64,000 bases of DNA. Origin: Agromyces sp. LHK192. Lineage in GTDB: Bacteria; Actinomycetota; Actinomycetes; Actinomycetales; Microbacteriaceae. Below are positions 1-64,000 of this stretch, one piece after another; positions within the stretch are counted from its first letter, which is position 1, and each line of letters begins with the position of its first letter. The notes beneath the pieces are model-generated. The model saw only the letters and a list, made by a program, of their open reading frames with translations, was not told where the DNA came from and searched no databases. The stretch lies in contig NZ_CP034753.1 of the NCBI RefSeq assembly GCF_004006235.1, positions 434,001-498,000 of the forward strand. The letters are read 5' to 3'. The position numbers and the translations under genes are program-made.

Positions 1-285
1 CTCGACTTCTTCGACGACGGCCCCGTCAAACCGGTCCGCATCTGGAGCAGGATCGGGCGACGCCCGCTGCTCGCCGGAGGCAACTCGAACGGGGACATGG
101 CGATGCTCGACTTCGCGCGCAAGGGCGGCGGGATGGCGCTCCTGGTGCATCATGACGACGACTCCGGTCGTGGCGACCAGCCGTACGACGCCGGAGCCGA
201 GCGGGCGCTCGGCGCGGCATCCGATCGCGGCTACACGGTCGTCAGCGTCAAGCGCGACTGGACCGACGTCTTCCCGGAGGCCTGA
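1..285 (+). CDS. HAD-superfamily hydrolase, C-terminal fragment
   Basis: The gene enters from the left edge; only the last 94 residues are visible. Visible residues 26-36 read GGNSNGDMAML, the HAD motif IV (Asp-containing GD loop that binds Mg2+). A lysine at visible residue 10 could be motif III. Such proteins are mostly cytosolic phosphatases with an Asp nucleophile, but the nucleophile motif lies outside the window, so the substrate cannot be named. The stop (TGA 283-285) is 4 bp before the GTG of the SulP gene, suggesting co-transcription. Family membership is fairly safe; the specific activity is unknown. Confidence 0.8.
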   Translation, partial: LDFFDDGPVKPVRIWSRIGRRPLLAGGNSNGDMAMLDFARKGGGMALLVHHDDDSGRGDQPYDAGAERALGAASDRGYTVVSVKRDWTDVFPEA

Positions 286-289
286 CCCG

Positions 290-1945
290 GTGGCCCGGCC
301 CGCGACGCCCGCGAGGCCCCCGGCGGCGCGCCGGTTCCGTCTCTTCCCGACGCTGGTCGGATACCGGCGCGGATGGCTCGGCCCCGACCTCCTCGCCGGG
401 CTCTCGGCCGGGGCCGTCGTCATTCCACAGGCCATGGCGTACGCCACGATCGCGAACCTGCCGGTGCAGCTCGGGCTCTACACCTGCATGGTGCCGATGC
501 TCGTCTACGCGATGCTCGGCGGCTCTCGGGCGATGAGCGTGTCGACCACGTCGACCATCGCCACGCTCACCGCCACCACCCTCGTCAGCGCCGGTATCGC
601 CGCGGGTTCCGACGACCCGGTGCCCGACCTCATCGCCCTCACGCTCCTCGTCGGCGTCATCCTGCTGCTCGCACGGCTCGCCAGGCTCGGCTCGCTCGTG
701 GAGAACATCTCGCAGGCGACGATCGTCGGCATCCAGATCGGCGTCGGCGCGACCGTGGCGGTCGGTCAGTTGCCCAAGCTCCTCGGCGAGACCGGGAACC
801 CGTCGGGCGAGGGCTTCTTCGCCGCCGTGAACGCCGCGGTGCGGGCGCTGCCGACGGTGCACCTGCCCACCGTCGTGCTGTCGGCTGCGTCGATCGCGGT
901 GCTGCTCGTGCTGAAACGGCTGCTCCCCAGGGTTCCTGCGCCGCTGGTCGTCGTCGCCGCGGGCATCCTGCTCGTCGCCCTCACGCCCGTCGAGGACCAG
1001 GGCCTCGAGCTCATCGCCGCGGTGCCGCAGGGGTTCCCGCCGCTCGAGCTGCCGACCTTCGCGGACCTCGGTCCCATGGTCCCCGGGGCGCTCGCCATCG
1101 CCGTCATGGCCTTCCTCGAGTCGGCGGCCGTGGCGCGAGGCATCCGCCGCCTCGGCGAGCCGCAGGTCGACAGCAACCAGGAGCTGTTCGCGACCGGCGC
1201 CGCGAACGCGGTCGGGTCGTTCTTCCAGGTGCTGCCCGCGGCCGGCGGTTTCTCGCAGAGCGCGGTGAACCAGGGTGCAGGTGCCAGGACGCAGCTCTCG
1301 TCGATCGTGACCGTCGGGCTCGCCGTGCTCGTCGCGCTCTTCCTCGGGCCGGTGCTGAGCCTGCTCCCGCAGGCGACGCTCGCGTCGCTCGTGTTCGTCG
1401 CCGTCATCGGGCTCATCGACGTGCGGTCGCTCGTACGGTTCCGGCGGATCAGCCGCAACGACTTCTGGATCGCCACGATCACCGCGATCGTCGGCCTCAC
1501 GGCGGGCCTGCTGGTCGCGGTGGCCGTCGGCGTGATCGCGACCCTCATCGTCGTCCTGCGCGAACTCGACCGGGTGCGGATCGAGGCCGACGAACCGCGC
1601 GACGGCGTGCTTCCGATCCGCCTGCTCGGCCCGCTGTACACGGCGAACATACTCGCGTACGAGACCGCGATCCTCGGCGACGTGGACGCCCGGCCGGACA
1701 TCCGCGCCGTCGCGCTCGAGCTGACGCGGCTCGAAGTCGTATCGGTCACCATCCTCGACGGGCTGGCCGAACTCGACCGGGAGCTCGAAGCCCGCGGGAT
1801 CGAGCTCCGCCTTGCGGCCGTTCCCGAAGCGGGCGCAACCGCGGCCCGGCGAGGCACCTGGTTCACCGGGCTCGAGGCAGCCGGCCGCGTGCACCCGACG
1901 CTCGAAGCAGCGGTCGCCGCACCGCCGACGGAGCAGCGGACCTGA
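290..1945 (+). CDS. SulP family anion permease with C-terminal STAS domain
   Basis: A 551-residue integral membrane protein of the SLC26/SulP family, which moves sulfate, bicarbonate or other anions across the cytoplasmic membrane. Residues 43-65 carry the family signature around VIPQAMAYA, followed by about ten hydrophobic segments up to residue ~430. Residues ~440-535 form a STAS-like domain. The start is taken as GTG 290, 4 bp after the upstream stop, because the reading frame upstream of it overlaps the HAD gene and has no family similarity. The substrate cannot be read from the sequence: no carbonic anhydrase domain is fused and no sulfate assimilation genes are adjacent. It converges with aspS across a short hairpin. 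Confidence 0.88.
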   Translation: MARPATPARPPAARRFRLFPTLVGYRRGWLGPDLLAGLSAGAVVIPQAMAYATIANLPVQLGLYTCMVPMLVYAMLGGSRAMSVSTTSTIATLTATTLVSAGIAAGSDDPVPDLIALTLLVGVILLLARLARLGSLVENISQATIVGIQIGVGATVAVGQLPKLLGETGNPSGEGFFAAVNAAVRALPTVHLPTVVLSAASIAVLLVLKRLLPRVPAPLVVVAAGILLVALTPVEDQGLELIAAVPQGFPPLELPTFADLGPMVPGALAIAVMAFLESAAVARGIRRLGEPQVDSNQELFATGAANAVGSFFQVLPAAGGFSQSAVNQGAGARTQLSSIVTVGLAVLVALFLGPVLSLLPQATLASLVFVAVIGLIDVRSLVRFRRISRNDFWIATITAIVGLTAGLLVAVAVGVIATLIVVLRELDRVRIEADEPRDGVLPIRLLGPLYTANILAYETAILGDVDARPDIRAVALELTRLEVVSVTILDGLAELDRELEARGIELRLAAVPEAGATAARRGTWFTGLEAAGRVHPTLEAAVAAPPTEQRT

Positions 1946-1964
1946 GCGACGCGAGGAGCGTCGC
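1946..1964. terminator. Bidirectional hairpin between convergent sulP and aspS
   Basis: GCGACGC (1946-1952) pairs perfectly with GCGTCGC (1958-1964) across a 5-nt loop. The hairpin starts directly after the sulP stop and ends 2 bp before the aspS stop. There is no T-tract, which is common for hairpins between convergent genes in high-GC actinobacteria. The structure is seen; terminator function is inferred. Confidence 0.55.
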
Positions 1965-1966
1965 GC

Positions 1967-3316
1967 TTACGGCAGCAGGCGGGTCGGCCCGCGGAACAGG
2001 TAGGTGGTCTCGCGGATCGACGACTCGTGCAGCATGAGCATCAGCACGCGCGCGAGGCCCATGCCGAACCCGCCGTGCGGCGGCACGCCGTAGCGGAAGA
2101 AGTCGAGGTAGAACCCGAGCTCCTCGGGGTCCATGCCCTTGTCCACCGCCTGCTCGACGAGCACGTCGACGCGGTGCTCGCGCTGCGCGCCGGTCGAGAT
2201 CTCGACCCCGTTGAAGATGAGGTCGTACGAGTTCGTGAGCGACGGGTCGCCCTCGTGGCGCATGTGGTAGAACGGCCGGATGCTCGAGGCGTAGTCGGTG
2301 AGGAACACGAACTCGTGCCCGTACGTCTCCTTGACGTACTCCGAGATGCGCCGCTCGCCCTCCGGGTCCATGTCGGCGTCGGCGCGGGGCACGACGTAGC
2401 CGTGGTCGGCGACGATCTGCTTCGCCTCGGCGAGCGGGATGCGCGGGAACGGCCGGCTCGGCACCGTCACGTCGACGTCGAACAGCTCGCGGATCTCGTC
2501 GCCGTGCTTGTCGGCGACCGCCTGGAAGCCGGCGACGAGGAGCTCCTCGTGCAGCGCCATCACGTCCTCGTGCGAGTCGATCCAGCTGATCTCGGTGTCG
2601 ATCGAGGTGAACTCGGTCGCGTGGCGGCTCGTGAACGACGGGTCGGCGCGGAACGCGGGGCCGACCTCGAAGATGCCGCCGAAGCCGGCGGCCTGCGCCA
2701 TCTGCTTGAAGAACTGCGGGCTCTGCGCCAGGTACGCCTTGCCCTCGAAGTAGTCCACCTCGAACAGCTCGGCGCGCGACTCCGACGCCGACGCCATCAG
2801 CTTCGGCGTCTGCACCTCGATGAGGCCCTTCTCGATCCAGACCCCGCGCAGTGCGTGCAGGAACGTCGTCTGCACCCGGAAGATCAGGTTCTGCTTCGGC
2901 TGGCGCAGGTCGAGGAACCGCCAGTCCATGCGCTTGTCGACGCTCGAGTCGGCGGCGATCGGCGTCTCGAGGGCCTCGCTGACGACCTCGAGCGCGGCGA
3001 CCTTGACCTCGAGCCCGCCGAGCTTCACCCGCTCGTCGTGCTTGAGTTCGCCGGTGACGCGAACGAACGACCCGTGCGACAGCGTGGAGATCGACTCGGT
3101 CAGCGCGAGCGCCGGCGCCGAGCCGGCGCCTTCGGCCGGGGCATCCTCGGCCAGTTCGCGGGTCGCGGGATTCACGAGCTGGGCGGCGCCCGACTCGTCG
3201 CGCAGGATGACGAACTGCACCTTCTTCTGATCGCGGACGGTCTCGACCCATCCGGCGACGGTCACGGGACCGTCGGGAAGCGCGGCCAGGTCGGAGATGA
3301 GGGTGCGTGAAGTCAC
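1967..3316 (-). CDS. aspS: Aspartyl-tRNA synthetase, archaeal-genre (type 2), likely non-discriminating
   Basis: A 449-residue class II synthetase that charges tRNA-Asp, and probably also tRNA-Asn, with aspartate. Residues ~15-115 are the OB-fold anticodon-binding domain. Class II motif 2 (FRADPSFTSRH) is at residues ~222-232, and motif 3 (GFGMGLAR) is near residue 420. The protein lacks the ~130-residue GAD insertion of standard bacterial AspRS (about 590 residues) and matches the short archaeal type along its whole length. In bacteria this type usually works with the GatCAB amidotransferase to make Asn-tRNA(Asn). The start is GTG 3316, the first codon before the conserved N-terminus. Confidence 0.92.
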   Translation of the reverse strand: MTSRTLISDLAALPDGPVTVAGWVETVRDQKKVQFVILRDESGAAQLVNPATRELAEDAPAEGAGSAPALALTESISTLSHGSFVRVTGELKHDERVKLGGLEVKVAALEVVSEALETPIAADSSVDKRMDWRFLDLRQPKQNLIFRVQTTFLHALRGVWIEKGLIEVQTPKLMASASESRAELFEVDYFEGKAYLAQSPQFFKQMAQAAGFGGIFEVGPAFRADPSFTSRHATEFTSIDTEISWIDSHEDVMALHEELLVAGFQAVADKHGDEIRELFDVDVTVPSRPFPRIPLAEAKQIVADHGYVVPRADADMDPEGERRISEYVKETYGHEFVFLTDYASSIRPFYHMRHEGDPSLTNSYDLIFNGVEISTGAQREHRVDVLVEQAVDKGMDPEELGFYLDFFRYGVPPHGGFGMGLARVLMLMLHESSIRETTYLFRGPTRLLP

Positions 3317-3358
3317 AGCAGCACATCCTACCGGCCGGGAATGAGCGTGGTCCTCCGG

Positions 3359-3429
3359 CCTCGACCACGGCGCTGCGCGCCTGCTCGACCCCCGGTGGTC
3401 GAGGAGCGACGAAGCAGCGTATCGAGACC
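3359..3429. repeat. REP-like palindromic element, copy 1
   Basis: This intergenic segment between aspS and the phosphatase gene holds CCTCGACCAC (3359-3368) inverted as GTGGTCGAGG (3395-3404), then a block ending GCGTATCGAGACC (3417-3429). The GGTCGAG...CGTATCGAGACC arrangement recurs inverted at 4139-4175 and as a complete palindrome at 53451-53534. It is therefore a dispersed element, not a gene-specific terminator. Function unknown; such repeats often stabilise mRNA 3' ends or bind gyrase/IHF-like proteins. Confidence 0.7.
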
Positions 3430-3470
3430 CTCGGCGAATTCGAAGGAACCGGCTCCGTAGACTGGAATCC

Positions 3471-4133
3471 GTGCCGGCCGACCAGATCCATCTCGTGCGC
3501 CATGGCGAGGTGTTCAACCCCCAGGGCGTGCTGTACGGACGGCTCGAGGGCTTCGGCCTCTCCGACCTCGGTCGCCGCATGGCGCAGTCCGCCGCCGACG
3601 ACCTCGTCGCCCGGAACCGGGCCGTCACCTCGCTCGTGAGCTCGCCCCTGCAGCGCACGCAGCAGTCCGCCGAGCCCATCGCCGAGGCGTTCGGCCTGGA
3701 GCCCACGCTCGAGCCGCGCATCATCGAGCCCGAGAACCGGTTCGAGGGCAAGCGCATGCGCGGGCGCGACGGCGCGCTCCGCGACATCCGCAACTGGGGA
3801 CTGCTCGTGAACCCGTGGGAGCCGAGCTGGGGCGAGCCGTTCGGGTCGATCGCCGCGCGCATGATCGCCGCGATGGAGGACGCCTGGCAGGCGGCCGACG
3901 GCGGCGACGTCGTGATGGTGAGCCACCAGCTGCCGATCTGGATGGTGCACCGCCGGACCGCGGGCAAGGGACTCGCGCACGACCCGCGCCGCCGTCGCTG
4001 CGCGCTGTCGAGCATCACCACCTTCGAGCGCCGCCAGGTCAACGACCTCGGCGCCGGCCGCTTCGTCGAGGTCGGGTACGCGAACCCCGCCGGCGGGCTC
4101 GCGGCCGCGGCGACCGACGTGGGGGCCGTGTGA
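3471..4133 (+). CDS. Histidine phosphatase (phosphoglycerate mutase-like) family protein
   Basis: 220 residues. The N-terminus has the LVRHGE signature (His11 is the phospho-acceptor) and the second active-site His lies in the SHQ motif at residue 152. The family includes phosphoglycerate mutases and broad phosphatases; the sequence does not define the substrate. The start GTG 3471 lies 7 nt after a TAGACT -10 box (3458-3463), giving a nearly leaderless transcript. This gene opens the tlpA-ccdA-resB-ccsB cluster, and its stop overlaps the next ATG by 1 nt. The same order, beginning with a gpm-like gene, is known at Rv0525-Rv0529 of Mycobacterium tuberculosis. Confidence 0.88.
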   Translation: MPADQIHLVRHGEVFNPQGVLYGRLEGFGLSDLGRRMAQSAADDLVARNRAVTSLVSSPLQRTQQSAEPIAEAFGLEPTLEPRIIEPENRFEGKRMRGRDGALRDIRNWGLLVNPWEPSWGEPFGSIAARMIAAMEDAWQAADGGDVVMVSHQLPIWMVHRRTAGKGLAHDPRRRRCALSSITTFERRQVNDLGAGRFVEVGYANPAGGLAAAATDVGAV

Positions 4134-4780
4134 TGGGGGCTCGATACGCTCGCTCCGCTCGCTACTCGACCGCCGGATCGACGATCGCGCGGTCTCGTCG
4201 TGCATCCATCGTTGCCATCGCCGTGTCCGCCGCGATGCTGCTCGCCGGCTGCTCGAGCGACCCGCTCGCGGAGCAGTACCGCGAGGGCAGCGGCAAGAAC
4301 TACATCGCCGGCGACGGCACGGTCTCGGAGTTCGCGCCCGACGGCCGTGGCGAACCCGTCTCGTTCGCCGGCGACACGGTCGACGGCGGCACGTTCGACT
4401 CCGCCGACGCGCTCGGCGACGTCACCGTCGTGAACTTCTGGTACGCCTCCTGCGCGCCCTGCCGGGCCGAGGCGCCGATCCTCCAGGACGTGCACGAGGC
4501 GTACCCCGACGACGTCACCTTCGTCGGCGTGAACGTGCGCGACCAGGCCGGCACCGCGCGTCCGTTCGAGGAGGACTTCGGCATCACGTACCCGTCGATC
4601 CTCGACGCCGACCAGGGGCTCGTGCAGTACGCCTTCGCGGGCCAGGTGCCCGCCGCCGCCGTGCCGACCACGCTCGTGCTCGACCGCGAGGGCCGAGTCG
4701 CGGCGCGGATCCTCGGGCAGATCCAGGACGAGTCGATCCTCGACACGATCGTCGGCGACCTCGTCGCCGAGGGCACCTGA
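4133..4780 (+). CDS. TlpA/ResA-like thiol-disulfide lipoprotein
   Basis: 215 residues. A lipoprotein signal ends in LAGC (lipidated Cys40). Residues ~75-210 form a thioredoxin fold with a CAPC active site (Cys107, Cys110) and a cis-Pro region near VPTTLVLD. It should keep apocytochrome c cysteines reduced outside the membrane, receiving electrons from CcdA, encoded next. The ATG overlaps the phosphatase stop. Codons 3-14 lie inside a REP-like repeat (4139-4175), so the first residues ([12 protein letters not shown]) are repeat-derived. No better in-frame start lies downstream that would preserve the signal peptide. Confidence 0.88.
4139..4175. repeat. REP-like element, copy 2, inside the tlpA-like reading frame
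   Basis: The segment begins GGCTCGATACGCTCGC and ends GCTACTCGACCGCCGG. It matches the right arm of the complete palindrome at 53499-53534 (GGTCTCGATACGC...GCTACTCGACCAT) and is the inverse of copy 1. It falls within the first codons of the lipoprotein gene, so the repeat has been captured as coding sequence. Confidence 0.72.
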
Positions 4781-4781
4781 C

Positions 4782-5534
4782 GTGGGGCCGGGCGAGCTCG
4801 TCTTCAGCGGGCAGCTCTTCGTCGCGATCCCCATCGCCCTGGCCGCCGGCCTCATCTCGTTCCTCTCGCCGTGCGTGCTGCCCCTCGTCCCCGGGTACCT
4901 CGGCTACATCGGCGGGTTCACGGATGCCTCCGCCGACGCCGCGACCGAACGCCGCAACCGCCGCCGCCTCCTGCTCGGCGTGACGCTGTTCATCGCGGGC
5001 TTCACGGCGGTGTTCCTGCTCTACACGGCGCTCGCCGGTGCCGCCGGCGCGTGGCTGCGCATGTGGCAGGACCCGATCACGCGCGTGCTCGGCGTGGTGC
5101 TCATCGTCATGGGCCTCGTGTTCATCGGCCAGTTCACGTTCCTCCAGCGGCAGCTGAAGCCGACCTGGCGGCCCGCGACCGGGCTGGCCGGCGCACCCCT
5201 GCTGGGCGTCGTGTTCGGCCTCGGCTGGACGCCGTGCATCGGCCCGGCCCTCGCCGCGGTGCTGAGCCTCAGCCTCAACGCCGAGTCGGCGTGGCGCGGC
5301 GCCCTGCTCGGGCTCGCGTACTGCGTCGGCCTCGGCATCCCGTTCCTGCTCGTCGCGCTCGGCTTCGGCTGGGTGACGGGCTCGATGGCGTTCCTGCGGC
5401 GCCACATCCGCACCATCAACCTCATCGGCGGCGCACTGCTGATCGTCATCGGCATCGTCATGGTGTCGGGACTGTGGACCGCCTGGATGAGCGAACTCCA
5501 GGGGGTGATGAGCGGTGTCGACCTCCTCCTCTGA
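4782..5534 (+). CDS. ccdA: Cytochrome c biogenesis protein CcdA
   Basis: 250 residues and about six hydrophobic segments. The two signature cysteines are present: LSPCVLPL (Cys31) and GWTPCIGP (Cys152). CcdA carries reducing equivalents across the membrane from cytosolic thioredoxin to extracytoplasmic thiol proteins such as the TlpA-like lipoprotein just upstream. GTG 4782 follows the lipoprotein stop by 1 nt. The 3' end overlaps the resB start by 20 bp, so translational coupling is likely. Confidence 0.93.
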
Positions 5535-7296
5535 CCGGAACCGGAACCGGAACCGATCCGAGCCGGACGACGTGAGCGACGCGCACGACCCGTTGCGTCC
5601 GGCCGACCACGTCGACTCGGTCGAGCCCGACCCGAAGGACTCGGGCGACGGCGTGAGCCGCCCGAAGCTCGGCGTCGTCGGCTGGCTCCGCTTCGGCTGG
5701 CGGCAGCTCACGAGCATGCGCACGGCGCTGCTCCTGCTGCTGCTCCTGGCGATCGCGGCCGTGCCGGGATCGCTCGTACCGCAGCGGTCGAGCGACCCGA
5801 ACGGCGTCACCCAGTACTTCCAGGACAACCCCGACCTCGCGCCGGTGCTCGACTCGTTCCAGATGTTCGACGTCTACACGTCGGCGTGGTTCTCGGCGGT
5901 CTACCTGTTGCTGTTCCTGTCGCTGATCGGGTGCATCATCCCGCGCACGAAGCACCACCTCGAGGCGCTGCGGGCGCGCCCGCCTCGCACGCCGGTGCGG
6001 CTGTCGCGGCTCGCCGGCTACACCGAGCGCGACCTCGCCGTGGCGGACGGCCAGACGACGGATGCCGCCGCCGAGGCCGCGATCGACGATGCGGCCAAGC
6101 GGCTCGAGGCGCAGGGCTACCGCGTCGAGCGCTATGACCTGCGGGGGGAGGCATCCGTCTCCGCGGAACGCGGCTACCTCCGGGAGACCGGCAACCTCGT
6201 GTTCCACACCGCTTTGCTCGGCATCCTCGTGACCGTGGGCGTCGGCGGCGGATTCGGGTTCTCGGGCCAGCGCGTCGTCGTCGAGGGCCAGTCGTTCGTC
6301 AACACGCTCGCCGCGTTCGACTCGTTCAACCCCGGGCGCTTCTTCGACGACGAGCGGCTCACGCCGTACCGGCTCGGCCTGGACGACCTCGACGCCGTCT
6401 ACGAGACGCAGAACCCCGAGGCGATCGGGCAGCCGATCGACTTCACCGCGCACGTCACCGTCGACAGCGAGGACGGCGCGGTCGAGGGCACGGTCAAGGT
6501 CAACGAGCCGCTGCGCACGCACGGCACCGACGTGTACCTCCTCGGCAACGGCTACGCGCCCACGATCACCGTGCGCGACCCGGACGGCGAGATCGTCTTC
6601 ACCGACTCCGTGCCGTTCCTGCCGCAGGACGCGAACCTCACCTCGATCGGCGTCGTCAAGGTGCCCGACGGGCTCGACGAGCAGCTCGGCATGATCGCGT
6701 TCTTCTACCCGACGCAGGACGTGCTCGAGACGGGCGCGTACACGTCGACCTACCCCGACCTGTTCTACCCGGTGCTGACGATGAACGTGTACGAGGGCGA
6801 CCTCGGCCTCGACGACGGCACCCCCACGTCGGTGTACTCGCTCGACCCGACCGACATGCGCCAGCTCACGGGCGGCGACACCGGGGTCGACTCCATCGAG
6901 CTCATGCCGGGCGAGACCGCCGACCTCCCCGACGGGCGCGGAACGGTCACGTTCGAGGATGCCTCGCCGAGCGGGGATGCCGCCGCCTCCGGCGACTACT
7001 CGCAGAGCGTGAAGCGGTTCGCGTCGTTCGACATCCACCACGACCCGACCCAGATCTGGGTGCTGGTCTTCGCGATCCTGATCCTCGCGGGGCTGCTGAC
7101 CTCGCTCTTCGTGCCGCGTCGTCGCATGTGGGTCAAGGCCGCGAAGCGACGCGACGGCACCGTCGTGCTCGAGTACGCCGGACTCGCCCGGGGCGAGGAC
7201 CCGACGCTCGAGGCGGCCGTGACGGCGCTCGCCGACGCGCACGTGGGGCCCGCGGCATCCGCTGCCCGTGAAGAATCCTCGAAGCCCGCGACGTAA
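5515..7296 (+). CDS. resB: Cytochrome c biogenesis protein ResB (System II)
   Basis: 593 residues. A charged cytosolic N-terminus of ~60 residues is followed by transmembrane segments near residues 65-82, 125-145 and 228-248, a large extracytoplasmic domain, and a last segment near residues 515-535. ResB with CcsB forms the System II haem export and ligation complex. The N-terminal Arg-Asn repeat (RNRNRN) is encoded by three CCGGAA units (5535-5552). Start GTG 5515 lies inside the ccdA 3' end. The protein is longer than firmicute ResB, as usual in actinobacteria. Confidence 0.92.
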
Positions 7297-7305
7297 GGTG
7301 GTCCA

Positions 7306-8394
7306 GTGACATTCACGCTCGACGAGATCTCGGTGCTCTGCGTGTACTCGGCGCTGGCCGTGTACGCGATCGCGTTCATCGCCTACTCGCTCGACCTCGC
7401 TCGCCGGGGCGCGGTCGCGGCGCAGGCGGCCGATGCGAAGGCCGCCGAGGCGGAGGCCGAGGCCGAGGCGGCGCTGGAGCCCGCGACGGTCGGAGCCGCG
7501 CTCGCCGCGCAGCGGTCGGCCGCTGCCGCCGGCGCGTCCGCTGCCGCGGGCGGCGGCGAGCTCGATGCACCCGTGAAGCGCTCGCGCTGGGCGCGGGCGA
7601 CCGAGGCCGGGGCATCCGTCGAGTACGGGCGCTCGCCGTCGCTGCGGGTCGCCGTCGCGATGACCGTGCTCGCCTGGGTGCTGCACTTCGCCGGCGTGCT
7701 GCTGCGCGGCCTCGCGGCCGGCCGCGTGCCGTGGGCCAACATGTACGAGTTCGCGCTCACCGGCACGCTCATCGTCACCACGGTGTTCCTCGTCGTGCTG
7801 CTCGTCGTGAAGCAGGACCTGCGCTTCCTCGGCACGTTCGTGACCGGGCTCGTGCTCGTGCTCCTCGGCGTCGCGACCGTGAACTTCCGGGTCGACGTCG
7901 TGCCGCTGCCGCCGGCGCTCCAGTCGGCGTGGCTCGTCATCCACGTGTTCGTCGCGACGGCGTCGGTCGGGTTCTTCGCACTCGGCTTCGCCCTGTCGCT
8001 GGTGCAGCTGCTGCAGGCCCGGCGAGAGGCCGTCGTGGCCACCGCGGAGTCCGTCAAGCGGTCGTTCCTCGCGACGCTGCCCGACTCGACGACACTCGAG
8101 AACCTCGCCTACCGCGTCAACATCGTGGGCTTCATCTTCTGGACCTTCACGCTCATCGCCGGCGCGATCTGGGCCGAGAAGGCGTGGGGCCGCTACTGGG
8201 GTTGGGACACCAAGGAGGTGTGGACCTTCATCATCTGGGTGGTCTACGCCGGGTACATCCACGCGCGCGCGACGCGCGGCTGGCGCGGCACCCGGTCGGC
8301 CTGGCTGTCGATCATCGGGTTCTCGGCGGTGCTCTTCAACTTCACCGTGGTGAACCTGTTCTTCAAGGGCCTGCACGCCTACTCGGGCCTGTAG
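7306..8394 (+). CDS. ccsB: Cytochrome c biogenesis protein CcsB/CcsA
   Basis: 362 residues with about eight transmembrane segments. The WGRYWGWDTKEVW stretch (residues ~295-307) is the tryptophan-rich haem-handling WWD motif, and conserved histidines flank it. An Ala-rich cytosolic loop (residues ~35-100) is inserted after the first transmembrane segment. It works with ResB to deliver haem to apocytochrome c. GTG 7306 lies 9 nt after the resB stop. The stop TAA with the next bases forms TAAGGT, 6 nt before the GTG, so an internal leaderless promoter is possible. Confidence 0.92.
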   Translation: MTFTLDEISVLCVYSALAVYAIAFIAYSLDLARRGAVAAQAADAKAAEAEAEAEAALEPATVGAALAAQRSAAAAGASAAAGGGELDAPVKRSRWARATEAGASVEYGRSPSLRVAVAMTVLAWVLHFAGVLLRGLAAGRVPWANMYEFALTGTLIVTTVFLVVLLVVKQDLRFLGTFVTGLVLVLLGVATVNFRVDVVPLPPALQSAWLVIHVFVATASVGFFALGFALSLVQLLQARREAVVATAESVKRSFLATLPDSTTLENLAYRVNIVGFIFWTFTLIAGAIWAEKAWGRYWGWDTKEVWTFIIWVVYAGYIHARATRGWRGTRSAWLSIIGFSAVLFNFTVVNLFFKGLHAYSGL

Positions 8395-8721
8395 GCGGCG
8401 CGCTGTCGCGCGCCTTCGCCCCCGTAGCCGCCCGCCCGCGCCCGCGCCCGCGCCCGCCCGCGCCCGCCCGCCCGCTCGCGCCTGCCCGCCGAGGGTGGCC
8501 GATCCGCGCCGAACGTGACCGACATGCGTCATCGGAGCGGGGTTATCGGCCACACTCGGCGATTGTGGGAGCGCTTGCAGGATGGGCGCGCGCTCATCCG
8601 CCCCCTAGCCTGATCTCTGGTCCACCTCGCTGCAAACGCTTGCAATCCGAGGGGCCGCGCTGCTAGCTTGGCCCTCGTATTGGGGTGGCACGCGGTCGTG
8701 CCCGGACAGCAGGAGTCGAAG
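8395..8721. promoter_or_regulatory. 327-bp gap: C-rich tract, then LacI-type operators and amylopullulanase promoter
   Basis: No gene is visible here. At 8431-8473 nine CCC tracts are separated by 1-3 nt, so the minus strand could form a G-quadruplex just after ccsB. Two operator-like sites share the core CGCTTGCA: GGGAGCGCTTGCAG (8567-8580) and TGCAAACGCTTGCA (8631-8644). A promoter fits the second: -35 TTGCAA (8640-8645), 18-nt spacer, -10 TAGCTT (8664-8669), so a bound repressor would cover the -35. RBS AGGAG (8711-8715) precedes the ATG by 6 nt. Confidence 0.65.
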
Positions 8722-11700
8722 ATGACGCAGCGCTCGCGCAGATGGTTCGCAACGGTACTGACGGGAGCGTTGGCGGTCTCCGCCGTGACCGTGCTGCCCG
8801 TGGTCCCGGCAGCGGCCGAGGAACGTACCTTCGCCCTCGTCGGCAGCCTCCAGGACGAGCTCGGCTGCGCCGCCGACTGGTCGCCCGACTGCGCCGAGAC
8901 CGAGCTCGCCGCGACCGACACCGCAGGTGTATACGCGGCCGAGTTCACGATCCCCGCCGGTACCTACGAGTACAAGGTCGCGGTGAACGACTCGTGGGAC
9001 GAGTCCTACGGCCTGGACGGCGGCGGCGACAACATCCCGCTGACGGTCGCCGGCGACGCCGACGTGCGCGTGCTGTTCGACGACACCACCCACCGCGTGG
9101 GCCTCGAGCTGCTCGACGTGCGCGGCGCGTACGACGAGGCATCCGACGCCGCACTCGTCGCCGACCCGGTGCGCCAGGCCGGCAGCGACGAGGTCTTCTA
9201 CTTCGTGATGACCGACCGGTTCGCGAACGGCGATGCCTCGAACGATCTCGGCGGACTCACGGGCGACGCGCTGGCGACCGGCTTCGACCCGACCCACAAG
9301 GGCTTCTACCAGGGCGGCGACCTCGCGGGCCTGCACTCGCAGCTCGACTACATCGAGGGCCTCGGCACGACCGCGATCTGGCTGACGCCCAGCTTCAAGA
9401 ACAACCCGGTGCAGGGCGAGGGCGCGAACGCGAGCGCCGGCTACCACGGCTACTGGGTCACCGACTTCACCCAGATCGACCCGCACCTCGGCACGAACGC
9501 CGAGCTCGAGGCGCTCATCGACGACGCCCACGCGCGCGGCATCAAGGTGTACTTCGACATCATCACCAACCACACCGCCGACGTCATCGACTACGCCGAG
9601 GGCGAGTACGCGTACATCGACCAGGCCACCGAACCGTACTTCGACGCCGACGGGAACGAGATCAACCTCGCCCACTACGCGGGAGCCGACGCGCCCGCGT
9701 TCCCCGAGCTCGACGCCGAGACAAGCTTCCCGTACACGCCGGTGCTCGAGCCCGGCGAGGAGACGCTCAAGGTGCCGGCATGGCTCAACGACCCGACGTT
9801 GTACCACAACCGCGGCGACTCGACGTGGGAGGGCGAGTCGGTCACGTACGGCGACTTCGTGGGCCTCGACGACCTGATGACCGAGCACCCGACCGTCGTC
9901 GACGGCTTCGTCGACGTCTACCAGGACTGGATCGACCTCGGGATCGACGGCTTCCGCATCGACACCGCCAAGCACGTCAACTTCGAGTTCTGGGAGCAGT
10001 GGGCGACCGAGGTGCTCGACTACGCGCACGACGTCGCCGAGAAGCCCGAGTTCTTCATGTTCGGCGAGGTCTACGACGCCGACCCGGTGAAGCTCTCGCC
10101 GTACGTGCGCGACACCGACATGAACTCGGTGCTCGACTTCACCTTCCAGTCGCAGACCGTGAGCTTCGCGGCCGGCAACTCGGCGAAGAACCTGCAGGCC
10201 CTGTTCGCGGGCGACGACTACTACACGACGCCCGATTCGTCGGCGACGGCGCTGCCGACCTTCCTCGGCAACCACGACATGGGTCGCGTCGGCTACTTCC
10301 TGCAGACCACGGATGCCCCGCTCCAGCGCGACGAGCTCGCGCACGAGCTGCTCTTCCTCACCCGCGGCCAGCCCGTCGTCTACTACGGCGACGAGCAGGG
10401 CTTCGCCGGCATCGGCGGCGACCAGAGCGCACGGCAGACGCTGTTCCCGTCGCAGGTGGGCGAGTACACGGGCCAGACCCTCGTGACCGGCGAGACGTTC
10501 GGAACCGGCGAGCACACCTCGACGGATGCCCCGCTCTACGGGCATATCGCCGACCTCGCGGCCCTCCGCGCTGCGCATCCCGCGCTGTCGACCGGTGCGC
10601 AGATCGAGCGGTACGCCGACACCGGAGCGGGCGTGTACGCCTTCAGCCGGGTCGACCGCGGCGAGCAGGTCGAGTACCTCGTCGCCGCGAACAACGCGAA
10701 CGCGGCGAAGACGGTCGACCTCACGACCCTCACCGCCGACGGCTCGTACGAGCTGCTGTACGGCGACACCGCCGGCGGCGCGACCACGACGCTCACGGCG
10801 GGCGCCGGCGGCGAGGCATCCGTCACCGTGCCCGCGCTCGGGACCGTCGTCTACCGCGCGACGAGCCAGGTCACGGCGCCCGACGCGGCACCGGCGATCA
10901 CCGTCTCGGTGCCGACGCCGGGTGCGGGCGTCACCGGCGTCACCCCGGTCGCCGCCGACGTCGACGACGCCACCTGGCAGGAGACGAGCTTCGCGTGGCG
11001 CGTCGCGGGCGCCGGTGACGACGCCTGGCACGCCCTCGGCACCGCCGAGGACACCTCGCCGCGCGTCTTCCACGACACCGCAGGCCTCGCGAAGGGCACG
11101 CTGCTCGAGTACCGGGCCGTTTCGACGGATGCCGCGGGCCACCGCGCCGCGGCCTCGACGTACGCGTCGGTCGGCAACTCGGTGAGCCTCGTCGTGGAGG
11201 AGGAGCCCGAGCAGCCGATCGAGCTCGTGACCGTGCCCGGCAGCCACAACTCCGAGATGGGCTGCGCGGGCGACTGGGCGCCGGGCTGCGAGCAGGCGAA
11301 GCTCACGCTGCGCGCCGACGGCGTGTACGAGGGCACGTTCGACCTGCCGGCCGGTGACTACGAGTACAAGGTCGCGATCAACGGCAGCTGGACCCTGAAC
11401 TACGGTGCGAACGGCGTGCAGGACGGCCCGAACCTGACCTACACGCACCCCGGCGGCCCGATCACGTTCTTCTGGGACCCGCGCTCGCACGTCATGACGT
11501 CGACCGCCGAGGGCCCGATCGTCACGGTGCCCGGATCGTTCCAGTCCGAGATCGGATGCCCCGGCGACTGGTCGCCCGACTGCCTCGCGTCGATGATGTT
11601 CGACGGTGACGGCGACGGGGTGTACACCTTCTCGACGGCCGGGATCCCCGAGGGCGCGTTCGAGGGCAAGGTCGCGCACGGCCGCTCGTGGGACGAGAAC

Positions 11701-14700
11701 TACGGCGTCGGCGGCGTGCCCGGCGGGCCGAACTACACGTTCACCACGGGCGGCGGCGAGGTCGTGGAGTTCCGCTACACGCTCGCGACGCACGTGCTCG
11801 AGATCGTCGTGAGCAACCCGCCGCTGGCCGGCGTCGGCGAGCAGCGCGCGCACTGGATCGACGCCGAGACCCTCGCCTGGCCGCCGTCGCTGCTCGGCGA
11901 CCTCGACGCGGCGGATGCCTCGTGGACGATCGAGCACGCGGCCGACGCCGGACTCGGCGTCGCGGACGGCGACGGCGGGGCCACCGAGGTCGTCGGCGGG
12001 GGCGAGCCGATCGAGCTCGAGCTCGACCCGGCGGGCCTCAGCGACGAGCAGGCCGCGCGGTTCCCCGCGCTCGCCGGGTTCCTCGCGCTCAAGCCGGTCG
12101 ACCTCGACCGTGAGGCCGCGCAGGCGCTGCTGACCGAGGAGCTGGGTGTCGCGCAGCGGGCCTCGACGGGCTCGACCGCCGAGGGTGACGAGTTGACCGC
12201 CTTCACGGGCGTGCAGATCCCCGGCGTGCTCGACGACCTCTACGCCGACGCCGTGGCCGACGCCGAGCTCGGCGTCGCCTGGTCCGGCAGCGGTTCCGGT
12301 GGCGCTTCCGGTGGCGCCGAGGCGACCGCGACCGTGTGGGCGCCGACGGCGCAGCACGTGGCCCTCGAGCGTTGGGGCTCGGGGTCGACCGGCGAGCCCG
12401 AACTCGTCGACGCCGCGTTCGACGCCGAGGACGGCACCTGGGCCGTGCCCGCGGCATCCGTCTCGGCGGGCGACGAGTACCGCTGGGTCGTGACGGTGTA
12501 CGCGCCGACGACCGACGCGGTCGAGGTGAACCGCGTGACCGACCCGTACTCGGTCGCGCTCACCGTGAACTCGGCGCGCACCGTCGTCGTCGACCTCGAC
12601 GACGAGTCGCTGGCGCCCGCGCGGTGGGCGGACACCCCGGCACCGACGGTCGAGCGCTCGGTCGACCGTGCGATCTACGAGCTGCACGTGCGCGACTTCT
12701 CGATCAGCGACGAGACCGTGCCCGAGGCCGAGCGCGGCACCTACCGGGCGTTCACCCGGGACTCGGCCGGAACGGCGCAGCTCGCCGAGCTGGCGGATGC
12801 CGGCATCACGACCGTGCACCTGCTGCCGACCTTCGACCTCGCGACCATCGAGGAGCGACGCGACCAGCAGGCCGTCCCGCAGTGCGACCTCGCATCGTAC
12901 GGCCCGGCGTCGAGCGAGCAGCAGGCGTGCATCTCGGCCATCCGCGACGCCGACGGCTTCAACTGGGGCTACGACCCGTTCCACTACCAGGCGCCCGAGG
13001 GCTCCTACGCGGTGGACCCGGAGGGCGGCGCGCGCGTGAGCGAGTTCCGCGAGATGGTCGGCGCCCTGCACGGCATGGGCCTCGAGGTCGTGCTCGACGA
13101 GGTGTACAACCACACCGCCGAGGCCGGACAGGGCGGCAAGAGCGTGCTCGACCGCGTCGTACCGGGCTACTACCAGCGGCTCAACCTCGCCGGCGGCGTC
13201 GAGACCTCGACCTGCTGCCAGAACGTCGCCACCGAGCACGCCGTCGCCGAACAGCTCATGGTCGACTCCGTCGTGCTGTGGGCCCGCGAGTACAAGGTCG
13301 ACGGGTTCCGGTTCGACCTGATGGGCCACCACTCGAAGCAGAACATGCTGGCGATCCGCGCCGCCCTCGACGAGCTCACGCTCGAGGACGACGGTGTCGA
13401 CGGCTCGAAGGTGTTCCTCTACGGCGAGGGCTGGAACTTCGGCGAAGTCGCGAACAACGCGCTGTTCGAGCAGGCCACGCAGGGCCAGCTCGGCGGCACC
13501 GGCATCGCGACGTTCAGCGACCGCTTGCGCGACGCCGTCCACGGTGGCAGCCCGGTGGCATCCGACACGAAGTTCGACCAGGGCTTCGGCACCGGCCTCG
13601 GCACCGACCCGAACGCGTACACCGACGGCACCCCCGAGGAGCAGCTCGCCGACCTCGCGCACCAGACCGACCTGGTGAAGCTCGGACTCGCGGGCAACCT
13701 CCGCGCGTACGAGCTGACGGATGCCACGGGCGCCGTCGTCCGCGGCGACGCGCTCGACTACCGCGGGTCGCCGGCCGGCTACGCCGACCAGCCCGACGAG
13801 ATCATCACGTACGTCGACGCGCATGACAACGAGACGCTGTACGACCACGGCGTGTTCAAGCTGCCGACCGACACGTCGATGGCCGACCGCGTCCGCATGA
13901 ACACGCTGTCGCTCGCGACCACCGCGTTCGCGCAGACGCCGTCGTTCTGGCACGCCGGCACCGAGCTGCTGCGCTCCAAGTCGCTCGACCGCAACAGCTA
14001 CAACTCGGGCGACTGGTTCAACCGGATCGACTGGACCGGGCAGGAGTCGACGTTCGGCTCCGGCCTGCCGATGGAGGCCGACAACGCCGACTTCTGGGAC
14101 GAGATGGCGCCGTTGCTCGCCGACCCGGCCCTGAAGCCGCAGGCGGCCGACATCGCCCAGGCGGAGGCATCCGCGCTCGACCTGCTGCGCGTGCGCTCGT
14201 CGGTCGACCTGCTGCAGCTCGGCTCCGCGGAGCTGATCGAGCAGAAGGTCACGTTCCCCGGCAGCGGACCGGATGCCGCGCCCGGCCTCATCACGATGCT
14301 CATCGACGACACGGTCGGCGACGACGTCGACGCCGAGCTCGACGGTGCGCTGGTCGTGTTCAACGCGTCACCCGAGGCGATCACCCAGCAGGTCGACGGC
14401 CTCGCCGGGCGCGACTTCGCGCTCAACGAGGTGCAGGCCTCGGGGGCCGACGAGGTCGTCAAGGGCACCGCGTGGGATGCCGCGACGGGCACGCTGACCA
14501 TCCCGGCGCGCAGCGCCGCGGTGCTCGTCGACGAGGAACCGCCGCCCGCCGTGGCGACCTACATGATCGCGGTGCCGTCGAAGCTGCTGGCGAAGGCGGG
14601 CAGCTCGATCCGGGAGGTGGGCCAGGTCTTCGCGACCGACGGCTCGCGCCCGATCGGCACGGTGACCGTGACCGTCGACGGAGCGGTCGTCGCGACCGAG

Positions 14701-14844
14701 CGCATCGAGCGGGCCGACCGTGGCCGGTTCGACGTGAAGCTGCCCAAGCTCGGGCGCGGGCTGCACTGGGTGCAGGCGTCGTTCGACGGCGACCCCGGTT
14801 ACGCCGACACCCGGTTCACCCCGGCGCCGATCCTGCTCTGGTAG
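8722..14844 (+). CDS. pulA: Secreted bifunctional amylopullulanase (alpha-amylase + pullulanase)
   Basis: 2040 residues, secreted, signal peptide ~1-33. Order of domains: an X25-type starch-associated module (~36-115); a GH13 alpha-amylase domain (~150-620) with catalytic Asp414, Glu449 and Asp519; an Ig/Fn3-like segment (~725-830); two further X25 modules (~836-930 and ~934-1030); a PulA-type N domain and CBM48 (~1035-1310); a GH13 pullulanase domain with YNHT, Asp1532, Glu1569 and Asp1702; a C-terminal beta domain; and an Ig-like tail to residue 2040. All six catalytic residues are present, so both alpha-1,4 and alpha-1,6 cleavage are expected. There is no sortase signal. ATG 8722 is chosen for its RBS and signal peptide. 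Control by a LacI-type repressor is inferred from the upstream operators. Confidence 0.93.
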   Translation: MTQRSRRWFATVLTGALAVSAVTVLPVVPAAAEERTFALVGSLQDELGCAADWSPDCAETELAATDTAGVYAAEFTIPAGTYEYKVAVNDSWDESYGLDGGGDNIPLTVAGDADVRVLFDDTTHRVGLELLDVRGAYDEASDAALVADPVRQAGSDEVFYFVMTDRFANGDASNDLGGLTGDALATGFDPTHKGFYQGGDLAGLHSQLDYIEGLGTTAIWLTPSFKNNPVQGEGANASAGYHGYWVTDFTQIDPHLGTNAELEALIDDAHARGIKVYFDIITNHTADVIDYAEGEYAYIDQATEPYFDADGNEINLAHYAGADAPAFPELDAETSFPYTPVLEPGEETLKVPAWLNDPTLYHNRGDSTWEGESVTYGDFVGLDDLMTEHPTVVDGFVDVYQDWIDLGIDGFRIDTAKHVNFEFWEQWATEVLDYAHDVAEKPEFFMFGEVYDADPVKLSPYVRDTDMNSVLDFTFQSQTVSFAAGNSAKNLQALFAGDDYYTTPDSSATALPTFLGNHDMGRVGYFLQTTDAPLQRDELAHELLFLTRGQPVVYYGDEQGFAGIGGDQSARQTLFPSQVGEYTGQTLVTGETFGTGEHTSTDAPLYGHIADLAALRAAHPALSTGAQIERYADTGAGVYAFSRVDRGEQVEYLVAANNANAAKTVDLTTLTADGSYELLYGDTAGGATTTLTAGAGGEASVTVPALGTVVYRATSQVTAPDAAPAITVSVPTPGAGVTGVTPVAADVDDATWQETSFAWRVAGAGDDAWHALGTAEDTSPRVFHDTAGLAKGTLLEYRAVSTDAAGHRAAASTYASVGNSVSLVVEEEPEQPIELVTVPGSHNSEMGCAGDWAPGCEQAKLTLRADGVYEGTFDLPAGDYEYKVAINGSWTLNYGANGVQDGPNLTYTHPGGPITFFWDPRSHVMTSTAEGPIVTVPGSFQSEIGCPGDWSPDCLASMMFDGDGDGVYTFSTAGIPEGAFEGKVAHGRSWDENYGVGGVPGGPNYTFTTGGGEVVEFRYTLATHVLEIVVSNPPLAGVGEQRAHWIDAETLAWPPSLLGDLDAADASWTIEHAADAGLGVADGDGGATEVVGGGEPIELELDPAGLSDEQAARFPALAGFLALKPVDLDREAAQALLTEELGVAQRASTGSTAEGDELTAFTGVQIPGVLDDLYADAVADAELGVAWSGSGSGGASGGAEATATVWAPTAQHVALERWGSGSTGEPELVDAAFDAEDGTWAVPAASVSAGDEYRWVVTVYAPTTDAVEVNRVTDPYSVALTVNSARTVVVDLDDESLAPARWADTPAPTVERSVDRAIYELHVRDFSISDETVPEAERGTYRAFTRDSAGTAQLAELADAGITTVHLLPTFDLATIEERRDQQAVPQCDLASYGPASSEQQACISAIRDADGFNWGYDPFHYQAPEGSYAVDPEGGARVSEFREMVGALHGMGLEVVLDEVYNHTAEAGQGGKSVLDRVVPGYYQRLNLAGGVETSTCCQNVATEHAVAEQLMVDSVVLWAREYKVDGFRFDLMGHHSKQNMLAIRAALDELTLEDDGVDGSKVFLYGEGWNFGEVANNALFEQATQGQLGGTGIATFSDRLRDAVHGGSPVASDTKFDQGFGTGLGTDPNAYTDGTPEEQLADLAHQTDLVKLGLAGNLRAYELTDATGAVVRGDALDYRGSPAGYADQPDEIITYVDAHDNETLYDHGVFKLPTDTSMADRVRMNTLSLATTAFAQTPSFWHAGTELLRSKSLDRNSYNSGDWFNRIDWTGQESTFGSGLPMEADNADFWDEMAPLLADPALKPQAADIAQAEASALDLLRVRSSVDLLQLGSAELIEQKVTFPGSGPDAAPGLITMLIDDTVGDDVDAELDGALVVFNASPEAITQQVDGLAGRDFALNEVQASGADEVVKGTAWDAATGTLTIPARSAAVLVDEEPPPAVATYMIAVPSKLLAKAGSSIREVGQVFATDGSRPIGTVTVTVDGAVVATERIERADRGRFDVKLPKLGRGLHWVQASFDGDPGYADTRFTPAPILLW

Positions 14845-14857
14845 GCGTCACGTCGCG

Positions 14858-14885
14858 ACCGGGAGGGTCTCAGGGCCCTCCCGGT
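14858..14885. terminator. Terminator-like hairpin after the amylopullulanase gene
   Basis: ACCGGGAGGG (14858-14867) pairs perfectly with CCCTCCCGGT (14876-14885) across an 8-nt loop, 14 bp after the stop. No U-tract follows, so it is of the stem-only kind often seen in actinobacteria. It separates the enzyme gene from the downstream regulator, which starts 35 bp later. Confidence 0.6.
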
Positions 14886-14919
14886 TGCGGCGGCTCGGCA
14901 CCGGGAGCACGATCGCGGC

Positions 14920-17595
14920 ATGGGGGAGCGGCTGCTCGAACGCGAGTCCGCGCTCGCCGAGGTGCGGCGCGCGACGGACGACGCACGCGACCGTCGCGGC
15001 TCCCTCGTCCTGCTGCACGGCGAAGCAGGCATCGGCAAGTCCGCGGTCGTCGCGGCGATCCGAGCCGAGCCGCCGCAGGGCTTCCGGGTGCTCGTCGGAG
15101 CCTGCGACGCCATGTCGACCCCGCGCACCCTCGGCCCGTTCCGCGACCTCGCGACCGGCGCCGCCGAGCTCGTGGCGGGTCCGCTCGCGGACGCGCTGCG
15201 CGAGGCCGATCGCGAGGCGGTGTTCGCCGCGCTGATCGAGGAGTTCCGCGACCATCCGACGGTGCTCGTCGTCGAGGACGCGCACTGGGCCGACGAGGCG
15301 ACGCTGGACGTGGTCCGCTTCCTCGCGCGTCGGATCGACGTGCTGCCGGTCGTCTTCGTGGTCACGTACCGCGACGAACTCGAACGTGATCACCCGCTCT
15401 CGCAGGTGCTCGGCGACATCGGGCACGGTGCGAACGTCCATCGCGTCGCCCTGCCCAGGCTCACGCCGAGCGCCGTCGCCGCCCTCACCGCCGAGCGGGG
15501 GCTCGATGCCGCGCGGATCTACGACGTCACGGGCGGCAACCCGTACTTCGTCAGCGAGCTCGTCGCGTCCGCGGGAGGCCCGGCCGTCCCGCCGACGGTC
15601 GTCGAGGCGGTCACCGGGCGGCTGCGCCGCCTCGACGTCGAAACCCAGGCCCAGGTCGAGCTGCTCGCGACGATCCCCTTCGCCGTCGGTCCAGACCTGC
15701 TCGCGCGACTCGTCCCCGCCGGCGTCGGAGCCCTGCGGAGCGCGGAGGAGGCCGGCATCCTCGTCGTCACCCCCGGCGGTGTCGGCTTCCGGCACGAGCT
15801 GACCCGTCACGCCGTGCTCGACGCCCTCGCGGCGGCGCGGCGGATCCAGCTCGAGCGGCGGGTCCTCGCAGCCCTCGAGGCCGATGCGGCGTCGGGGATC
15901 GATGTCGACCCGGGCCGGCTCGTGCATCACGCCGTCGAGGCCGGAGACGTCGATGCGATCGTCCGGCACGCGCCGAACGCCGGTGCCGACGCGGCCGCCT
16001 CGGGCGCGCACCGCCAGGCGGTCGCGCACTACGCGGCGGCGCTCGAGCACCCCGATCGATTCGACCCGGCCCGACTCGCCACCCTGCTCGAGCGCTCCGC
16101 GGTCGAGCAGTACACGGTGGGCGGCGGGCCCGCCGCCGTCGCCCGGCAGGAGCAGGCCCTCGAGCTCCGCCGCGCGCTCGGCGACCCGATCGCGCTGGGC
16201 GCCGGGCTGCGGTGGCTCAGCCGGTTCGCGTGGTTCGCGGGCGACCGGGCCGGCGCCGAGCGCGCGGCGAGCGAGGCATCCGCGGTCCTCGAGCACGCCG
16301 GCGACACCGGGCTTTACGCGATGGCGCTGAGCAACGAGTCGCAACTCGCGATGCTCGCCCACGACGTCGACACGACGGTCGAGCTCGCGACCCGCGCGAT
16401 CGAGCTCGCCGAAGCGGTCGACGACCCCGGCACGCTGTCGCACGCCCTCAACAACCTCGGCACGGCGCTGATGTTCCAGGGGCGCGGCGGCGAGGCCGAG
16501 CTGCTGCGGGCGGCCGCGGTCGCCCTCGAGCGCGGCGACATGGAGAACGCGGCCCGCGCGCACATCAACATCGTGTGGAGCTACCTCGACGACTTCCGGC
16601 TCGACGAAGCCGAGCGGGAGCTCAGCCGGGCGATGGACCTCACCGAACGGGCGGAGTTCCTCGGCCTGCTCACCTACCAGCGGATGGAGGAGGGCCGACT
16701 GCTGCTGGCCAGAGCGCGGTGGGAGGACGCGCTCGCGGCGGTCGACCGGCCGCTGGAATCGCTGCCGCACGCGAGGTGCGTTGCGCTGACGGTCGCGGGC
16801 ACGGTGGGGATTCGGCGCGGGGATCCCGGTGCCGAGGCGGTCCTCGAGGAGGCGGCCGCCCTCGCCGACGAGCTCGCGGAGCTCCAGCGCACCGGGCCGG
16901 TGGCCGCGGCACGCGCGGAGTCGGCGCTGCTGCGCGGCGATGTCGATGCGGCCCGCGCGGTCGCGACACCCGCGTACGAGGAATCCCGCCGACTCGGAGC
17001 CCGCAACCTGAGCGCCGAGCTCGCCGCGCTGCTCCGCCGCGCGGGCTCCGCGCCGCCGGCCGAGCCCGGCGCTCGGCATCCGTTCGCGACCGAGGCTTGG
17101 GGCGATGCGGGCGAGGCGGCGCGGCGCTGGCGCTCGCTGGGCTGCCCCTACCACGAGGCGTCGGCGCTCGCGCAGGGCGGCGACGACGACCTGCTCGCCG
17201 GACTCGCCATCGCCGACCGGCTCGGTGCCGCCCCGCTCGCCCGGATGATCCGTGCCGAGCTGGGACGCCGCGGAGTGCGGGGCGTGCCGCGCGGCCCGCA
17301 GGAGGCGACCCGGCGCAATCCCGAGGGGCTGACCGATCGGCAGGTCGACGTGCTTCGGCTCGTCGAGACCGGCCTCACGAACGCGCAGATCGCCGAACGA
17401 CTGGTGCTCTCGGTCCGCACGGTCGACAGCCACCTGCAGGCCCTGTTCGCGAAGCTCGGGGTCACGACGCGCCGCGAGGCCGCTCGGCGAGCCGTCGAGC
17501 TCGGCGTCGCGACAGGTGCGCCCGGCGCCGTCGAGGATGCCGATCACCGCACCGGTGCGCGCGATCTCGGTACCCCGCCGCCCCGAGTTCGGTAG
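14920..17595 (+). CDS. LAL-type transcriptional regulator (AAA ATPase + LuxR HTH)
   Basis: 891 residues, cytosolic. Residues 34-41 are Walker A (GEAGIGKS) and VLVVEDAHW at ~113-121 is Walker B. The middle (~300-750) is TPR-like helical repeat. Residues ~803-870 are a LuxR helix-turn-helix (LTDRQVDVLRL...TNAQIAERL). The layout is that of the large ATP-binding LuxR regulators, of which MalT is the best-known relative; MalT activates maltodextrin genes, and this gene follows an amylopullulanase. That link is context only; the inducer is unknown. The ATG start leaves about 10 residues before the ATPase domain. Confidence 0.85.
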   Translation: MGERLLERESALAEVRRATDDARDRRGSLVLLHGEAGIGKSAVVAAIRAEPPQGFRVLVGACDAMSTPRTLGPFRDLATGAAELVAGPLADALREADREAVFAALIEEFRDHPTVLVVEDAHWADEATLDVVRFLARRIDVLPVVFVVTYRDELERDHPLSQVLGDIGHGANVHRVALPRLTPSAVAALTAERGLDAARIYDVTGGNPYFVSELVASAGGPAVPPTVVEAVTGRLRRLDVETQAQVELLATIPFAVGPDLLARLVPAGVGALRSAEEAGILVVTPGGVGFRHELTRHAVLDALAAARRIQLERRVLAALEADAASGIDVDPGRLVHHAVEAGDVDAIVRHAPNAGADAAASGAHRQAVAHYAAALEHPDRFDPARLATLLERSAVEQYTVGGGPAAVARQEQALELRRALGDPIALGAGLRWLSRFAWFAGDRAGAERAASEASAVLEHAGDTGLYAMALSNESQLAMLAHDVDTTVELATRAIELAEAVDDPGTLSHALNNLGTALMFQGRGGEAELLRAAAVALERGDMENAARAHINIVWSYLDDFRLDEAERELSRAMDLTERAEFLGLLTYQRMEEGRLLLARARWEDALAAVDRPLESLPHARCVALTVAGTVGIRRGDPGAEAVLEEAAALADELAELQRTGPVAAARAESALLRGDVDAARAVATPAYEESRRLGARNLSAELAALLRRAGSAPPAEPGARHPFATEAWGDAGEAARRWRSLGCPYHEASALAQGGDDDLLAGLAIADRLGAAPLARMIRAELGRRGVRGVPRGPQEATRRNPEGLTDRQVDVLRLVETGLTNAQIAERLVLSVRTVDSHLQALFAKLGVTTRREAARRAVELGVATGAPGAVEDADHRTGARDLGTPPPRVR

Positions 17596-17682
17596 TCGTC
17601 GCGGATCCGACGCGGGCGTGCTCCGCGTAGACCTGACGCATCGCCCGCGACCACGGGCGGAGCAACCGAAGGAGTGGTCGAC

Positions 17683-17916
17683 ATGCATGCCGCAGTCTCG
17701 ATCCCAGTCGCACCCGCAGGACCGTCCAGGACCCGGCCCGCTCCGGGCCTCGGGCAGCTCGTCCGACGTACGGGCGTCGCGCTGCTGGCCTGGAGTCGCC
17801 GTATCGAACGGCGTCGCCCCTCGCAGGAGCAACTCGCCTGGCGGCACGAACGTCGCGTCGAGGCGGAGCGGCTCCGCGACGAGCATCGGCTGCAGGTGCT
17901 CACCCGCGCGTTCTGA
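17683..17916 (+). CDS. Small basic protein of unknown function
   Basis: 77 residues and no recognised domain. The N-terminus is Pro/Ala-rich, the centre (LVRRTGVALLAWSRRIERRRP) is amphipathic and Arg-rich, and the C-terminus is a charged helix. ATG 17683 is preferred over GTG 17674 because GAAGGAG (17668-17674) sits 8 nt upstream as a near-perfect RBS. Similar short Arg-rich proteins are common in Microbacteriaceae (from memory, not checked). It lies alone between the LAL gene and the convergent menC. Confidence 0.65.
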   Translation: MHAAVSIPVAPAGPSRTRPAPGLGQLVRRTGVALLAWSRRIERRRPSQEQLAWRHERRVEAERLRDEHRLQVLTRAF

Positions 17917-17933
17917 GCGGGCGGTCGGCCCGC
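17917..17933. terminator. Hairpin between convergent small ORF and menC
   Basis: GCGGGC (17917-17922) pairs with GCCCGC (17928-17933) across a 5-nt loop, directly after the stop of the small gene. The stem is short and has no U-tract, so terminator function is only plausible. Confidence 0.4.
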
Positions 17934-17970
17934 CCGGGCGAGCCTGCGGGATCGGCTGAGTCCCCGGACG

Positions 17971-18996
17971 CTACAGCACGCTTCCGCGCCGTGCGAGCAG
18001 CGCATGGCACCGTTCGAGCCGAGCCAGCCACCAGGCCGTGCGGTCGGCGTCGGCGGCGTACCGGTCGAGCAGGCCCGGGTCGGGCTCGACGCGCCGGACG
18101 GCGATCGCACCGGCCTCCGGCACGAGCGGTTCGCGCGTGACGTCCGCCGCGAGCAGCGACGCGGTGCCCAGCCCGCAGTCGTACTCCAGGTGAGGAACGG
18201 CGGCCGCGAGCGCGGCGCCCATCGCGAGCCCGACGCTCGTGTCCAGCGCGCTCGACACGTTCACGGGGAGGCCCGCGGCCTCGACGATCGACAGTGCCCG
18301 GCGGATGCCGCCGAGCGGTTGCGCCTTGATCACCAGCAGGTCGGCCGCTCCGGCCTCGGCGACCGCGAGCGGGTCGTCGACGCGTCGCACCGACTCGTCG
18401 GCCGCGATCGGGATGCCCATGTACTTCGTGCGAAGCCTGATCTCGGCGAGGTCGTCGATGCCGGGACACGGCTGTTCGACGTACTCCAGGTCGAACTCCG
18501 CGAGCGCGTGGATCGCGTGCTCGGCCTCGTCGACGTTCCAGCCGCCGTTCGCGTCGAGGCGGACCCGCCCCTCGGGTCCGAGCGCCTGGCGCGCGGCGCG
18601 CACGCGCGCGACATCCTGCGCGAGCGTCTGGTCGGATGCGGCGACCTTGACCTTCGCCGTACGGCAGCCCGGGAAGCGCTCGAGCACGGCGGCGACCTCG
18701 TCGGGGTCGACCGACGGCACGGTCGCGTTCACCGGGATGCGGTCGCGCAGCGGCGGCGGCGCCTGGCGCCAGCCGTAATCGACGGATGCCTCGAGCCACG
18801 CGCTCGACTCCTCGTCGCCGTACTCCGCGAACGGCGAGAACTCCGTCCACCCCTCGGGTCCCTCGAATAGCACGGCCTCGCGCACGTCGATGCCGCGGAA
18901 ACGGGTCACGAGGGGGAGGGCGACCACGCGCGCGGTCGCGAGCAGGTCGGCGAGCGGCGGGAGGGGCGGCGGAACGGGCTGCGCGTCGTCGTGCAT
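17971..18996 (-). CDS. menC: o-Succinylbenzoate synthase
   Basis: 341 residues of the enolase superfamily. It dehydrates SHCHC to o-succinylbenzoate in menaquinone synthesis. The K-x-K pair is at Lys115/Lys117 (AKVKVA), metal ligands fit Asp148 (RLDANGGW), Glu174 (EYVEQP) and Asp200 (AADES), and the second catalytic lysine is Lys224 (VIKAQPLGG). ATG 18996 is divergent from menB with 62 bp between them. The Pro-rich N-terminal ~17 residues are an extension. Confidence 0.93.
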   Translation of the reverse strand: MHDDAQPVPPPLPPLADLLATARVVALPLVTRFRGIDVREAVLFEGPEGWTEFSPFAEYGDEESSAWLEASVDYGWRQAPPPLRDRIPVNATVPSVDPDEVAAVLERFPGCRTAKVKVAASDQTLAQDVARVRAARQALGPEGRVRLDANGGWNVDEAEHAIHALAEFDLEYVEQPCPGIDDLAEIRLRTKYMGIPIAADESVRRVDDPLAVAEAGAADLLVIKAQPLGGIRRALSIVEAAGLPVNVSSALDTSVGLAMGAALAAAVPHLEYDCGLGTASLLAADVTREPLVPEAGAIAVRRVEPDPGLLDRYAADADRTAWWLARLERCHALLARRGSVL

Positions 18997-19045
18997 CCCC
19001 TCATCGTGGCATCCGTCGCCTGATCGATCGAGCGGGCGCGGAAAC

Positions 19046-19051
19046 TAGGCT
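19046..19051 (+). promoter_or_regulatory. -10 box of leaderless menB
   Basis: TAGGCT lies 7 nt before the menB ATG (19059), so transcription should start at or within a nucleotide or two of the start codon. No Shine-Dalgarno sequence precedes the ATG, which fits a leaderless mRNA. Confidence 0.55.
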
Positions 19052-19058
19052 GGATTCC

Positions 19059-19991
<933 letters not shown>

Positions 19992-20022
19992 TGCCGGTCA
20001 CGGGTATCCGGCAGAGCCGGTT

Positions 20023-21234
20023 ATGGGGGCGACGGTGAAACCGCTCGAGCGGGTTCCGGTCGCCGAACTCGACGCGTTCACCCGCCGGCTGCGCGAGGCC
20101 GTGCTCTTCGACGAGGCCGTCGCGGCGGTGCTGCCGACGCAGGCGGAGCCGTCGTCGGGTGGGTCCGAGCCGTCGTCCCACCGTTCCGCGCCGTCGACCG
20201 TCGCCGCCGCCGTCCCCGACGAGATCGCCCTCGTCGTCGAGACGAGCGGATCGACGGATGCCCCGAAGCGCGTCATGCTCTCGGGCGCCGCGCTCCGCGC
20301 GAGCGCGGGCGCGACCGAGCAGTGGTTCGGGGGACAGTACGGACAGTGGCTGCTCGCGCTCCCGGTGACGTACATCGCGGGCATCCAGGTGCTCGTGCGA
20401 TCGATCCTCGCCGGAACCGAACCCGCCGTGCTGCCGCCGGGCGGATTCACGCCGGGCGCCTTCGTCGAGGCCGCGCGCGGGCTCGACCCCGACCACCCCT
20501 GGTTCACGTCGCTCGTGCCCGTGCAGCTCGCACGGCTCGTCGAGGCCGCCGAGCACGACCGCGCGGTCGGCACCGCGCTCGGCTCGTTCGACCGGATCCT
20601 CCTCGGCGGGCAGGCGGCACCGCCCGGACTCGTCGAACGCGCGCGCGAACTCGGCGCCACCGTGCACCGCACCTACGGGTCGAGCGAGACCGCGGGCGGC
20701 TGCGTCTACGACGGCCGCGCGCTGCCGGGCGTCGGGGTGCGGATCGGGGCCGACGGCACCGTGGAGCTCTCCGGCCGCATGCTCGCGACGGGCTACCTCG
20801 GCGACCCCGACCGAACTGCGTCGGCGTTCGGCGAAGACGCCGACGGCACCCGGTGGTACCGCACCGGCGACCTCGGCGAACTCACCGCAGACGGCACGCT
20901 CCGCATCGGCGGGCGCGCCGACGACGTCATCATCTCGGGTGGCGTCAAGGTCGCGCTCGGCGAGATCGAGCGCGCGGTGCGCCGAGCGGATGCCCCGGGC
21001 CTCGCAAGCGCCGTCGTGGTCGCGGTCGCCGACCCCGAGTGGGGCGAACGTGCCGCGGTGGTCGTCGAGGGGGCATCCGTCGCGCTGGACGTGCTCGCGG
21101 CGGCGACGGATGCCGCGGGGCTGCCGCCTGCGGCGCGACCCGTGCGCGTGCTCGCGGTCGACGCGATGCCGCTCCTCGCCTCGGGCAAGCCCGACCGGCG
21201 GGCGCTGGCGGCGCTCGTCGTCGACGGGCACTGA
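20023..21234 (+). CDS. menE: o-Succinylbenzoate-CoA ligase
   Basis: 403 residues, acyl-adenylate-forming enzyme that activates o-succinylbenzoate with ATP and CoA. Motifs: the P-loop-like ETSGSTDAPKRVML, HRTYGSSETAGG (adenylate-binding A5 region), YRTGDLGEL (A7), GGRADDVIISGGVKV (hinge), and the C-terminal GKPDRRAL catalytic lysine. It is shorter than E. coli MenE (about 450), mainly at the N-terminus. Start is ATG 20023; GTG 20035 is an alternative, and neither has a strong RBS. It lies just downstream of menB, probably as one unit. Confidence 0.92.
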   Translation: MGATVKPLERVPVAELDAFTRRLREAVLFDEAVAAVLPTQAEPSSGGSEPSSHRSAPSTVAAAVPDEIALVVETSGSTDAPKRVMLSGAALRASAGATEQWFGGQYGQWLLALPVTYIAGIQVLVRSILAGTEPAVLPPGGFTPGAFVEAARGLDPDHPWFTSLVPVQLARLVEAAEHDRAVGTALGSFDRILLGGQAAPPGLVERARELGATVHRTYGSSETAGGCVYDGRALPGVGVRIGADGTVELSGRMLATGYLGDPDRTASAFGEDADGTRWYRTGDLGELTADGTLRIGGRADDVIISGGVKVALGEIERAVRRADAPGLASAVVVAVADPEWGERAAVVVEGASVALDVLAAATDAAGLPPAARPVRVLAVDAMPLLASGKPDRRALAALVVDGH

Positions 21235-21301
21235 CGCGGCGCGCGGCGAGGCGAACCCGACGACGGCGCCGCTTCCATAGCTCGTTCGTAGCCGCGCTCG
21301 T

Positions 21302-21307
21302 TAGGAT
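21302..21307 (+). promoter_or_regulatory. -10 box of leaderless menA
   Basis: TAGGAT lies 6 nt before GTG 21314, the menA start. The spacing matches the other leaderless genes of this window. No Shine-Dalgarno sequence is present. Confidence 0.55.
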
Positions 21308-21313
21308 GACCGG

Positions 21314-22321
21314 GTGGCACGCCCGAACGATCGGCGGAAGTCCGCCGCCCCCGACACCCCCCAGTCGAAGCCGAAGTCGAAGACGTACTCGGCGTCCGGA
21401 AACCCGGCCAAGGCCGCCGCGGCGCCGACCGTGGCGCGCGGCCCGGCGACCGCCCGCGACTGGATCGCCGGTGCGCGCCTGCGCACCCTGCCGCTCGCGA
21501 TCTCGCCGGTCGCACTCGGCACCGGCGCGGGTGTCGTGCTCATCGCCGACGGCCCGTGGCATCCGATCCGCGCGGTGCTCGCGCTCGTCGTCGCGCTCGC
21601 GCTGCAGATCGGCGTGAACTACGCGAACGACTACTCCGACGGCATCCGCGGCACCGACGACCACCGCGTCGGCCCGGCACGCCTGACGGGTTCGGGCCTC
21701 GCGAAGCCCCGGCACGTGCTCGTCGTCGCGCTCGCGTTCTTCGGCGTCGCGGCGCTCGCGGGCCTCGCCCTCACGATCATCACGCAGCAGTGGTGGCTGC
21801 TCGCCGTGGGCGCCGTCGCGATCGTCGCGGCATGGTTCTACACCGGCGGCAAGCGGCCCTACGGGTACGCGGGCCTGGGCGAGCTCGTCGTGTTCGTCTT
21901 CTTCGGCCTCGTCGCCACGCTCGGTTCGACGTGGGTGCAGGCGGGCACCGTCAACATCGAGTCGATCCTCGGCGGCGTCGGCGTCGGGCTCATCGCGTGC
22001 GCGGTGCTCATGGCGAACAACCTGCGCGACATCCCGCAGGACCGGGTGGTCGGCAAGCGCACGCTCGCGGTCCGCGTCGGCCCGGTGGCCGGACGCGTGC
22101 TGTTCGCCCTGTTCCTGCTGGTGCCGTTCGGGATCGCCGCGTTCCTCGCCGTGCTCTACCCCGCGGCGATCCTCGTGCAGTTCGCGCTCCTGGCCGCGCT
22201 CCCGGCCTGCGCGATCGCGATCTGGGGCCGCACGCCGCGCGAGCTCATCACGGCGCTGCAGCTCGCGAGCGTCACCTCGCTGGCCTACGGCATCGGGCTC
22301 GGGCTCGTCTTCGCGCTGTAG
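21314..22321 (+). CDS. menA: 1,4-Dihydroxy-2-naphthoate polyprenyltransferase
   Basis: 335 residues, UbiA-family membrane enzyme that joins DHNA to a polyprenyl diphosphate to make demethylmenaquinone. The first ~50 residues are a Lys/Ala-rich cytosolic extension. About eight or nine transmembrane segments follow. The Mg2+/diphosphate-binding motif is NYANDYSDGIRGTDD (residues ~103-117), and a second Asp-rich motif is NNLRDIPQDRVVGKRTLAVR. It is convergent with the DUF4229 gene. Confidence 0.95.
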   Translation: MARPNDRRKSAAPDTPQSKPKSKTYSASGNPAKAAAAPTVARGPATARDWIAGARLRTLPLAISPVALGTGAGVVLIADGPWHPIRAVLALVVALALQIGVNYANDYSDGIRGTDDHRVGPARLTGSGLAKPRHVLVVALAFFGVAALAGLALTIITQQWWLLAVGAVAIVAAWFYTGGKRPYGYAGLGELVVFVFFGLVATLGSTWVQAGTVNIESILGGVGVGLIACAVLMANNLRDIPQDRVVGKRTLAVRVGPVAGRVLFALFLLVPFGIAAFLAVLYPAAILVQFALLAALPACAIAIWGRTPRELITALQLASVTSLAYGIGLGLVFAL

Positions 22322-22357
22322 GAGGCCCGCTCCCGTGGTGCGATACTCCGCCGTGCG

Positions 22358-22633
22358 CTACTCGGACGTGCGCTCGCGGGATTCGATCGCGTCGTCCTCC
22401 GCCTCGTCGTCGGCGGTCGGCTCGGTCGAGCGGTTGCGGGCCGCGTAGAGGTCGCGCGAGACCTGGTCGCGCTGGCCCCGGAGGAACACGGCGGATGCCG
22501 CGAGCCCGAACAGCGCGGCCACCACCGCCGACAGCCACCACGTCACCCCGGCGATCATGAGGACGGCGAACGGCACGGCGAACAGCAGCACGCGCAGCAC
22601 GGAGTACCGGAGCCAGGCGGGGACGGATTTCAC
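22358..22633 (-). CDS. DUF4229 family small membrane protein
   Basis: 91 residues with two hydrophobic segments (residues ~10-27 and 29-50) and an acidic C-terminal tail. The family has no known function but is typical of actinobacteria, often next to menA as here. It starts at GTG 22633, preceded on its own strand by TAGACT (22640-22645) with 6 nt spacing, so it is likely leaderless. Confidence 0.8.
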   Translation of the reverse strand: MKSVPAWLRYSVLRVLLFAVPFAVLMIAGVTWWLSAVVAALFGLAASAVFLRGQRDQVSRDLYAARNRSTEPTADDEAEDDAIESRERTSE

Positions 22634-22664
22634 CCCTCAAGTCTAGGAAACGAATCCTGAGCGC

Positions 22665-22703
22665 CCGCCGATGTCGACCGCCGATGTCAACCGCCGATGT
22701 CAA
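22665..22703. repeat. Three tandem 13-bp repeats
   Basis: The unit CCGCCGATGTCRA occurs three times in a row at 22665-22677, 22678-22690 and 22691-22703. It lies between the divergent promoters of the DUF4229 gene and the PLDc_N gene. It could be an iterated regulator-binding site or a slippage product. Confidence 0.75.
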
Positions 22704-22752
22704 GGGGCCGCCGATCCGGCCCGCTCCCAGCCCGTCGTGACCTCTGCATGCC

Positions 22753-22758
22753 TATACT
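22753..22758 (+). promoter_or_regulatory. -10 box of the leaderless PLDc_N gene
   Basis: TATACT, a close match to the TATAAT consensus, lies 6 nt before ATG 22765. The 13-bp tandem repeats end about 50 bp upstream. Confidence 0.6.
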
Positions 22759-22764
22759 CAGGGC

Positions 22765-23205
22765 ATGCTCGTCAGGCTCGCCATCCCAGCGGCGGTCGTG
22801 ATCATCGGACTCATGGTCTACGCCATCGTGGACTGCGCGCTCTTCGACCGGACCCGCATCCGCGGCCTGCGCCGGGGATGGTGGATCGTCGTGATCCTGA
22901 TCCCCGTGCTCGGCGCCATCCTCTGGTTCACCATCGGTCGGGGACCCCGGCTCACGTCGCCCCGTGCCGGTCGACGGAGCGGCCCGGTCGCCCCCGACGA
23001 CGACACCGAGTTCCTCCAGCGCCTCGGGCGCGATGCCGAACAGGACGAGCGCATCCGCCGGCTCGAACAGGAACTGGCCGATCTCGACGGCGAGGGCGGC
23101 AGCCCGGGCGACGACCACCCCGACCACGGCGCCGCGCACGACCAACGCCGACCCGACGCCCCCGACAACCCGGATGCCGGCACCAGCGGCCGACCGAATG
23201 GCTGA
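22765..23205 (+). CDS. PLDc_N (phospholipase D N-terminal) domain membrane protein
   Basis: 146 residues. Two transmembrane helices (~4-24 and ~39-58) flank [12 protein letters not shown], the pattern of the PLDc_N domain, with a small polar C-terminal tail (~75-146) containing a coiled coil ([14 protein letters not shown]). No catalytic HKD motif is present, so it is not a phospholipase; the domain is a membrane module of unknown role. The 3' end overlaps menD by 8 bp, suggesting coupling with menaquinone synthesis. Confidence 0.82.
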
Positions 23206-25066
23206 CGGCTCCGGCCTCACCGACGACCGCCCGCCCGGTTCGACACGCTCGCCCGCGAGCGCCTTCGCGGTCGCCCTGTTCACCGAGTTCGTCGCGCTCG
23301 GGGTCACCGACGTGGTCGTGTCGCCCGGATCGCGCTCGCAGGCCCTGGCGCTCGCGGCCGCCGAGTTCGAACGCGCCGGCCTGGTGCGCCTGCACGTGCG
23401 CATCGACGAGCGCGGCGCGGGATTCCTCGCGCTCGGCCTGGGCGTCGAATCGGGGACCCCTGCGGTCGTCGTCACGACGTCGGGCACCGCGGTCGCGAAC
23501 CTGCACCCCGCGATACTCGAAGCCCATCACGCCGGCGTGCCGCTCATCGCGCTGACCGCCGACCGCCCGGCGGAACTCCGCGGCATCCGCTCGAACCAGA
23601 CGACCATGCAGCCCGGCATCTTCGCCGGGGCGGTCCGGCTCGAGAAGGATGCCCCGCCGCCCGAGTCCACCGACGTCGGCGACGATGCCGCACGGCTCGC
23701 GCGTCGCGCCGTCGACGCCTCGCTCGGGGTCGACGACCGCGGCGTGCCGATCGTGCACCCCGGTCCCGGCCCCGTGCACCTGAACGTGCAGCTCCGCGAG
23801 CCGCTGTCGTCGCCCGTCGCGCTCGATCGGGCCGCCGTCGCGGCGCGTCGCGCGCGCGTCGCCGAGCTGCGCCCGCCGGCGGCGGCGCTGGCGGGGGCGG
23901 CAGCCGAGGCATCCGACGATCGCGCCGGTTCCGGCAACGTCGTCGCGGCAGGTCCCCGCACCCTGGTCGTCGCCGGCGCCGGGGCGGGCCCCGGTGCCGA
24001 GGCGTTCGCGCGCGAGGGTGGCTGGCCGCTCGCGGCCGAGGTGACCAGCGGCGCGCACTTCGGCCCGAACCTCGTCGTCGCGTACCGCGAACTGCTCGCC
24101 GAGCCCGGATTCGGCGACCGCGTCGAGCGGGTCGTGGTGTTCGGGCATCCGACGCTGTCGCGAGAGGTGCCGGCGCTCGTGCAGCGCGCGGGCGTCGAGA
24201 CGATCGTCGTCGCGCCGTCGGGCATCGAGTGGTTCAACCCGGGCCGTCGCGTGCGCCGGTTCGAACGCGCCGTGCACCCCGAACCGCACACGCCGACCGA
24301 CGACGAGCGCGCGTGGACGGGGCGGTGGGTGCGGGCGAGCCGCATGCTGGTCGACGCGGCCGAGACGGATGCGGCGCCGGATGCGGGATCGGCCCCCGTG
24401 GCCGACGGCGGGTCCACCGGCATCCGCAGCGGGGTGGACGAGACCGGGCACGTCACCGACTACGCGGCGCAGCGCGCGTTCCTGAAGGCCCAGCTCGCAG
24501 CCGTCCGCGAACCCGTGACCCGACGCATGCTCGTGCAGGCGGTGTGGGGTGCGACCTGGCCGCACGATCGGCTCGTGCTCGGGGCATCCCGATTGATCCG
24601 CGATGCCGACCGGGCCGTGCCGGGACGCAGGATCACGGTGCACGCGAACCGCGGCCTCGCCGGCATCGACGGCACCGTCGCGACCGCGACCGGCATCGCG
24701 ATCGCGAGCCAGCGCGCCCCCGAGGCGAAGCCCGGCGTCACCCGCGCGCTCATCGGCGACCTGACGCTGCTGCACGACGTCGGCTCGCTGCTGCTCGGCG
24801 CGGGGGAGGAGGCGCCGCGGCTGCAGGTCATCGTCGGCAACGACGGCGGCGGCGCGATCTTCGACGCGCTCGAGGTCGCGGCATCCGCACCCGCGGACGC
24901 GTTCGACCGTGTCCAGTTCACGCCGCAGCAGGTCGACCTCGCCGCGCTCGCAGCGGCGTACGGGTGGCGGCACACACGCGTGACGACGCGCGGCGAGCTC
25001 GAGGAGGCCCTCGGCACGGCGGTGAGCGGCGTCGGCATCGTCGAGGTCGTGCTCCAGCGCGCGTGA
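23198..25066 (+). CDS. menD: 2-Succinyl-5-enolpyruvyl-6-hydroxy-3-cyclohexene-1-carboxylate synthase
   Basis: 622 residues, thiamine diphosphate enzyme that joins isochorismate and 2-oxoglutarate. The N-terminal PYR domain has [13 protein letters not shown] and [13 protein letters not shown] (ThDP-activating Glu). The C-terminal PP domain has the ThDP/Mg2+ motif at [13 protein letters not shown]...[13 protein letters not shown] 23198 overlaps the upstream stop and is the first start before the conserved N-terminus. It is larger than E. coli MenD (556 residues) because of Ala/Asp-rich insertions near residues 225-250 and 385-410. Confidence 0.94.
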
Positions 25067-25145
25067 CAACCGCCTCACGCGCGCGGCAGGATGAACCAGG
25101 CGCGCGTGTTCGAGGGCCGACGCGCCGTGCGAGGGAGGGCGCGCG

Positions 25146-26003
25146 ATGACGCATCAGCTGTACTGGACCGAGGACCCGGCGCCGCTGCTCCGCGTCGAAC
25201 CGGGGTTCCGGCTCGCCGAGGCCTCAGCGAACGCCCATCCGGGATTCGCCGGCGGCAAGGCCGAGGGCGTCGCCGCGCTCGCAGCGGGGGCGACGCGGCT
25301 CGCCGACCTCCAGGAGCGGTTGTTCGCCAACAGCCGGATGGGCGACCAGCGCCGGGTGCTCCTGGTGCTGCAGGCCATGGACACGGCCGGCAAGGGCGGC
25401 ATCGTCAAGCACGTCGTGGGGTCGGTCGACCCGCAGGGCGTGCAGCTCGCCGCGTTCAAGAAGCCCACCGAGGAGGAGCTCGCGCACGACTTCCTCTGGC
25501 GCATCCATCGGCAGACGCCGGGCGCCGGCATGATCGGGGTCTTCGACCGGTCGCACTACGAGGACGTGCTGATCGCGCGGGTGCACGGCTTCGCGCCGCC
25601 CGAGGAGATCGAGCGGCGCTATGGCGCGATCAACGACTTCGAGGCCGAGCTCGCGGAGGCCGGCACGTCGATCGTCAAGGTCATGCTGCACCTCTCGCGC
25701 GACGAGCAGCGCGTCCGCCTGCTCGAACGGCTCGACCGCGCGGACAAGCACTGGAAGTTCAACCCGGGCGACATCGACGAGCGCGGGCACTGGGGTGCCT
25801 ACACCGACGCCTACCAGGTCGCGTTCGACCGCACCTCGACGCCGATCGCCCCGTGGCACGTGGTGCCGGCCGACCGCAAGTGGTACGCGCGGCTCGCCGT
25901 GCAGCACCTGCTCGTCGCCGCGCTCGAGCGGTTGCACCTCGAGTGGCCCGCGGCCGACTTCGACGTCGCCGAGCAGCGGGAGCGCCTGCTCGCGAGCGAG
26001 TGA
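25146..26003 (+). CDS. PPK2-family polyphosphate:nucleotide phosphotransferase
   Basis: 285 residues, cytosolic. Walker A-like QAMDTAGKGG (residues ~77-86), Walker B-like FDRSHYEDVLIARVH (~138-152) and the lid-region Arg/Lys cluster (DRADKHWKFNPGD) are those of PPK2 kinases, which use polyphosphate to phosphorylate nucleoside mono- or diphosphates, or the reverse. The subclass cannot be settled by eye. The start is ATG 25146 with GAGGGAGG (25131-25138) as RBS. It is convergent with menF (12 bp gap) and not obviously part of quinone synthesis. Confidence 0.9.
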   Translation: MTHQLYWTEDPAPLLRVEPGFRLAEASANAHPGFAGGKAEGVAALAAGATRLADLQERLFANSRMGDQRRVLLVLQAMDTAGKGGIVKHVVGSVDPQGVQLAAFKKPTEEELAHDFLWRIHRQTPGAGMIGVFDRSHYEDVLIARVHGFAPPEEIERRYGAINDFEAELAEAGTSIVKVMLHLSRDEQRVRLLERLDRADKHWKFNPGDIDERGHWGAYTDAYQVAFDRTSTPIAPWHVVPADRKWYARLAVQHLLVAALERLHLEWPAADFDVAEQRERLLASE

Positions 26004-26015
26004 CGGTGAGCGGCC

Positions 26016-27338
26016 TCAGCCGCCGAACGCCTCGATGATCGGCCGGAACTTCATGTCGGTCTCGGCGAGCTCGTCGGCGGGCACCGAGTCGTGGACTATG
26101 CCGCAACCGGCATATGCCGTCACGCGACCGTCGGCGCCCACCTGCGCGCAGCGGAGCGCGATCGCCCACTCGCCGTCGCCGTCGCCGTCGACCCAGCCCA
26201 CCGGACCGGCGTAGCGCCCCCGGTCGAAGCCCTCCAACTCGGCGAGCGCCGCGAGCGCCACCCGTCGCGGCGTGCCCGCGACCGCCGCCGTCGGATGCAC
26301 CGCGCGCACGAGGTCGAGCGACGTGGAGCCGTCGCCGAGCGTGCCCTTCAGGTCGGTCGCGAGGTGCCAGAGGTTCGGCAACTGCAGCGTGAACGGCTCG
26401 GGGCTCGCGTCGAGCCGTGCGGTGTGCGGTTCGAGGCGCTTCACCGCGCTCGCCACCGCGAGCGCATGTTCGTCGCGGTCCTTCTGCGAGTGCTGCAGCG
26501 CGACGGCGCGGTCGCGATCGGATGCCTCGCCGGCTCCGCGTGCGCTCGTGCCCGCGAGCACGCGCGCCGAGACCTGGCCGTGGTCGACCCGGACGAGCGT
26601 CTCGGGGCTCGCGCCGATCAGGCCGTCGACGGCGAACACCCAGGTGTCGGGGTAGTCGTCGGCGAGTCGCATGATGGTCGCGCGGAGCCCGTCGTCTTCG
26701 TGGAGCTCGCCGACCAGCTCGCGGGCGAGCACGACCTTGCGCAGCTCGCCGGCGTCGATGCGCCGGACGGCCTCGGCCACTGCGGACTCATATGCCGACG
26801 GCGGCACGCGCCCCGGAGTGAAGGCGACATGCGGGATCTTGCGCCGCGGCGCGGGCTCGGGAATGGCGACTTCGAATCCGTCGCCGACGACCTCGCCCGG
26901 CTCGCCCGAACCACCGGCTTCGCCGGACTCGCGGTCGCCCGTCTCGAGCGCGACGCGGGTGACCCAGGCCCGGCCGTCCCGTCGTCCGATCACGAGTTCG
27001 GGCACGATGAGCACGCTCGTCGCCGCCGACTCGTCGGCGAACGCGAACGCGCCGAAGGCGATCAGGCCCGTGCCGGGGAGTCCGACGCGGTCGTCCACAT
27101 CGGCCGCGTCGGCGAGCGCCGACCATGCGGCCGCGGCATCCTCGATCCTCGACGGTCCGGAGGACTCGATCCGCAGCACCTCGCCGAGCCCGACCACTCC
27201 TTCGCCGCGACGCAACCACACGAGCGGGCTGCGGGGATCGGTGCGGGGGATCAGCGGCTCGGTCTCGTCGACCGCGTGGGTGCGCACGACGAGCCGCGGT
27301 TCGGCGGCGCCCGGTGCCGGGGCATCCGTGTGGATCAC
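26016..27338 (-). CDS. menF: Isochorismate synthase
   Basis: 440 residues of the chorismate-utilising enzyme family; it converts chorismate to isochorismate, the first committed step to menaquinone. Signatures in the C-terminal half include ELRKVVLARE, GASPETLVRV, VLAGTSARG, HSQKDRDEHALAV, HPTAAVAGTPR and the closing YAGPVGW...WAIALRCAQV. GTG start, preceded on the minus strand by TAGGCT (27345-27350) with 6 nt spacing, indicating leaderless transcription divergent from menG. Confidence 0.93.
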   Translation of the reverse strand: MIHTDAPAPGAAEPRLVVRTHAVDETEPLIPRTDPRSPLVWLRRGEGVVGLGEVLRIESSGPSRIEDAAAAWSALADAADVDDRVGLPGTGLIAFGAFAFADESAATSVLIVPELVIGRRDGRAWVTRVALETGDRESGEAGGSGEPGEVVGDGFEVAIPEPAPRRKIPHVAFTPGRVPPSAYESAVAEAVRRIDAGELRKVVLARELVGELHEDDGLRATIMRLADDYPDTWVFAVDGLIGASPETLVRVDHGQVSARVLAGTSARGAGEASDRDRAVALQHSQKDRDEHALAVASAVKRLEPHTARLDASPEPFTLQLPNLWHLATDLKGTLGDGSTSLDLVRAVHPTAAVAGTPRRVALAALAELEGFDRGRYAGPVGWVDGDGDGEWAIALRCAQVGADGRVTAYAGCGIVHDSVPADELAETDMKFRPIIEAFGG

Positions 27339-27392
27339 CGTGCAAGCCTACGTCCGCCCGCGGAGCGGAGGGCGCCACCTGCGGCGCGAACG

Positions 27393-27398
27393 TAGAAT
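27393..27398 (+). promoter_or_regulatory. -10 box of leaderless menG
   Basis: TAGAAT lies 6 nt before ATG 27405. The menF -10 box on the other strand (27345-27350) is about 45 bp away, so the two divergent promoters are close enough to influence each other. Confidence 0.55.
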
Positions 27399-27404
27399 CG
27401 AGGG

Positions 27405-28109
27405 ATGACCCGCGCAGACCTCGGCAAGGACCCGTCGCAGGTGTCGGCGATGTTCGATCGCGTCGCCGCCGGCTACGACCGCACGAACACGGTGCTGTCG
27501 GTCGGCAACGCGCCGCTCTGGCGCATCGCTACGACACGCGCGGTCGACCCGAAGCCCGGCGAGCGGATCCTCGACGTCGCCGCCGGCACCGGCACCTCCA
27601 GCGCCAGCCTCGCGCGCTCCGGGGCATCCGTCGTCGCCGCCGACTTCTCGCCCGGCATGATCGAGGTCGGTCGTCAGCGACAGGCGCACGTGCCGAACCT
27701 CGTGTTCGTCGAGGCCGACGCGACCGCGCTGCCGTTCGACGACGGGCAGTTCGACGCCGTCACCATCTCGTTCGGCCTGCGCAACGTGCACGAGCCCAAG
27801 CGCGCGCTGGCCGAGTTCCTGCGCGTCACGAAGCCCGGCGGGCGCCTCGTGATCTGCGAGTTCTCGCACCCGCAGTCGCCGGTCGCGCGGACGGGGTACG
27901 ACCTGTACCAGCGGTACGTGATGCCGCCGCTCGTGCGACTCTCCAGCTCGAACGACACGGCCTACGAGTACCTCAACGAGTCGATCAACGCCTGGCCCGC
28001 GCAGCGCCAACTCGCGGCATGGATCCGCGAGGCGGGGTGGACGGCGGTCGCATGGCGCGACCTCACCCTCGGCGTCGTGGCGCTGCACCGGGCTCGAAAG
28101 GCCCCCTGA
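27405..28109 (+). CDS. menG: Demethylmenaquinone methyltransferase (UbiE/MenG)
   Basis: 234 residues, SAM-dependent methyltransferase making menaquinone from demethylmenaquinone, the last step. Motif I is ILDVAAGTGTSSASLA (residues ~56-71); FSHPQSPVAR and the terminal WRDLTLGVVALHRARK are typical of UbiE/COQ5. The first ~30 residues (VSAMFDRVAAGYDRTN) match the family start well, fixing ATG 27405. Confidence 0.94.
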   Translation: MTRADLGKDPSQVSAMFDRVAAGYDRTNTVLSVGNAPLWRIATTRAVDPKPGERILDVAAGTGTSSASLARSGASVVAADFSPGMIEVGRQRQAHVPNLVFVEADATALPFDDGQFDAVTISFGLRNVHEPKRALAEFLRVTKPGGRLVICEFSHPQSPVARTGYDLYQRYVMPPLVRLSSSNDTAYEYLNESINAWPAQRQLAAWIREAGWTAVAWRDLTLGVVALHRARKAP

Positions 28110-28171
28110 CCGGGAATCCGGTCGTACGCCGGCGCTCGTCGTCGTGCGTCGTCCGCGCGAATCGGCACGGG

Positions 28172-28177
28172 TAGGCT
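28172..28177 (+). promoter_or_regulatory. -10 box of the polyprenyl diphosphate synthase gene
   Basis: TAGGCT lies 7 nt before GTG 28185 and 1 nt before GTG 28179. Transcription starting 6-8 nt after the box would exclude GTG 28179, so 28185 is the better start. Confidence 0.5.
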
Positions 28178-28184
28178 GGTGGAC

Positions 28185-29306
28185 GTGAATCCGAGCCTCC
28201 CGGTCGTTCGTCGCGGCTCCTCGCTCGCCGCCAACCTGGGGCTCAGCGAGCGCATTTTCGCATCCGCCTCCGACCGTGCCATGGTCGCGGCGATCGACGA
28301 GGGGCTGGAGCGGGTCGAGGCCGGCCTCGTGCGCGAGGTCGCCCACGCCGACCCGATCGCCGCGGCACCCTCGCGCTACCTGTTCGACGCGGGCGGCAAG
28401 CGCGTCCGCCCGATGCTCACCCTGCTCGCCGCGCAGTTGGGCGACGGCGTGACCGACGAGGTCGTCACGGCCGCCGAGGCGATCGAGATCACGCACCTCG
28501 CGAGCCTGTACCACGACGACGTGATGGACGAGTCCGAGCGTCGACGCGGGGTTCCCAGCGCGCAGACGGTGTGGGGCAACTCGGTCGCGATCCTCACGGG
28601 CGACCTGCTGTTCGCGCGGGCCAGCCAGCTGATGGCCCGCCTCGGGGAGCGGGCGATCCGCATGCAGGCCGACACCTTCGAGCGGCTCGTGCTCGGACAG
28701 TTGCACGAGACCGTCGGGCCGCGACCCGAGGACGACCCGATCGACCACTACATCCAGGTGCTCGCCGACAAGACGGGGTCGCTCATCGCCGCGGCGGCGC
28801 AGTCCGGCGTCATCTTCTCGAACGCCGACCCTGCGCTCGAGGCGCCGATCGTCGCGTTCGGCGAGCGCATCGGCGTGGCATTCCAGCTCATCGACGACGT
28901 CATCGACCTGTCGCCGAGCCCTGCGGAGACCGGCAAGGTTCCCGGCACCGACCTGCGCGCCGGGGTCGTCACGCTGCCGCTGCTCCGGCTGCGCGAGGCG
29001 GCGAAGACGGATGCCTCGGCCGCCGGGTTGCTCGCGCGCATCGAGCGCGACGTGATGCCGCAGGAGCCCGACACCGGGTTCGATCCGCTCGACACGAACA
29101 CGCAGGCGGCCCGTGCCGTGCCGTCGAAGGCGAGCGTCGACGCGATCGTCGCCGAGCTCCGCGACCACGCGGTGACCCGTGCCACGCTCGACGAGGCGCA
29201 CCGCTGGGCGCGCGACGCCGTCGCGGCCCTCGACCCGCTGCCCGAGGGCTCCGTCAAGAAGGCGCTGACCCGCTTCGCCGACACCGTCGTCGAGCGGTCC
29301 AGCTGA
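28185..29306 (+). CDS. Polyprenyl (hepta/octaprenyl-type) diphosphate synthase
   Basis: 373 residues, trans-isoprenyl diphosphate synthase supplying the menaquinone side chain for MenA. First Asp-rich motif: LYHDDVMDESERRRG; second: LIDDVIDLSPS; GGKRVRPML binds substrate diphosphate. Chain length cannot be told by eye. GTG 28185 is chosen because the TAGGCT box makes the upstream in-frame GTG 28179 part of the promoter. Position after menG parallels the grcC1 gene near the mycobacterial men genes. Confidence 0.9.
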   Translation: MNPSLPVVRRGSSLAANLGLSERIFASASDRAMVAAIDEGLERVEAGLVREVAHADPIAAAPSRYLFDAGGKRVRPMLTLLAAQLGDGVTDEVVTAAEAIEITHLASLYHDDVMDESERRRGVPSAQTVWGNSVAILTGDLLFARASQLMARLGERAIRMQADTFERLVLGQLHETVGPRPEDDPIDHYIQVLADKTGSLIAAAAQSGVIFSNADPALEAPIVAFGERIGVAFQLIDDVIDLSPSPAETGKVPGTDLRAGVVTLPLLRLREAAKTDASAAGLLARIERDVMPQEPDTGFDPLDTNTQAARAVPSKASVDAIVAELRDHAVTRATLDEAHRWARDAVAALDPLPEGSVKKALTRFADTVVERSS

Positions 29307-29365
29307 CCCCGGGCACCGACCGACCGCCGATACCGTCCACCGCCATCATCGAGGAGGCCGACCAC

Positions 29366-30745
29366 GTGACGAGGAACAAGCTCCGCCTGGCGATCGTCGG
29401 GGCCGGCCCCGCCGGCATCTACGCCGCCGACATCCTGCTGAAGGCCGAGCGCAACTTCGACGTCTCGATCGACCTGTTCGATCACCTGCCCGCACCGTAC
29501 GGTCTCGTGCGATACGGCGTCGCGCCCGACCACCCTCGGATCAAGGGCATCATCACGGCGCTCCGCGAGGTGCTCGACCGGGGCGACATCCGGATCTTCG
29601 GCAACGTCCGGTTCGGCGAGGACCTCACGCTCGACGACCTGAAGCACCACTACCACGCCGTGATCTTCGCGACCGGGGCGGTGCATGATGCGGACCTGCG
29701 CATCCCGGGCATCGACCTCGAGGGCTCGTACGGCGCCGCCGACTTCGTGAGCTGGTTCGACGGGCACCCCGACGTGCCGCGCACGTGGCCGCTCGAGGCG
29801 AAGGAGGTCGCCGTCATCGGCAACGGCAACGTCGCGCTCGACGTGTCGCGCATCCTCGCCAAGCACGCCGAAGACCTGATGGTCACCGAGATCCCCGACA
29901 ACGTCGCCGAGATCCTGAAGGCCTCGCCCGTGACGGACGTGCACGTCTTCGGCCGTCGGGGGCCGACCTCGGTGAAGTTCACGCCGCTCGAACTGCGTGA
30001 ACTCGGAGAGCTGCGCGACGTCGACATGATCGTCTACGACGAGGACTTCGACTACGACGACGCCGCACGGGCGGCCGTCGCGGGCAACAAGCAGGTCTTC
30101 GTCATCGACAAGGTGCTCCAGCAGTGGCGGCAGCGCGAGGTCGGCGAGGCATCCCGCCGCCTCCACCTGCACTTCTACGCGAAACCGCTCGAGGTCGTGG
30201 ACGACGGGAACGGCCGCGTCGGCGCGATCCGCTGGGAGCGCACCGCGCCCGACGGCGAGGGCGGCGTTCGGGGAACCGGCGAGATCCGCGAGCTGCCGAT
30301 CCAGGCGGTGTACCGGGCGGTCGGGTACTTCGGGTCGCCGCTGCCCGGCGTGCCCTACGACGAGAAGTTCGGGGTGATTCCGAACCACGAGGGCCAGGTG
30401 CTCACCCGTGATCCCGAGACCGGCGAGGCACGACAGCTCTACGGCGTCTACGCGACCGGGTGGATCAAGCGCGGGCCCGTCGGGCTCATCGGCCACACCA
30501 AGTCCGACGCGATGGAGACGGTCAAGCACCTCATCAACGACCTCGGCAACTGGTGGAACCCCGCCTCGCCGTCGGAGGAGTCGGTGGTCGAGTTGCTCGA
30601 CTCGCGCGGCATCAGGTGGACCGACCTCGACGGCTGGCACCGGCTGGACCAGCACGAGCTCGAGCTCGGTTCGGGCGAGGGGCGCGTGCGCATCAAGGTC
30701 GTGCCGCGCGACGACATGGTCGGGATCTCGCGCGGCGAGGTCTGA
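29366..30745 (+). CDS. FprA-like ferredoxin/adrenodoxin-NADP+ reductase
   Basis: 459 residues, FAD enzyme. The N-terminal Rossmann motif is IVGAGPAGIYAAD (residues 10-22) and the NADP-binding motif is VIGNGNVALDVSRIL (from ~149). LPAPYGLVRYGVAPDHPRIK and YATGWIKRGPVGLIGHTK are typical of adrenodoxin-reductase-type FNRs. It passes electrons between NADPH and ferredoxins; the partner is not in the window. GTG 29366 has a strong RBS, GAGGAGG (29351-29357), so unlike its neighbours it has a leader. Confidence 0.93.
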   Translation: MTRNKLRLAIVGAGPAGIYAADILLKAERNFDVSIDLFDHLPAPYGLVRYGVAPDHPRIKGIITALREVLDRGDIRIFGNVRFGEDLTLDDLKHHYHAVIFATGAVHDADLRIPGIDLEGSYGAADFVSWFDGHPDVPRTWPLEAKEVAVIGNGNVALDVSRILAKHAEDLMVTEIPDNVAEILKASPVTDVHVFGRRGPTSVKFTPLELRELGELRDVDMIVYDEDFDYDDAARAAVAGNKQVFVIDKVLQQWRQREVGEASRRLHLHFYAKPLEVVDDGNGRVGAIRWERTAPDGEGGVRGTGEIRELPIQAVYRAVGYFGSPLPGVPYDEKFGVIPNHEGQVLTRDPETGEARQLYGVYATGWIKRGPVGLIGHTKSDAMETVKHLINDLGNWWNPASPSEESVVELLDSRGIRWTDLDGWHRLDQHELELGSGEGRVRIKVVPRDDMVGISRGEV

Positions 30746-30799
30746 GCCCACCACCCGCCCGCTGTGCATGACGGGCCGCGCGCCGAGACGGCTCGGCAC

Positions 30800-30805
30800 T
30801 AGGGT
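30800..30805 (+). promoter_or_regulatory. -10 box of the leaderless A24 peptidase gene
   Basis: TAGGGT lies 6 nt before ATG 30812; no Shine-Dalgarno sequence is seen. Confidence 0.5.
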
Positions 30806-30811
30806 GCGAGC

Positions 30812-31459
30812 ATGCCCGCCACGACGCTCACCGTGCTGATCGCGGCACTCGTCGGCGGCGTGATCGGATGGTGGCCACTCGCGGCGTGGGTGCGGTCGAG
30901 CCTGCTCCGGCGCGAGGGATTGCCGATTCGGGGCATCCGCGTCGTCGCCGCGGTGTCGACCTCGATCGTGTGGGGCGTCGTCGTGTGGCGGCAGGGCGTC
31001 GAGCCGGTGCTGCCCGCGCTGCTCGCCTTCACCGCCGCGGGAGTCGTGCTCGCCATCGTGGACCTCGCCGAGCAGCGGCTGCCGAACCGCGTGGTGGCGG
31101 CTGCCGGCGTCGGCACCGGTCTCCTCCTCGTCGTCGCGGCGGCGTTCTCGGGCGAGTGGATGTCGTTCCTCAGCGCCGTGCTCGGCGGCGCTGCGATGTT
31201 CGCCGCATACCTGCTGCTCGCCCTCATCGCGCCCTCGGCCATGGGCATGGGCGACGTGAAGCTCGCCGGGGTCATCGGGATGCTGCTCGGCTGGTTCGGC
31301 ATCACGGCCTGGGTCGTGGGGCTCATCGGCGCGTTCGCGATCGGCGGCGTGGTCGCGGTCGTGGCGCTCGCCACCCGTCGCGTGGGCCTGCGGGGATCGA
31401 TCCCGTTCGGGCCGTCGATGCTCGCGGGTGCGCTGGGCGCCATGCTCCTCCTCGGCTGA
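30812..31459 (+). CDS. A24 family prepilin-type peptidase
   Basis: 215 residues with about six transmembrane segments. The two catalytic Asp motifs of A24 aspartic peptidases are visible: AIVDLAEQRLPNRVV and MGMGDVKLAG (the GxGDxK(L/F) signature). It lacks the N-terminal methylation domain with its zinc cysteines, as common in actinobacterial TadV/PppA-like forms. It would process prepilin-like leaders, but no pilin or tad gene is nearby. Confidence 0.85.
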   Translation: MPATTLTVLIAALVGGVIGWWPLAAWVRSSLLRREGLPIRGIRVVAAVSTSIVWGVVVWRQGVEPVLPALLAFTAAGVVLAIVDLAEQRLPNRVVAAAGVGTGLLLVVAAAFSGEWMSFLSAVLGGAAMFAAYLLLALIAPSAMGMGDVKLAGVIGMLLGWFGITAWVVGLIGAFAIGGVVAVVALATRRVGLRGSIPFGPSMLAGALGAMLLLG

Positions 31460-31518
31460 ATCACTGCCGGCCGAGCCATGGCCATAGCTAGGCTGGCCGG
31501 ACGGCGAGGGGAGGCACC

Positions 31519-32544
31519 GTGGGCACCGTGGGCGAGTCCGGCGGGTGGCGCCCCGACATCCTCGGGGATCGGTTCGAGCAGCGGACGCTGCCGCTCGGCG
31601 AGGATGCCGAGGGTGAGGTCGTCGCGACCCTCGTGCGGTACCGGCCGCCGTTCCGGTGGCGACTCGACCGCGGTCCTGCCGCGGGCGCCGACGTGCTGTA
31701 CGTGCACGGATGGAGCGACTACTTCTTCAACCGCGAGCTCGCCGAGCGCTGGGCGGGCCTCGGTGCGCGTTTCCACGCGCTCGACCTGCGCAAGTACGGT
31801 CGCAGCCTCCGCGACGGGCAGACGCCCGGGTACATCACGAACCTCGACGACTACGACGCCGACATCGCGGCGGCGCTCGCCGCGATGGGACGCACGTCGG
31901 ATGCCCCGGGCGAGCACCCCACGGGAGCTGCACGGCGCCCGCTCATCCTCATGGGCCACTCGACCGGCGGGCTCACGCTGAGCCTGTGGGCGGCGAGGCA
32001 CCCGGGACTCGCGTCGGCGCTCGTGCTGAACAGCCCATGGCTCGAGTTCCAGCTGAGCCGCCTCGGCCGGCAGGCGCTCGCGCCGGTCGTCGGCTGGGGG
32101 GCGCAGCTGAATCCCGGTGCGACGCTTCCCAACGTCGACTTCGGCTTCTACACGCGCGCGGTCGCGGCCGGCGAGGGGGGCGAGTGGGAGTACGACCACG
32201 CGTGGCGGCCCGACCGCGGGTTCCCGGTGCATCCGGCTTGGTTGACGGCCATCCTGCGCGGGCACGCGACGATCGAGGCGGGCGTCGACGTCGGATGCCC
32301 CGTGCTCACGCTGCTCTCCACCAGGTCGACCTTGCAGGCGCAATGGAGCGAGGCGATGCGCGAGAGCGACGGCGTGCTGGTCGTCGACGAGATCGCCGAA
32401 CGCTCGCTGCGCCTCGGGCGCGAGGTCGCGGTCGCCCGCATCGACGGCGCCCTGCACGACGTCGTGCTGTCGCGGCCCGCTGCGCGGGAGGCCGCGTACG
32501 CCGCGATCGACCGCTGGCTGCGCGGGTACACCCCGCGCCGCTGA
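31519..32544 (+). CDS. Alpha/beta hydrolase (serine lipase/lysophospholipase-like)
   Basis: 341 residues, no signal peptide. YVHGWSDYF is the oxyanion-hole HG motif and LMGHSTGGL the nucleophile elbow (G-H-S-T-G). The late GALHDVVLS supplies the likely catalytic His. The shape fits monoacylglycerol lipase/lysophospholipase (Hydrolase_4) proteins, but the substrate is not determinable. The start GTG 31519 has RBS GAGGGGAGG (31506-31514). Confidence 0.85.
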   Translation: MGTVGESGGWRPDILGDRFEQRTLPLGEDAEGEVVATLVRYRPPFRWRLDRGPAAGADVLYVHGWSDYFFNRELAERWAGLGARFHALDLRKYGRSLRDGQTPGYITNLDDYDADIAAALAAMGRTSDAPGEHPTGAARRPLILMGHSTGGLTLSLWAARHPGLASALVLNSPWLEFQLSRLGRQALAPVVGWGAQLNPGATLPNVDFGFYTRAVAAGEGGEWEYDHAWRPDRGFPVHPAWLTAILRGHATIEAGVDVGCPVLTLLSTRSTLQAQWSEAMRESDGVLVVDEIAERSLRLGREVAVARIDGALHDVVLSRPAAREAAYAAIDRWLRGYTPRR

Positions 32545-32607
32545 TGGCCTCGCTGTCGAATGGCCTCGCTGTCGAGCGGCGCCCGCCGACCGACTGCGAA
32601 CCCCAGC

Positions 32608-33255
32608 TCAGGCGAGGCCGGCCTCGCGGGCGATCACGGCGAGCTGCATGCGGCTGGCGGCGTCGAGCTTCGCGAGGATGCGCGACACGTGGGTCTTGGC
32701 CGTCGGCTCGCTGATCGACAGCTCGGCGGCGAGTTCGGCGTTCGAGAGCCCGCGGCCGAGGGCGCGCAGCACTTCGAGTTCGCGCGGGGTGAGGTCGTCG
32801 AGGCCGGCCGGCGGCTGAGGCGGTTTGCGCTCGCCGCCGCCGGTCGCGAGCTCGGCGAGCACCCGCCGGGTGACCTCGGGTGCGAGCGCGCCCTCGCCGC
32901 GGGCGACCGCCTGCACGGCGCCGCGCAACTGTTCGGCCGTCGCGGTCTTCAACAGGAACCCGGCGGCGCCGGCCCGCACGGCCCCGAGCACGTCCTCGTC
33001 GAGGTCGAAGGCAGTCAGCACGAGCACCTGCGCGGTGCGATCGGCGACGATCTCGCGAGTCGCCGAGATGCCGTCGGTGCCGGGCATCCGGATGTCCATC
33101 AGCACCACGTCGGGGCGTAGGGCACGCGCGTTCCGCACGGCGGATGCGCCGTCGGCGGCCTCGCCGACGACCTCGATGCCGTCGCCGTCGAGCAGGCTTC
33201 GCAGGCCTGCCCGGATCGCCGCGTGGTCGTCGGCGATGAGCACGCGCACGTTCAT
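32608..33255 (-). CDS. NarL/DegU-type response regulator
   Basis: 215 residues. Receiver domain (1-~120) has the acidic pair Asp9/Asp10, phospho-acceptor Asp54 (VLMDIRMPG), Thr (VLVLTAFD) and Lys (FLLKTA). Residues ~145-210 are a LuxR-type helix-turn-helix (LTPRELEVLRAL...SNAELAAELSIS). ATG 33255 overlaps the stop of the sensor kinase gene by 4 bp (ATGA) and has RBS AGGAGG; the 12-residue upstream extension is not needed. Targets are unknown. Confidence 0.92.
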   Translation of the reverse strand: MNVRVLIADDHAAIRAGLRSLLDGDGIEVVGEAADGASAVRNARALRPDVVLMDIRMPGTDGISATREIVADRTAQVLVLTAFDLDEDVLGAVRAGAAGFLLKTATAEQLRGAVQAVARGEGALAPEVTRRVLAELATGGGERKPPQPPAGLDDLTPRELEVLRALGRGLSNAELAAELSISEPTAKTHVSRILAKLDAASRMQLAVIAREAGLA

Positions 33256-34511
33256 CCGGTCCTCCTGGGCAGTCGCGCGGTCACGAGCCAATCCTCGAGG
33301 ACGGAGGCGGGACCCCCTGCCGTCGACGCACCCGGAACGGCACCCGTCGCCTCGGCGGGTGTCACGGCGGGCACCGGCCCCGCGGTGAGCGTGCCGCCGA
33401 CGCCCTCGGCGCGGTCGCGCATCATCGGCACGCCGTGCCCGGTGCCGACCGCGCGCACTGCGCGCCCGCCCGACGACCTGACCTGCACGACGACGTCGTC
33501 GCCGTCGACCGCGAACGAGAGCTCGACCGCAGCCCCGGGCCGATGCTTCGCTGCGTTGCGCAGGCTCTCGACTACGATGCGTGCGGCGGCCTGGTCGACG
33601 GCGGTCGGCAGGGCGGGCGGGGCGCCGACGACCGACACCTCGATCTCGACCGCGGCGACGAGCTCATCGAGGTCGGCCAGCCGGGGCGGTGCCGACCGCC
33701 CCTCGTCACCCGTGCGCAGCAGCACGATCATCGACCGCATCTGCTCGAGGCCCGCCACGCTCGCCTCGCGCACGGCGACGAGCGCGGCGCGATCGCGGGC
33801 TGCATAGGCGCTTCGTGCCAGCGAGGCCTCCGAGGTGATGGCGATCGCGGCGAGGTTGCCCGCGATCACGTCGTGCAGGTCCTGCGCCATGCGGGCTCGC
33901 TCGGCGCGTACGGCCCGCTCGCGTTCGACGGCGGCGAGCCGCTGCGCGTCGTCGGCGCGGGCGGCCTCGCTCGCCGCGAGCTCCCGGCCGCGGCGCACCG
34001 CCGACGCCCACCAGTACGGCGTCGCGAGGACCGCGAACGCCTGGATCGCCAGCAGCACCGCCAGCTGTGCGCCGAGTCCCAGGGCCCACGGCAGCACCGC
34101 GCTCGCCAACGTGGCCGCGACGATGAGCCAGAACAGGATGCCCCGCGCTCGTGCCGACGCCCAGAACGCGGCCGAGTAGATCAGGTCGAAGAACACGAAC
34201 AGCATGCCCAGGGTGCCGCCGATCGCGAGGTCGGCGGCGAACAGCGTGGTGCCGGCCGTGAGGGCGATCATCGGATGCCGTCGCCGCCCCAGCATGACCA
34301 CGAATCCCGCGGCGAGGATCGCGTACCGCCACCCGTCCGGGATCGAAGCCGGGTCGGTCAGGGCGGTCGACGTCCAGATCGGTGGCAGGTCGAGGGCGAG
34401 CAGCACGGCGCCCACGCCGACGGTCGCGGCCGCGGAGTACACCTCGGGATGCCCGGCGTACACCGCCTTCGACCGTGCGACGAAGCCGCGGGGGAACTCC
34501 ATGCTCCTCAT
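33252..34511 (-). CDS. HisKA_3-type sensor histidine kinase
   Basis: 419 residues. Five or six transmembrane helices (to residue ~170) form the input; a short coiled coil leads to the HisKA_3 box, where His213 in QDLHDVIAGNLAAI is the phosphorylation site. The HATPase region (AARIVVESLRNAAKH... GHGVPMMRDRAEGVGG) is present. Partner of the overlapping response regulator. The start is uncertain: ATG 34511, 34502 or 34541 are all possible. The divergent GAP gene begins 110 bp away. Confidence 0.88.
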   Translation of the reverse strand: MRSMEFPRGFVARSKAVYAGHPEVYSAAATVGVGAVLLALDLPPIWTSTALTDPASIPDGWRYAILAAGFVVMLGRRRHPMIALTAGTTLFAADLAIGGTLGMLFVFFDLIYSAAFWASARARGILFWLIVAATLASAVLPWALGLGAQLAVLLAIQAFAVLATPYWWASAVRRGRELAASEAARADDAQRLAAVERERAVRAERARMAQDLHDVIAGNLAAIAITSEASLARSAYAARDRAALVAVREASVAGLEQMRSMIVLLRTGDEGRSAPPRLADLDELVAAVEIEVSVVGAPPALPTAVDQAAARIVVESLRNAAKHRPGAAVELSFAVDGDDVVVQVRSSGGRAVRAVGTGHGVPMMRDRAEGVGGTLTAGPVPAVTPAEATGAVPGASTAGGPASVLEDWLVTARLPRRTG

Positions 34512-34620
34512 CCCAGCACAGCCCGCGAGACGGCGGGTCATCCGAAGGATGCAGGCGGGCGCACCCCTCGGACGTCCTTCGCCCGACGCGCCCGCACGCG
34601 ATGCCGGTCAGGCTCGGAAC

Positions 34621-35457
34621 ATGACCCCGGAATTGGCCCTGACCCTCGGCGCGCTCGCGCTGGTCGACAGCCTCAGCATCGGCACGCTGCTGATCCCGCT
34701 GTTCCTGCTCATCGCGCCGGGTCGCGTCCGCGTCGGCCGGATGCTGCTCTACCTCGGCACGATCGCCGGGTTCTACTTCGTCCTCGGCGTCGCGCTCACG
34801 GCGGGCGCGGGCGCGATCGTCGAGGGTGCGGCGAGGTGGTTCGAGTCGCCCGTCGCGCGCTGGCTGCAGCTCGTGCTGGGGGCCGGCCTGCTGATCGGCA
34901 GCTTCTTCATCGGACGCAAGCCGAAGGGCGACGGCGGAGGCACCGGGGCGGCGAACGACGTCGCGCGAGACCGGGGTGCCGAACGGGCAGACGGGTCCCG
35001 CGAGGTCGTCGGTGAGGCATCCGTCGCCGTCGACACCACCGCTCGCATCGGCCGCCTCGCGCGCTGGCGCGGGATCCTGCTCGGCGACGGACCGGCGATC
35101 ACGGTCGTCGCGGTCGCCCTCGGCGCCGGGCTGATCGAGGCGGCGACCATGCTGCCCTACCTCGGGGCGGTCGGGTTGATCACGAGCGCCGGCCTGCCCG
35201 CCGCCACCTGGCTGTGGGTGCTCGCGGCCTACTGCGCGGTGATGATCGTGCCGGCGCTCGTGCTGCTCGCCGTGCGCGTGGTCGCGCGTCGGTTCGTGGA
35301 GCCCGGCCTGCAGCGGTTCGCGGCGTGGTTGCAGCGCACCTCGGGCGAGACGACTGCGTGGATCGTCGGCATCGTCGGGTTCCTGCTGTTCCGCGACGCG
35401 GTCACCGCGCTCGGGCTGTTCGACGTGATCGACGCGATCAGCGACGAACTGGGCTGA
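34621..35457 (+). CDS. GAP-family (Sap, sulfolipid-addressing-like) membrane protein
   Basis: 278 residues with six predicted transmembrane helices: three before and three after a polar, Ala/Arg-rich cytosolic loop (residues ~100-150). LALVDSLSIGTLLIPLFLL near the start is typical of the GAP/Sap family, related to LysE-like exporters. In mycobacteria such proteins help export surface lipids; here the substrate is unknown. The 3' end overlaps the convergent NudK-like gene by 20 bp. Confidence 0.8.
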   Translation: MTPELALTLGALALVDSLSIGTLLIPLFLLIAPGRVRVGRMLLYLGTIAGFYFVLGVALTAGAGAIVEGAARWFESPVARWLQLVLGAGLLIGSFFIGRKPKGDGGGTGAANDVARDRGAERADGSREVVGEASVAVDTTARIGRLARWRGILLGDGPAITVVAVALGAGLIEAATMLPYLGAVGLITSAGLPAATWLWVLAAYCAVMIVPALVLLAVRVVARRFVEPGLQRFAAWLQRTSGETTAWIVGIVGFLLFRDAVTALGLFDVIDAISDELG

Positions 35458-36148
35458 ACGGCCCGCGCAGCACCGCCCACTGGAGCAGCATGATCGTCTT
35501 CGCGTCGACGATGTCGCGGCCGATCCGGTCGAGGGCGTCGTCGAGGTCGAGTTCGAGCACCTCGATGTCCTCGCCCTCGGCGGCCAGACCCGCCCGCGCC
35601 CCATCGGCGATCGAGCCGCGTTCGTACGGAGCGGCGAAGAAGTGCAATCGTTCGGTGACCGACCCCGGGCTCATGTAGACGTCGAAGACGTGCTCGACCT
35701 CGCCGACCGAGAGCCCGGTCTCCTCCTCGGCCTCCCGGCGGATGGCCGTCTCCGGGTCGTCGTCGTCGAGCAGCCCTGCAGCCGACTCGATGAGCATGCC
35801 GTCGGGGTGCTCGTTCACGTAGGCCGGGAACCGGAACTGCCGGGTGAGCACGACGGTTCGGGCATCCGCGTCGTAGAGCAGGATCGTCGCGCCGTCGCCG
35901 CGGTCGTAGGTCTCGCGTTCCTCGGTGGTCCACCGCCCGTCGGCGTGACGGTAGTCGAACGTGGTCGCCCTGGTGACGTACCAGTTGGACGTCAGGACGC
36001 GAACGTCGCGCACCACGACGTCGGGATTGCGGTCGAGGTCGCGGCCGACCCGGTCCAGCCCGGTGCGCCCGCGCCGATCGGGCACGTCCACTCCGGGCTG
36101 CGGCGTCCGCTCCTCTGGGCCCGATCCGCCGGAGCCCTGCTCGCTCAC
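35438..36148 (-). CDS. NudK-like NUDIX hydrolase (GDP-mannose/ADP-ribose pyrophosphatase type)
   Basis: 236 residues. The Nudix box is the variant AGLLDDDDPETAIRREAEEETGL (residues ~124-146), followed by YMSPGSVTERLHFFAA, exactly the layout of the NudK/TIGR00052 group rather than a generic Nudix enzyme. E. coli NudK hydrolyses GDP-mannose, so a nucleotide-sugar substrate is likely but not proven. The N-terminal ~35 residues are a polar extension. YajQ lies 7 bp upstream in the same direction. Confidence 0.86.
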   Translation of the reverse strand: MSEQGSGGSGPEERTPQPGVDVPDRRGRTGLDRVGRDLDRNPDVVVRDVRVLTSNWYVTRATTFDYRHADGRWTTEERETYDRGDGATILLYDADARTVVLTRQFRFPAYVNEHPDGMLIESAAGLLDDDDPETAIRREAEEETGLSVGEVEHVFDVYMSPGSVTERLHFFAAPYERGSIADGARAGLAAEGEDIEVLELDLDDALDRIGRDIVDAKTIMLLQWAVLRGPFSPVRR

Positions 36149-36155
36149 GCGCGGA

Positions 36156-36644
36156 TCAGCGGAAGTTGACGAACTGGAGGTCGATCTCGAGGTCGGCGGC
36201 CTTCAGGATGCGGATCGCCTCCTGCAGGTCGTCGCGGCTCTTCGACGAGACGCGCAGCTCGTCGCCCTGGATCTGGCTCTTGACCGTCTTCGGCGCCTCT
36301 TCACGAAGGATCTTGCCGATCTCCTTGGCGTTCTTCTGGTCGATGCCGTTCTTCAGGGCGATCTCGATGCGGAACTCCTTGCCCGACGCGTACGGCTCAC
36401 CCGCGTCGAGGCTCTTCAGCGTGATGCCGCGCTTGATGAACTTCGACTGCACGACGTCGAGCACCGCCTTGACCCGCTCCTCGGAGCTCGCCCGGAGCAG
36501 GATCTTCTCGCCGCTCCACTCGACCGAGGCGCCGACGCCCTTGAAGTCGTAGCGCTGCTCGATCTCCTTTCGCGCCTGGTTGACCGCGTTGTCGGCCTCC
36601 ATCTTGTCGACCTTGCTGACGATGTCGAACGTCGAATCTGCCAT
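36156..36644 (-). CDS. YajQ family nucleotide-binding protein
   Basis: 162 residues with the full family pattern: the N-terminal STFDIVSKVDKMEADNAVNQ, the central YDFKG, and DGxR-like SKSRDDLQEAIRILK near the end. YajQ folds as two RNP-like domains and binds tRNA/GTP; in Xanthomonas a homologue binds cyclic di-GMP. The window has c-di-GMP turnover genes 4-6 kb away, but whether this protein binds the nucleotide is unknown. Confidence 0.93.
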   Translation of the reverse strand: MADSTFDIVSKVDKMEADNAVNQARKEIEQRYDFKGVGASVEWSGEKILLRASSEERVKAVLDVVQSKFIKRGITLKSLDAGEPYASGKEFRIEIALKNGIDQKNAKEIGKILREEAPKTVKSQIQGDELRVSSKSRDDLQEAIRILKAADLEIDLQFVNFR

Positions 36645-36674
36645 GCGGGCCAGTCTACCGAGCGGGCGGGACTC

Positions 36675-37532
36675 TCACGCGGACTCCCGCAGCACCTCGA
36701 CCGGGTCGCCCACGTCCAGGACGTCGACGTCGGATGCCTCGAGCTCGGGCACCAGCCAGATGCCGAACCAGGTCTTGCCGTCGCGGCGGCGATGCCGTGC
36801 AAGGGTGCGTATCGGCTCCTTGCCGGTCTCGAGCGTCTCCGGGTCGATGGTCGTCATCACGCACCGGTCGCACGGGCCGAGGACCCGGAACCGGACACCG
36901 CCGATGCGGACCAGCTCCCACGTCTCCTCGGCGAACGGCGCTCGCGGGTCGCCGTCGATGACGAGATTCGGGCGGAAGCGCTCGACGACCAGGGGAGGGG
37001 CATCCGTCTCGCCGCGATCGATCGCATCCTGCAGCGCGAGCTCGTTCAGCTTCGCGACGGATGCCTCGCTGGCGAGCAGCAGCGGCGCCGCGTCGGCGAG
37101 GGTCACCCGATCGCCGGGCAGCCCGCCCAGTTCGGGCTTCACGGTGCGCACGGTCGGGTCGGGCTGCCACACCAGCCGCAGCGGCCGGCCGATGCGCTCG
37201 CTCAGCCACGTGTCGGCGCCGGGCCCCGCCGGCAGGGCGGTGCCCTGCCGGGACTGCGTCACCGGCACCGGGGCGGCATCCGTCGGGGCCTCGACGCGAG
37301 GCGGCGAATCGCCCGGGCGTTCGCGCTCGCCGAGCACGAGGCCGCCGGCGACGGGCTCGGCGGTGAGACCGAGCAGGCCGTGCGCCTCGCGCGCGGTCAC
37401 GAGCGCGCCGTCGGCGTCCACGACGGCCCAGCGGCGGTCTCCCTCGAGGCCCCACGGCAGCACCCGGGCGGAGGTGTGATCGGCGCCCGCGAACGACTTG
37501 ACCGGGTGGATCCGGATCCGGGTGAGCCGCAT
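36675..37532 (-). CDS. MOSC domain protein (YcbX/mARC-like)
   Basis: 285 residues. An N-terminal MOSC beta-barrel (IRIHPVKSFAG... ~1-100) is followed by the MOSC domain, where VLGPCDRCVMTTIDPETLE holds the candidate molybdenum-ligating cysteine. Relatives reduce N-hydroxylated compounds with a molybdenum cofactor. It starts 2 bp before the LacI stop position on the same strand, so it is probably co-transcribed behind the LacI gene. Confidence 0.88.
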   Translation of the reverse strand: MRLTRIRIHPVKSFAGADHTSARVLPWGLEGDRRWAVVDADGALVTAREAHGLLGLTAEPVAGGLVLGERERPGDSPPRVEAPTDAAPVPVTQSRQGTALPAGPGADTWLSERIGRPLRLVWQPDPTVRTVKPELGGLPGDRVTLADAAPLLLASEASVAKLNELALQDAIDRGETDAPPLVVERFRPNLVIDGDPRAPFAEETWELVRIGGVRFRVLGPCDRCVMTTIDPETLETGKEPIRTLARHRRRDGKTWFGIWLVPELEASDVDVLDVGDPVEVLRESA

Positions 37533-37534
37533 GC

Positions 37535-38554
37535 TCAGTCCTGCGGCGGCGTGGCGGTCGACGAGCGCACGCGGAGCTCGAACGGGAGGGCGATGTCGTC
37601 GGGCTCGGGCACGCCTCGGCCGGGTTCGAGTTCGTCCATGAGCAGCGCGACGGCGTGCTCGCCCTGGCCGCGCGGGAACTGGGCGACCGTCGTCAATCCG
37701 AAGAAGTCCGACAGGTCGTGGTCGTCGATGCCCACGACCGACAGGTCGCGCGGCACGTCGAGCCCGAGGTCGCGGGCGGCGAGGATCGTACCCATCGCCA
37801 TCTCGTCGGATGCCGCGAAGATCGCCGTCGGGCGGCCATGCGGCGCGCCGAGCAGCTGCTTCGCGGCGTGGTAGCCGCCGCGGACCGTGAAGTCCGCCGG
37901 GGCGAAGTACCGAGGCTCGACCTCGATGCCCGCGTCGCCGAGGGCGGCCTCGTAGCCCAGTCGGCGACTCGTGGGCAGGTGGAAGTCGAGGTCGAACTCG
38001 AGGTCGCCGCCGATGTGCGCGATGCGACGGTGCCCGAGCGCCAGGAGGTGCTCGGTCGCCAGTCGCGCGACCGCGACGTCGTCGATCGTCAGCGTGTGCA
38101 CGCCGGGGATCGGCCCGCCCACGCCGACGAGCGGCTTGCCGAGGTCGTGCAGTCGCCGCACCTCGGACTCCGTGAGTTCGAGCGACACGGCGAGGACGGC
38201 GTCGACGCGCTGCCGCAGCAGGAAGTGCTCGAACACGCTCGCGCGCTCCTGCCCATCGCCCGAGAGGTTGTAGAGGGTGAGGTCGTAGCCGCGCCGGAGC
38301 AGCGCCTGCTGGGCACCCTCGAGCACCGACGAGAAGTACCAGCGGTTCAGGAACGGGATCACGACGCCGACGTTGCGGGTCCGTCCCGACGCCAGGCTCG
38401 ACGCGTTCGACGAGACGACGTAGCCCAGGCGAGCCGCGGCCTCCTCGACCTTCGCCTTCGACGCGGGGGAGACGTGGCCGCGCCCGGAGAGCGCGCGGGA
38501 CACCGTGGCGGTCGACACACCCGCCAGTCGTGCCACCTCTTCGATGCCCGCCAT
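37535..38554 (-). CDS. LacI-family transcriptional repressor
   Basis: 339 residues. Residues 1-~55 are the LacI helix-turn-helix and hinge (MAGIEEVARLAGVSTATVSRALSGRGHVS...); residues ~60-335 are the periplasmic-binding-protein-like effector domain. Its sugar ligand and regulon are not stated by neighbours (MOSC only). It is the only LacI-type gene in the window and could bind the CGCTTGCA operators at 8.6 and 52 kb; this is a hypothesis. ATG 38554 is chosen at the conserved N-terminus, with TAGGAT on its strand 10 nt upstream. Confidence 0.9.
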   Translation of the reverse strand: MAGIEEVARLAGVSTATVSRALSGRGHVSPASKAKVEEAAARLGYVVSSNASSLASGRTRNVGVVIPFLNRWYFSSVLEGAQQALLRRGYDLTLYNLSGDGQERASVFEHFLLRQRVDAVLAVSLELTESEVRRLHDLGKPLVGVGGPIPGVHTLTIDDVAVARLATEHLLALGHRRIAHIGGDLEFDLDFHLPTSRRLGYEAALGDAGIEVEPRYFAPADFTVRGGYHAAKQLLGAPHGRPTAIFAASDEMAMGTILAARDLGLDVPRDLSVVGIDDHDLSDFFGLTTVAQFPRGQGEHAVALLMDELEPGRGVPEPDDIALPFELRVRSSTATPPQD

Positions 38555-38721
38555 GATCACCGAAATCCTAGCGTTCGGCGAGTCGCAGGACCTCGGGAAC
38601 ACGCCCGCCCCGCGTGGCATGTCCCCGGAACGGGGGCGATGCGGTAAGAATGGGCGCTCGGGGCTTGCCTGTCGGGGGGGTGCGGCTCGCCCGCCCGCAC
38701 CGTCAGAGAAGGAGAGCTCGC

Positions 38722-38886
38722 GTGAAGTGGGTCAAGCGCATCGTCGTCGCGCTCGTGGTCGTGTTCGCCCTGTTCTACCTCGTCACCCGGCCCGAGGACG
38801 CGGCGAACGCCGTGCAGGCCGCGGTCGATGCGGTGTGGAACGCGGTCTCGTCGATCGGCCGGTTCTTCAGTTCGCTCGCCAGCTGA
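38722..38886 (+). CDS. 54-residue single-pass membrane protein
   Basis: The start GTG 38722 has a strong RBS AAGGAG (38709-38714) 7 nt upstream. One transmembrane helix (IVVALVVVFALFYLV, residues ~7-21) is followed by an amphipathic helix (EDAANAVQAAVDAVWNAVSSIGRFFSSLAS). It lies 9 bp before the PH-domain gene, so it is likely a partner of that protein. Function unknown. Confidence 0.78.
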   Translation: MKWVKRIVVALVVVFALFYLVTRPEDAANAVQAAVDAVWNAVSSIGRFFSSLAS

Positions 38887-38895
38887 GCCGGGCCG

Positions 38896-39624
38896 ATGAG
38901 CCTCATCGACCCGAAGGTGCAGAAGCACCTCATCGCCGACCACGGCGAGGTGATCATCGACGAGGTCGAGAAGCACTGGACGGCGATGATCAAGCCGTTC
39001 CTCGAACTGCTGCTCGTGATCCCGGTGCTGCTGCTCATCCTCGTGCTCCCGAAGGAGCTGTACTTCCTGCCCCTGCTCGCGGCGCCGCTCATCCTCCTCC
39101 ACGCGTCGTGGCGCATCCTCGATGTGCGCATGGACCGGTTCGTCATCACGAACATGCGCGTGTTCCGGGTGCACGGCATCCTGTCGCAGCACATCGCGAC
39201 CATGCCGATCTCGCGCATCCTCGACATCTCGGTGCGCAAGCCGCTCATCGGCCGGATCCTCGGATACGGGCACTTCGTCTTCGAATCCGCGGCGCAGGAC
39301 CAGGGCCTGCGCGACATCCTGTACGTCGGCGACCCCGACGAGCGCGGGCTCACGATCCAGCGGGTCATCCAGCAGGCGGGCCTGCGCGGGCCGGCAGGTC
39401 AGCGCTCGGGCGGGTACGGCTCGGAGGCTGTTCAGCCGGCGCCGTCGACGACAGGAACGCAACCGCTCGATGTCGGATACGGCGGTCAGGAGCAGGACGA
39501 CGATGACGGCACGGGCACGAACGAGACCCTCCAGTTCGACCGGATCATCGGCGACCCCACCCGCGTCGACACCGTCGAGCGCGACTCGTGGACGCAGCCG
39601 ATCCCGACGCAGGACGGGCGCTAG
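38896..39624 (+). CDS. Membrane protein with bacterial PH (bPH_2) domain
   Basis: 242 residues. Two adjacent transmembrane helices (~37-75) precede a bPH_2/YdbT-like domain (ILDVRMDRFVITNMRVFRVHGILSQHIATMPISRILDI). The C-terminal ~75 residues are Gly/Gln/Asp-rich and probably disordered. The family is widespread in actinobacteria without a settled role. Translation is probably coupled to the upstream 54-residue protein. Confidence 0.85.
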   Translation: MSLIDPKVQKHLIADHGEVIIDEVEKHWTAMIKPFLELLLVIPVLLLILVLPKELYFLPLLAAPLILLHASWRILDVRMDRFVITNMRVFRVHGILSQHIATMPISRILDISVRKPLIGRILGYGHFVFESAAQDQGLRDILYVGDPDERGLTIQRVIQQAGLRGPAGQRSGGYGSEAVQPAPSTTGTQPLDVGYGGQEQDDDDGTGTNETLQFDRIIGDPTRVDTVERDSWTQPIPTQDGR

Positions 39625-39652
39625 ACCCGCCGCCCCGACCACCTCGGGCTGA

Positions 39653-39682
39653 TTTCGCGGTTCGAGGGTGGGCGGGTATCCT
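39653..39682 (+). promoter_or_regulatory. Promoter of tRNA-Tyr
   Basis: A TATCCT -10 box (39677-39682) has a weak -35-like TTTCGC (39653-39658) at 18 nt spacing. The tRNA begins 42 bp after the -10, leaving a ~35-nt 5' leader for processing. Confidence 0.5.
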
Positions 39683-39724
39683 TGTTCAGCCCCCGGTTGT
39701 GTGCAGAACTCGGTCGGGTGCGAT

Positions 39725-39809
39725 GGCGAGTTACCCAAGCGGCCAAAGGGATCTGACTGTAAATCAGACTGCATTGCATTCGGGGGTTCGAATCCCTCAC
39801 TCGCCACCA
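39725..39809 (+). tRNA. tRNA-Tyr (anticodon GTA)
   Basis: An 85-nt class II tRNA. The acceptor GGCGAG pairs with CTCGCC; the anticodon stem TCTGA/TCAGA encloses CTGTAAA with anticodon GTA at 39759-39761; a long variable arm follows; the T loop GGTTCGAATCC is intact; CCA (39807-39809) is encoded. It reads UAC/UAU. Confidence 0.97.
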
Positions 39810-39813
39810 TGAA

Positions 39814-39835
39814 GCCCCGGTTCGCCGGGGCTTTT
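39814..39835 (+). terminator. Intrinsic terminator of tRNA-Tyr
   Basis: GCCCCGG (39814-39820) and CCGGGGC (39825-39831) form a perfect 7-bp stem closed by a stable TTCG tetraloop and followed by TTTT. It is the clearest intrinsic terminator in the window. Confidence 0.88.
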
Positions 39836-39970
39836 CGCGTTCGCAGCGGTCGGATGCCCCGGATCGGACGGGTTCTCGGACCAGTTCCCCCGTTCAGGGG
39901 AAAATATCGGCTCGTCCGCGTACGCTTGAGCGACCGGTACCCCCCAACCTCACCGGCAGACGGAGCAACC

Positions 39971-41902
39971 GTGGACCCGGCCGAACTCGCACTCGACCCC
40001 GACGAACTGCGGCGACTCGACGAATGCGCGAAGGAGCCCATTCGCACGCCCGGGTCGATCCAGGCGCACGGCACCCTGCTGGGCGTGGACGCCACCGGGC
40101 TCATCTCGGTCGTGAGCGAGAATGCCGAGCACTGGCTCGGGCATCCGGTGCTCGACGTCGGCAACGACGAGCTCGAATACGCGGTGCGCACCGGACGCTC
40201 GATCGACCCGGTCCGCATCACGTGGGAGGGACTCGAGTCGGACGCGATCGTGCACCGTGCCGACGGCCTCACCATCGTGGAGATCGAGCCCGTTCCCGAC
40301 GGCGAGGAGTACGCGCGCACCGCGGTCGTCGGCGCCATCATGCGCGTGGCGACCATGAGCACGGCCGACGAACTCCGGCAGATGGCCGCCGCGGAGATCC
40401 GCGAGATCACCGGCTTCGACCGCGTGATGGTCTACCACTTCCACGAGGACGGGCACGGCGAGGTGGTCGCCGACGACCGGGCCGACGACCTCGAGCCCTA
40501 CCTCGGGCTGCACTTCCCCGCGTCCGACATCCCCCTGCAGGCGCGTGCGCTCTACATCTCCAAGGTCGGCCGGATGATCGCCAGCACGTCGGATCGCGGC
40601 ATCCCGCTGCTGTCGCTGGCCGACGACCCGAGGTCGATCGACCTGTCGAACGCCGAGCTGCGCAGCGTCTCGCCGTACCACCTCCAGTACATGCGCAACA
40701 TGGGTCAGGCCTCGACCTTCTCGCTCTCGATCGTCGAGGACGGCCGCCTGGTCGGCATGATCACGTGCGCGCACCGCACCGAGCGCCGGCTCCCCGTGCT
40801 GCTTCGCCGCGCGCTCGAGGTGCTCGCCCAGCAGATCTCGCTGCAGCTCGCCTCGATGCGCGAGATCTCGCGCCTTCGGCACGTCGTCGAGGTCCGCGAG
40901 CGCCGGGCCCGGCTGCTGGCTCCGCTCTACGGCTCGGACGACATCCACTCGGCGCTGCTGTCGGGTTCCGAGACCGTCCGCGACCTCGTCCCGGCCGACG
41001 GCGTCATCGTGCGCGTCGGCGGAACGGCCCGATCGGCCGGGGAAGTGCCGCCGCTCGGCGCGGTCCTCCGCGCGGTCGAGCGCCTCGGCGGCGGGGCGTT
41101 CGTGTCGGAGTGCCTGACCACCGACCGCCCCGACATCGCCGACCTGCTCCCGGGAGTGGCCGGCCTGCTGGTCGTGCCGCTGGTCGAGAGCGGCGACATG
41201 CTGGTCTTCTTCCGGGTGGAGGTCGCGCGCGAGATCGGCTGGCTCGGCGATCCCGGTCCGGCGCACCGGCCGGCGGGCGGCCTGTCGCCGCGCACCTCGT
41301 TCGCGGCATGGCGGTACACCGTCCGAGACCGCAGCGAGCCGTGGGGCACGGCGTTCGACGAGGCCGGCGAGCTCGGGCGCGAGCTCGAGGTCGCATTGCA
41401 GCGTCGCGCCGAAGCCCAGTTGGCCGAGCTCGCGATGCGCGACGCGCTCACCGGCCTGTACAACCGCCGCTACCTGGTGGAGCGCCTCGCGACGCGCGGG
41501 CCCGTCGGCGAAGCCGGCAAGGCGCTGCTCTTCGTCGACCTCGACGACTTCAAGGGGGTCAACGACCAGCACGGCCACGACGTCGGCGACGCGGTGATCC
41601 TCGAGGTCGCGAACCGCCTGGCGGCGCACTCGCGCGAGCAGGACGACGTGGTGCGCCTCGGCGGCGACGAGTTCGTCGTGCTGCTCGACGGCGTGATCGG
41701 CGAGGACGTCGAGGCGATCGCCGACCGCATGGTCCAGGCGATCGCGATGCCGATCGTCGCGGGTCGGGTGCTGCTGACCGTCACCGCCTCGTGCGGTGTC
41801 GTGATCGCGGCTCCCGGGTCACCGCGGATCGGCCTGCTCGAGGCCGCCGATGCCGCGATGTACCGGGCGAAGCACGCGGGGCGCAACCGCATCTCGCTGT
41901 AG
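39971..41902 (+). CDS. Bacteriophytochrome-diguanylate cyclase (PAS-GAF-PHY-GGDEF)
   Basis: 643 residues, cytosolic. The N-terminal PAS_2 domain has Cys19 (ECAKEPIRTPGSIQAHG), the expected biliverdin-attachment cysteine. The GAF domain carries PASDIPLQAR (Asp186), SPYHLQYMRNMG (His237) and His268 near the chromophore. The PHY domain has the tongue motif PRTSF (440-444). The C-terminal cyclase has RLGGDEF (GGDEF at 564-568) and an intact RxxD inhibitory site (REQD) five residues before it. Red/far-red light should therefore control c-di-GMP synthesis. No biliverdin-making haem oxygenase gene is in the window. GTG 39971 has GGAG at 39962-39965. Confidence 0.93.
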   Translation: MDPAELALDPDELRRLDECAKEPIRTPGSIQAHGTLLGVDATGLISVVSENAEHWLGHPVLDVGNDELEYAVRTGRSIDPVRITWEGLESDAIVHRADGLTIVEIEPVPDGEEYARTAVVGAIMRVATMSTADELRQMAAAEIREITGFDRVMVYHFHEDGHGEVVADDRADDLEPYLGLHFPASDIPLQARALYISKVGRMIASTSDRGIPLLSLADDPRSIDLSNAELRSVSPYHLQYMRNMGQASTFSLSIVEDGRLVGMITCAHRTERRLPVLLRRALEVLAQQISLQLASMREISRLRHVVEVRERRARLLAPLYGSDDIHSALLSGSETVRDLVPADGVIVRVGGTARSAGEVPPLGAVLRAVERLGGGAFVSECLTTDRPDIADLLPGVAGLLVVPLVESGDMLVFFRVEVAREIGWLGDPGPAHRPAGGLSPRTSFAAWRYTVRDRSEPWGTAFDEAGELGRELEVALQRRAEAQLAELAMRDALTGLYNRRYLVERLATRGPVGEAGKALLFVDLDDFKGVNDQHGHDVGDAVILEVANRLAAHSREQDDVVRLGGDEFVVLLDGVIGEDVEAIADRMVQAIAMPIVAGRVLLTVTASCGVVIAAPGSPRIGLLEAADAAMYRAKHAGRNRISL

Positions 41903-41910
41903 CGGCGAGC

Positions 41911-42204
41911 TCAACCGGCCTTCGGCTCCGGCACGATGCGCATGCCGGATGCCCCGTTCGCCGAGTCGATGAGCTCCTCGAGCCAGAGCCGGTTGATGTC
42001 GGACACCGCCCCGTCGAACTCGAAGCGCAGCGTCGCGGCGGGGTTGATCCACACCTGCTGACGTCCTCCGCCCTCGGACTCGACGGAGAGCGCGAAGCTC
42101 TCCTTGCGCCGGAGCTTCGCGAGCACGACGAATTCCACGTGCGCGAGCGTGCGGTCGGGGAGCTCGAAGGAGGCCGGAGGCGAGCCGTAATGCAGGTGTC
42201 CCAT
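41911..42204 (-). CDS. Paralogue A of a small actinobacterial family of unknown function
   Basis: 97 residues. It shares with the genes at 43431 and 43753 the pattern Y...F.DR.LAH...V..AKLRR.E.FA, then GR..VW, F-E-F and a C-terminal IVPEP. The predicted fold is beta-rich with one helix. Members are sometimes labelled 'ATP-dependent DNA ligase' in databases (from memory), but no ligase motif such as KxDG is present. The gene is leaderless: TAGGAT on its strand (42212-42217) is 7 nt before the ATG. Convergent with the bacteriophytochrome gene. Confidence 0.82.
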   Translation of the reverse strand: MGHLHYGSPPASFELPDRTLAHVEFVVLAKLRRKESFALSVESEGGGRQQVWINPAATLRFEFDGAVSDINRLWLEELIDSANGASGMRIVPEPKAG

Positions 42205-42211
42205 CGGATCG

Positions 42212-42232
42212 ATCCTAGTTGGGCGGTAGCCT
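42212..42232. promoter_or_regulatory. Divergent back-to-back leaderless promoters
   Basis: Only 34 bp separate the two start codons. The minus-strand -10 is TAGGAT (42212-42217), the plus-strand -10 is TAGCCT (42227-42232). The plus-strand -35 region would fall within the first codons of the minus-strand gene and vice versa, so the two transcripts should compete or be controlled together. Confidence 0.55.
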
Positions 42233-42238
42233 GAAACG

Positions 42239-42505
42239 GTGACCCTCGTGCATCGCTTGACCGTGGACGGCCGTGACTACTTCCTGCCGGACCCCGTGAC
42301 CGAACTCAAGACGCAGATCCTCGACGCGATCCGCCAGGGCGGCGGATACGTGAACATCCCGCCGCTGCGCGGCGGTCCGGGGATCGACATCCTGTTCTCG
42401 CCGGGCATGCCGGTGACCTGGTCGCAGATCGATGTCGGCGGCGACATCGGCGACCGGAGCGACGAGAAATCCGGCGGCAGCGCCGACGACGACTTCAACC
42501 TGTAG
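42239..42505 (+). CDS. Small protein of unknown function, divergent from paralogue A
   Basis: 88 residues. N-terminal HRLTVDGRDYFLPD, then a helix (VTELKTQILDAIRQGGGYVNI), a beta-rich middle, and an acidic tail. Not a member of the three-paralogue family and no domain recognised. GTG 42239 lies 6 nt after TAGCCT, so it is leaderless. It is convergent with the EAL gene (4 bp gap). Its divergence from a paralogue suggests a functional pair. Confidence 0.72.
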   Translation: MTLVHRLTVDGRDYFLPDPVTELKTQILDAIRQGGGYVNIPPLRGGPGIDILFSPGMPVTWSQIDVGGDIGDRSDEKSGGSADDDFNL

Positions 42506-42509
42506 GCCG

Positions 42510-43289
42510 TCAGGCCATGGTGAGCACGGGCTCGAGCTCCTCGGCGGTCACCGCCGGGGAGAAGTAGAAGCCCTGCGCGCGGTCGCATCCCCACGCGCGA
42601 GCCCGTTCGAGGTCTTCGGCGGTCTCGACGCCCTCGGCGACGACCAGCGCGTCACGGCCGTGCGCGATCTCGACGCAGGTCGCGACGAGCGCGTCGGTCT
42701 CGGGCCGGTCGTCGCGCATGAGCGAGCGGTCGATCTTGACCTCGGTGAACGGGATGTTGCGCAGCCCCTCGACCGACGTGAAACCGGCTCCGAAGTCGTC
42801 GATGGAGACCCCGACGCCGCCGTCGATGAGCGCCTGCATGGCCTCGTGCTCCTCGCACGAGTCCGTGAGCGCCGGAGTCTCGGTGATCTCGGCCGTGACC
42901 GTGCCCCGTGGCAGTCCGAGCCGGCGAACGAGGTCGAGCACCGCGCGCGCGAACTCGGGACGGAGCTCGGTCGGTGACACGTTGACGGCGAGTCCGACCC
43001 GAACGCCCTTTCGGCGCCATTCGACCAGTCTGCGGCCGGACTGCTCGAGGATCACCCGGCCGAGTTCGCCGATGAGACCGGCCCGCTCCGCGAGCGGGAT
43101 GAACCGATCGGGCATGATCATGCCGCGGTCGGGGTGTTGCCAGCGGCACAGGGCCTCGACCGCGACCGGGCGGCCCGAGTTCAGGTCGTACTCCGGTTGG
43201 AAGTAGGGAACCAACTCTCCGCGGCGCACGGCACGCCGCAGTTCCCTGGTGCCCCCGGTCGGCGTGTGGTTCGGATTCCGCCCCTGCAT
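42510..43289 (-). CDS. EAL-domain cyclic di-GMP phosphodiesterase
   Basis: 259 residues consisting of little more than an EAL domain. The catalytic set is complete: EAL within AVEALCRW, Asn in NVSPTEL, Glu in EITETPAL, DD in SIDDFGAGF, Lys in VKIDRSL, Glu in VAEGVET and QGFYFSPA. It should hydrolyse c-di-GMP to pGpG. No sensory or transmembrane domain is present, so control must be by expression or a partner. ATG 43289 is used; ATG 43337 would add 16 residues of low similarity. Confidence 0.9.
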   Translation of the reverse strand: MQGRNPNHTPTGGTRELRRAVRRGELVPYFQPEYDLNSGRPVAVEALCRWQHPDRGMIMPDRFIPLAERAGLIGELGRVILEQSGRRLVEWRRKGVRVGLAVNVSPTELRPEFARAVLDLVRRLGLPRGTVTAEITETPALTDSCEEHEAMQALIDGGVGVSIDDFGAGFTSVEGLRNIPFTEVKIDRSLMRDDRPETDALVATCVEIAHGRDALVVAEGVETAEDLERARAWGCDRAQGFYFSPAVTAEELEPVLTMA

Positions 43290-43417
43290 CGCTCCAGAAT
43301 CCCCCGTGTCAAGTCCCGCTGGCAAACCTCGCTTCATCTCAGATTCGGGGTGTATGCTCCGCGACCGGTCAGGTGAGTCGGCGTGTCGAGTCGACGGCCC
43401 AGCACGCGCGAAGCCGA

Positions 43418-43423
43418 TATCCT
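43418..43423 (+). promoter_or_regulatory. -10 box of leaderless paralogue B
   Basis: TATCCT lies 7 nt before ATG 43431, with no Shine-Dalgarno sequence. A second extended -10-like TGTATGCT occurs at 43350-43357. Confidence 0.5.
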
Positions 43424-43430
43424 TCCCGTG

Positions 43431-43742
43431 ATGGGCACTCTCACCTATGACTCCAAGCTGGTCGTCTCGTTCGACGACCGGGTGCTCGCGCACCTGCAGG
43501 CCGTGATCTGGGCGAAGCTGCGTCGCGGCGAGCCGTTCGCGTTCACCTGGACCGAGTCCTCGTCGGGCAGCGGGTTCGGGCGCACCTCGGTGTGGCTCGC
43601 GCCGTCGATCCCGGTCGCGTTCGAGTACTTCGGCGGGCGGGCGCCGCGCCTGAACCAGGCCTGGGTCGGCGTGCTGTCGCGGTCGGCGAACTCGGCGGGC
43701 GGGCTGACCATCGTTCCCGAGCCTCCGGACGCCGAAGGCTGA
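43431..43742 (+). CDS. Paralogue B of the small family of unknown function
   Basis: 103 residues. It carries the family core: DDRVLAHLQAVIWAKLRRGEPFAFTW, GRTSVWLAPSIPVAFEYFGG, LNQAWVGVLSRSANS and GGLTIVPEPP. No signal peptide or transmembrane segment. Leaderless. It is convergent with paralogue C, their stops being 10 bp apart, and divergent from the EAL gene. Confidence 0.82.
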   Translation: MGTLTYDSKLVVSFDDRVLAHLQAVIWAKLRRGEPFAFTWTESSSGSGFGRTSVWLAPSIPVAFEYFGGRAPRLNQAWVGVLSRSANSAGGLTIVPEPPDAEG

Positions 43743-43752
43743 TCCGCCGCGC

Positions 43753-44073
43753 TCAGTTCGCGTCGGGTGCGTCCTCCGTGCCGGGCTCCGGCACGAGCAC
43801 GAGCCCGCCGGGGGAGTTGGCCGCCTTCGTCAGCGCGCGGATCCACGCCGGGTCGAGGGCGATGTCGCGGCCGTCGAAGAACTCGAACACGATCGGGATG
43901 TCCGGCGAGAGCCAGATCGAGTTGCGCCCGCTGCCCTGCTCGACCGGCGTCTCCCACGAGAACGCGAACGACTCGCCCCGCCGCAGCTTCGCGAGGATGA
44001 CGCTGCGGAGGTGCGCGAGCGGCCGGTCCTCGATCTGCACGGTCCGGATGAAGCGATAGGTCAGGATGCCCAC
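43753..44073 (-). CDS. Paralogue C of the small family of unknown function
   Basis: 106 residues. Family core: EDRPLAHLRSVILAKLRRGESFAFSW, GRNSIWLSPDIPIVFEFFDG, AWIRALTKAANS, GGLVLVPEPG. The acidic tail differs from the other two. GTG 44073 is preceded on its strand by CATGCT with 6 nt spacing, a weak leaderless promoter. The long minus-strand reading frame running upstream through the ATPase gene is a shadow; the true gene begins here. Confidence 0.82.
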   Translation of the reverse strand: MGILTYRFIRTVQIEDRPLAHLRSVILAKLRRGESFAFSWETPVEQGSGRNSIWLSPDIPIVFEFFDGRDIALDPAWIRALTKAANSPGGLVLVPEPGTEDAPDAN

Positions 44074-44111
44074 CGCATCAGCATGCCATGTCGGCCGCGG
44101 CCGAACGCGCG

Positions 44112-46880
44112 TCAGCGGCGCCGAAGCGCCTTGAGCCCCTCCACCGCGAGGAAGATCGCGATCGCGAGCAGCGCCGGGACGACCCACGACTGCGGCGCCA
44201 GCGGCTCGGCCTCGAAGAGCGTCTGCATGAACGGGACGTAGGTGTAGACGAGTTGCAGGGCGAGCAGCGCGAGACTCGACCACCACACCATCGGGTTGCC
44301 CCGGAACACGTCGATCGTGAGGCTCGACCGGTTCAGGAACCGGCAGTTGAAGAGGTACGCGAGCTGCCCGAGGGTCAGCATCAGCACCGTCTGGGTGCGC
44401 GCGTAGTCCAGGTCGACCCCGGCGGCGAGTTGGGCGTAGAACAACCCGATCGCCGCGCCGCCGATGAGCACCGAGACGGCGAGCACGAAGCCGAGCTCGC
44501 GGAGGCTGATGATCGACCCGCCGGGCTTCCTCGGCGGCCGCGACATGATCCCACGTTCCGCGGGTTCGTAGGCGAGCGCGAGCGAGAGCGTGATCGCCGT
44601 GACCATGTTCACCCAGAGCACCTGCACCGGCGTGAGCGGGAGGGTCAGGCCGAACAGTACCGCGACGAGGATGACCAGCGACTGCGCACCGTTCGTGGGC
44701 AGCAGGAAGACGACCGACTTCCGCAGGTTGTCGTAGATCCGACGCCCTTCGCGGATCGCCGAGCGGATGGTCGCGAAGTTGTCGTCGGCGAGCACGATCT
44801 CGGCGGCCTCCTTGGTCGCCTCGGTGCCCTTGATGCCCATCGCGATGCCGACGTCGGCGCGAGTGAGCGCGGGAGCGTCGTTGACGCCGTCGCCCGTCAT
44901 CGCCACGACCTCGTCGTGCGATTGCAGGGCCCGAACGATGCGGATCTTGTGCTCGGGGCTCGTCCGCGCATACACGTGGACATCCCGCACGACCTCCTTG
45001 AGCTGTTCCTGGCTCATCTGCTCGAGCTCGGTCCCGGCGAGCACGCGCACGTCGCCTGCGGCGGAGGCATCCACGATGCCCATCTCGCGGGCGATCGCGA
45101 GCGCCGTGCCGCCGTGGTCGCCGGTGATCATCTTGACGTCCACGTGCGCCGCGTGGCAGTCGGCGATCGCCTCGATCGCCTCGGGTCGCGGCGGGTCGAC
45201 GATGCCCCACAGGCCGAGGAACTCGAGGTCCTGCAGATCCTCGATCGCGACGGTGGCCGTGTCGGGGCGGACCGGCTTGCGAGCCGCGGCGAGCACGCGA
45301 AGGCCCTGCCCACTGAGTTCGGCGACGCGCTCCTCCCATCGCACCGCGTCCAGGGGTTCTGCACCGTCGCGCCCGCGCTGCGTGAGCGATCGCTCGAGCA
45401 GGCGGTCGGGCGCCCCCTTCACGAGGATGGCCCGCGCGCCGTCCCCGGCGTCGTTGAGCGTCGCCATGAACTTGTTCGCCGAGTCGAATGGGACCACGTC
45501 GACGCGCGTGCTCGCGGACTTCACGCCGCCCTTCATCGCGACGACCTTGAGCGCGCCCTCGGTCGGCTCGCCGACGAGCGACCAGTGGCCGGCGTCGTCC
45601 TGCACGATGTGCGCGTCATTGCAGAGGGTCGCGACCGCGAGTATCGCGGCGAGGTCCGGATGCGTCGCCGGTGCGGCATCCGATGCCGTCTCGCCCGCCG
45701 TGGCGACCGTGATCGCCCCGTTCGGCTCGTAGCCGATGCCGGCCACCGCGTACGAGCGGACACCCGTGACCACGCTGCGCACCGTCATCTCGTTCTTCGT
45801 GAGGGTGCCGGTCTTGTCGGAGCACACCGTCGTCACCGACCCGAGCGCCTCGACCGCGGTGAGCTTGCGGGTGATGGCGTTGCGCTTCGCCATCTGCTGC
45901 ACCCCGATCGCGAGCGTGATCGTGACGAGCGCCGGCAGGCCCTCGGGGATCGCGGCGACCGCGAACCCGATCGCCGCGGAGATCAGGTCGGCGAACGGCA
46001 TGCCGTGCAGGAACCGCCCGATCAGCAGCATCACCACGGCCATGCCGAGGATCACCAGGGTCAGCACCCGGCCGAAGGCATCCAGTTGCTTCGTCAGGGG
46101 AGTATCCAGCGAACCCGCCTCGCCGACGAGGCTCTGGATCTTGCCGATCTCGGTCGCGATGCCCGTGCCGGTCACGATGCCGCGCCCCTGCCCGGCGGAC
46201 ACGATCGTGCCGGAGAACGCCATCGAGGCGCGGTCGCCGATGCCCGCGTCCGATGCGACGGGCTCGACGTCCTTCGAGGCCGGCACGGACTCGCCGGTCA
46301 GGGCCGACTCGTCGATGCGGAGCTGGAACGACTGGATCAGGCGAACGTCGGCGGGAACCTTGTCGCCGGGCATCAGCCGGACCACGTCGCCCGGCACGAG
46401 GTCCGCCGCCGGAACGGTCGCCCAGGCGCCATCGCGGCGCACGCTGGCATCGGCCGACAGCATCCCGCGGATGCCCGCGAGCGCTTTCTCGGCACGCCCC
46501 TCCTGGAGGTATCCGATGACGGCGTTGATGATCGTCACCGCGAGGATGACCCAGAAGTCGAGCCAGTCCGCCATCACCGCCTTGATCGCCGCGGCGCCGA
46601 GCAGGATGTAGATCAGCGTGTCGTTGAAATGCGCCAGGAATCGGACGATCGCCGGCTTGCGTTTCGGCTCCGGCAGCAGGTTGGGTCCGGCCACCGCGAG
46701 ACGAGCGGATGCCTCGGCCCCCGTGAGCCCCGCCGGTTCCGTGCCGAGGAGCTCGGCCACGCGGTCGGATTCGAGCGCGTACGGCCGGTCGACGCCCAGG
46801 CCGTCGCCGGCGTGCTGCCGCGCATCCTGCACGGTCGCAGGTCCCGCCGCCCGCATCTCCTCACCCGACCCAGCGCCCAT
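44112..46880 (-). CDS. P2-type cation-transporting ATPase
   Basis: 922 residues. N-terminal cation-ATPase domain (~20-80), ten transmembrane helices, actuator loop with LTGESVP, phosphorylation motif CSDKTGTLT, nucleotide-binding domain (KGAP), and the hinge [11 protein letters not shown]. The M4 motif AAIPEGLP, as in Ca2+/Na+/Mg2+-type P2 pumps rather than heavy-metal P1B pumps, excludes copper/zinc transport. The ion is not determined; Ca2+ export is a fair guess. ATG 46880 has AAGGGGG 8 nt upstream; GTG 46904 is an alternative. Confidence 0.9.
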
Positions 46881-47012
46881 CGACGCCACCCCCTTCGCGT
46901 CCACCCGTCCCAGTCTCTCGACTGCGCCGTGGCGGGGGAAGTGCCGCGCGGGATTCGCCCGACGTTCGGCCGTGCGCCCGCCCCCGTCGAACCGGCACGC
47001 GGCGCACGCGCG

Positions 47013-47018
47013 TAGCGT
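47013..47018 (+). promoter_or_regulatory. -10 box of the leaderless inositol monophosphatase gene
   Basis: TAGCGT lies 6 nt before ATG 47025; no Shine-Dalgarno sequence. Confidence 0.5.
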
Positions 47019-47024
47019 GGGGCC

Positions 47025-47867
47025 ATGACCGCCGAAGCATCCGTGCCCGTGCCCACCGACCTGCTCGACCTCGCCCGCAGCATCGCGATCCGCGCCGCCG
47101 GCTCGGCGCTCGACGCTCGCCGCGCCGGCGTGGAGGTGGCGGCGACCAAGTCGACGCCGACCGACATCGTCACCGCGGCCGACCGCGACACCGAGGCGCT
47201 CATCCGCGACGCGATCCTCGAGGCGCGCCCCGACGACGGCATCGTCGGTGAGGAGGATGCCGCGCGCGTCGGCGCCAGCGGGGTCACCTGGGTCGTCGAC
47301 CCCATCGACGGCACCGTCAACTTCCTCTACGGCATCCCGGCGTGGGCGGTCAGCATCGCCGTCGTGTCCGGGCCGCCGACCCCCGACGCCTGGACCGCCC
47401 TCGCGGGGGTGGTCGTCAATCCGGTCTCGGGCGAGGTGTTCGAGGCATCAGCGGCCGGTGGGGCGCGCGTCACCTCGACCGACGGCAGCGTCCGGGAACT
47501 GGCCGTCAACGCCGGCGTGCCCCTCTCGCACGCACTCGTCGGCACCGGATTCGGGTACTCCGTCGAACGGCGTCGCGAACAGGCCGCGGTCGTCGCGGCG
47601 CTGCTGCCCGAGGTCCGTGACATCCGCCGGATCGGATCCGCCGCGCTCGACCTGTGCGCGCTCGCCGCAGGCAGGCTCGACGCCCACTACGAGGTCGGCC
47701 TGAACGCGTGGGACCACGCCGCCGGCGCGCTGATCGCCCGCGAGGCCGGTGCGCAGGTATCCGGCATCGACGGCGGATCCGAGGGCTCCGCACTACTCGT
47801 CGCAGCGGGCCCGGACCTGCACCCGGACCTCTGCGCCGCGCTGCGTGCCGCGGGCCTGCGGGCCTGA
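47025..47867 (+). CDS. Inositol monophosphatase family protein
   Basis: 280 residues. The Mg2+-dependent phosphatase motifs are all present: VGEED (residues ~74-78), WVVDPIDGTVNFLYG (~88-102, motif I) and NAWDHAAGALIAREAGA (motif II). Typical substrates are inositol phosphates, histidinol phosphate or 3',5'-ADP; in actinobacteria inositol is needed for phosphatidylinositol and mycothiol-type compounds. Divergent from the ATPase gene. Confidence 0.9.
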   Translation: MTAEASVPVPTDLLDLARSIAIRAAGSALDARRAGVEVAATKSTPTDIVTAADRDTEALIRDAILEARPDDGIVGEEDAARVGASGVTWVVDPIDGTVNFLYGIPAWAVSIAVVSGPPTPDAWTALAGVVVNPVSGEVFEASAAGGARVTSTDGSVRELAVNAGVPLSHALVGTGFGYSVERRREQAAVVAALLPEVRDIRRIGSAALDLCALAAGRLDAHYEVGLNAWDHAAGALIAREAGAQVSGIDGGSEGSALLVAAGPDLHPDLCAALRAAGLRA

Positions 47868-47971
47868 CCTCCGGCAGCGCCGCCGGCGGCGACGCGATCC
47901 GTCGCCGAGGCGCTGCTCGGATGAGCGATCCGTCGGTGTCGCGTGGCGAGAACGGATGCCTCGGGGTACGC

Positions 47972-48000
47972 TTTACCGATCCGTTATCTCGGCGTAGCGT
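47972..48000 (+). promoter_or_regulatory. Promoter of the M23 peptidase gene
   Basis: -35 TTTACC (47972-47977), 17-nt spacer, -10 TAGCGT (47995-48000). The transcript would have a leader of about 45 nt before GTG 48053; alternatively ATG 48005 would be almost leaderless. Confidence 0.55.
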
Positions 48001-48052
48001 CGTGATGCTCACCTCCTCACCGGTCCGTTCCCCTACGCCGAAGGTCCCCCAC

Positions 48053-49660
48053 GTGCCCGAGTCCCCCCTCGTGCCCGACGGTTCAACGCCAGGCACCCAG
48101 CATGCTGCTGGGCGACCCCTGACGCGACGCGAACTTCGGGAGCGCGAGGCGCGCGCGGCCGGCGGCCAGCAGGGGGCCGGAGCGCCGCAGGCCGGCGGAT
48201 TCGAGGCGTTGCTTGCCGGGAACGCTCACGGCGGTCAGCCGCAGGTCGTTCAGCCGCAGGTCGTCCAGCCGGTCGTTCAGCAGGCGCCGGTGGTCCGCCA
48301 GGCGCCGGTCGTCCAGGAGCCGGCTCCGCCGGCCAGGGGCCGTCGTTCGGCGGGACCCGCGACGGACGAGCCGCAGGCGCGACCGTCGCAGGCGCAGCAG
48401 GCACCCGTGCAGCAGGCGCGACCGATGCAGGCGCCGCTGGCCCCCGAGCAGCCACGCCCGATGCAGGCGCCGCAGGCGCAGCAAGCACCCATGCGGCAAC
48501 CGGAGTCCGCACCGGCACCGCAGCCGCAGCCGGCACCGCAGCCACGCCCGACGCACCAGTCGCAGCAGCCACGCCCGACGAACCAGTCGCAGCAGCCTCA
48601 GTCTGTGGCACAGCCGCAGCTGCGCCGGCCGCAGCCGGCTCAGCAGGCGCAGCCGTCCGTGCCGCGAGCACCGCACCAGTCGATCGCCGAGTCCTCCGCC
48701 GACTTCGCTGCCCTCCTCGGAGCCGCCGCGAATCAACCTGCGCTGACGTTGCACAGCGGGGCCGACCGCGCCGCCGACGCCGCGCCGCAGCATCCGACGC
48801 GCCGTGCGCGAGCCGCGGCATCCGAGTCGCCCGCTCCCGAACCTTCGCGCTCGCGGCCGGTGACGCGGCGGACGGTTTCCGGGCAGGAGTCCGATCGCGC
48901 GACATCCGCCCTCACCCAGCCGCAGCCCGCGTCCGTCGCGACGCCCCGTCGGCGCAAGGGGCGCGCGCTCCGTGCCGTCGTCGCGATGGGTTTCGCCGCG
49001 ACGCTCGCGCTGGCGACCTCGGTCCCGGCGCTGTCGCTGCTCACCGCCGACGACGTCCAGGCGCTCGCACTCGCCGCGGCGAGCCAGCGCGACGGCGGTT
49101 CGCAGGTGGTCTCGGTCGAGGGCGACCTCATCGCCTCCCCGCAGGTCGCCCGCGAGGGGTACCAGCACCAGTCGATCGCCGAATACGCCGCGGCAGCCGG
49201 CATCCGTCCGGCCGCGACGTTCACGAACAACCCGCTCGGCACGATCCAGTGGCCGTTCGCGGTCGGCGTCACGATCGGCGACCGGTTCGGGTACCGGGAC
49301 TGCGCGGGCTGCTCGTCGGATCACCACGGCCAGGACTTCAACCCGGGGTACGGCGCCGAGATCCAGTCGATCGCCGACGGCGTGGTCGTCGAGTCGACGG
49401 ACTCGGGCGGGTCGCTCGGCGTCGTGATGATGATCGACCACGAGATCGACGGCGAGAAGATCACCAGCGTCTACGCGCACATGCAGTACGACTCGCGGCG
49501 GTTCCAGATCGGCGACACGGTCGAAGTCGGCGACGTCCTCGGCAAGACCGGCAGCACCGGCATGTCGACCGGCCCGCACCTGCACTTCGAGATCCGCATC
49601 GGCGGGATGAACGGCGAGTGGGTCGACCCGCTCGAGTGGCTCTACGACAACACGAACTGA
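48053..49660 (+). CDS. Membrane-anchored M23 family metallopeptidase with Gln/Pro-rich cytosolic region
   Basis: 535 residues. The N-terminal ~300 residues are unusually rich in Gln, Pro, Ala and Val (QPQVVQPQVVQP, QAPQAQQAPM...), then a single transmembrane segment (~310-330: AVVAMGFAATLALATSVPAL) and an extracellular M23 domain (~400-530). Zinc/catalytic residues: HHGQDF (HxxxD) and HLHFE (HxH). It should cleave or bind peptidoglycan. The disordered region precedes the membrane helix, so it is cytosolic, which is unusual for a cell-wall hydrolase. Start uncertain: GTG 48053 has AAGG upstream; ATG 48005 would add 16 residues. Confidence 0.85.
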   Translation: MPESPLVPDGSTPGTQHAAGRPLTRRELREREARAAGGQQGAGAPQAGGFEALLAGNAHGGQPQVVQPQVVQPVVQQAPVVRQAPVVQEPAPPARGRRSAGPATDEPQARPSQAQQAPVQQARPMQAPLAPEQPRPMQAPQAQQAPMRQPESAPAPQPQPAPQPRPTHQSQQPRPTNQSQQPQSVAQPQLRRPQPAQQAQPSVPRAPHQSIAESSADFAALLGAAANQPALTLHSGADRAADAAPQHPTRRARAAASESPAPEPSRSRPVTRRTVSGQESDRATSALTQPQPASVATPRRRKGRALRAVVAMGFAATLALATSVPALSLLTADDVQALALAAASQRDGGSQVVSVEGDLIASPQVAREGYQHQSIAEYAAAAGIRPAATFTNNPLGTIQWPFAVGVTIGDRFGYRDCAGCSSDHHGQDFNPGYGAEIQSIADGVVVESTDSGGSLGVVMMIDHEIDGEKITSVYAHMQYDSRRFQIGDTVEVGDVLGKTGSTGMSTGPHLHFEIRIGGMNGEWVDPLEWLYDNTN

Positions 49661-49688
49661 CGCTGCGGCGTCGCCGTATCGTCGTGGC

Positions 49689-50135
49689 ATGAGCATCGAC
49701 CACGACAGGATCGTCGACTACCTCGCCCGCTACGCCGACACGCTCACGAACCTCGACGCCGAAGCCGCCGCCGACCTGTGGACGATGCCCGGAATGATCG
49801 CAGACGATCGGTTCTCCGGCGTCCTCATATCCCGGTCCGAGATGATCGAGGGCCTGAAGCAGTCCTACCCGCTCTACCGGAAGCTCGGTCTGGCGTCGGT
49901 GGGCTACGACGTCGTCGACGAGCACCACCTCACCGGGAACCTCGTCCTGGTTCGCGTCCGCTGGAGATTCTTCGACGCCGACGGTGAACTCCTCACCGAC
50001 AGCAGCGCCTACTACCTCCTCCGCGCCGTCGACACCGATCTGCGCGCCACGGCCTGCATCCAGGTCGACGACGTCGAGAAGCTCCGTGCGCTGGCCTCGG
50101 CCCGTGGCGTGGACCTCACGCCGCCGGCCGAGTGA
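49689..50135 (+). CDS. NTF2-like (SnoaL-type) protein of unknown function
   Basis: 148 residues. The N-terminal helix-rich half (DRIVDYLARYADTLTNLDAEAAADLWTMPGMIADD) and later beta strands fit a cone-shaped NTF2/SnoaL fold. No catalytic residues can be assigned. ATG 49689 is 6 nt after TATCGT (49677-49682), so leaderless. Convergent with the glucosidase gene. Confidence 0.75.
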   Translation: MSIDHDRIVDYLARYADTLTNLDAEAAADLWTMPGMIADDRFSGVLISRSEMIEGLKQSYPLYRKLGLASVGYDVVDEHHLTGNLVLVRVRWRFFDADGELLTDSSAYYLLRAVDTDLRATACIQVDDVEKLRALASARGVDLTPPAE

Positions 50136-50186
50136 CGGCTCGCCGGACGCCTGCGCCGAGCGCGCCGACACCCGGCACGCGGGTCG

Positions 50187-51923
50187 TCAGGCCAGCCAGA
50201 CGGTCGTGTCGGCGGGGAGGAGGTCGCCGTCGAGCGGGTCCGATGCGAGCGCCACGTCGCCGGCGGGCAGCGCGACGGGCTCGGTCCCGGTGTTCGCGAC
50301 GACGGTGACGGGGCCGTTGCGGAACGCGAGCACATCGGTGCCGAGTCCGAGGTCGACCCACTCGAGCGGACCGGAACCGGAGCCGGCCCCGAGGTCGTGC
50401 TCGCGGCGCAGCCGCAACGCGTCCTGGTAGAGCGACAGCGTCGACCCCGCGACGCCCTGCTGGCGGTCGCGGGCGAGCTCGCGCCACTGGTCGGGCTGCG
50501 GGAGCCACGACCCATCGGTCGGCCCGAAGCCGTACGAGGGCGCGTCGGCCTCCCAGGGCAGCGGCACGCGGCATCCGTCTCGCCCGTAGCGCTCGCCGTT
50601 CGTGCGGAACCAGGTCGGATCCTGTCGGGCGTCGTCTGGCAGGTCGATGACCTCGGGCAGGCCGAGCTCCTCACCCTGGTAGAGGTACACCGAGCCGGGG
50701 AGGGCGAGCATGAGCGCCGTCGCGGCGCGGGCGCGGCGGAGGCCGGGCTCGTACTCCGGGAGGCCGAGCGAGCGCGGCCCGAGCCCGTGTCCCTGCGGGT
50801 TGTCGGCGGTGACCGACAGGCGGGTGGCGTGGCGGACCACGTCGTGGTTCGAGAGGACCCAGGTCGACGGCGCGCCGACCGATCCGAACGCGTCGAGCGA
50901 CTGGTCGATCACGGCGTGGAGTGCGGCCGCGTTCCACGGCGTCTCGAGGTAGGCGAAGTTGAACGACTGGTGCATCTCGTCGGGGCGCACCCACTTCGCG
51001 ACCTTCGCGAGCGGGTCGACCCAGGCCTCGGCGGCGAGGATGCGCTCGCCGTCGTACTCGTCGAGCAGCAGCCGCCAGTCGCGGTAGATCTCGTGCACGC
51101 CCTCCTGCGCCCAGAAGGGTGCGCCGTCGCCGTTCTCCTCGCTGATCGCGGGCTCGAGCGCGACGCCCGAGGCATCCGTTCCGAGCGTGTCGTGGGAGAC
51201 GGGGGAATCGCCGGTCGCACCGCCGGCGCCGCCCATGCTGCCGGCGCCCTCGGCGGGGGTCCAGTCGGGCAGTCCGTCGGCCTTGATGAGGCCGTGCGCC
51301 ACGTCGACGCGGAACCCGTCGACGCCGCGGTCGAGCCAGAAGCGCAGGATGCGCCGGAACTCCTCGCGCACCTCCTCGTTCGTCCAGTCGAAGTCGGGCT
51401 GCGAGCTGTCGAAGAGGTGCAGGTACCACTGGCCGGGCGTGCCGTCGGGTTCGACGACGCGCGTCCAGGCGGGCCCGCCGAAGACGGAGTCCCAGTTGTT
51501 CGGCGCGAGCTCGCCGTGCTCGCCCCGGCCGTCGCGGAACATGTAGCGCCCGCGAGCCGCGCTGCCGGGTGCGGCCGCGAGCGCCTCCTGGAACCAGGCG
51601 TGCTGGTCGGAGGAGTGGTTGGGGACCAGGTCGACGATGACCCGGATGCCGCGGGCGTGCGCCTCGGCGACCATCGCGTCGAAGTCGGCGAGCGAACCGA
51701 ACCGCGGGTCGACGTCGCAGTAGTCCGCGACGTCGTAGCCGGCGTCCTTCTGCGGCGACGTGTAGAACGGCGAGAGCCAGATGGCGTCGATGCCGAGGGT
51801 CTCGAGCGCGGCGAGGCGCGACGTGATGCCGGCCAGGTCGCCCATGCCGTCGCCGTTCGCGTCCGCGAAGGAGCGGGGGTAGATCTGGTAGATCGCGGCG
51901 GTGCGCCACCATTCCGAAGTCAT
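50187..51923 (-). CDS. GH13 alpha-glucosidase / oligo-1,6-glucosidase-type enzyme
   Basis: 578 residues, no signal peptide, so intracellular. GH13 regions: DLVPNHSSDQH (region I), GFRVDVAHG (nucleophile Asp), ILAAEAWV (acid/base Glu), VLSNHDVVRH (third Asp). YQIYPRSFADANGDGMGDLAGI at the N-terminus places it among alpha-glucosidases that act on short maltodextrins. It is divergent from malE, and the two share an operator-bearing 285-bp spacer. Likely leaderless: TATGGT on its strand (51930-51935) is 6 nt before the ATG. Confidence 0.92.
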   Translation of the reverse strand: MTSEWWRTAAIYQIYPRSFADANGDGMGDLAGITSRLAALETLGIDAIWLSPFYTSPQKDAGYDVADYCDVDPRFGSLADFDAMVAEAHARGIRVIVDLVPNHSSDQHAWFQEALAAAPGSAARGRYMFRDGRGEHGELAPNNWDSVFGGPAWTRVVEPDGTPGQWYLHLFDSSQPDFDWTNEEVREEFRRILRFWLDRGVDGFRVDVAHGLIKADGLPDWTPAEGAGSMGGAGGATGDSPVSHDTLGTDASGVALEPAISEENGDGAPFWAQEGVHEIYRDWRLLLDEYDGERILAAEAWVDPLAKVAKWVRPDEMHQSFNFAYLETPWNAAALHAVIDQSLDAFGSVGAPSTWVLSNHDVVRHATRLSVTADNPQGHGLGPRSLGLPEYEPGLRRARAATALMLALPGSVYLYQGEELGLPEVIDLPDDARQDPTWFRTNGERYGRDGCRVPLPWEADAPSYGFGPTDGSWLPQPDQWRELARDRQQGVAGSTLSLYQDALRLRREHDLGAGSGSGPLEWVDLGLGTDVLAFRNGPVTVVANTGTEPVALPAGDVALASDPLDGDLLPADTTVWLA

Positions 51924-51929
51924 GCCGAA

Positions 51930-51968
51930 ACCATACGGTATTTCGTCATCTACTGGAAACGCTTGCAG
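51930..51968 (-). promoter_or_regulatory. Promoter and LacI-type operator of the GH13 glucosidase
   Basis: On the minus strand: -35 TTCCAG (51953-51958), 17-nt spacer, -10 TATGGT (51930-51935), ATG 6 nt later. The operator-like GGAAACGCTTGCAG (51955-51968) covers the -35. Its CGCTTGCA core is shared with three other sites in the window. Confidence 0.65.
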
Positions 51969-52022
51969 CGGATGCCTGAAACCAATTGGTCACAGACCGG
52001 TATCAAAACGCCGCTCCCGGTT

Positions 52023-52074
52023 TTGTGAACTTCATGTGTCGGGGTATACCTGTAATCGCTTGCAACGCGGTTGC
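52023..52074 (+). promoter_or_regulatory. Promoter and LacI-type operator of malEFG
   Basis: -35 TTGTGA (52023-52028), 16-nt spacer, -10 TATACC (52045-52050). The operator-like TGTAATCGCTTGCAACG (52051-52067) directly follows the -10, over the expected transcription start, an efficient position for repression. A small inverted repeat GCAAC/GTTGC (52062-52066, 52070-52074) overlaps its end. Confidence 0.68.
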
Positions 52075-52208
52075 GGGCATCACACAACGAAAGAACGGCC
52101 TTTCGGCTCGGTACGCGAACCCGCCATCGGGGGAGCAGCGGTTCCCGCGGGACCCGCGCATCACCGGCGAAGGCGCCGATTCACGCGAACTGAGAAGGGC
52201 ACACACCA

Positions 52209-53444
52209 ATGAGGGTGAACAGGAAGGGCCTCCTCGCTGCGGGCGCCGTGGCCGTCGTGACGACGCTGGGACTGGCCGGATGCGCAGCGGGCGGCAACGA
52301 GTCCACCGACGACTCGTCGGCGGCGAGCACGCTCACCGTCTGGGTCGACGCCGAGCGCGTCGACGCGCTGCAGGGCGCGGCGAAGGCGTACTCCGACGAG
52401 ACCGGCGTCGAGGTCAAGCTCGTCGGCAAGGACAACGCCGACATCAAGGACGACTTCATCCAGCAGGTGCCGACCGGCAAGGGCCCCGACATCACGATGG
52501 GTGCGCACGACTGGCTCGGCGAGCTGTCGACGAACGGCGTCGTCGCCCCGATCGAGCTCGGCGACTCCGCCGCCGACTACCTGCCCGTCGCGGTCGAGGC
52601 CTCGACCTACGAGGGCACCACCTACATGCTTCCCTACGCCGTCGAGAACATCGCGGTGCTGCGCAACGCCGACCTCGTCCCCGAGGCCGCCACGAGCTTC
52701 GACGACATGATCGCGAAGGGCCAGGCCGCCGGCCTCACCCAGCCGTTCGTCGTCGAGCAGGGCGCCGAGGGCAACCCGTACCACCTCTACCCGTTCCAGA
52801 CGGCGTTCGGCGCCCCGGTGTTCGGCACCAACGAGCAGGGCTACGACCCGACCGACCTGCAGCTCGGCAGCGCGGGCGGCGAGCAGTTCGCGACCTGGCT
52901 CGGCACGCAGGGCAAGAACGGCACCGCCGCGTTCAACACCGACATCGACGGTGACATCGCCAAGGACGCGTTCCTCACCGGCAAGGCCGCCTTCTGGCTG
53001 ACCGGCCCGTGGAACGTGGGCGCCGCGGTCGACGGCGGCATCAACGTCGCGATCGACACCGTGCCCAGCCCGACCGGTGAGGCCGCCTCGCCGTTCGCCG
53101 GCGTGAAGGGCTTCTTCGTCTCGGCCGAGTCGGAGAACAAGGTCGCCGCGAACGACTTCCTGGTGAACTACCTCGGCAGCGAGGAGACCCAGCTCGAGCT
53201 GTTCGAGGCCGGCAACATCCTCCCGGCGAACGCCGGCGCAGCCGAGACCGCGTCCAGCGACCCGATCATCGAGGGCTTCGCCGCCGTCGGTGCCGAGGCC
53301 GTGCCGATGCCGGCGATCCCCGCGATGGGTGCCGTGTGGCAGTACTGGGGCATCGCCGAGGCCGAGATCATCAACGGCGCCGACCCCGTCGCGACGTGGC
53401 AGAAGCTCACGTCGGACGTGCAGGCCGCGATCGACGCCAAGTAA
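52209..53444 (+). CDS. malE: Maltodextrin-binding lipoprotein (MalE-like)
   Basis: 411 residues. Signal peptide ends in LAGC with lipidated Cys25. The mature part is a family 1 extracellular solute-binding protein; TLTVWVDAERVDALQGAAKAYSDETGVEVKLV and the PDITMGAHDWLGEL, TGPWNVG and PAIPAMGAVWQYWG stretches resemble maltose/maltodextrin-binding proteins. It captures maltodextrins for MalF-MalG. ATG 52209 follows RBS GAGAAGGG (52192-52199). No ATPase gene is in the cluster; actinobacterial systems often share an MsiK-type ATPase. Confidence 0.92.
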   Translation: MRVNRKGLLAAGAVAVVTTLGLAGCAAGGNESTDDSSAASTLTVWVDAERVDALQGAAKAYSDETGVEVKLVGKDNADIKDDFIQQVPTGKGPDITMGAHDWLGELSTNGVVAPIELGDSAADYLPVAVEASTYEGTTYMLPYAVENIAVLRNADLVPEAATSFDDMIAKGQAAGLTQPFVVEQGAEGNPYHLYPFQTAFGAPVFGTNEQGYDPTDLQLGSAGGEQFATWLGTQGKNGTAAFNTDIDGDIAKDAFLTGKAAFWLTGPWNVGAAVDGGINVAIDTVPSPTGEAASPFAGVKGFFVSAESENKVAANDFLVNYLGSEETQLELFEAGNILPANAGAAETASSDPIIEGFAAVGAEAVPMPAIPAMGAVWQYWGIAEAEIINGADPVATWQKLTSDVQAAIDAK

Positions 53445-53450
53445 TCGGTC

Positions 53451-53534
53451 GATGGTCGAGTAGCGACCGACGCAGGAGGACGCGTATCGAGACCCCACGG
53501 TCTCGATACGCTCCTTCGTCGCTACTCGACCATC
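53451..53534. repeat. REP-like palindrome between malE and malF
   Basis: The complete form of the dispersed element. The outer 17-bp stem GATGGTCGAGTAGCGAC (53451-53467) pairs with GTCGCTACTCGACCATC (53518-53534). The inner 12-bp stem CGTATCGAGACC (53483-53494) pairs with GGTCTCGATACG (53499-53510) across the loop CCAC; an imperfect internal loop lies between. It starts 6 bp after the malE stop and ends before the malF RBS. A stable mRNA hairpin here would protect malE mRNA from 3' decay or reduce read-through. Confidence 0.85.
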
Positions 53535-53557
53535 GGTCCTGCGATGAGGAGCAGACG

Positions 53558-55179
<1,622 letters not shown>

Positions 55180-55180
<1 letters not shown>

Positions 55181-56178
55181 TGGCTGCGAACCACCCCGTA
55201 TCCGGCAGCCAGGCGGGCCTGCTCGCCGGCGAGGCGGACGAATTCTCGGATGCCTCGACGCGCGCGCACTCGACCCGCGGCGGCAGCGCCGGCGAGGGCG
55301 GATACGTTCCGCCGAAGCGCCCGTTCCGGTTCGGCCGCTGGTTCGGCCAGACCGGCTGGCGCCACGTCGTCGGCGTCGTGATGGTCGTGTTCTCGCTGTT
55401 CCCGATCGTGTTCGTGATCTCGTCGTCGCTGAACCCGAACGGCACGCTCACCGGATCGAACGCGCTGTTCTCGAAGATCGGGTTCGACAGCTACGTGCGC
55501 ATCCTCTCCGACCCGCAGGTGCCGTTCACGCAGTGGTTCGCGAACACGCTGATCATCGCGGGCATCACGGCGCTCGGCACCGTGTTCCTCGGCGCGCTCG
55601 CGGCGTACTCGTTCTCGCGGATGCGGTTCACCGGGCGGCGGTTCGGGCTCGTCTCGATCGTGGTCGTGCAGATGTTCCCGCAGCTGCTCGCGGTCGTGGC
55701 GATCTTCCTGCTCATGTCGACCATCGGCGACCTGTTCCCGGCGATCGGCCTCAACACGCACATCGGCCTGATCATGGTCTACCTCGGCGGTGCGCTGGGG
55801 GTGAACACGTTCCTCATGTACGGCTTCTTCAACACCGTGCCCGCGTCGATCGACGAGGCCGCGAAGATCGACGGGGCCGGGCACGCACGCATCTTCTTCA
55901 CGATCATCCTGCGGCTGGTCGCACCGATCCTCGCGGTCGTCGCACTGCTGTCGTTCATCACGAGCGTCAACGAGTTCGTCGTCGCCTCGGTCATGCTGAT
56001 CGACACGGAGAAGCAGACGCTCGCCGTCGGCCTGACGAAGCTCGTCTCCAACCCGCGCTACGCGGACTGGTCGGCGTTCTCGGCGGGTGCCGTGATCGCG
56101 GCCGCGCCGGTCGTCGCCCTGTTCCTGTTCCTGCAGAAGTACATCGTCGGCGGGCTCACCGCGGGTGCGGTGAAGTAA
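55180..56178 (+). CDS. malG: Maltodextrin ABC transporter permease MalG
   Basis: 332 residues, six helices. The EAA loop is VPASIDEAAKIDGAGHARIFFTIILRLVAPI. The N-terminus has a ~60-residue polar extension (SQAGLLAGEADEF...) not seen in E. coli MalG. ATG 55180 shares its first base with the malF stop (TGATG), so translation is coupled. It pairs with MalF to form the channel. Confidence 0.93.
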
Positions 56179-56226
56179 GCCGGGCTGTTCTCACCGCCGA
56201 AACCTCGGCATGGAAGGGTGATGGGC

Positions 56227-58083
56227 ATGCTGACGCCGCACCACGACGGATCCCCGCTGCACGTCTCGAACGCCGCTCCCGAGCTCGGCGAGGTCGTGCG
56301 GGTTCGCCTGCGCGTGCCTTCCGGGTTCGGCCTGCTCGACTGGGTGGGCACGCGCTCGAACCCGAACCGCGAACCGCGGTACAGCGAGGCCCGACTGATC
56401 GGCGCCGCCGCCGGGTGGAACTGGTGGGAGGCCGACGTCGAGGTCGAGAACCCGGTGCACGGCTATCGTTGGCTCCTGGTCGGCGAGGACGGCCGGCAGC
56501 ACTGGCTGAGCCAGGCCGGCCTGTCGAGGGTCGAGACCCGCGACCAGGACGACTTCAGGCTGGTCGCGCACGAGCCCGCGCCAGATTGGGCGGCGGCGAG
56601 CGTGCTGTACCAGGTCTTCCCCGACCGGTTCGCGAGGTCGGATGCCGCCGCCGAGCGCGTGTGGCCCGAGTGGGCGATCCCGGCGTCGTGGGGCGACGCC
56701 GTCGACCCCGAGCCGCCCGGGCGGTCGCAGCAGGTCTTCGGCGGCGACCTCGACGGCGTCCGCGAGCGGCTCGACCACCTCGTCGGCCTCGGCGTGAACC
56801 TGCTGTACCTCACGCCCGTGTTCCCGGCGCGATCGAACCACCGGTACGACGCGTCCACGTTCGACCGGGTCGACGACCTGCTCGGCGGCGACGACGCGCT
56901 GGTGCGGCTCGTCGAGGCGGCGCACGCACGCGGCATCCGCGTCATCGGCGACCTGACGTCGAACCACTCGGGCGACGCGCACGAGTGGTTCCGCACTGCG
57001 CAGGCCGACCCCGACTCGATCGAGCGCGGGTTCTACCTCTTCCGAGAGGACGGCTCCTACGAGTCGTGGCTCGGGGTGCCGAGCCTGCCGAAGTTCGACT
57101 GGTCGTCGGTCGAGCTGCGCCGGCGGTTCATCGAGGGTCCCGACTCGGTCGTCGCCAGGTACCTTCGGGCCCCGTTCTCGCTCGACGGCTGGCGCATCGA
57201 CGTTGCGAACATGACCGGTCGCATCGGCGCGGTCGACCTGAACGCCGAGGTGCGCCAGACCATCCGGGCGACGATGGTCGCGGTGAACCCCGACACGATC
57301 CTGCTGGGCGAGTCGACGAACGACGCGGCATCCGACTTCCAGGGCGACGCGTGGCATGGCGCCATGACGTACACGCCGTTCACCAGGCCGATGTGGAGCT
57401 GGTTGCAGCAGCCGGGCGGCCCGGCGGCCGGCGGCATCGGGTTCGCGCGCAATGCCGTGCCGACGTTCACCGGCAGCGAGTTCGTGGAAGCCCACCTGCG
57501 GTTCGCCGCGGGGTTCCCGTGGCGCACGCGGCTCGCGACGATGAACGCGCTCGACACGCACGACACGCCCCGGTTCCTCACGCACTCGCGCCCGGGCACG
57601 GTGCCGGTCGCGTTCGGGCTCGCCGTGACGATGCCCGGCATCCCGGTGGTCTGGGCCGGCGACGAGTTCGCGCTCACGGGCGAGGACGGCGAGGCGAGTC
57701 GCACGCCGATCCCGTGGGGCTCGGAGGACGACCCCGAGGTCGCGCCCACGATCGAGGCCTACCGCGACCTCGTCGCGCTCCGGCGCGAGCACGAGGTGCT
57801 GCAGATGGGCGGCATCCGCTGGCTGGAGGCATCCGACGACGCCGTCGCGTTCGTCAGGGAGGCGGCGGATGCCTCGGTCCTCGTGTTCGCCGCGCGAGCT
57901 GCGGCCCGGCTCGACCTCGATGCGGATGCCCTGCCGCAGCTCGCGGGCGGCGTCGGCGCCGTCGAACTCGCGGCGTTCGGGGAGTTGCGGCTCGAGGCAT
58001 CCGACGCCGGTACCGTGCTCGCGGCGACGGGCGCCGCGTTCGGCGCCTGGCTGTTGCCGGGAGTCGCGGCACCGCGGCAGTAG
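56227..58083 (+). CDS. GH13 cyclomaltodextrinase/neopullulanase-like enzyme
   Basis: 618 residues, no signal peptide. An N-terminal CBM34-like beta domain (~1-120) precedes a GH13 barrel with catalytic Asp in DGWRIDVANM, Glu in ILLGESTND and Asp in DTHDTPRFLT. YQVFPDRFARSDAA places it in the cyclomaltodextrinase/maltogenic amylase/neopullulanase group. It probably cleaves maltodextrins imported by MalEFG. ATG 56227 is favoured because GGAAGG (56212-56217) is 9 nt upstream; ATG 56221 and GTG 56218 sit too close to it. Confidence 0.9.
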   Translation: MLTPHHDGSPLHVSNAAPELGEVVRVRLRVPSGFGLLDWVGTRSNPNREPRYSEARLIGAAAGWNWWEADVEVENPVHGYRWLLVGEDGRQHWLSQAGLSRVETRDQDDFRLVAHEPAPDWAAASVLYQVFPDRFARSDAAAERVWPEWAIPASWGDAVDPEPPGRSQQVFGGDLDGVRERLDHLVGLGVNLLYLTPVFPARSNHRYDASTFDRVDDLLGGDDALVRLVEAAHARGIRVIGDLTSNHSGDAHEWFRTAQADPDSIERGFYLFREDGSYESWLGVPSLPKFDWSSVELRRRFIEGPDSVVARYLRAPFSLDGWRIDVANMTGRIGAVDLNAEVRQTIRATMVAVNPDTILLGESTNDAASDFQGDAWHGAMTYTPFTRPMWSWLQQPGGPAAGGIGFARNAVPTFTGSEFVEAHLRFAAGFPWRTRLATMNALDTHDTPRFLTHSRPGTVPVAFGLAVTMPGIPVVWAGDEFALTGEDGEASRTPIPWGSEDDPEVAPTIEAYRDLVALRREHEVLQMGGIRWLEASDDAVAFVREAADASVLVFAARAAARLDLDADALPQLAGGVGAVELAAFGELRLEASDAGTVLAATGAAFGAWLLPGVAAPRQ

Positions 58084-58086
58084 TGC

Positions 58087-58164
58087 CGGATTCAGGTGTA
58101 CGCACGCAATTCAGGACCGGAACGGCGTTTCTGGTCCCGAGCAGCCGCCGATCTCCTGAATCCG
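58087..58164. terminator. Nested inverted repeats between convergent GH13 and PAAR genes
   Basis: The outer arms CGGATTCAGG (58087-58096) and CCTGAATCCG (58155-58164) are a perfect 10-bp inverted repeat. Inside it GGACCGGAA (from 58114) pairs with TTCTGGTCC (ending 58137) with one G-U. It begins a few bases after the GH13 stop and ends 10 bp before the PAAR stop, so it probably serves both directions. Confidence 0.6.
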
Positions 58165-58174
58165 TGACTGGGCG

Positions 58175-58489
58175 TCAGCCGCCGATGATGACCGTCGGCG
58201 CGCCCGGGCCGGGCACGATCGGCGTGCCGTGCATCGACAGGTCTGCGAGCCGCGCAGCGGGGAATCCGCCGATCAGCACCGTCATGCTGCCCATCGCGAT
58301 GCCGTTGGGCGGTCCCACGCAAGGAATCGAGCCCGGCATGCTGTTCGCCACCGCGGCGGGCATGTTGACGATCATCACGGTCATCACGCAACCCGCCGGC
58401 GTGATCGGGCCGCCCACGTGCGGCTTCGGGCCGTCGAACAGCGGGCACATCGCCATGTCGCCTGCGCGCAGAGCCGGACCGGTGGGCAT
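58175..58489 (-). CDS. PAAR-domain protein
   Basis: 104 residues, almost entirely one PAAR domain: MPTGPALRAGDMAMCPLFDG, PHVGGPI, VNMPAAVANS, IAMGSMTVLIGGFPAARLAD, HGTPIVPGPGAPTVIIGG. PAAR proteins form the sharpened tip of the spike in type VI secretion and extracellular contractile injection systems; the Cys in AMCP could contribute to zinc binding. No VgrG, sheath or tube gene is in the window. It overlaps or abuts the upstream Ig-like gene. ATG 58489; GTG 58495 is possible. Confidence 0.88.
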   Translation of the reverse strand: MPTGPALRAGDMAMCPLFDGPKPHVGGPITPAGCVMTVMIVNMPAAVANSMPGSIPCVGPPNGIAMGSMTVLIGGFPAARLADLSMHGTPIVPGPGAPTVIIGG

Positions 58490-58491
58490 GG

Positions 58492-59769
58492 TCACTGCTG
58501 GGTGGTCAGGAGGATGCCCGTCACCAGGACGCTCGCACCGCACGGCGTGGCCGTCGGACCGGCGACGGCCGGCGTGCACACGACCTTGATGAACAGTTCG
58601 TCCTCGCTCTGGAGTTCGACCGGCGTCACGAAGTGGTAGTCGATGTCGCGGAAGTTCTCCATCCCGGTCGAGATGATCGGTGCCGCGACATCGGCGTTCT
58701 CGATCGTGAGGGTGCCGAACGACCCCGACGGATTCTGCAGCACCAGGTCGGTGATGCGGAACTGCGCGTTCGCGGGGATCGTGAACCGCTCGCTCTCGTC
58801 CTCGCCGTTGGCGGCCGCCGAGGCGCTGAACCGCAGGTCGATCTCGTTGCTGGTCACGGTCGGCCCCGGGGCGACCGGATCGATCGGCTCCGTCGGCTGC
58901 CCGACCGCGGCCTTCGCCTCGTTCGCGCTCTGCGCAGCCTGATCGGCCTGTTGCGCAGCGGCATCCGCCTTGTCCTGCGCCTCCGCGACCGGACCCTCGA
59001 TCGCCTCCTTCGCGGTCGCCTCGATCGCGGGCTTCAGCACCAGGAACCAGAGCGCGATGAGCGCGAGCAGCAGCAGGAGCAGCGCGAGCAGCGCCTTCCA
59101 CAACCACCTCGGGAACATGCGCAACTGCGTGTAGCTGCCGTCGAGGGTGCGCGGCTCGGGTGCGCCCTCGCCCTCGGGCACCACGGTGAGCTGGAACGGA
59201 TGGTTGAGGTCCTGCCCGCGCCACACGCGCTTGCGCGGGTGCAGGTCGACGTCGACGAACAGGGCGTGCCCGGGGTCGACGTCGATGTCGGGCGTGGGCG
59301 TCGTGATCGTGAGGGCGTCGCTGCTGGTGCCGGCGATCGAGGCGGAGAGGGGTGTGCTGCCTCGGTTGTCGACCGCCAGGCGCACGCGCTTGCGGCCACG
59401 ACCGCGGGAGATCCGCGGGACGAGCTCGGCGTCGAGCTCGGCGAACGGGAGGATCTGCAGGTCCGCCTCGGCGGACGCGGCGAACTCCGGCTGCTCGGTG
59501 GGCAGCACCCGGACGCCGACCGCGACGGTGCCGGGCAGGGCCTCCGAGGTCCGCGGCGGCGACACGACGACGACCGCCGTCTCCTTGGTGCCCGGGTAGA
59601 TCGTCAGTCGCTCGGGCTGGATCGTCGCCCACCCGGCCACCGGTCCCACGGGCGAGAGCGCGTAGGACTCGACGAGCAGCGAGTCGTTCGCGACGGTCAG
59701 GGTGAACGTCGCGGACTCGCCCGGGAGGACTGACGCCGAGCCGGGCTCGAGCGTCGCAGTGGTCGCCAT
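58492..59769 (-). CDS. Ig-like/transmembrane protein encoded with PAAR
   Basis: 425 residues. Residues ~1-100 and ~105-220 are two beta-sandwich (NEW1/CARDB-like) domains, ASVLPGESATFTLTVAND being typical. A transmembrane helix (~227-248: KALLALLLLLLALIALWFLV) is followed by an Ala-rich coiled coil (KADAAAQQADQAAQSANEAKAAV) and a C-terminal beta domain ending in CTPAVAGPTATPCGASVLV. There is no signal peptide, so the first domains are probably cytosolic. Database names such as 'hydrolytic protein' are used for relatives (from memory), but no catalytic motif is visible. ATG 59769 is preceded by TACGTT with 6 nt spacing on its strand. Confidence 0.72.
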   Translation of the reverse strand: MATTATLEPGSASVLPGESATFTLTVANDSLLVESYALSPVGPVAGWATIQPERLTIYPGTKETAVVVVSPPRTSEALPGTVAVGVRVLPTEQPEFAASAEADLQILPFAELDAELVPRISRGRGRKRVRLAVDNRGSTPLSASIAGTSSDALTITTPTPDIDVDPGHALFVDVDLHPRKRVWRGQDLNHPFQLTVVPEGEGAPEPRTLDGSYTQLRMFPRWLWKALLALLLLLLALIALWFLVLKPAIEATAKEAIEGPVAEAQDKADAAAQQADQAAQSANEAKAAVGQPTEPIDPVAPGPTVTSNEIDLRFSASAAANGEDESERFTIPANAQFRITDLVLQNPSGSFGTLTIENADVAAPIISTGMENFRDIDYHFVTPVELQSEDELFIKVVCTPAVAGPTATPCGASVLVTGILLTTQQ

Positions 59770-59951
59770 GTCGCCAACGTAGGACCGCCCTTCCATTCGG
59801 GACGAGGGCCGCAAGGTCACCGGCGAGTGCAGATCGGTTGCCCGTTGAGTCCTTGTTTAGTGCGCGAAGAGCACCGGGGAGGAGGATGACCGGCATCCGC
59901 ACGAACCCGATGACCACGCGCGGACCCGAACGATCTTCAGAGGGGGAGATC

Positions 59952-60572
59952 ATGACCCGAACGACGGTGCGCGTCTTCGCGCGCGATCCGATATCCGAGG
60001 CCGGCGTGGCCAGCCAACTTCGTCCGAGGCCCGAGGTGCGCGTGGTCGCGCCGGAGGAGGAGCCGCCCGACGTCGTGCTCGTCATCGTCGAGCGTGTCGA
60101 CGACGAGGCCGTCAACTCGATCCGCTTCCTGCGCCGCAACGGCGACGCCCAGGTCGTGCTCGTCGTCTCCGACCTCGACGACCAGGGGCTCGTGCGTGCC
60201 GTCGAGAGCGGCGTCGTCGGGCTCGTCCGGCGGGCCGAGGCGACGCCCGACAAGCTCACCGCCGCCGTCGTCGGCGCCGGTCGGGGCGAGGGCAGCGTGC
60301 CCCCGGACCTGCTCGGGCGACTCCTCGACCAGGTCGGTCGCCTCCAGCGCACCGTGCTCGACCCCCGCGGACTCACGTTCAACGGGCTCTCGTCGCGCGA
60401 GGTCGAGGTGCTCCGGCTCGTGGCCGAGGGCTGCGACACCGCGCAGATCGCCCGCCAGCTGTCGTACTCGGAGCGGACCGTGAAGAACGTGCTGCACGAC
60501 GTGACCACCCGGCTCCAGTTGCGCAACCGCTCGCACGCGGTCGCGTACGCGGTTCGGGAGGGGCTGATCTGA
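59952..60572 (+). CDS. LuxR-family regulator divergent from the PAAR/Ig-like genes
   Basis: 206 residues. Residues ~1-120 resemble a receiver domain without the usual Asp phosphorylation pocket (RVFARDPISEAGVASQLR...DVVLVIVERVDD), so it may be phosphorylation-independent. Residues ~140-206 are a LuxR helix-turn-helix (LSSREVEVLRLVAEGCDTAQIARQL). ATG 59952 has the RBS-like AGGGGGAG (59941-59948). Similar short pseudo-receiver regulators occur beside PAAR genes in Streptomyces (recalled, not verified), so it may control the PAAR/Ig-like operon. Confidence 0.82.
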   Translation: MTRTTVRVFARDPISEAGVASQLRPRPEVRVVAPEEEPPDVVLVIVERVDDEAVNSIRFLRRNGDAQVVLVVSDLDDQGLVRAVESGVVGLVRRAEATPDKLTAAVVGAGRGEGSVPPDLLGRLLDQVGRLQRTVLDPRGLTFNGLSSREVEVLRLVAEGCDTAQIARQLSYSERTVKNVLHDVTTRLQLRNRSHAVAYAVREGLI

Positions 60573-60646
60573 GGCATCCGCGGGGTTGCCGGCGCGACGG
60601 CGGCACGGAACGGATGCCGCTGCCCGTGCGGGCAACCCCGGATGCC
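60573..60646. repeat. Large imperfect hairpin after the LuxR gene
   Basis: GGCATCC (60573-60579) and GGGGTTGCC (60582-60590) pair in order with GGCAACCCC (60631-60639) and GGATGCC (60640-60646), leaving a 2-nt bulge and a ~40-nt structured loop. It starts directly after the TGA and probably acts as terminator. Both ends are copies of the window's over-represented 7-mer. Confidence 0.6.
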
Positions 60647-60720
60647 CCGAACGGTGCCCGGCGCCCCACCGGCGCCGGCGCCGGCCGGCCGCAAGGTTGA
60701 ACCGTGGCGAGAGGAACCCG

Positions 60721-63700
60721 ATGCGCAGGCTGCGACCGCTGATCGCGATCGTCGCCGCCGCCCTGATGGTGGTGACGGGGTCGGTCGTGCCCGCGTCGGC
60801 GGTGGAGACGCCGGGCGGAGGGACGAGCGACGGCAGCGGGTCGCCGACCTGGGACCCGTCGAACGGTTGGACGCGCGACGGTGTCGCGGTCGACGGTCCC
60901 GCCAACGGCGAGGGGTTCGACCTGGAGATCGCGGCCACGCCGGATCCGGTGAACGAGGGCGAGACCACGACCGTCACCTTCACGGTGACCAACCACGATG
61001 AGTTCGTCGCCGAAGGTGCGGAGGAACTCCTCGTCGCAGTGTCGTGGGTACCCGAGGAATTCGCCCCGGTGCTCGATCCACCGAACGACGCCCGATGGGC
61101 GACCCTCGCGACCGGCGGCGCGAACTACCGGTTCGACGCCGTCGGACCCCACGGCCCGGGTGCCGTCTGCGTGCTCGACGGAATGGGGCCCGCCGCCACC
61201 GCGCCGACCAAGTCCTGCACGGTGCAGTTCCGACACCTCGGCGGTGAGCCGAGTGCGAGCCGGTTCTCCGCACGCATCGTCACCTGGGCGGATCATCAGA
61301 TCGTCGAAGGCCCGGACATCCTGCAGCCGCTGAGCACGCCGGCGGACGCATTGACGTCGACCTTCGTGGATGTCGCGGTGTCCGACGGCCCCGATGACGG
61401 CGAGCACTTCGACATCTCGATCGAGGCGGAGCCGACCACGGTGTCGCGAGCCGAGACGTTCGAGGTCACGATCACGGTGCGGAACTACGATGTGGAGCCG
61501 GCGGGCGGCGCCGATGCGCTGCTCGTCTCGCTGTTGTGGCCCGACGGATCCGTGGTGCCGGTGGAGGACCCCGCCGGCCCGAACGCGTGGCGCCACGCGT
61601 CCGACGGCTCGTTCGACGAACGCTGGCCCGAGGCATCCGGAGACCAGTGCCTGATCGAGGGGGTCGACGAGCCGGGGGAGTCGGCGGTCGGAAGATGCAC
61701 CGCGACCCTCCAGCAGTGGACGATGCCCCCGGGTGAGACTGTGCTCACCGCGCGAATCGATGCCTGGGCACAGGTCGGCGACTACGGCGGTGAGCCGTTC
61801 CTGGAGTACATCGGCATCGGCGGGGAGTACCGGTCGAGTGCCACCACGGCGGTTCCGGCGGGACCGTCGGATCCGCCGGACGATGGAGAGGGGTTCGACG
61901 TGTCGATCACGCACACCCCCGACCCGCTGCGGTGGGGGCACCGGTTCGAACTCCGGGTCACGGTCACGAACCACGATGTGCCCCTTCCCGACGCCGATCC
62001 GTATGAAGACGAGCCGTTCCTGGTCCCGGTCCGGCTGGACTGGGACAGTGCCGCGTTCCGACTTCCGCTGGAGCCCGGGTACGTCGACGGCTGCGACTTC
62101 TGGGATGACTCGGAGTTGGACGAATCCGTGCTGCCCGGGACCGGCGGGTTCGACCGCTGCTACCTCGTCGGACTCGACGCACCCGGTTCGTCCGTGTCGT
62201 TCACCGTGCCGTTCCGGGTGTCCGGCCCCCGGCCGGCGACCAGCGACCTCGAGTTCACGGCGACCGTCGACCACTGGGCCTGGTACTGGGGTGACGGATA
62301 CGACTTCGCCCCGGTGAACCCTGCGATCGCGACCCATGCGATCCCGGTCGCCTCGCCCTTCGAACTCCGGGTCGAGCAGTACGAGTTCCTCGACCTCGGC
62401 GCGGTCGGCGCGGTCACCCCCGTGCTCGCCCGGTACACGGTGTTCAGCAGCGAGGCGCAGTTGCGCGGCATCGACGACGCCGAACTCGTCGTCCGGCTCG
62501 GTTGGCCGGAGGGGATGACCCTCGGCGGTGCGCCGCCTGCGGGCTGCGTCGCCGTCGTTCCGCGAAGTCTGGACTGCACCATCGACGACGCGAACGAACT
62601 GGGAGCGAATCCCGAGGCGCCGAACGACGACGAGTGGCAGCTCCTCGTCGAGGAATGGGATCTGAACCTGACGCTTCCTGCGGCGCAGTCCCAGCGGGAA
62701 CTCCTGAGCGCCTTCACGATCGACTTCGTGAGCGGCTGGACCTACACCGAGCCGATCATCACCATCGCGTCCGACCCGGCCTCGGCGCGGCCGCTCGGCG
62801 GATTCGGTCGCAGCGTGGCCGGACACGCACCCGCCGTGCTGCCGCTGGCGTCGCCGACACCGCCCGGCGGAGTCACCATGACGGCCGACTGGGCGGATTC
62901 CGCCAGCACGCCGTTCGCGATCCTCGACCGTGTGTTCCCGACCGAGACGATCGCGTCCGTGTCGAACGCGGTGCCCGGCGGCGACGACGTCGAAGTCACG
63001 TTCCGGGTGACGCATTCGCCCGAGGTGACGACCGTGCTGCCCGGCGTCGAGGTCGCCGTCGCACTCGATTGGCCGGACATCCTCGTGCCCACGGGCGACC
63101 CGGCCGAATGCGACGAGTTCGTCGCCCAGATCTGCACGATCACCGGCCTCGACGAACCGGGATCCTCGGTCGACATCAGTATGACGTTCGAGGTACCGGA
63201 GACCGCGTGGGGGTTCGGGCGGTTCGCGATCTCCGGCGATGGCGTGATGATCGTCGAGTCCAATTCCGACGGCGACATCGAGCACGACTATCCGCCGAGT
63301 TGGGTCGAGGACTCCGACGCCCCGATCACCGTGCTCGCGAACGTCTTCGAGACGCAGGTCACGCTGGACCGCGACCGCACGTGGCCCGACGGGAGCGACG
63401 TGCTCGTCACCGTCCGAGTGCAGTGGTCGAAGGCGCTGCCGCAGGACATCCCGCCGACGCGGGTGTTCGTCGGTCTCGAGTTCGACTGGCCGGATGCCGT
63501 CGCCGACCTGGTCGATCCGCCGGGAATCGTCGGGTGCGATCCGCTCGACGACGGGATCTGCTACCTGCAGGACTGGTTCGGACCCGGCGATGCCAGGGAG
63601 GTGACCTTCCGGCTCGATCCGGTCGCGGTCGGCGCGCTGGAGGTCGCCGCGATGCCCGCCGCCATCGGAGTCGGAGTGCCCAACGATGCCTCCGAGCTCC

Positions 63701-64000
63701 CGATCGAGTGGCTCGGCGGCGATGAGGCATCCGCCACGGTCGTCGACGCGCAATTCGATGTCGACCTGGTGCTCGATCGCAACCCGATCTACCACGGCGG
63801 CCTGCCGATGCGCGCGAAGGCGACGCTGACGCGGGGTCCCGCCACCGACGGCGGTGCCGGGTACGACCCGACGCTGCCGAACACCGAGGTGGAGTTCGCC
63901 TTCACCTGGCCGACGACGAGCCCGCCGGGTCAGCCGACGACGCACCTCACGCTCAGCGGCGCCGAGAACTGCCCCGGCTTCGCCGTCGACACCTGCGTGA
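60721..64000 (+). CDS. Large secreted repeat protein (surface/adhesin-like), partial
   Basis: The frame is open from ATG 60721 to the right edge: 1093 codons and no stop. RBS-like GAGAGGA precedes the ATG. Signal peptide ~1-27 (ends PASA). Beta-sandwich, DUF11-like modules follow; the first three start with the related blocks GEGFDLEIAATPDP (residue 63), GEHFDISIEAEPTT (227) and GEGFDVSITHTPDP (389), each later reading TVTN or TVRN then HD or YD, so the period is about 163 residues. Later modules (to 1093) diverge but keep Cys-x-x-x and LDEPGSS-like blocks. Any anchor or sortase signal would lie beyond the edge. The role could be adhesion or surface display; no enzyme motif is visible. Confidence 0.85.
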   Translation, partial: MRRLRPLIAIVAAALMVVTGSVVPASAVETPGGGTSDGSGSPTWDPSNGWTRDGVAVDGPANGEGFDLEIAATPDPVNEGETTTVTFTVTNHDEFVAEGAEELLVAVSWVPEEFAPVLDPPNDARWATLATGGANYRFDAVGPHGPGAVCVLDGMGPAATAPTKSCTVQFRHLGGEPSASRFSARIVTWADHQIVEGPDILQPLSTPADALTSTFVDVAVSDGPDDGEHFDISIEAEPTTVSRAETFEVTITVRNYDVEPAGGADALLVSLLWPDGSVVPVEDPAGPNAWRHASDGSFDERWPEASGDQCLIEGVDEPGESAVGRCTATLQQWTMPPGETVLTARIDAWAQVGDYGGEPFLEYIGIGGEYRSSATTAVPAGPSDPPDDGEGFDVSITHTPDPLRWGHRFELRVTVTNHDVPLPDADPYEDEPFLVPVRLDWDSAAFRLPLEPGYVDGCDFWDDSELDESVLPGTGGFDRCYLVGLDAPGSSVSFTVPFRVSGPRPATSDLEFTATVDHWAWYWGDGYDFAPVNPAIATHAIPVASPFELRVEQYEFLDLGAVGAVTPVLARYTVFSSEAQLRGIDDAELVVRLGWPEGMTLGGAPPAGCVAVVPRSLDCTIDDANELGANPEAPNDDEWQLLVEEWDLNLTLPAAQSQRELLSAFTIDFVSGWTYTEPIITIASDPASARPLGGFGRSVAGHAPAVLPLASPTPPGGVTMTADWADSASTPFAILDRVFPTETIASVSNAVPGGDDVEVTFRVTHSPEVTTVLPGVEVAVALDWPDILVPTGDPAECDEFVAQICTITGLDEPGSSVDISMTFEVPETAWGFGRFAISGDGVMIVESNSDGDIEHDYPPSWVEDSDAPITVLANVFETQVTLDRDRTWPDGSDVLVTVRVQWSKALPQDIPPTRVFVGLEFDWPDAVADLVDPPGIVGCDPLDDGICYLQDWFGPGDAREVTFRLDPVAVGALEVAAMPAAIGVGVPNDASELPIEWLGGDEASATVVDAQFDVDLVLDRNPIYHGGLPMRAKATLTRGPATDGGAGYDPTLPNTEVEFAFTWPTTSPPGQPTTHLTLSGAENCPGFAVDTCV

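What the first reader, a model, noticed from the sequence alone, without database searches (positions are those of the whole stretch)
1..64000. A 7-mer, GGATGCC/GGCATCC, is greatly over-represented across the whole window
Reading the window by eye I count roughly 115 copies (about 50 GGATGCC and 60 GGCATCC on the plus strand), about one per 550 bp; simple base composition at ~70% G+C would give about 15. Many copies read GAT GCC (Asp-Ala) or GCA TCC (Ala-Ser), although GAT and GCA are otherwise rare codons here, so the motif is being kept against codon preference. Copies read as GGC ATC are ordinary codons and explain only part of the excess. Non-coding copies exist (e.g. 51969, 60573, 60612, 60640). 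It behaves like an iterated genome element such as HIP1, Chi-like or uptake-like sequences, though non-palindromic.
Basis: partly seen in the sequence, partly recalled or inferred. Interest (0 to 1): 0.7.

Follow-up and report, generated by a model that had tools for sequence, protein, structure and literature searches.

The report
Genome-wide DNA motif with genus-specific dialects
This soil bacterium and many of its relatives carry thousands of copies of a short DNA word that overrides their normal codon choice and even shapes their proteins, with different genera using different versions of the word; it looks like the self-recognition tags some bacteria use when they take up DNA from their own kind, though that function is untested.

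Summary
Confirmed: 116 copies of GGATGCC/GGCATCC in the window (13.7 expected), 5,764 in the 4.09-Mb genome (an Agromyces, Microbacteriaceae). The motif is longer, CGGATGCC[CGT]C (2,930 copies; reversed control 69). It survives a codon- and dinucleotide-preserving null, has no replication-strand bias, is nearly Poisson-spaced, and lies in genes and intergenic DNA. Where a protein permits the 10-mer, 283 of 523 sites use it (21 expected); peptides able to encode it are doubled. Copies are conserved between species. Within the order sampled, the 10-mer excess is confined to Microbacteriaceae, where other genera have variants ('dialects') such as ACGGATGC, TGGATGCG, CGGATCCG, CAGGATCC; one genus holds species of both GGATGCC and GGATCC type. 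A second family has GTATGCCG. Best explanation: a DNA-uptake-sequence-like self tag maintained by biased transformation (inferred). ComEC is in 245 of 249 genomes, but neither pilus marker closely tracks the motif, no receptor was found, and depletion from foreign DNA is only partly seen. A methylation-linked HIP-like element is the main rival; methyltransferases were not surveyed. RecBCD-Chi is disfavoured (no RecC in 41 genomes). The papers searched list no report of it.

The parts
1..64000 (.). whole window: 116 copies of GGATGCC/GGCATCC, of which 66 are the full 10-mer CGGATGCC[CGT]C
   Evidence: the 50 copies that are only the 7-mer are listed
214..223 (-). CGGATGCCGC
1137..1146 (-). CGGATGCCTC
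4921..4930 (+). CGGATGCCTC
6059..6068 (+). CGGATGCCGC
6148..6157 (-). CGGATGCCTC
7252..7261 (-). CGGATGCCGC
7609..7618 (-). CGGATGCCCC
9136..9145 (-). CGGATGCCTC
10310..10319 (+). CGGATGCCCC
10523..10532 (+). CGGATGCCCC
10813..10822 (-). CGGATGCCTC
11126..11135 (+). CGGATGCCGC
11553..11562 (+). CGGATGCCCC
11912..11921 (+). CGGATGCCTC
12451..12460 (-). CGGATGCCGC
14164..14173 (-). CGGATGCCTC
14270..14279 (+). CGGATGCCGC
16273..16282 (-). CGGATGCCTC
18302..18311 (+). CGGATGCCGC
18783..18792 (+). CGGATGCCTC
19102..19111 (+). CGGATGCCGC
20255..20264 (+). CGGATGCCCC
20987..20996 (+). CGGATGCCCC
21070..21079 (-). CGGATGCCCC
21107..21116 (+). CGGATGCCGC
22492..22501 (+). CGGATGCCGC
23580..23589 (-). 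CGGATGCCGC
23906..23915 (-). CGGATGCCTC
24878..24887 (-). CGGATGCCGC
26519..26528 (+). CGGATGCCTC
27319..27328 (-). CGGATGCCCC
27621..27630 (-). CGGATGCCCC
29008..29017 (+). CGGATGCCTC
30930..30939 (-). CGGATGCCCC
31898..31907 (+). CGGATGCCCC
32292..32301 (+). CGGATGCCCC
35014..35023 (-). CGGATGCCTC
36731..36740 (+). CGGATGCCTC
36997..37006 (-). CGGATGCCCC
37058..37067 (+). CGGATGCCTC
37273..37282 (-). CGGATGCCGC
37807..37816 (+). CGGATGCCGC
39851..39860 (+). CGGATGCCCC; its 7-mer core is intergenic
41946..41955 (+). CGGATGCCCC
45673..45682 (-). CGGATGCCGC
46706..46715 (+). CGGATGCCTC
47953..47962 (+). CGGATGCCTC; its 7-mer core is intergenic
48815..48824 (-). CGGATGCCGC; its 7-mer core is intergenic
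50568..50577 (-). CGGATGCCGC
51169..51178 (-). CGGATGCCTC
51643..51652 (+). CGGATGCCGC
53645..53654 (-). CGGATGCCGC
55247..55256 (+). CGGATGCCTC
56639..56648 (+). CGGATGCCGC
56930..56939 (-). CGGATGCCGC
57325..57334 (-). CGGATGCCGC
57809..57818 (-). CGGATGCCGC
57826..57835 (-). CGGATGCCTC
57866..57875 (+). CGGATGCCTC
57994..58003 (-). CGGATGCCTC
58958..58967 (-). CGGATGCCGC
60571..60580 (-). CGGATGCCTC; its 7-mer core is intergenic
60611..60620 (+). CGGATGCCGC; its 7-mer core is intergenic
60639..60648 (+). CGGATGCCCC; its 7-mer core is intergenic
61630..61639 (-). CGGATGCCTC
63724..63733 (-). CGGATGCCTC
19008..19014 (-). intergenic copy, 7-mer only
51970..51976 (+). intergenic copy, 7-mer only
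59892..59898 (-). intergenic copy, 7-mer only

Best explanation
The motif is a DNA-uptake-sequence-like self tag. A cell-surface or uptake protein is proposed to prefer DNA that carries the lineage's own word (CGGATGCC[CGT]C here). Fragments with the word are then taken up and recombined more often, so alleles that contain it replace alleles that lack it. Over time this drive fills most sites where the protein sequence tolerates the word. As the receptor's preference drifts, genera acquire different but related dialects. Shown: the enrichment, saturation, conservation, lack of orientation, and the dialects. Inferred: that DNA uptake is the process, and that a receptor exists.
For: Length, asymmetry and density (one 10-mer per 1.4 kb) resemble DUS/USS. 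Strands are balanced and the 10-mer has no replication-strand bias. Saturation in coding DNA: 283 of 523 permitted sites used, 21 expected, against 4 of 484 (5.4 expected) for the reversed control word; in CGGAYGCCBC, GAT 111 and GAC 5; in GVG-GCN-TCC-G, GCA 124 of 132. Synonymous near-misses are depleted: CGGACGCCBC 21 vs 59, CGGAGGCCBC 12 vs 38; variants at the first, ninth and tenth base stay 1.6-6.2 fold enriched, as for a graded binding preference. Peptides able to encode the motif are raised about twofold (198 vs 95.5 and 243 vs 137; reversed-peptide controls 107 vs 98 and 143 vs 139). An 8-mer core copy is kept in a relative at 0.42-0.84 per identity bin vs 0.25-0.55 for anagram 8-mers. 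Related dialects, each highest in its own genomes, with an apparent switch inside genus g106: G221 has CRGGATCC 985/872 and CGGATGCCBC 55/44, G271 has 191/200 and 692/710. A related word, GTATGCCG, occurs in a second family. ComEC is in 245 of 249 family genomes, including a 98%-complete one of 0.9 Mb; TadE in 36 of 41. Of three Herbiconiux genomes, the most motif-rich (G434, the same assembly as G099) has PilM and TadE; the two others have neither.
Against: No transformation has been shown for Agromyces in anything I read. No receptor was identified or searched for. PilM is absent from motif-rich Agromyces G004, G008 and G023 and present in the least motif-rich of the five sampled, G022. PilM-positive genomes have a higher median ratio (6.8 vs 2.6), but uncorrected for phylogeny, and within 14 genera that vary there is no difference (7 of 14 positive). 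Herbiconiux G437 and G439 lack PilM and TadE yet have CGGATGC at 3.4 and 4.2 times its control. ComEC is also in motif-poor genomes, so it does not discriminate. Depletion from foreign DNA is only partly seen: the tenth of genes with the most atypical codon use has an average density (1.40 per kb; range over classes 1.05-1.73), and a stretch with a terminase gene in G023 is as rich as its neighbours (25 vs 4.7 expected). Inverted motif pairs, common at Neisseria terminators (recalled), are not evident. Genome G184 is rich in both GGATGCC- and GGATCC-type words, so dialects are not strictly exclusive. One dialect (GGATCC core) is palindromic, which also suits a methylation-linked element.
Confidence: 0.55

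Rival explanations
1. A HIP-like, methylation-linked element. An orphan methyltransferase modifies the word, and methyl-directed repair or another process tied to methylation favours mutations that create it; dialects follow changes in methyltransferase specificity.
For: HIP1 in cyanobacteria is similarly dense, and alternate HIPs accompany methyltransferases of matching specificity (PMC4390886: abstract, section 2.6 and the first of two parts of section 3.4 read). One dialect here, CGGATCCG, is palindromic. Asymmetric methyltransferase sites of 4-6 bp exist (Type III m4C systems, PMC8259958, passages), so asymmetry alone does not exclude methylation; the one Microbacterium system in the passage seen has an unrelated site, AGCGCC.
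Against: The Agromyces motif is long and non-palindromic with graded flanks, and the strong Microbacteriaceae dialects are small changes around GGAT rather than unrelated sites. No C-to-T hot spot appears among single-base motif losses, which argues against m5C but not against m6A or m4C. Spacing is near-Poisson and slightly clumped rather than evened out by saturation. Methyltransferases were not surveyed.
Confidence: 0.22
2. A Chi-like recombination signal for a non-RecBCD enzyme (AdnAB type), protecting or directing repair of self DNA.
For: Density and length are in the range of Chi, and Chi differs between taxa (recalled).
Against: No replication-strand bias for the 10-mer, 158 vs 182; the small lagging bias of the 7-mer, 351 vs 287, fits the excess of antisense copies in genes. 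RecC is found in 0 of 41 genomes. AdnAB was not searched; mycobacterial AdnAB is Chi-independent (recalled).
Confidence: 0.1
3. A binding site for an abundant chromosome-organising protein, selected directly for coverage of the chromosome.
For: Genome-wide, unoriented and present in intergenic DNA.
Against: No even spacing. Dialect changes at thousands of sites would need slow replacement with no recombination drive (inference). Protein sequences have been reshaped, which needs a strong per-site force.
Confidence: 0.08
4. Codon or dinucleotide bias alone.
For: GGC-ATC-C copies are near codon expectation, 141 vs 105. Under a maximal-order Markov model the 7-mer does not stand out from its own 6-mers.
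Against: The 10-mer is 20-fold (sense) and 7.6-fold (antisense) above a codon- and dinucleotide-preserving null, and intergenic DNA holds 88 7-mers vs 16.9 expected.
Confidence: 0.01

Closest known systems
DNA uptake sequence (DUS) and its dialects, Neisseriaceae
   Same: 10-12 bp, thousands of copies, taxon-specific dialects around a core (PMC3630211, passages); conserved more than their surroundings (PMC2397512, passages); non-palindromic and on both strands, in coding and intergenic DNA (recalled)
   Different: Gram-positive high-GC host; no ComP-like receptor known; uptake untested; inverted terminator pairs not evident; sequence differs
Uptake signal sequence (USS), Pasteurellaceae
   Same: short core with weaker flanking preference and similar density (recalled)
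   Different: different sequence and phylum; function untested here
HIP1 and alternate HIPs, cyanobacteria
   Same: very high density; replaced by alternate words in some lineages (PMC4390886: abstract, section 2.6, first part of 3.4)
   Different: HIPs are palindromic and tied to methyltransferases; the Agromyces word is not palindromic, and its methylation is unknown
Chi sites
   Same: short, over-represented, taxon-specific (recalled)
   Different: no replication orientation; RecC absent from the 41 genomes tested

Membership tests
DNA uptake sequence (DUS/USS) | short (9-12 nt) motif in gross excess on both strands | tested here: met
   CGGATGCCBC 1,487+1,443 vs reversed control 33+36
DNA uptake sequence (DUS/USS) | excess independent of codon use, in coding and non-coding DNA | tested here: met
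DNA uptake sequence (DUS/USS) | copies conserved between related species beyond background | tested here: met
   (control: anagrams of the same bases, not matched for codons)
DNA uptake sequence (DUS/USS) | taxon-specific dialects with a shared core | tested here: met
   strong Microbacteriaceae words share GGAT; GTATGCCG of the second family shares ATGCC with GGATGCC but not GGAT, and the weaker Rathayibacter and g57 words share only GGA
DNA uptake sequence (DUS/USS) | rare in accessory or foreign DNA | tested here: inconclusive
   poorer in a 63-kb contig with a terminase gene (23 7-mers vs 12.8 expected, 3 10-mers) and absent from a 6.5-kb low-GC island; but a terminase stretch of G023 is as rich as its neighbours and the genes with the most atypical codon use have average density
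DNA uptake sequence (DUS/USS) | host has the DNA-uptake machinery | tested here: inconclusive
   ComEC 245 of 249; PilM 123 of 249; TadE 36 of 41; neither pilus marker closely tracks the motif
DNA uptake sequence (DUS/USS) | motif increases DNA binding, uptake or transformation | not testable with these tools
   needs an experiment
DNA uptake sequence (DUS/USS) | sequence-specific receptor (ComP-like) | not tested
   no candidate was found or searched for
HIP | palindromic word | tested here: not met
   Agromyces word is non-palindromic; only the GGATCC dialect has a palindromic core
HIP | cognate methyltransferase | not tested
Chi | oriented with replication | tested here: not met
   158 vs 182, taking base 1 of the contig as origin and its midpoint as terminus
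Chi | RecBCD present | tested here: not met
   RecC PF04257 in 0 of 41 genomes, E. coli control positive; AdnAB not tested

The most novel reading that the evidence does not exclude
Actinomycetota use a family of DNA-uptake words with dialects (CGGATGCC[CGT]C, ACGGATGC(CG), TGGATGCG, CGGATCCG, CAGGATCC, GTATGCCG), a self-recognition code for transformation in Gram-positive bacteria. Dialects can switch between species of one genus and would act as genetic isolation barriers. The drive is strong enough to fill about half of all permitted coding sites and to double the matching peptides in the proteome.
Probability: 0.48. Interest if true: 0.93.

Novelty: new variant of a known kind. Interest (0 to 1): 0.83.

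Why it matters
If these are uptake words, they would be, to my knowledge (recalled; the papers searched showed no counter-example), the first DUS-like system in Gram-positive bacteria. They would imply widespread transformation, present or recent, in a large family where I found little on it, give a practical handle for transforming these genera (add the right word to the donor DNA), and offer a dialect switch inside one genus as a natural experiment on genetic isolation.

Tried and rejected
Codon or dinucleotide bias was rejected. Oriented signals (RecBCD-Chi, KOPS-like) were disfavoured. Very-short-patch repair was not supported: the C-to-T neighbours of the 7-mer are not depleted (GGATGTC 137 vs 49.9, GGATGCT 99 vs 56.6 at order 2; 114.9 and 99.8 at order 4) and there is no C>T hot spot among motif losses. 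Pilus genes as the determinant: PilM does not track the motif within genera, and TadE and PilM are missing from two of three Herbiconiux genomes. Evened spacing or terminator pairs: not seen; spacing is slightly clumped (70 gaps of 60 bases or less vs 52 expected, 25 empty 2-kb bins vs 15). Local divergence around motif copies is not distinctive: flank identity minus alignment mean is 0.0153 for the motif, 0.0130 for control words, 0.0241 for random sites. Weak or absent dialects: Plantibacter, Naasia, Leifsonia SCN 70-46, g67, g73 and g36 showed no clear word in 60-80 kb, nor did Labedella in 43 kb; g73 has GCGGATC 29 vs 6.0 under a Markov model only. The words for Rathayibacter (CGGAGTCG, 3.4-fold) and g57 (GGAGGCGC, 2.4-fold against codon usage) are weaker and were picked post hoc. 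The reversed control for CRGGATCC contains CCTAGG and is low in most genomes, so for that word I judged genomes against each other, not against the control. One search crashed on masked bases and was rerun. Genes were called by my own simple script, not by a standard gene finder.


Full report
OBSERVATION. GGATGCC/GGCATCC occurs 116 times in the window (53 and 63 on the plus strand) against 13.7 +/- 3.6 in 100 dinucleotide shuffles. It is the most over-represented 7-mer under order-1 to order-3 Markov models, among words seen more than ten times; under a maximal-order model it is not in the top 15, since its own 6-mers carry the excess. The window is bases 434,001-498,000 of a one-contig genome of 4,088,319 bp, which holds 2,906 + 2,858 copies; the same word read backwards gives 153 + 158. 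A protein of the window (aspartate--tRNA(Asn) ligase type) has Agromyces species as its best matches, up to 90% identity, so the host is taken to be an Agromyces, family Microbacteriaceae.

ANATOMY. In 464 kb (window plus 20 evenly spaced 20-kb stretches) the motif extends to CGGATGCC[CGT]C, usually followed by G. The whole genome holds 1,487 + 1,443 copies of this 10-mer (reversed control 33 + 36). Against a synonymous shuffle within 415 called genes the 10-mer is 123 vs 8.6 in sense and 160 vs 16.8 in antisense; with dinucleotides across codon borders also preserved (genes pooled), 123 vs 6.2 and 160 vs 21.0. Intergenic DNA has 1.69 7-mers per kb against 1.33 in genes. Spacing is near-Poisson (sd/mean 1.04) and slightly clumped (70 gaps of 60 bases or less vs 52; 25 empty 2-kb bins vs 15); there is no replication-strand bias for the 10-mer (158 leading, 182 lagging), and copies are spread along genes. 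The 7-mer is slightly commoner on the lagging strand (351 vs 287, p 0.013), which fits its antisense excess in genes. Density is lowest in the genes of most typical codon use (1.05 per kb) and average (1.40) in the most atypical tenth. The replichore test takes base 1 as origin and the midpoint as terminus; the majority gene strand changes over near there.

STRENGTH. Where the protein allows the 10-mer, it is used at 283 of 523 sites; codon usage predicts 21. The reversed control word is used at 4 of 484, 5.4 predicted. In the context CGGAYGCCBC, Asp is GAT 111 times and GAC 5 times, while GAT is 11.8% of Asp codons overall; in GVG-GCN-TCC-G, Ala is GCA 124 of 132 times against 6.4% overall. 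In the window alone these are 22 of 22 and 28 of 28. Synonymous near-misses are depleted (CGGACGCCBC 21 vs 59; CGGAGGCCBC 12 vs 38). Variants at the first, ninth and tenth base stay 1.6-6.2 fold enriched; most variants of the other bases are at 0.3-2.0, with exceptions (sixth base A 4.5; eighth base A 4.2, T 3.7). The proteome is affected: peptides [TSPA]DA[PAS] occur 198 times against 95.5 in shuffled proteins (reversed peptide 107 vs 98), and [EAG]AS[AEGDV] 243 against 137 (reversed 143 vs 139). Because of this, the 523 permitted sites are not a neutral set: some exist because of the motif. Among 21 Agromyces sequences (20 named loci and the first 30 kb of the window), an 8-mer core copy is kept in a relative at 0.42-0.84 by identity bin, against 0.25-0.55 for anagrams of the same bases. 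Single-base losses show no C-to-T hot spot. The bases around a copy are not distinctive compared with control words.

DISTRIBUTION. All 36 other same-genus genomes are rich in the 7-mer (1,300-3,039 per strand). The 23 genomes from other families have 252-1,023 per strand, which is still mostly 1.3-4 times their reversed control, so the 7-mer alone is mildly raised there. For the 10-mer, 249 Microbacteriaceae genomes range from control level to more than 1,500 per strand: the ratio to control is at least 5 in 109, 2-5 in 71 and below 2 in 69; 44 of 85 genera have a genome at 5 or more. In 139 genomes of 19 other families of the order it is near its control; the few higher ratios, up to about 6, come from genomes with fewer than 40 copies per strand. 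Other orders were not searched.

DIALECTS. Genomes poor in the Agromyces word often have another. With codon-aware nulls on 60-120 kb per genome (pooled loci for Cryobacterium, 305 kb, and Mycetocola, 64 kb; the figures here are): Leifsonia Leaf264 ACGGATGC 45 vs 3.7; Glaciibacter superstes ACGGATGC 43 vs 3.9; Cryobacterium ACGGATGC 118 vs 13.2; Leifsonia Root227 TGGATGCG 45 vs 6.6; Leucobacter CGGGATCC 52 vs 9.9; Frondihabitans CAGGATCC 25 vs 2.5; G106 CAGGATCC 41 vs 5.5; G093 CGGATCCG 45 vs 5.4; G221 CGGATCCG 30 vs 4.7. ACGGATGC is also 8-10 fold in Agromyces, where it overlaps the local word. Most words are near 1 in genomes that do not use them, with exceptions such as CAGGATCC 4.1-fold in Leucobacter. 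Leifsonia poae, Arenivirga, Herbiconiux 1786 and strain VKM Ac-2854 show intermediate, mixed GGATGC-type enrichment. An independent whole-genome count of CRGGATCC singles out g56 (4 of 4 sampled genomes, 947-1,169 per strand), g26 (4 of 5 at 550-951, the fifth at 368/373; identified as Frondihabitans because the PilM hits of G063 and G450 have the same coordinates), g69 (860/831) and G221 (985/872). These hold only 21-56 copies per strand of the Agromyces 10-mer, at 1.1-4 times its control. Exclusion is not strict: G184 has 596/586 of CRGGATCC and 552/551 of the 10-mer. G221 belongs to genus g106, whose members G164 and G271 have the GGATGCC type (494/461 and 692/710) and 247/229 and 191/200 of CRGGATCC: an apparent dialect switch inside a genus. 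Plantibacter, Naasia, Labedella, Leifsonia SCN 70-46, g67, g73 and g36 showed no clear word. The strong Microbacteriaceae words share GGAT; no single core covers every word listed.

A SECOND FAMILY. Of five genomes from five other families of the order, four show nothing comparable and one (G053, family f18) has GTATGCCG 55 times in 80 kb against 1.4 expected (order-2 model; 45 vs 2.8 in genes against a codon- and dinucleotide-preserving null). 98% of its 57 TATGCC are preceded by G and 98% followed by G, and 25 of its 29 TAT codons lie in the motif. It is also in a congener, G383 (8 vs 0.2 in 20 kb), and in another genus, G313 (9 vs 0.4), but not in G328 (1 vs 0.4). GTATGCCG differs from GGATGCCG at one base.

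MACHINERY. ComEC is in 245 of 249 family genomes, including a 98%-complete one of 0.9 Mb. PilM is in 123 of 249 and TadE in 36 of 41 tested. In Micrococcus luteus, an actinobacterium, Tad-like pili and ComEC are needed for transformation (PMC4322843, passages including the abstract). PilM-positive genomes have higher motif ratios (median 6.8 vs 2.6, p 2e-5, uncorrected for phylogeny), but within 14 genera that vary there is no difference, and motif-rich Agromyces without PilM exist. Of three Herbiconiux genomes, the most motif-rich (G434, the same assembly as G099) has both PilM and TadE; G437 and G439 have neither yet carry CGGATGC at 3.4 and 4.2 times its control. RecC is absent from 41 of 41. 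Methyltransferases and AdnAB were not surveyed.

FOREIGN DNA. Terminase genes were found in 4 of 60 Agromyces genomes. The 63-kb contig of G461 (about 62% GC) has 23 7-mers against 12.8 expected and 3 10-mers, poorer than an Agromyces chromosome, though G461's own chromosome was not measured; the terminase stretch of G023 has 25 against 4.7, like its neighbours. A 6.5-kb low-GC stretch of the host genome has no copy. So depletion from foreign DNA is suggested, not shown.

INTERPRETATION. The package (long asymmetric word, saturation of permitted sites, no orientation, conservation, related dialects, reshaped peptides) matches DNA uptake sequences as described for Neisseriaceae (PMC3630211 and PMC2397512, passages) better than HIP (palindromic, methyltransferase-linked; PMC4390886, abstract, section 2.6 and first part of 3.4) or Chi. 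Asymmetry alone does not exclude a methyltransferase (PMC8259958, passages). The uptake function, the receptor and the drive are inferences. Literature searches for the words themselves and for uptake sequences or methylomes in this group listed no report of the motif, judged from titles and abstract openings; most subscription journals and all preprints are outside that library.

Noticed in passing
G053 (family f18), loci L226-L229; also L238, L239: A second family of the order has a sharply defined 8-mer, GTATGCCG (55 vs 1.4 expected in 80 kb), that accounts for 25 of 29 TAT codons.
   Followed up: partly
G221 against G164 and G271 (genus g106): One species of a genus uses a GGATCC-type word while two congeners use the GGATGCC type: an apparent dialect switch.
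   Followed up: partly
G184 (genus g79): This genome is rich in both the Agromyces 10-mer (552/551) and CRGGATCC (596/586): two words at once, or one in transition.
   Followed up: no
G000:C1:1225814-1232268 (locus L015, 1813-8268): A 6.5-kb island without any motif copy, GC 66% and atypical codon use: probably recent foreign DNA.
   Followed up: no
G461 contig 11 (L189-L192): A 63-kb contig of about 62% GC carrying a large-terminase gene in an Agromyces assembly, motif-poor: perhaps a phage or phage-plasmid.
   Followed up: partly
many Microbacteriaceae genomes: CGAGCAG/CTGCTCG and GCAGCAC-type words exceed a synonymous null in several genomes; in the seven genomes, tested with dinucleotides across codon borders preserved, they do not lead, so probably dinucleotide context.
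   Followed up: no
Agromyces loci around the aspS-like gene: The word GGGATGCG is 82% conserved between Agromyces sequences (717 comparisons), far above the other six control words; probably one strongly conserved site.
   Followed up: no
reduced Microbacteriaceae genomes, e.g. G069, G072, G074, G118: ComEC is kept even in genomes of 0.9-1.6 Mb that lack this motif, which suggests DNA import is under selection there too.
   Followed up: no
1967-3265: Gene matching a non-discriminating aspartate--tRNA(Asn) ligase (NF003483, above cutoff).
   Followed up: no
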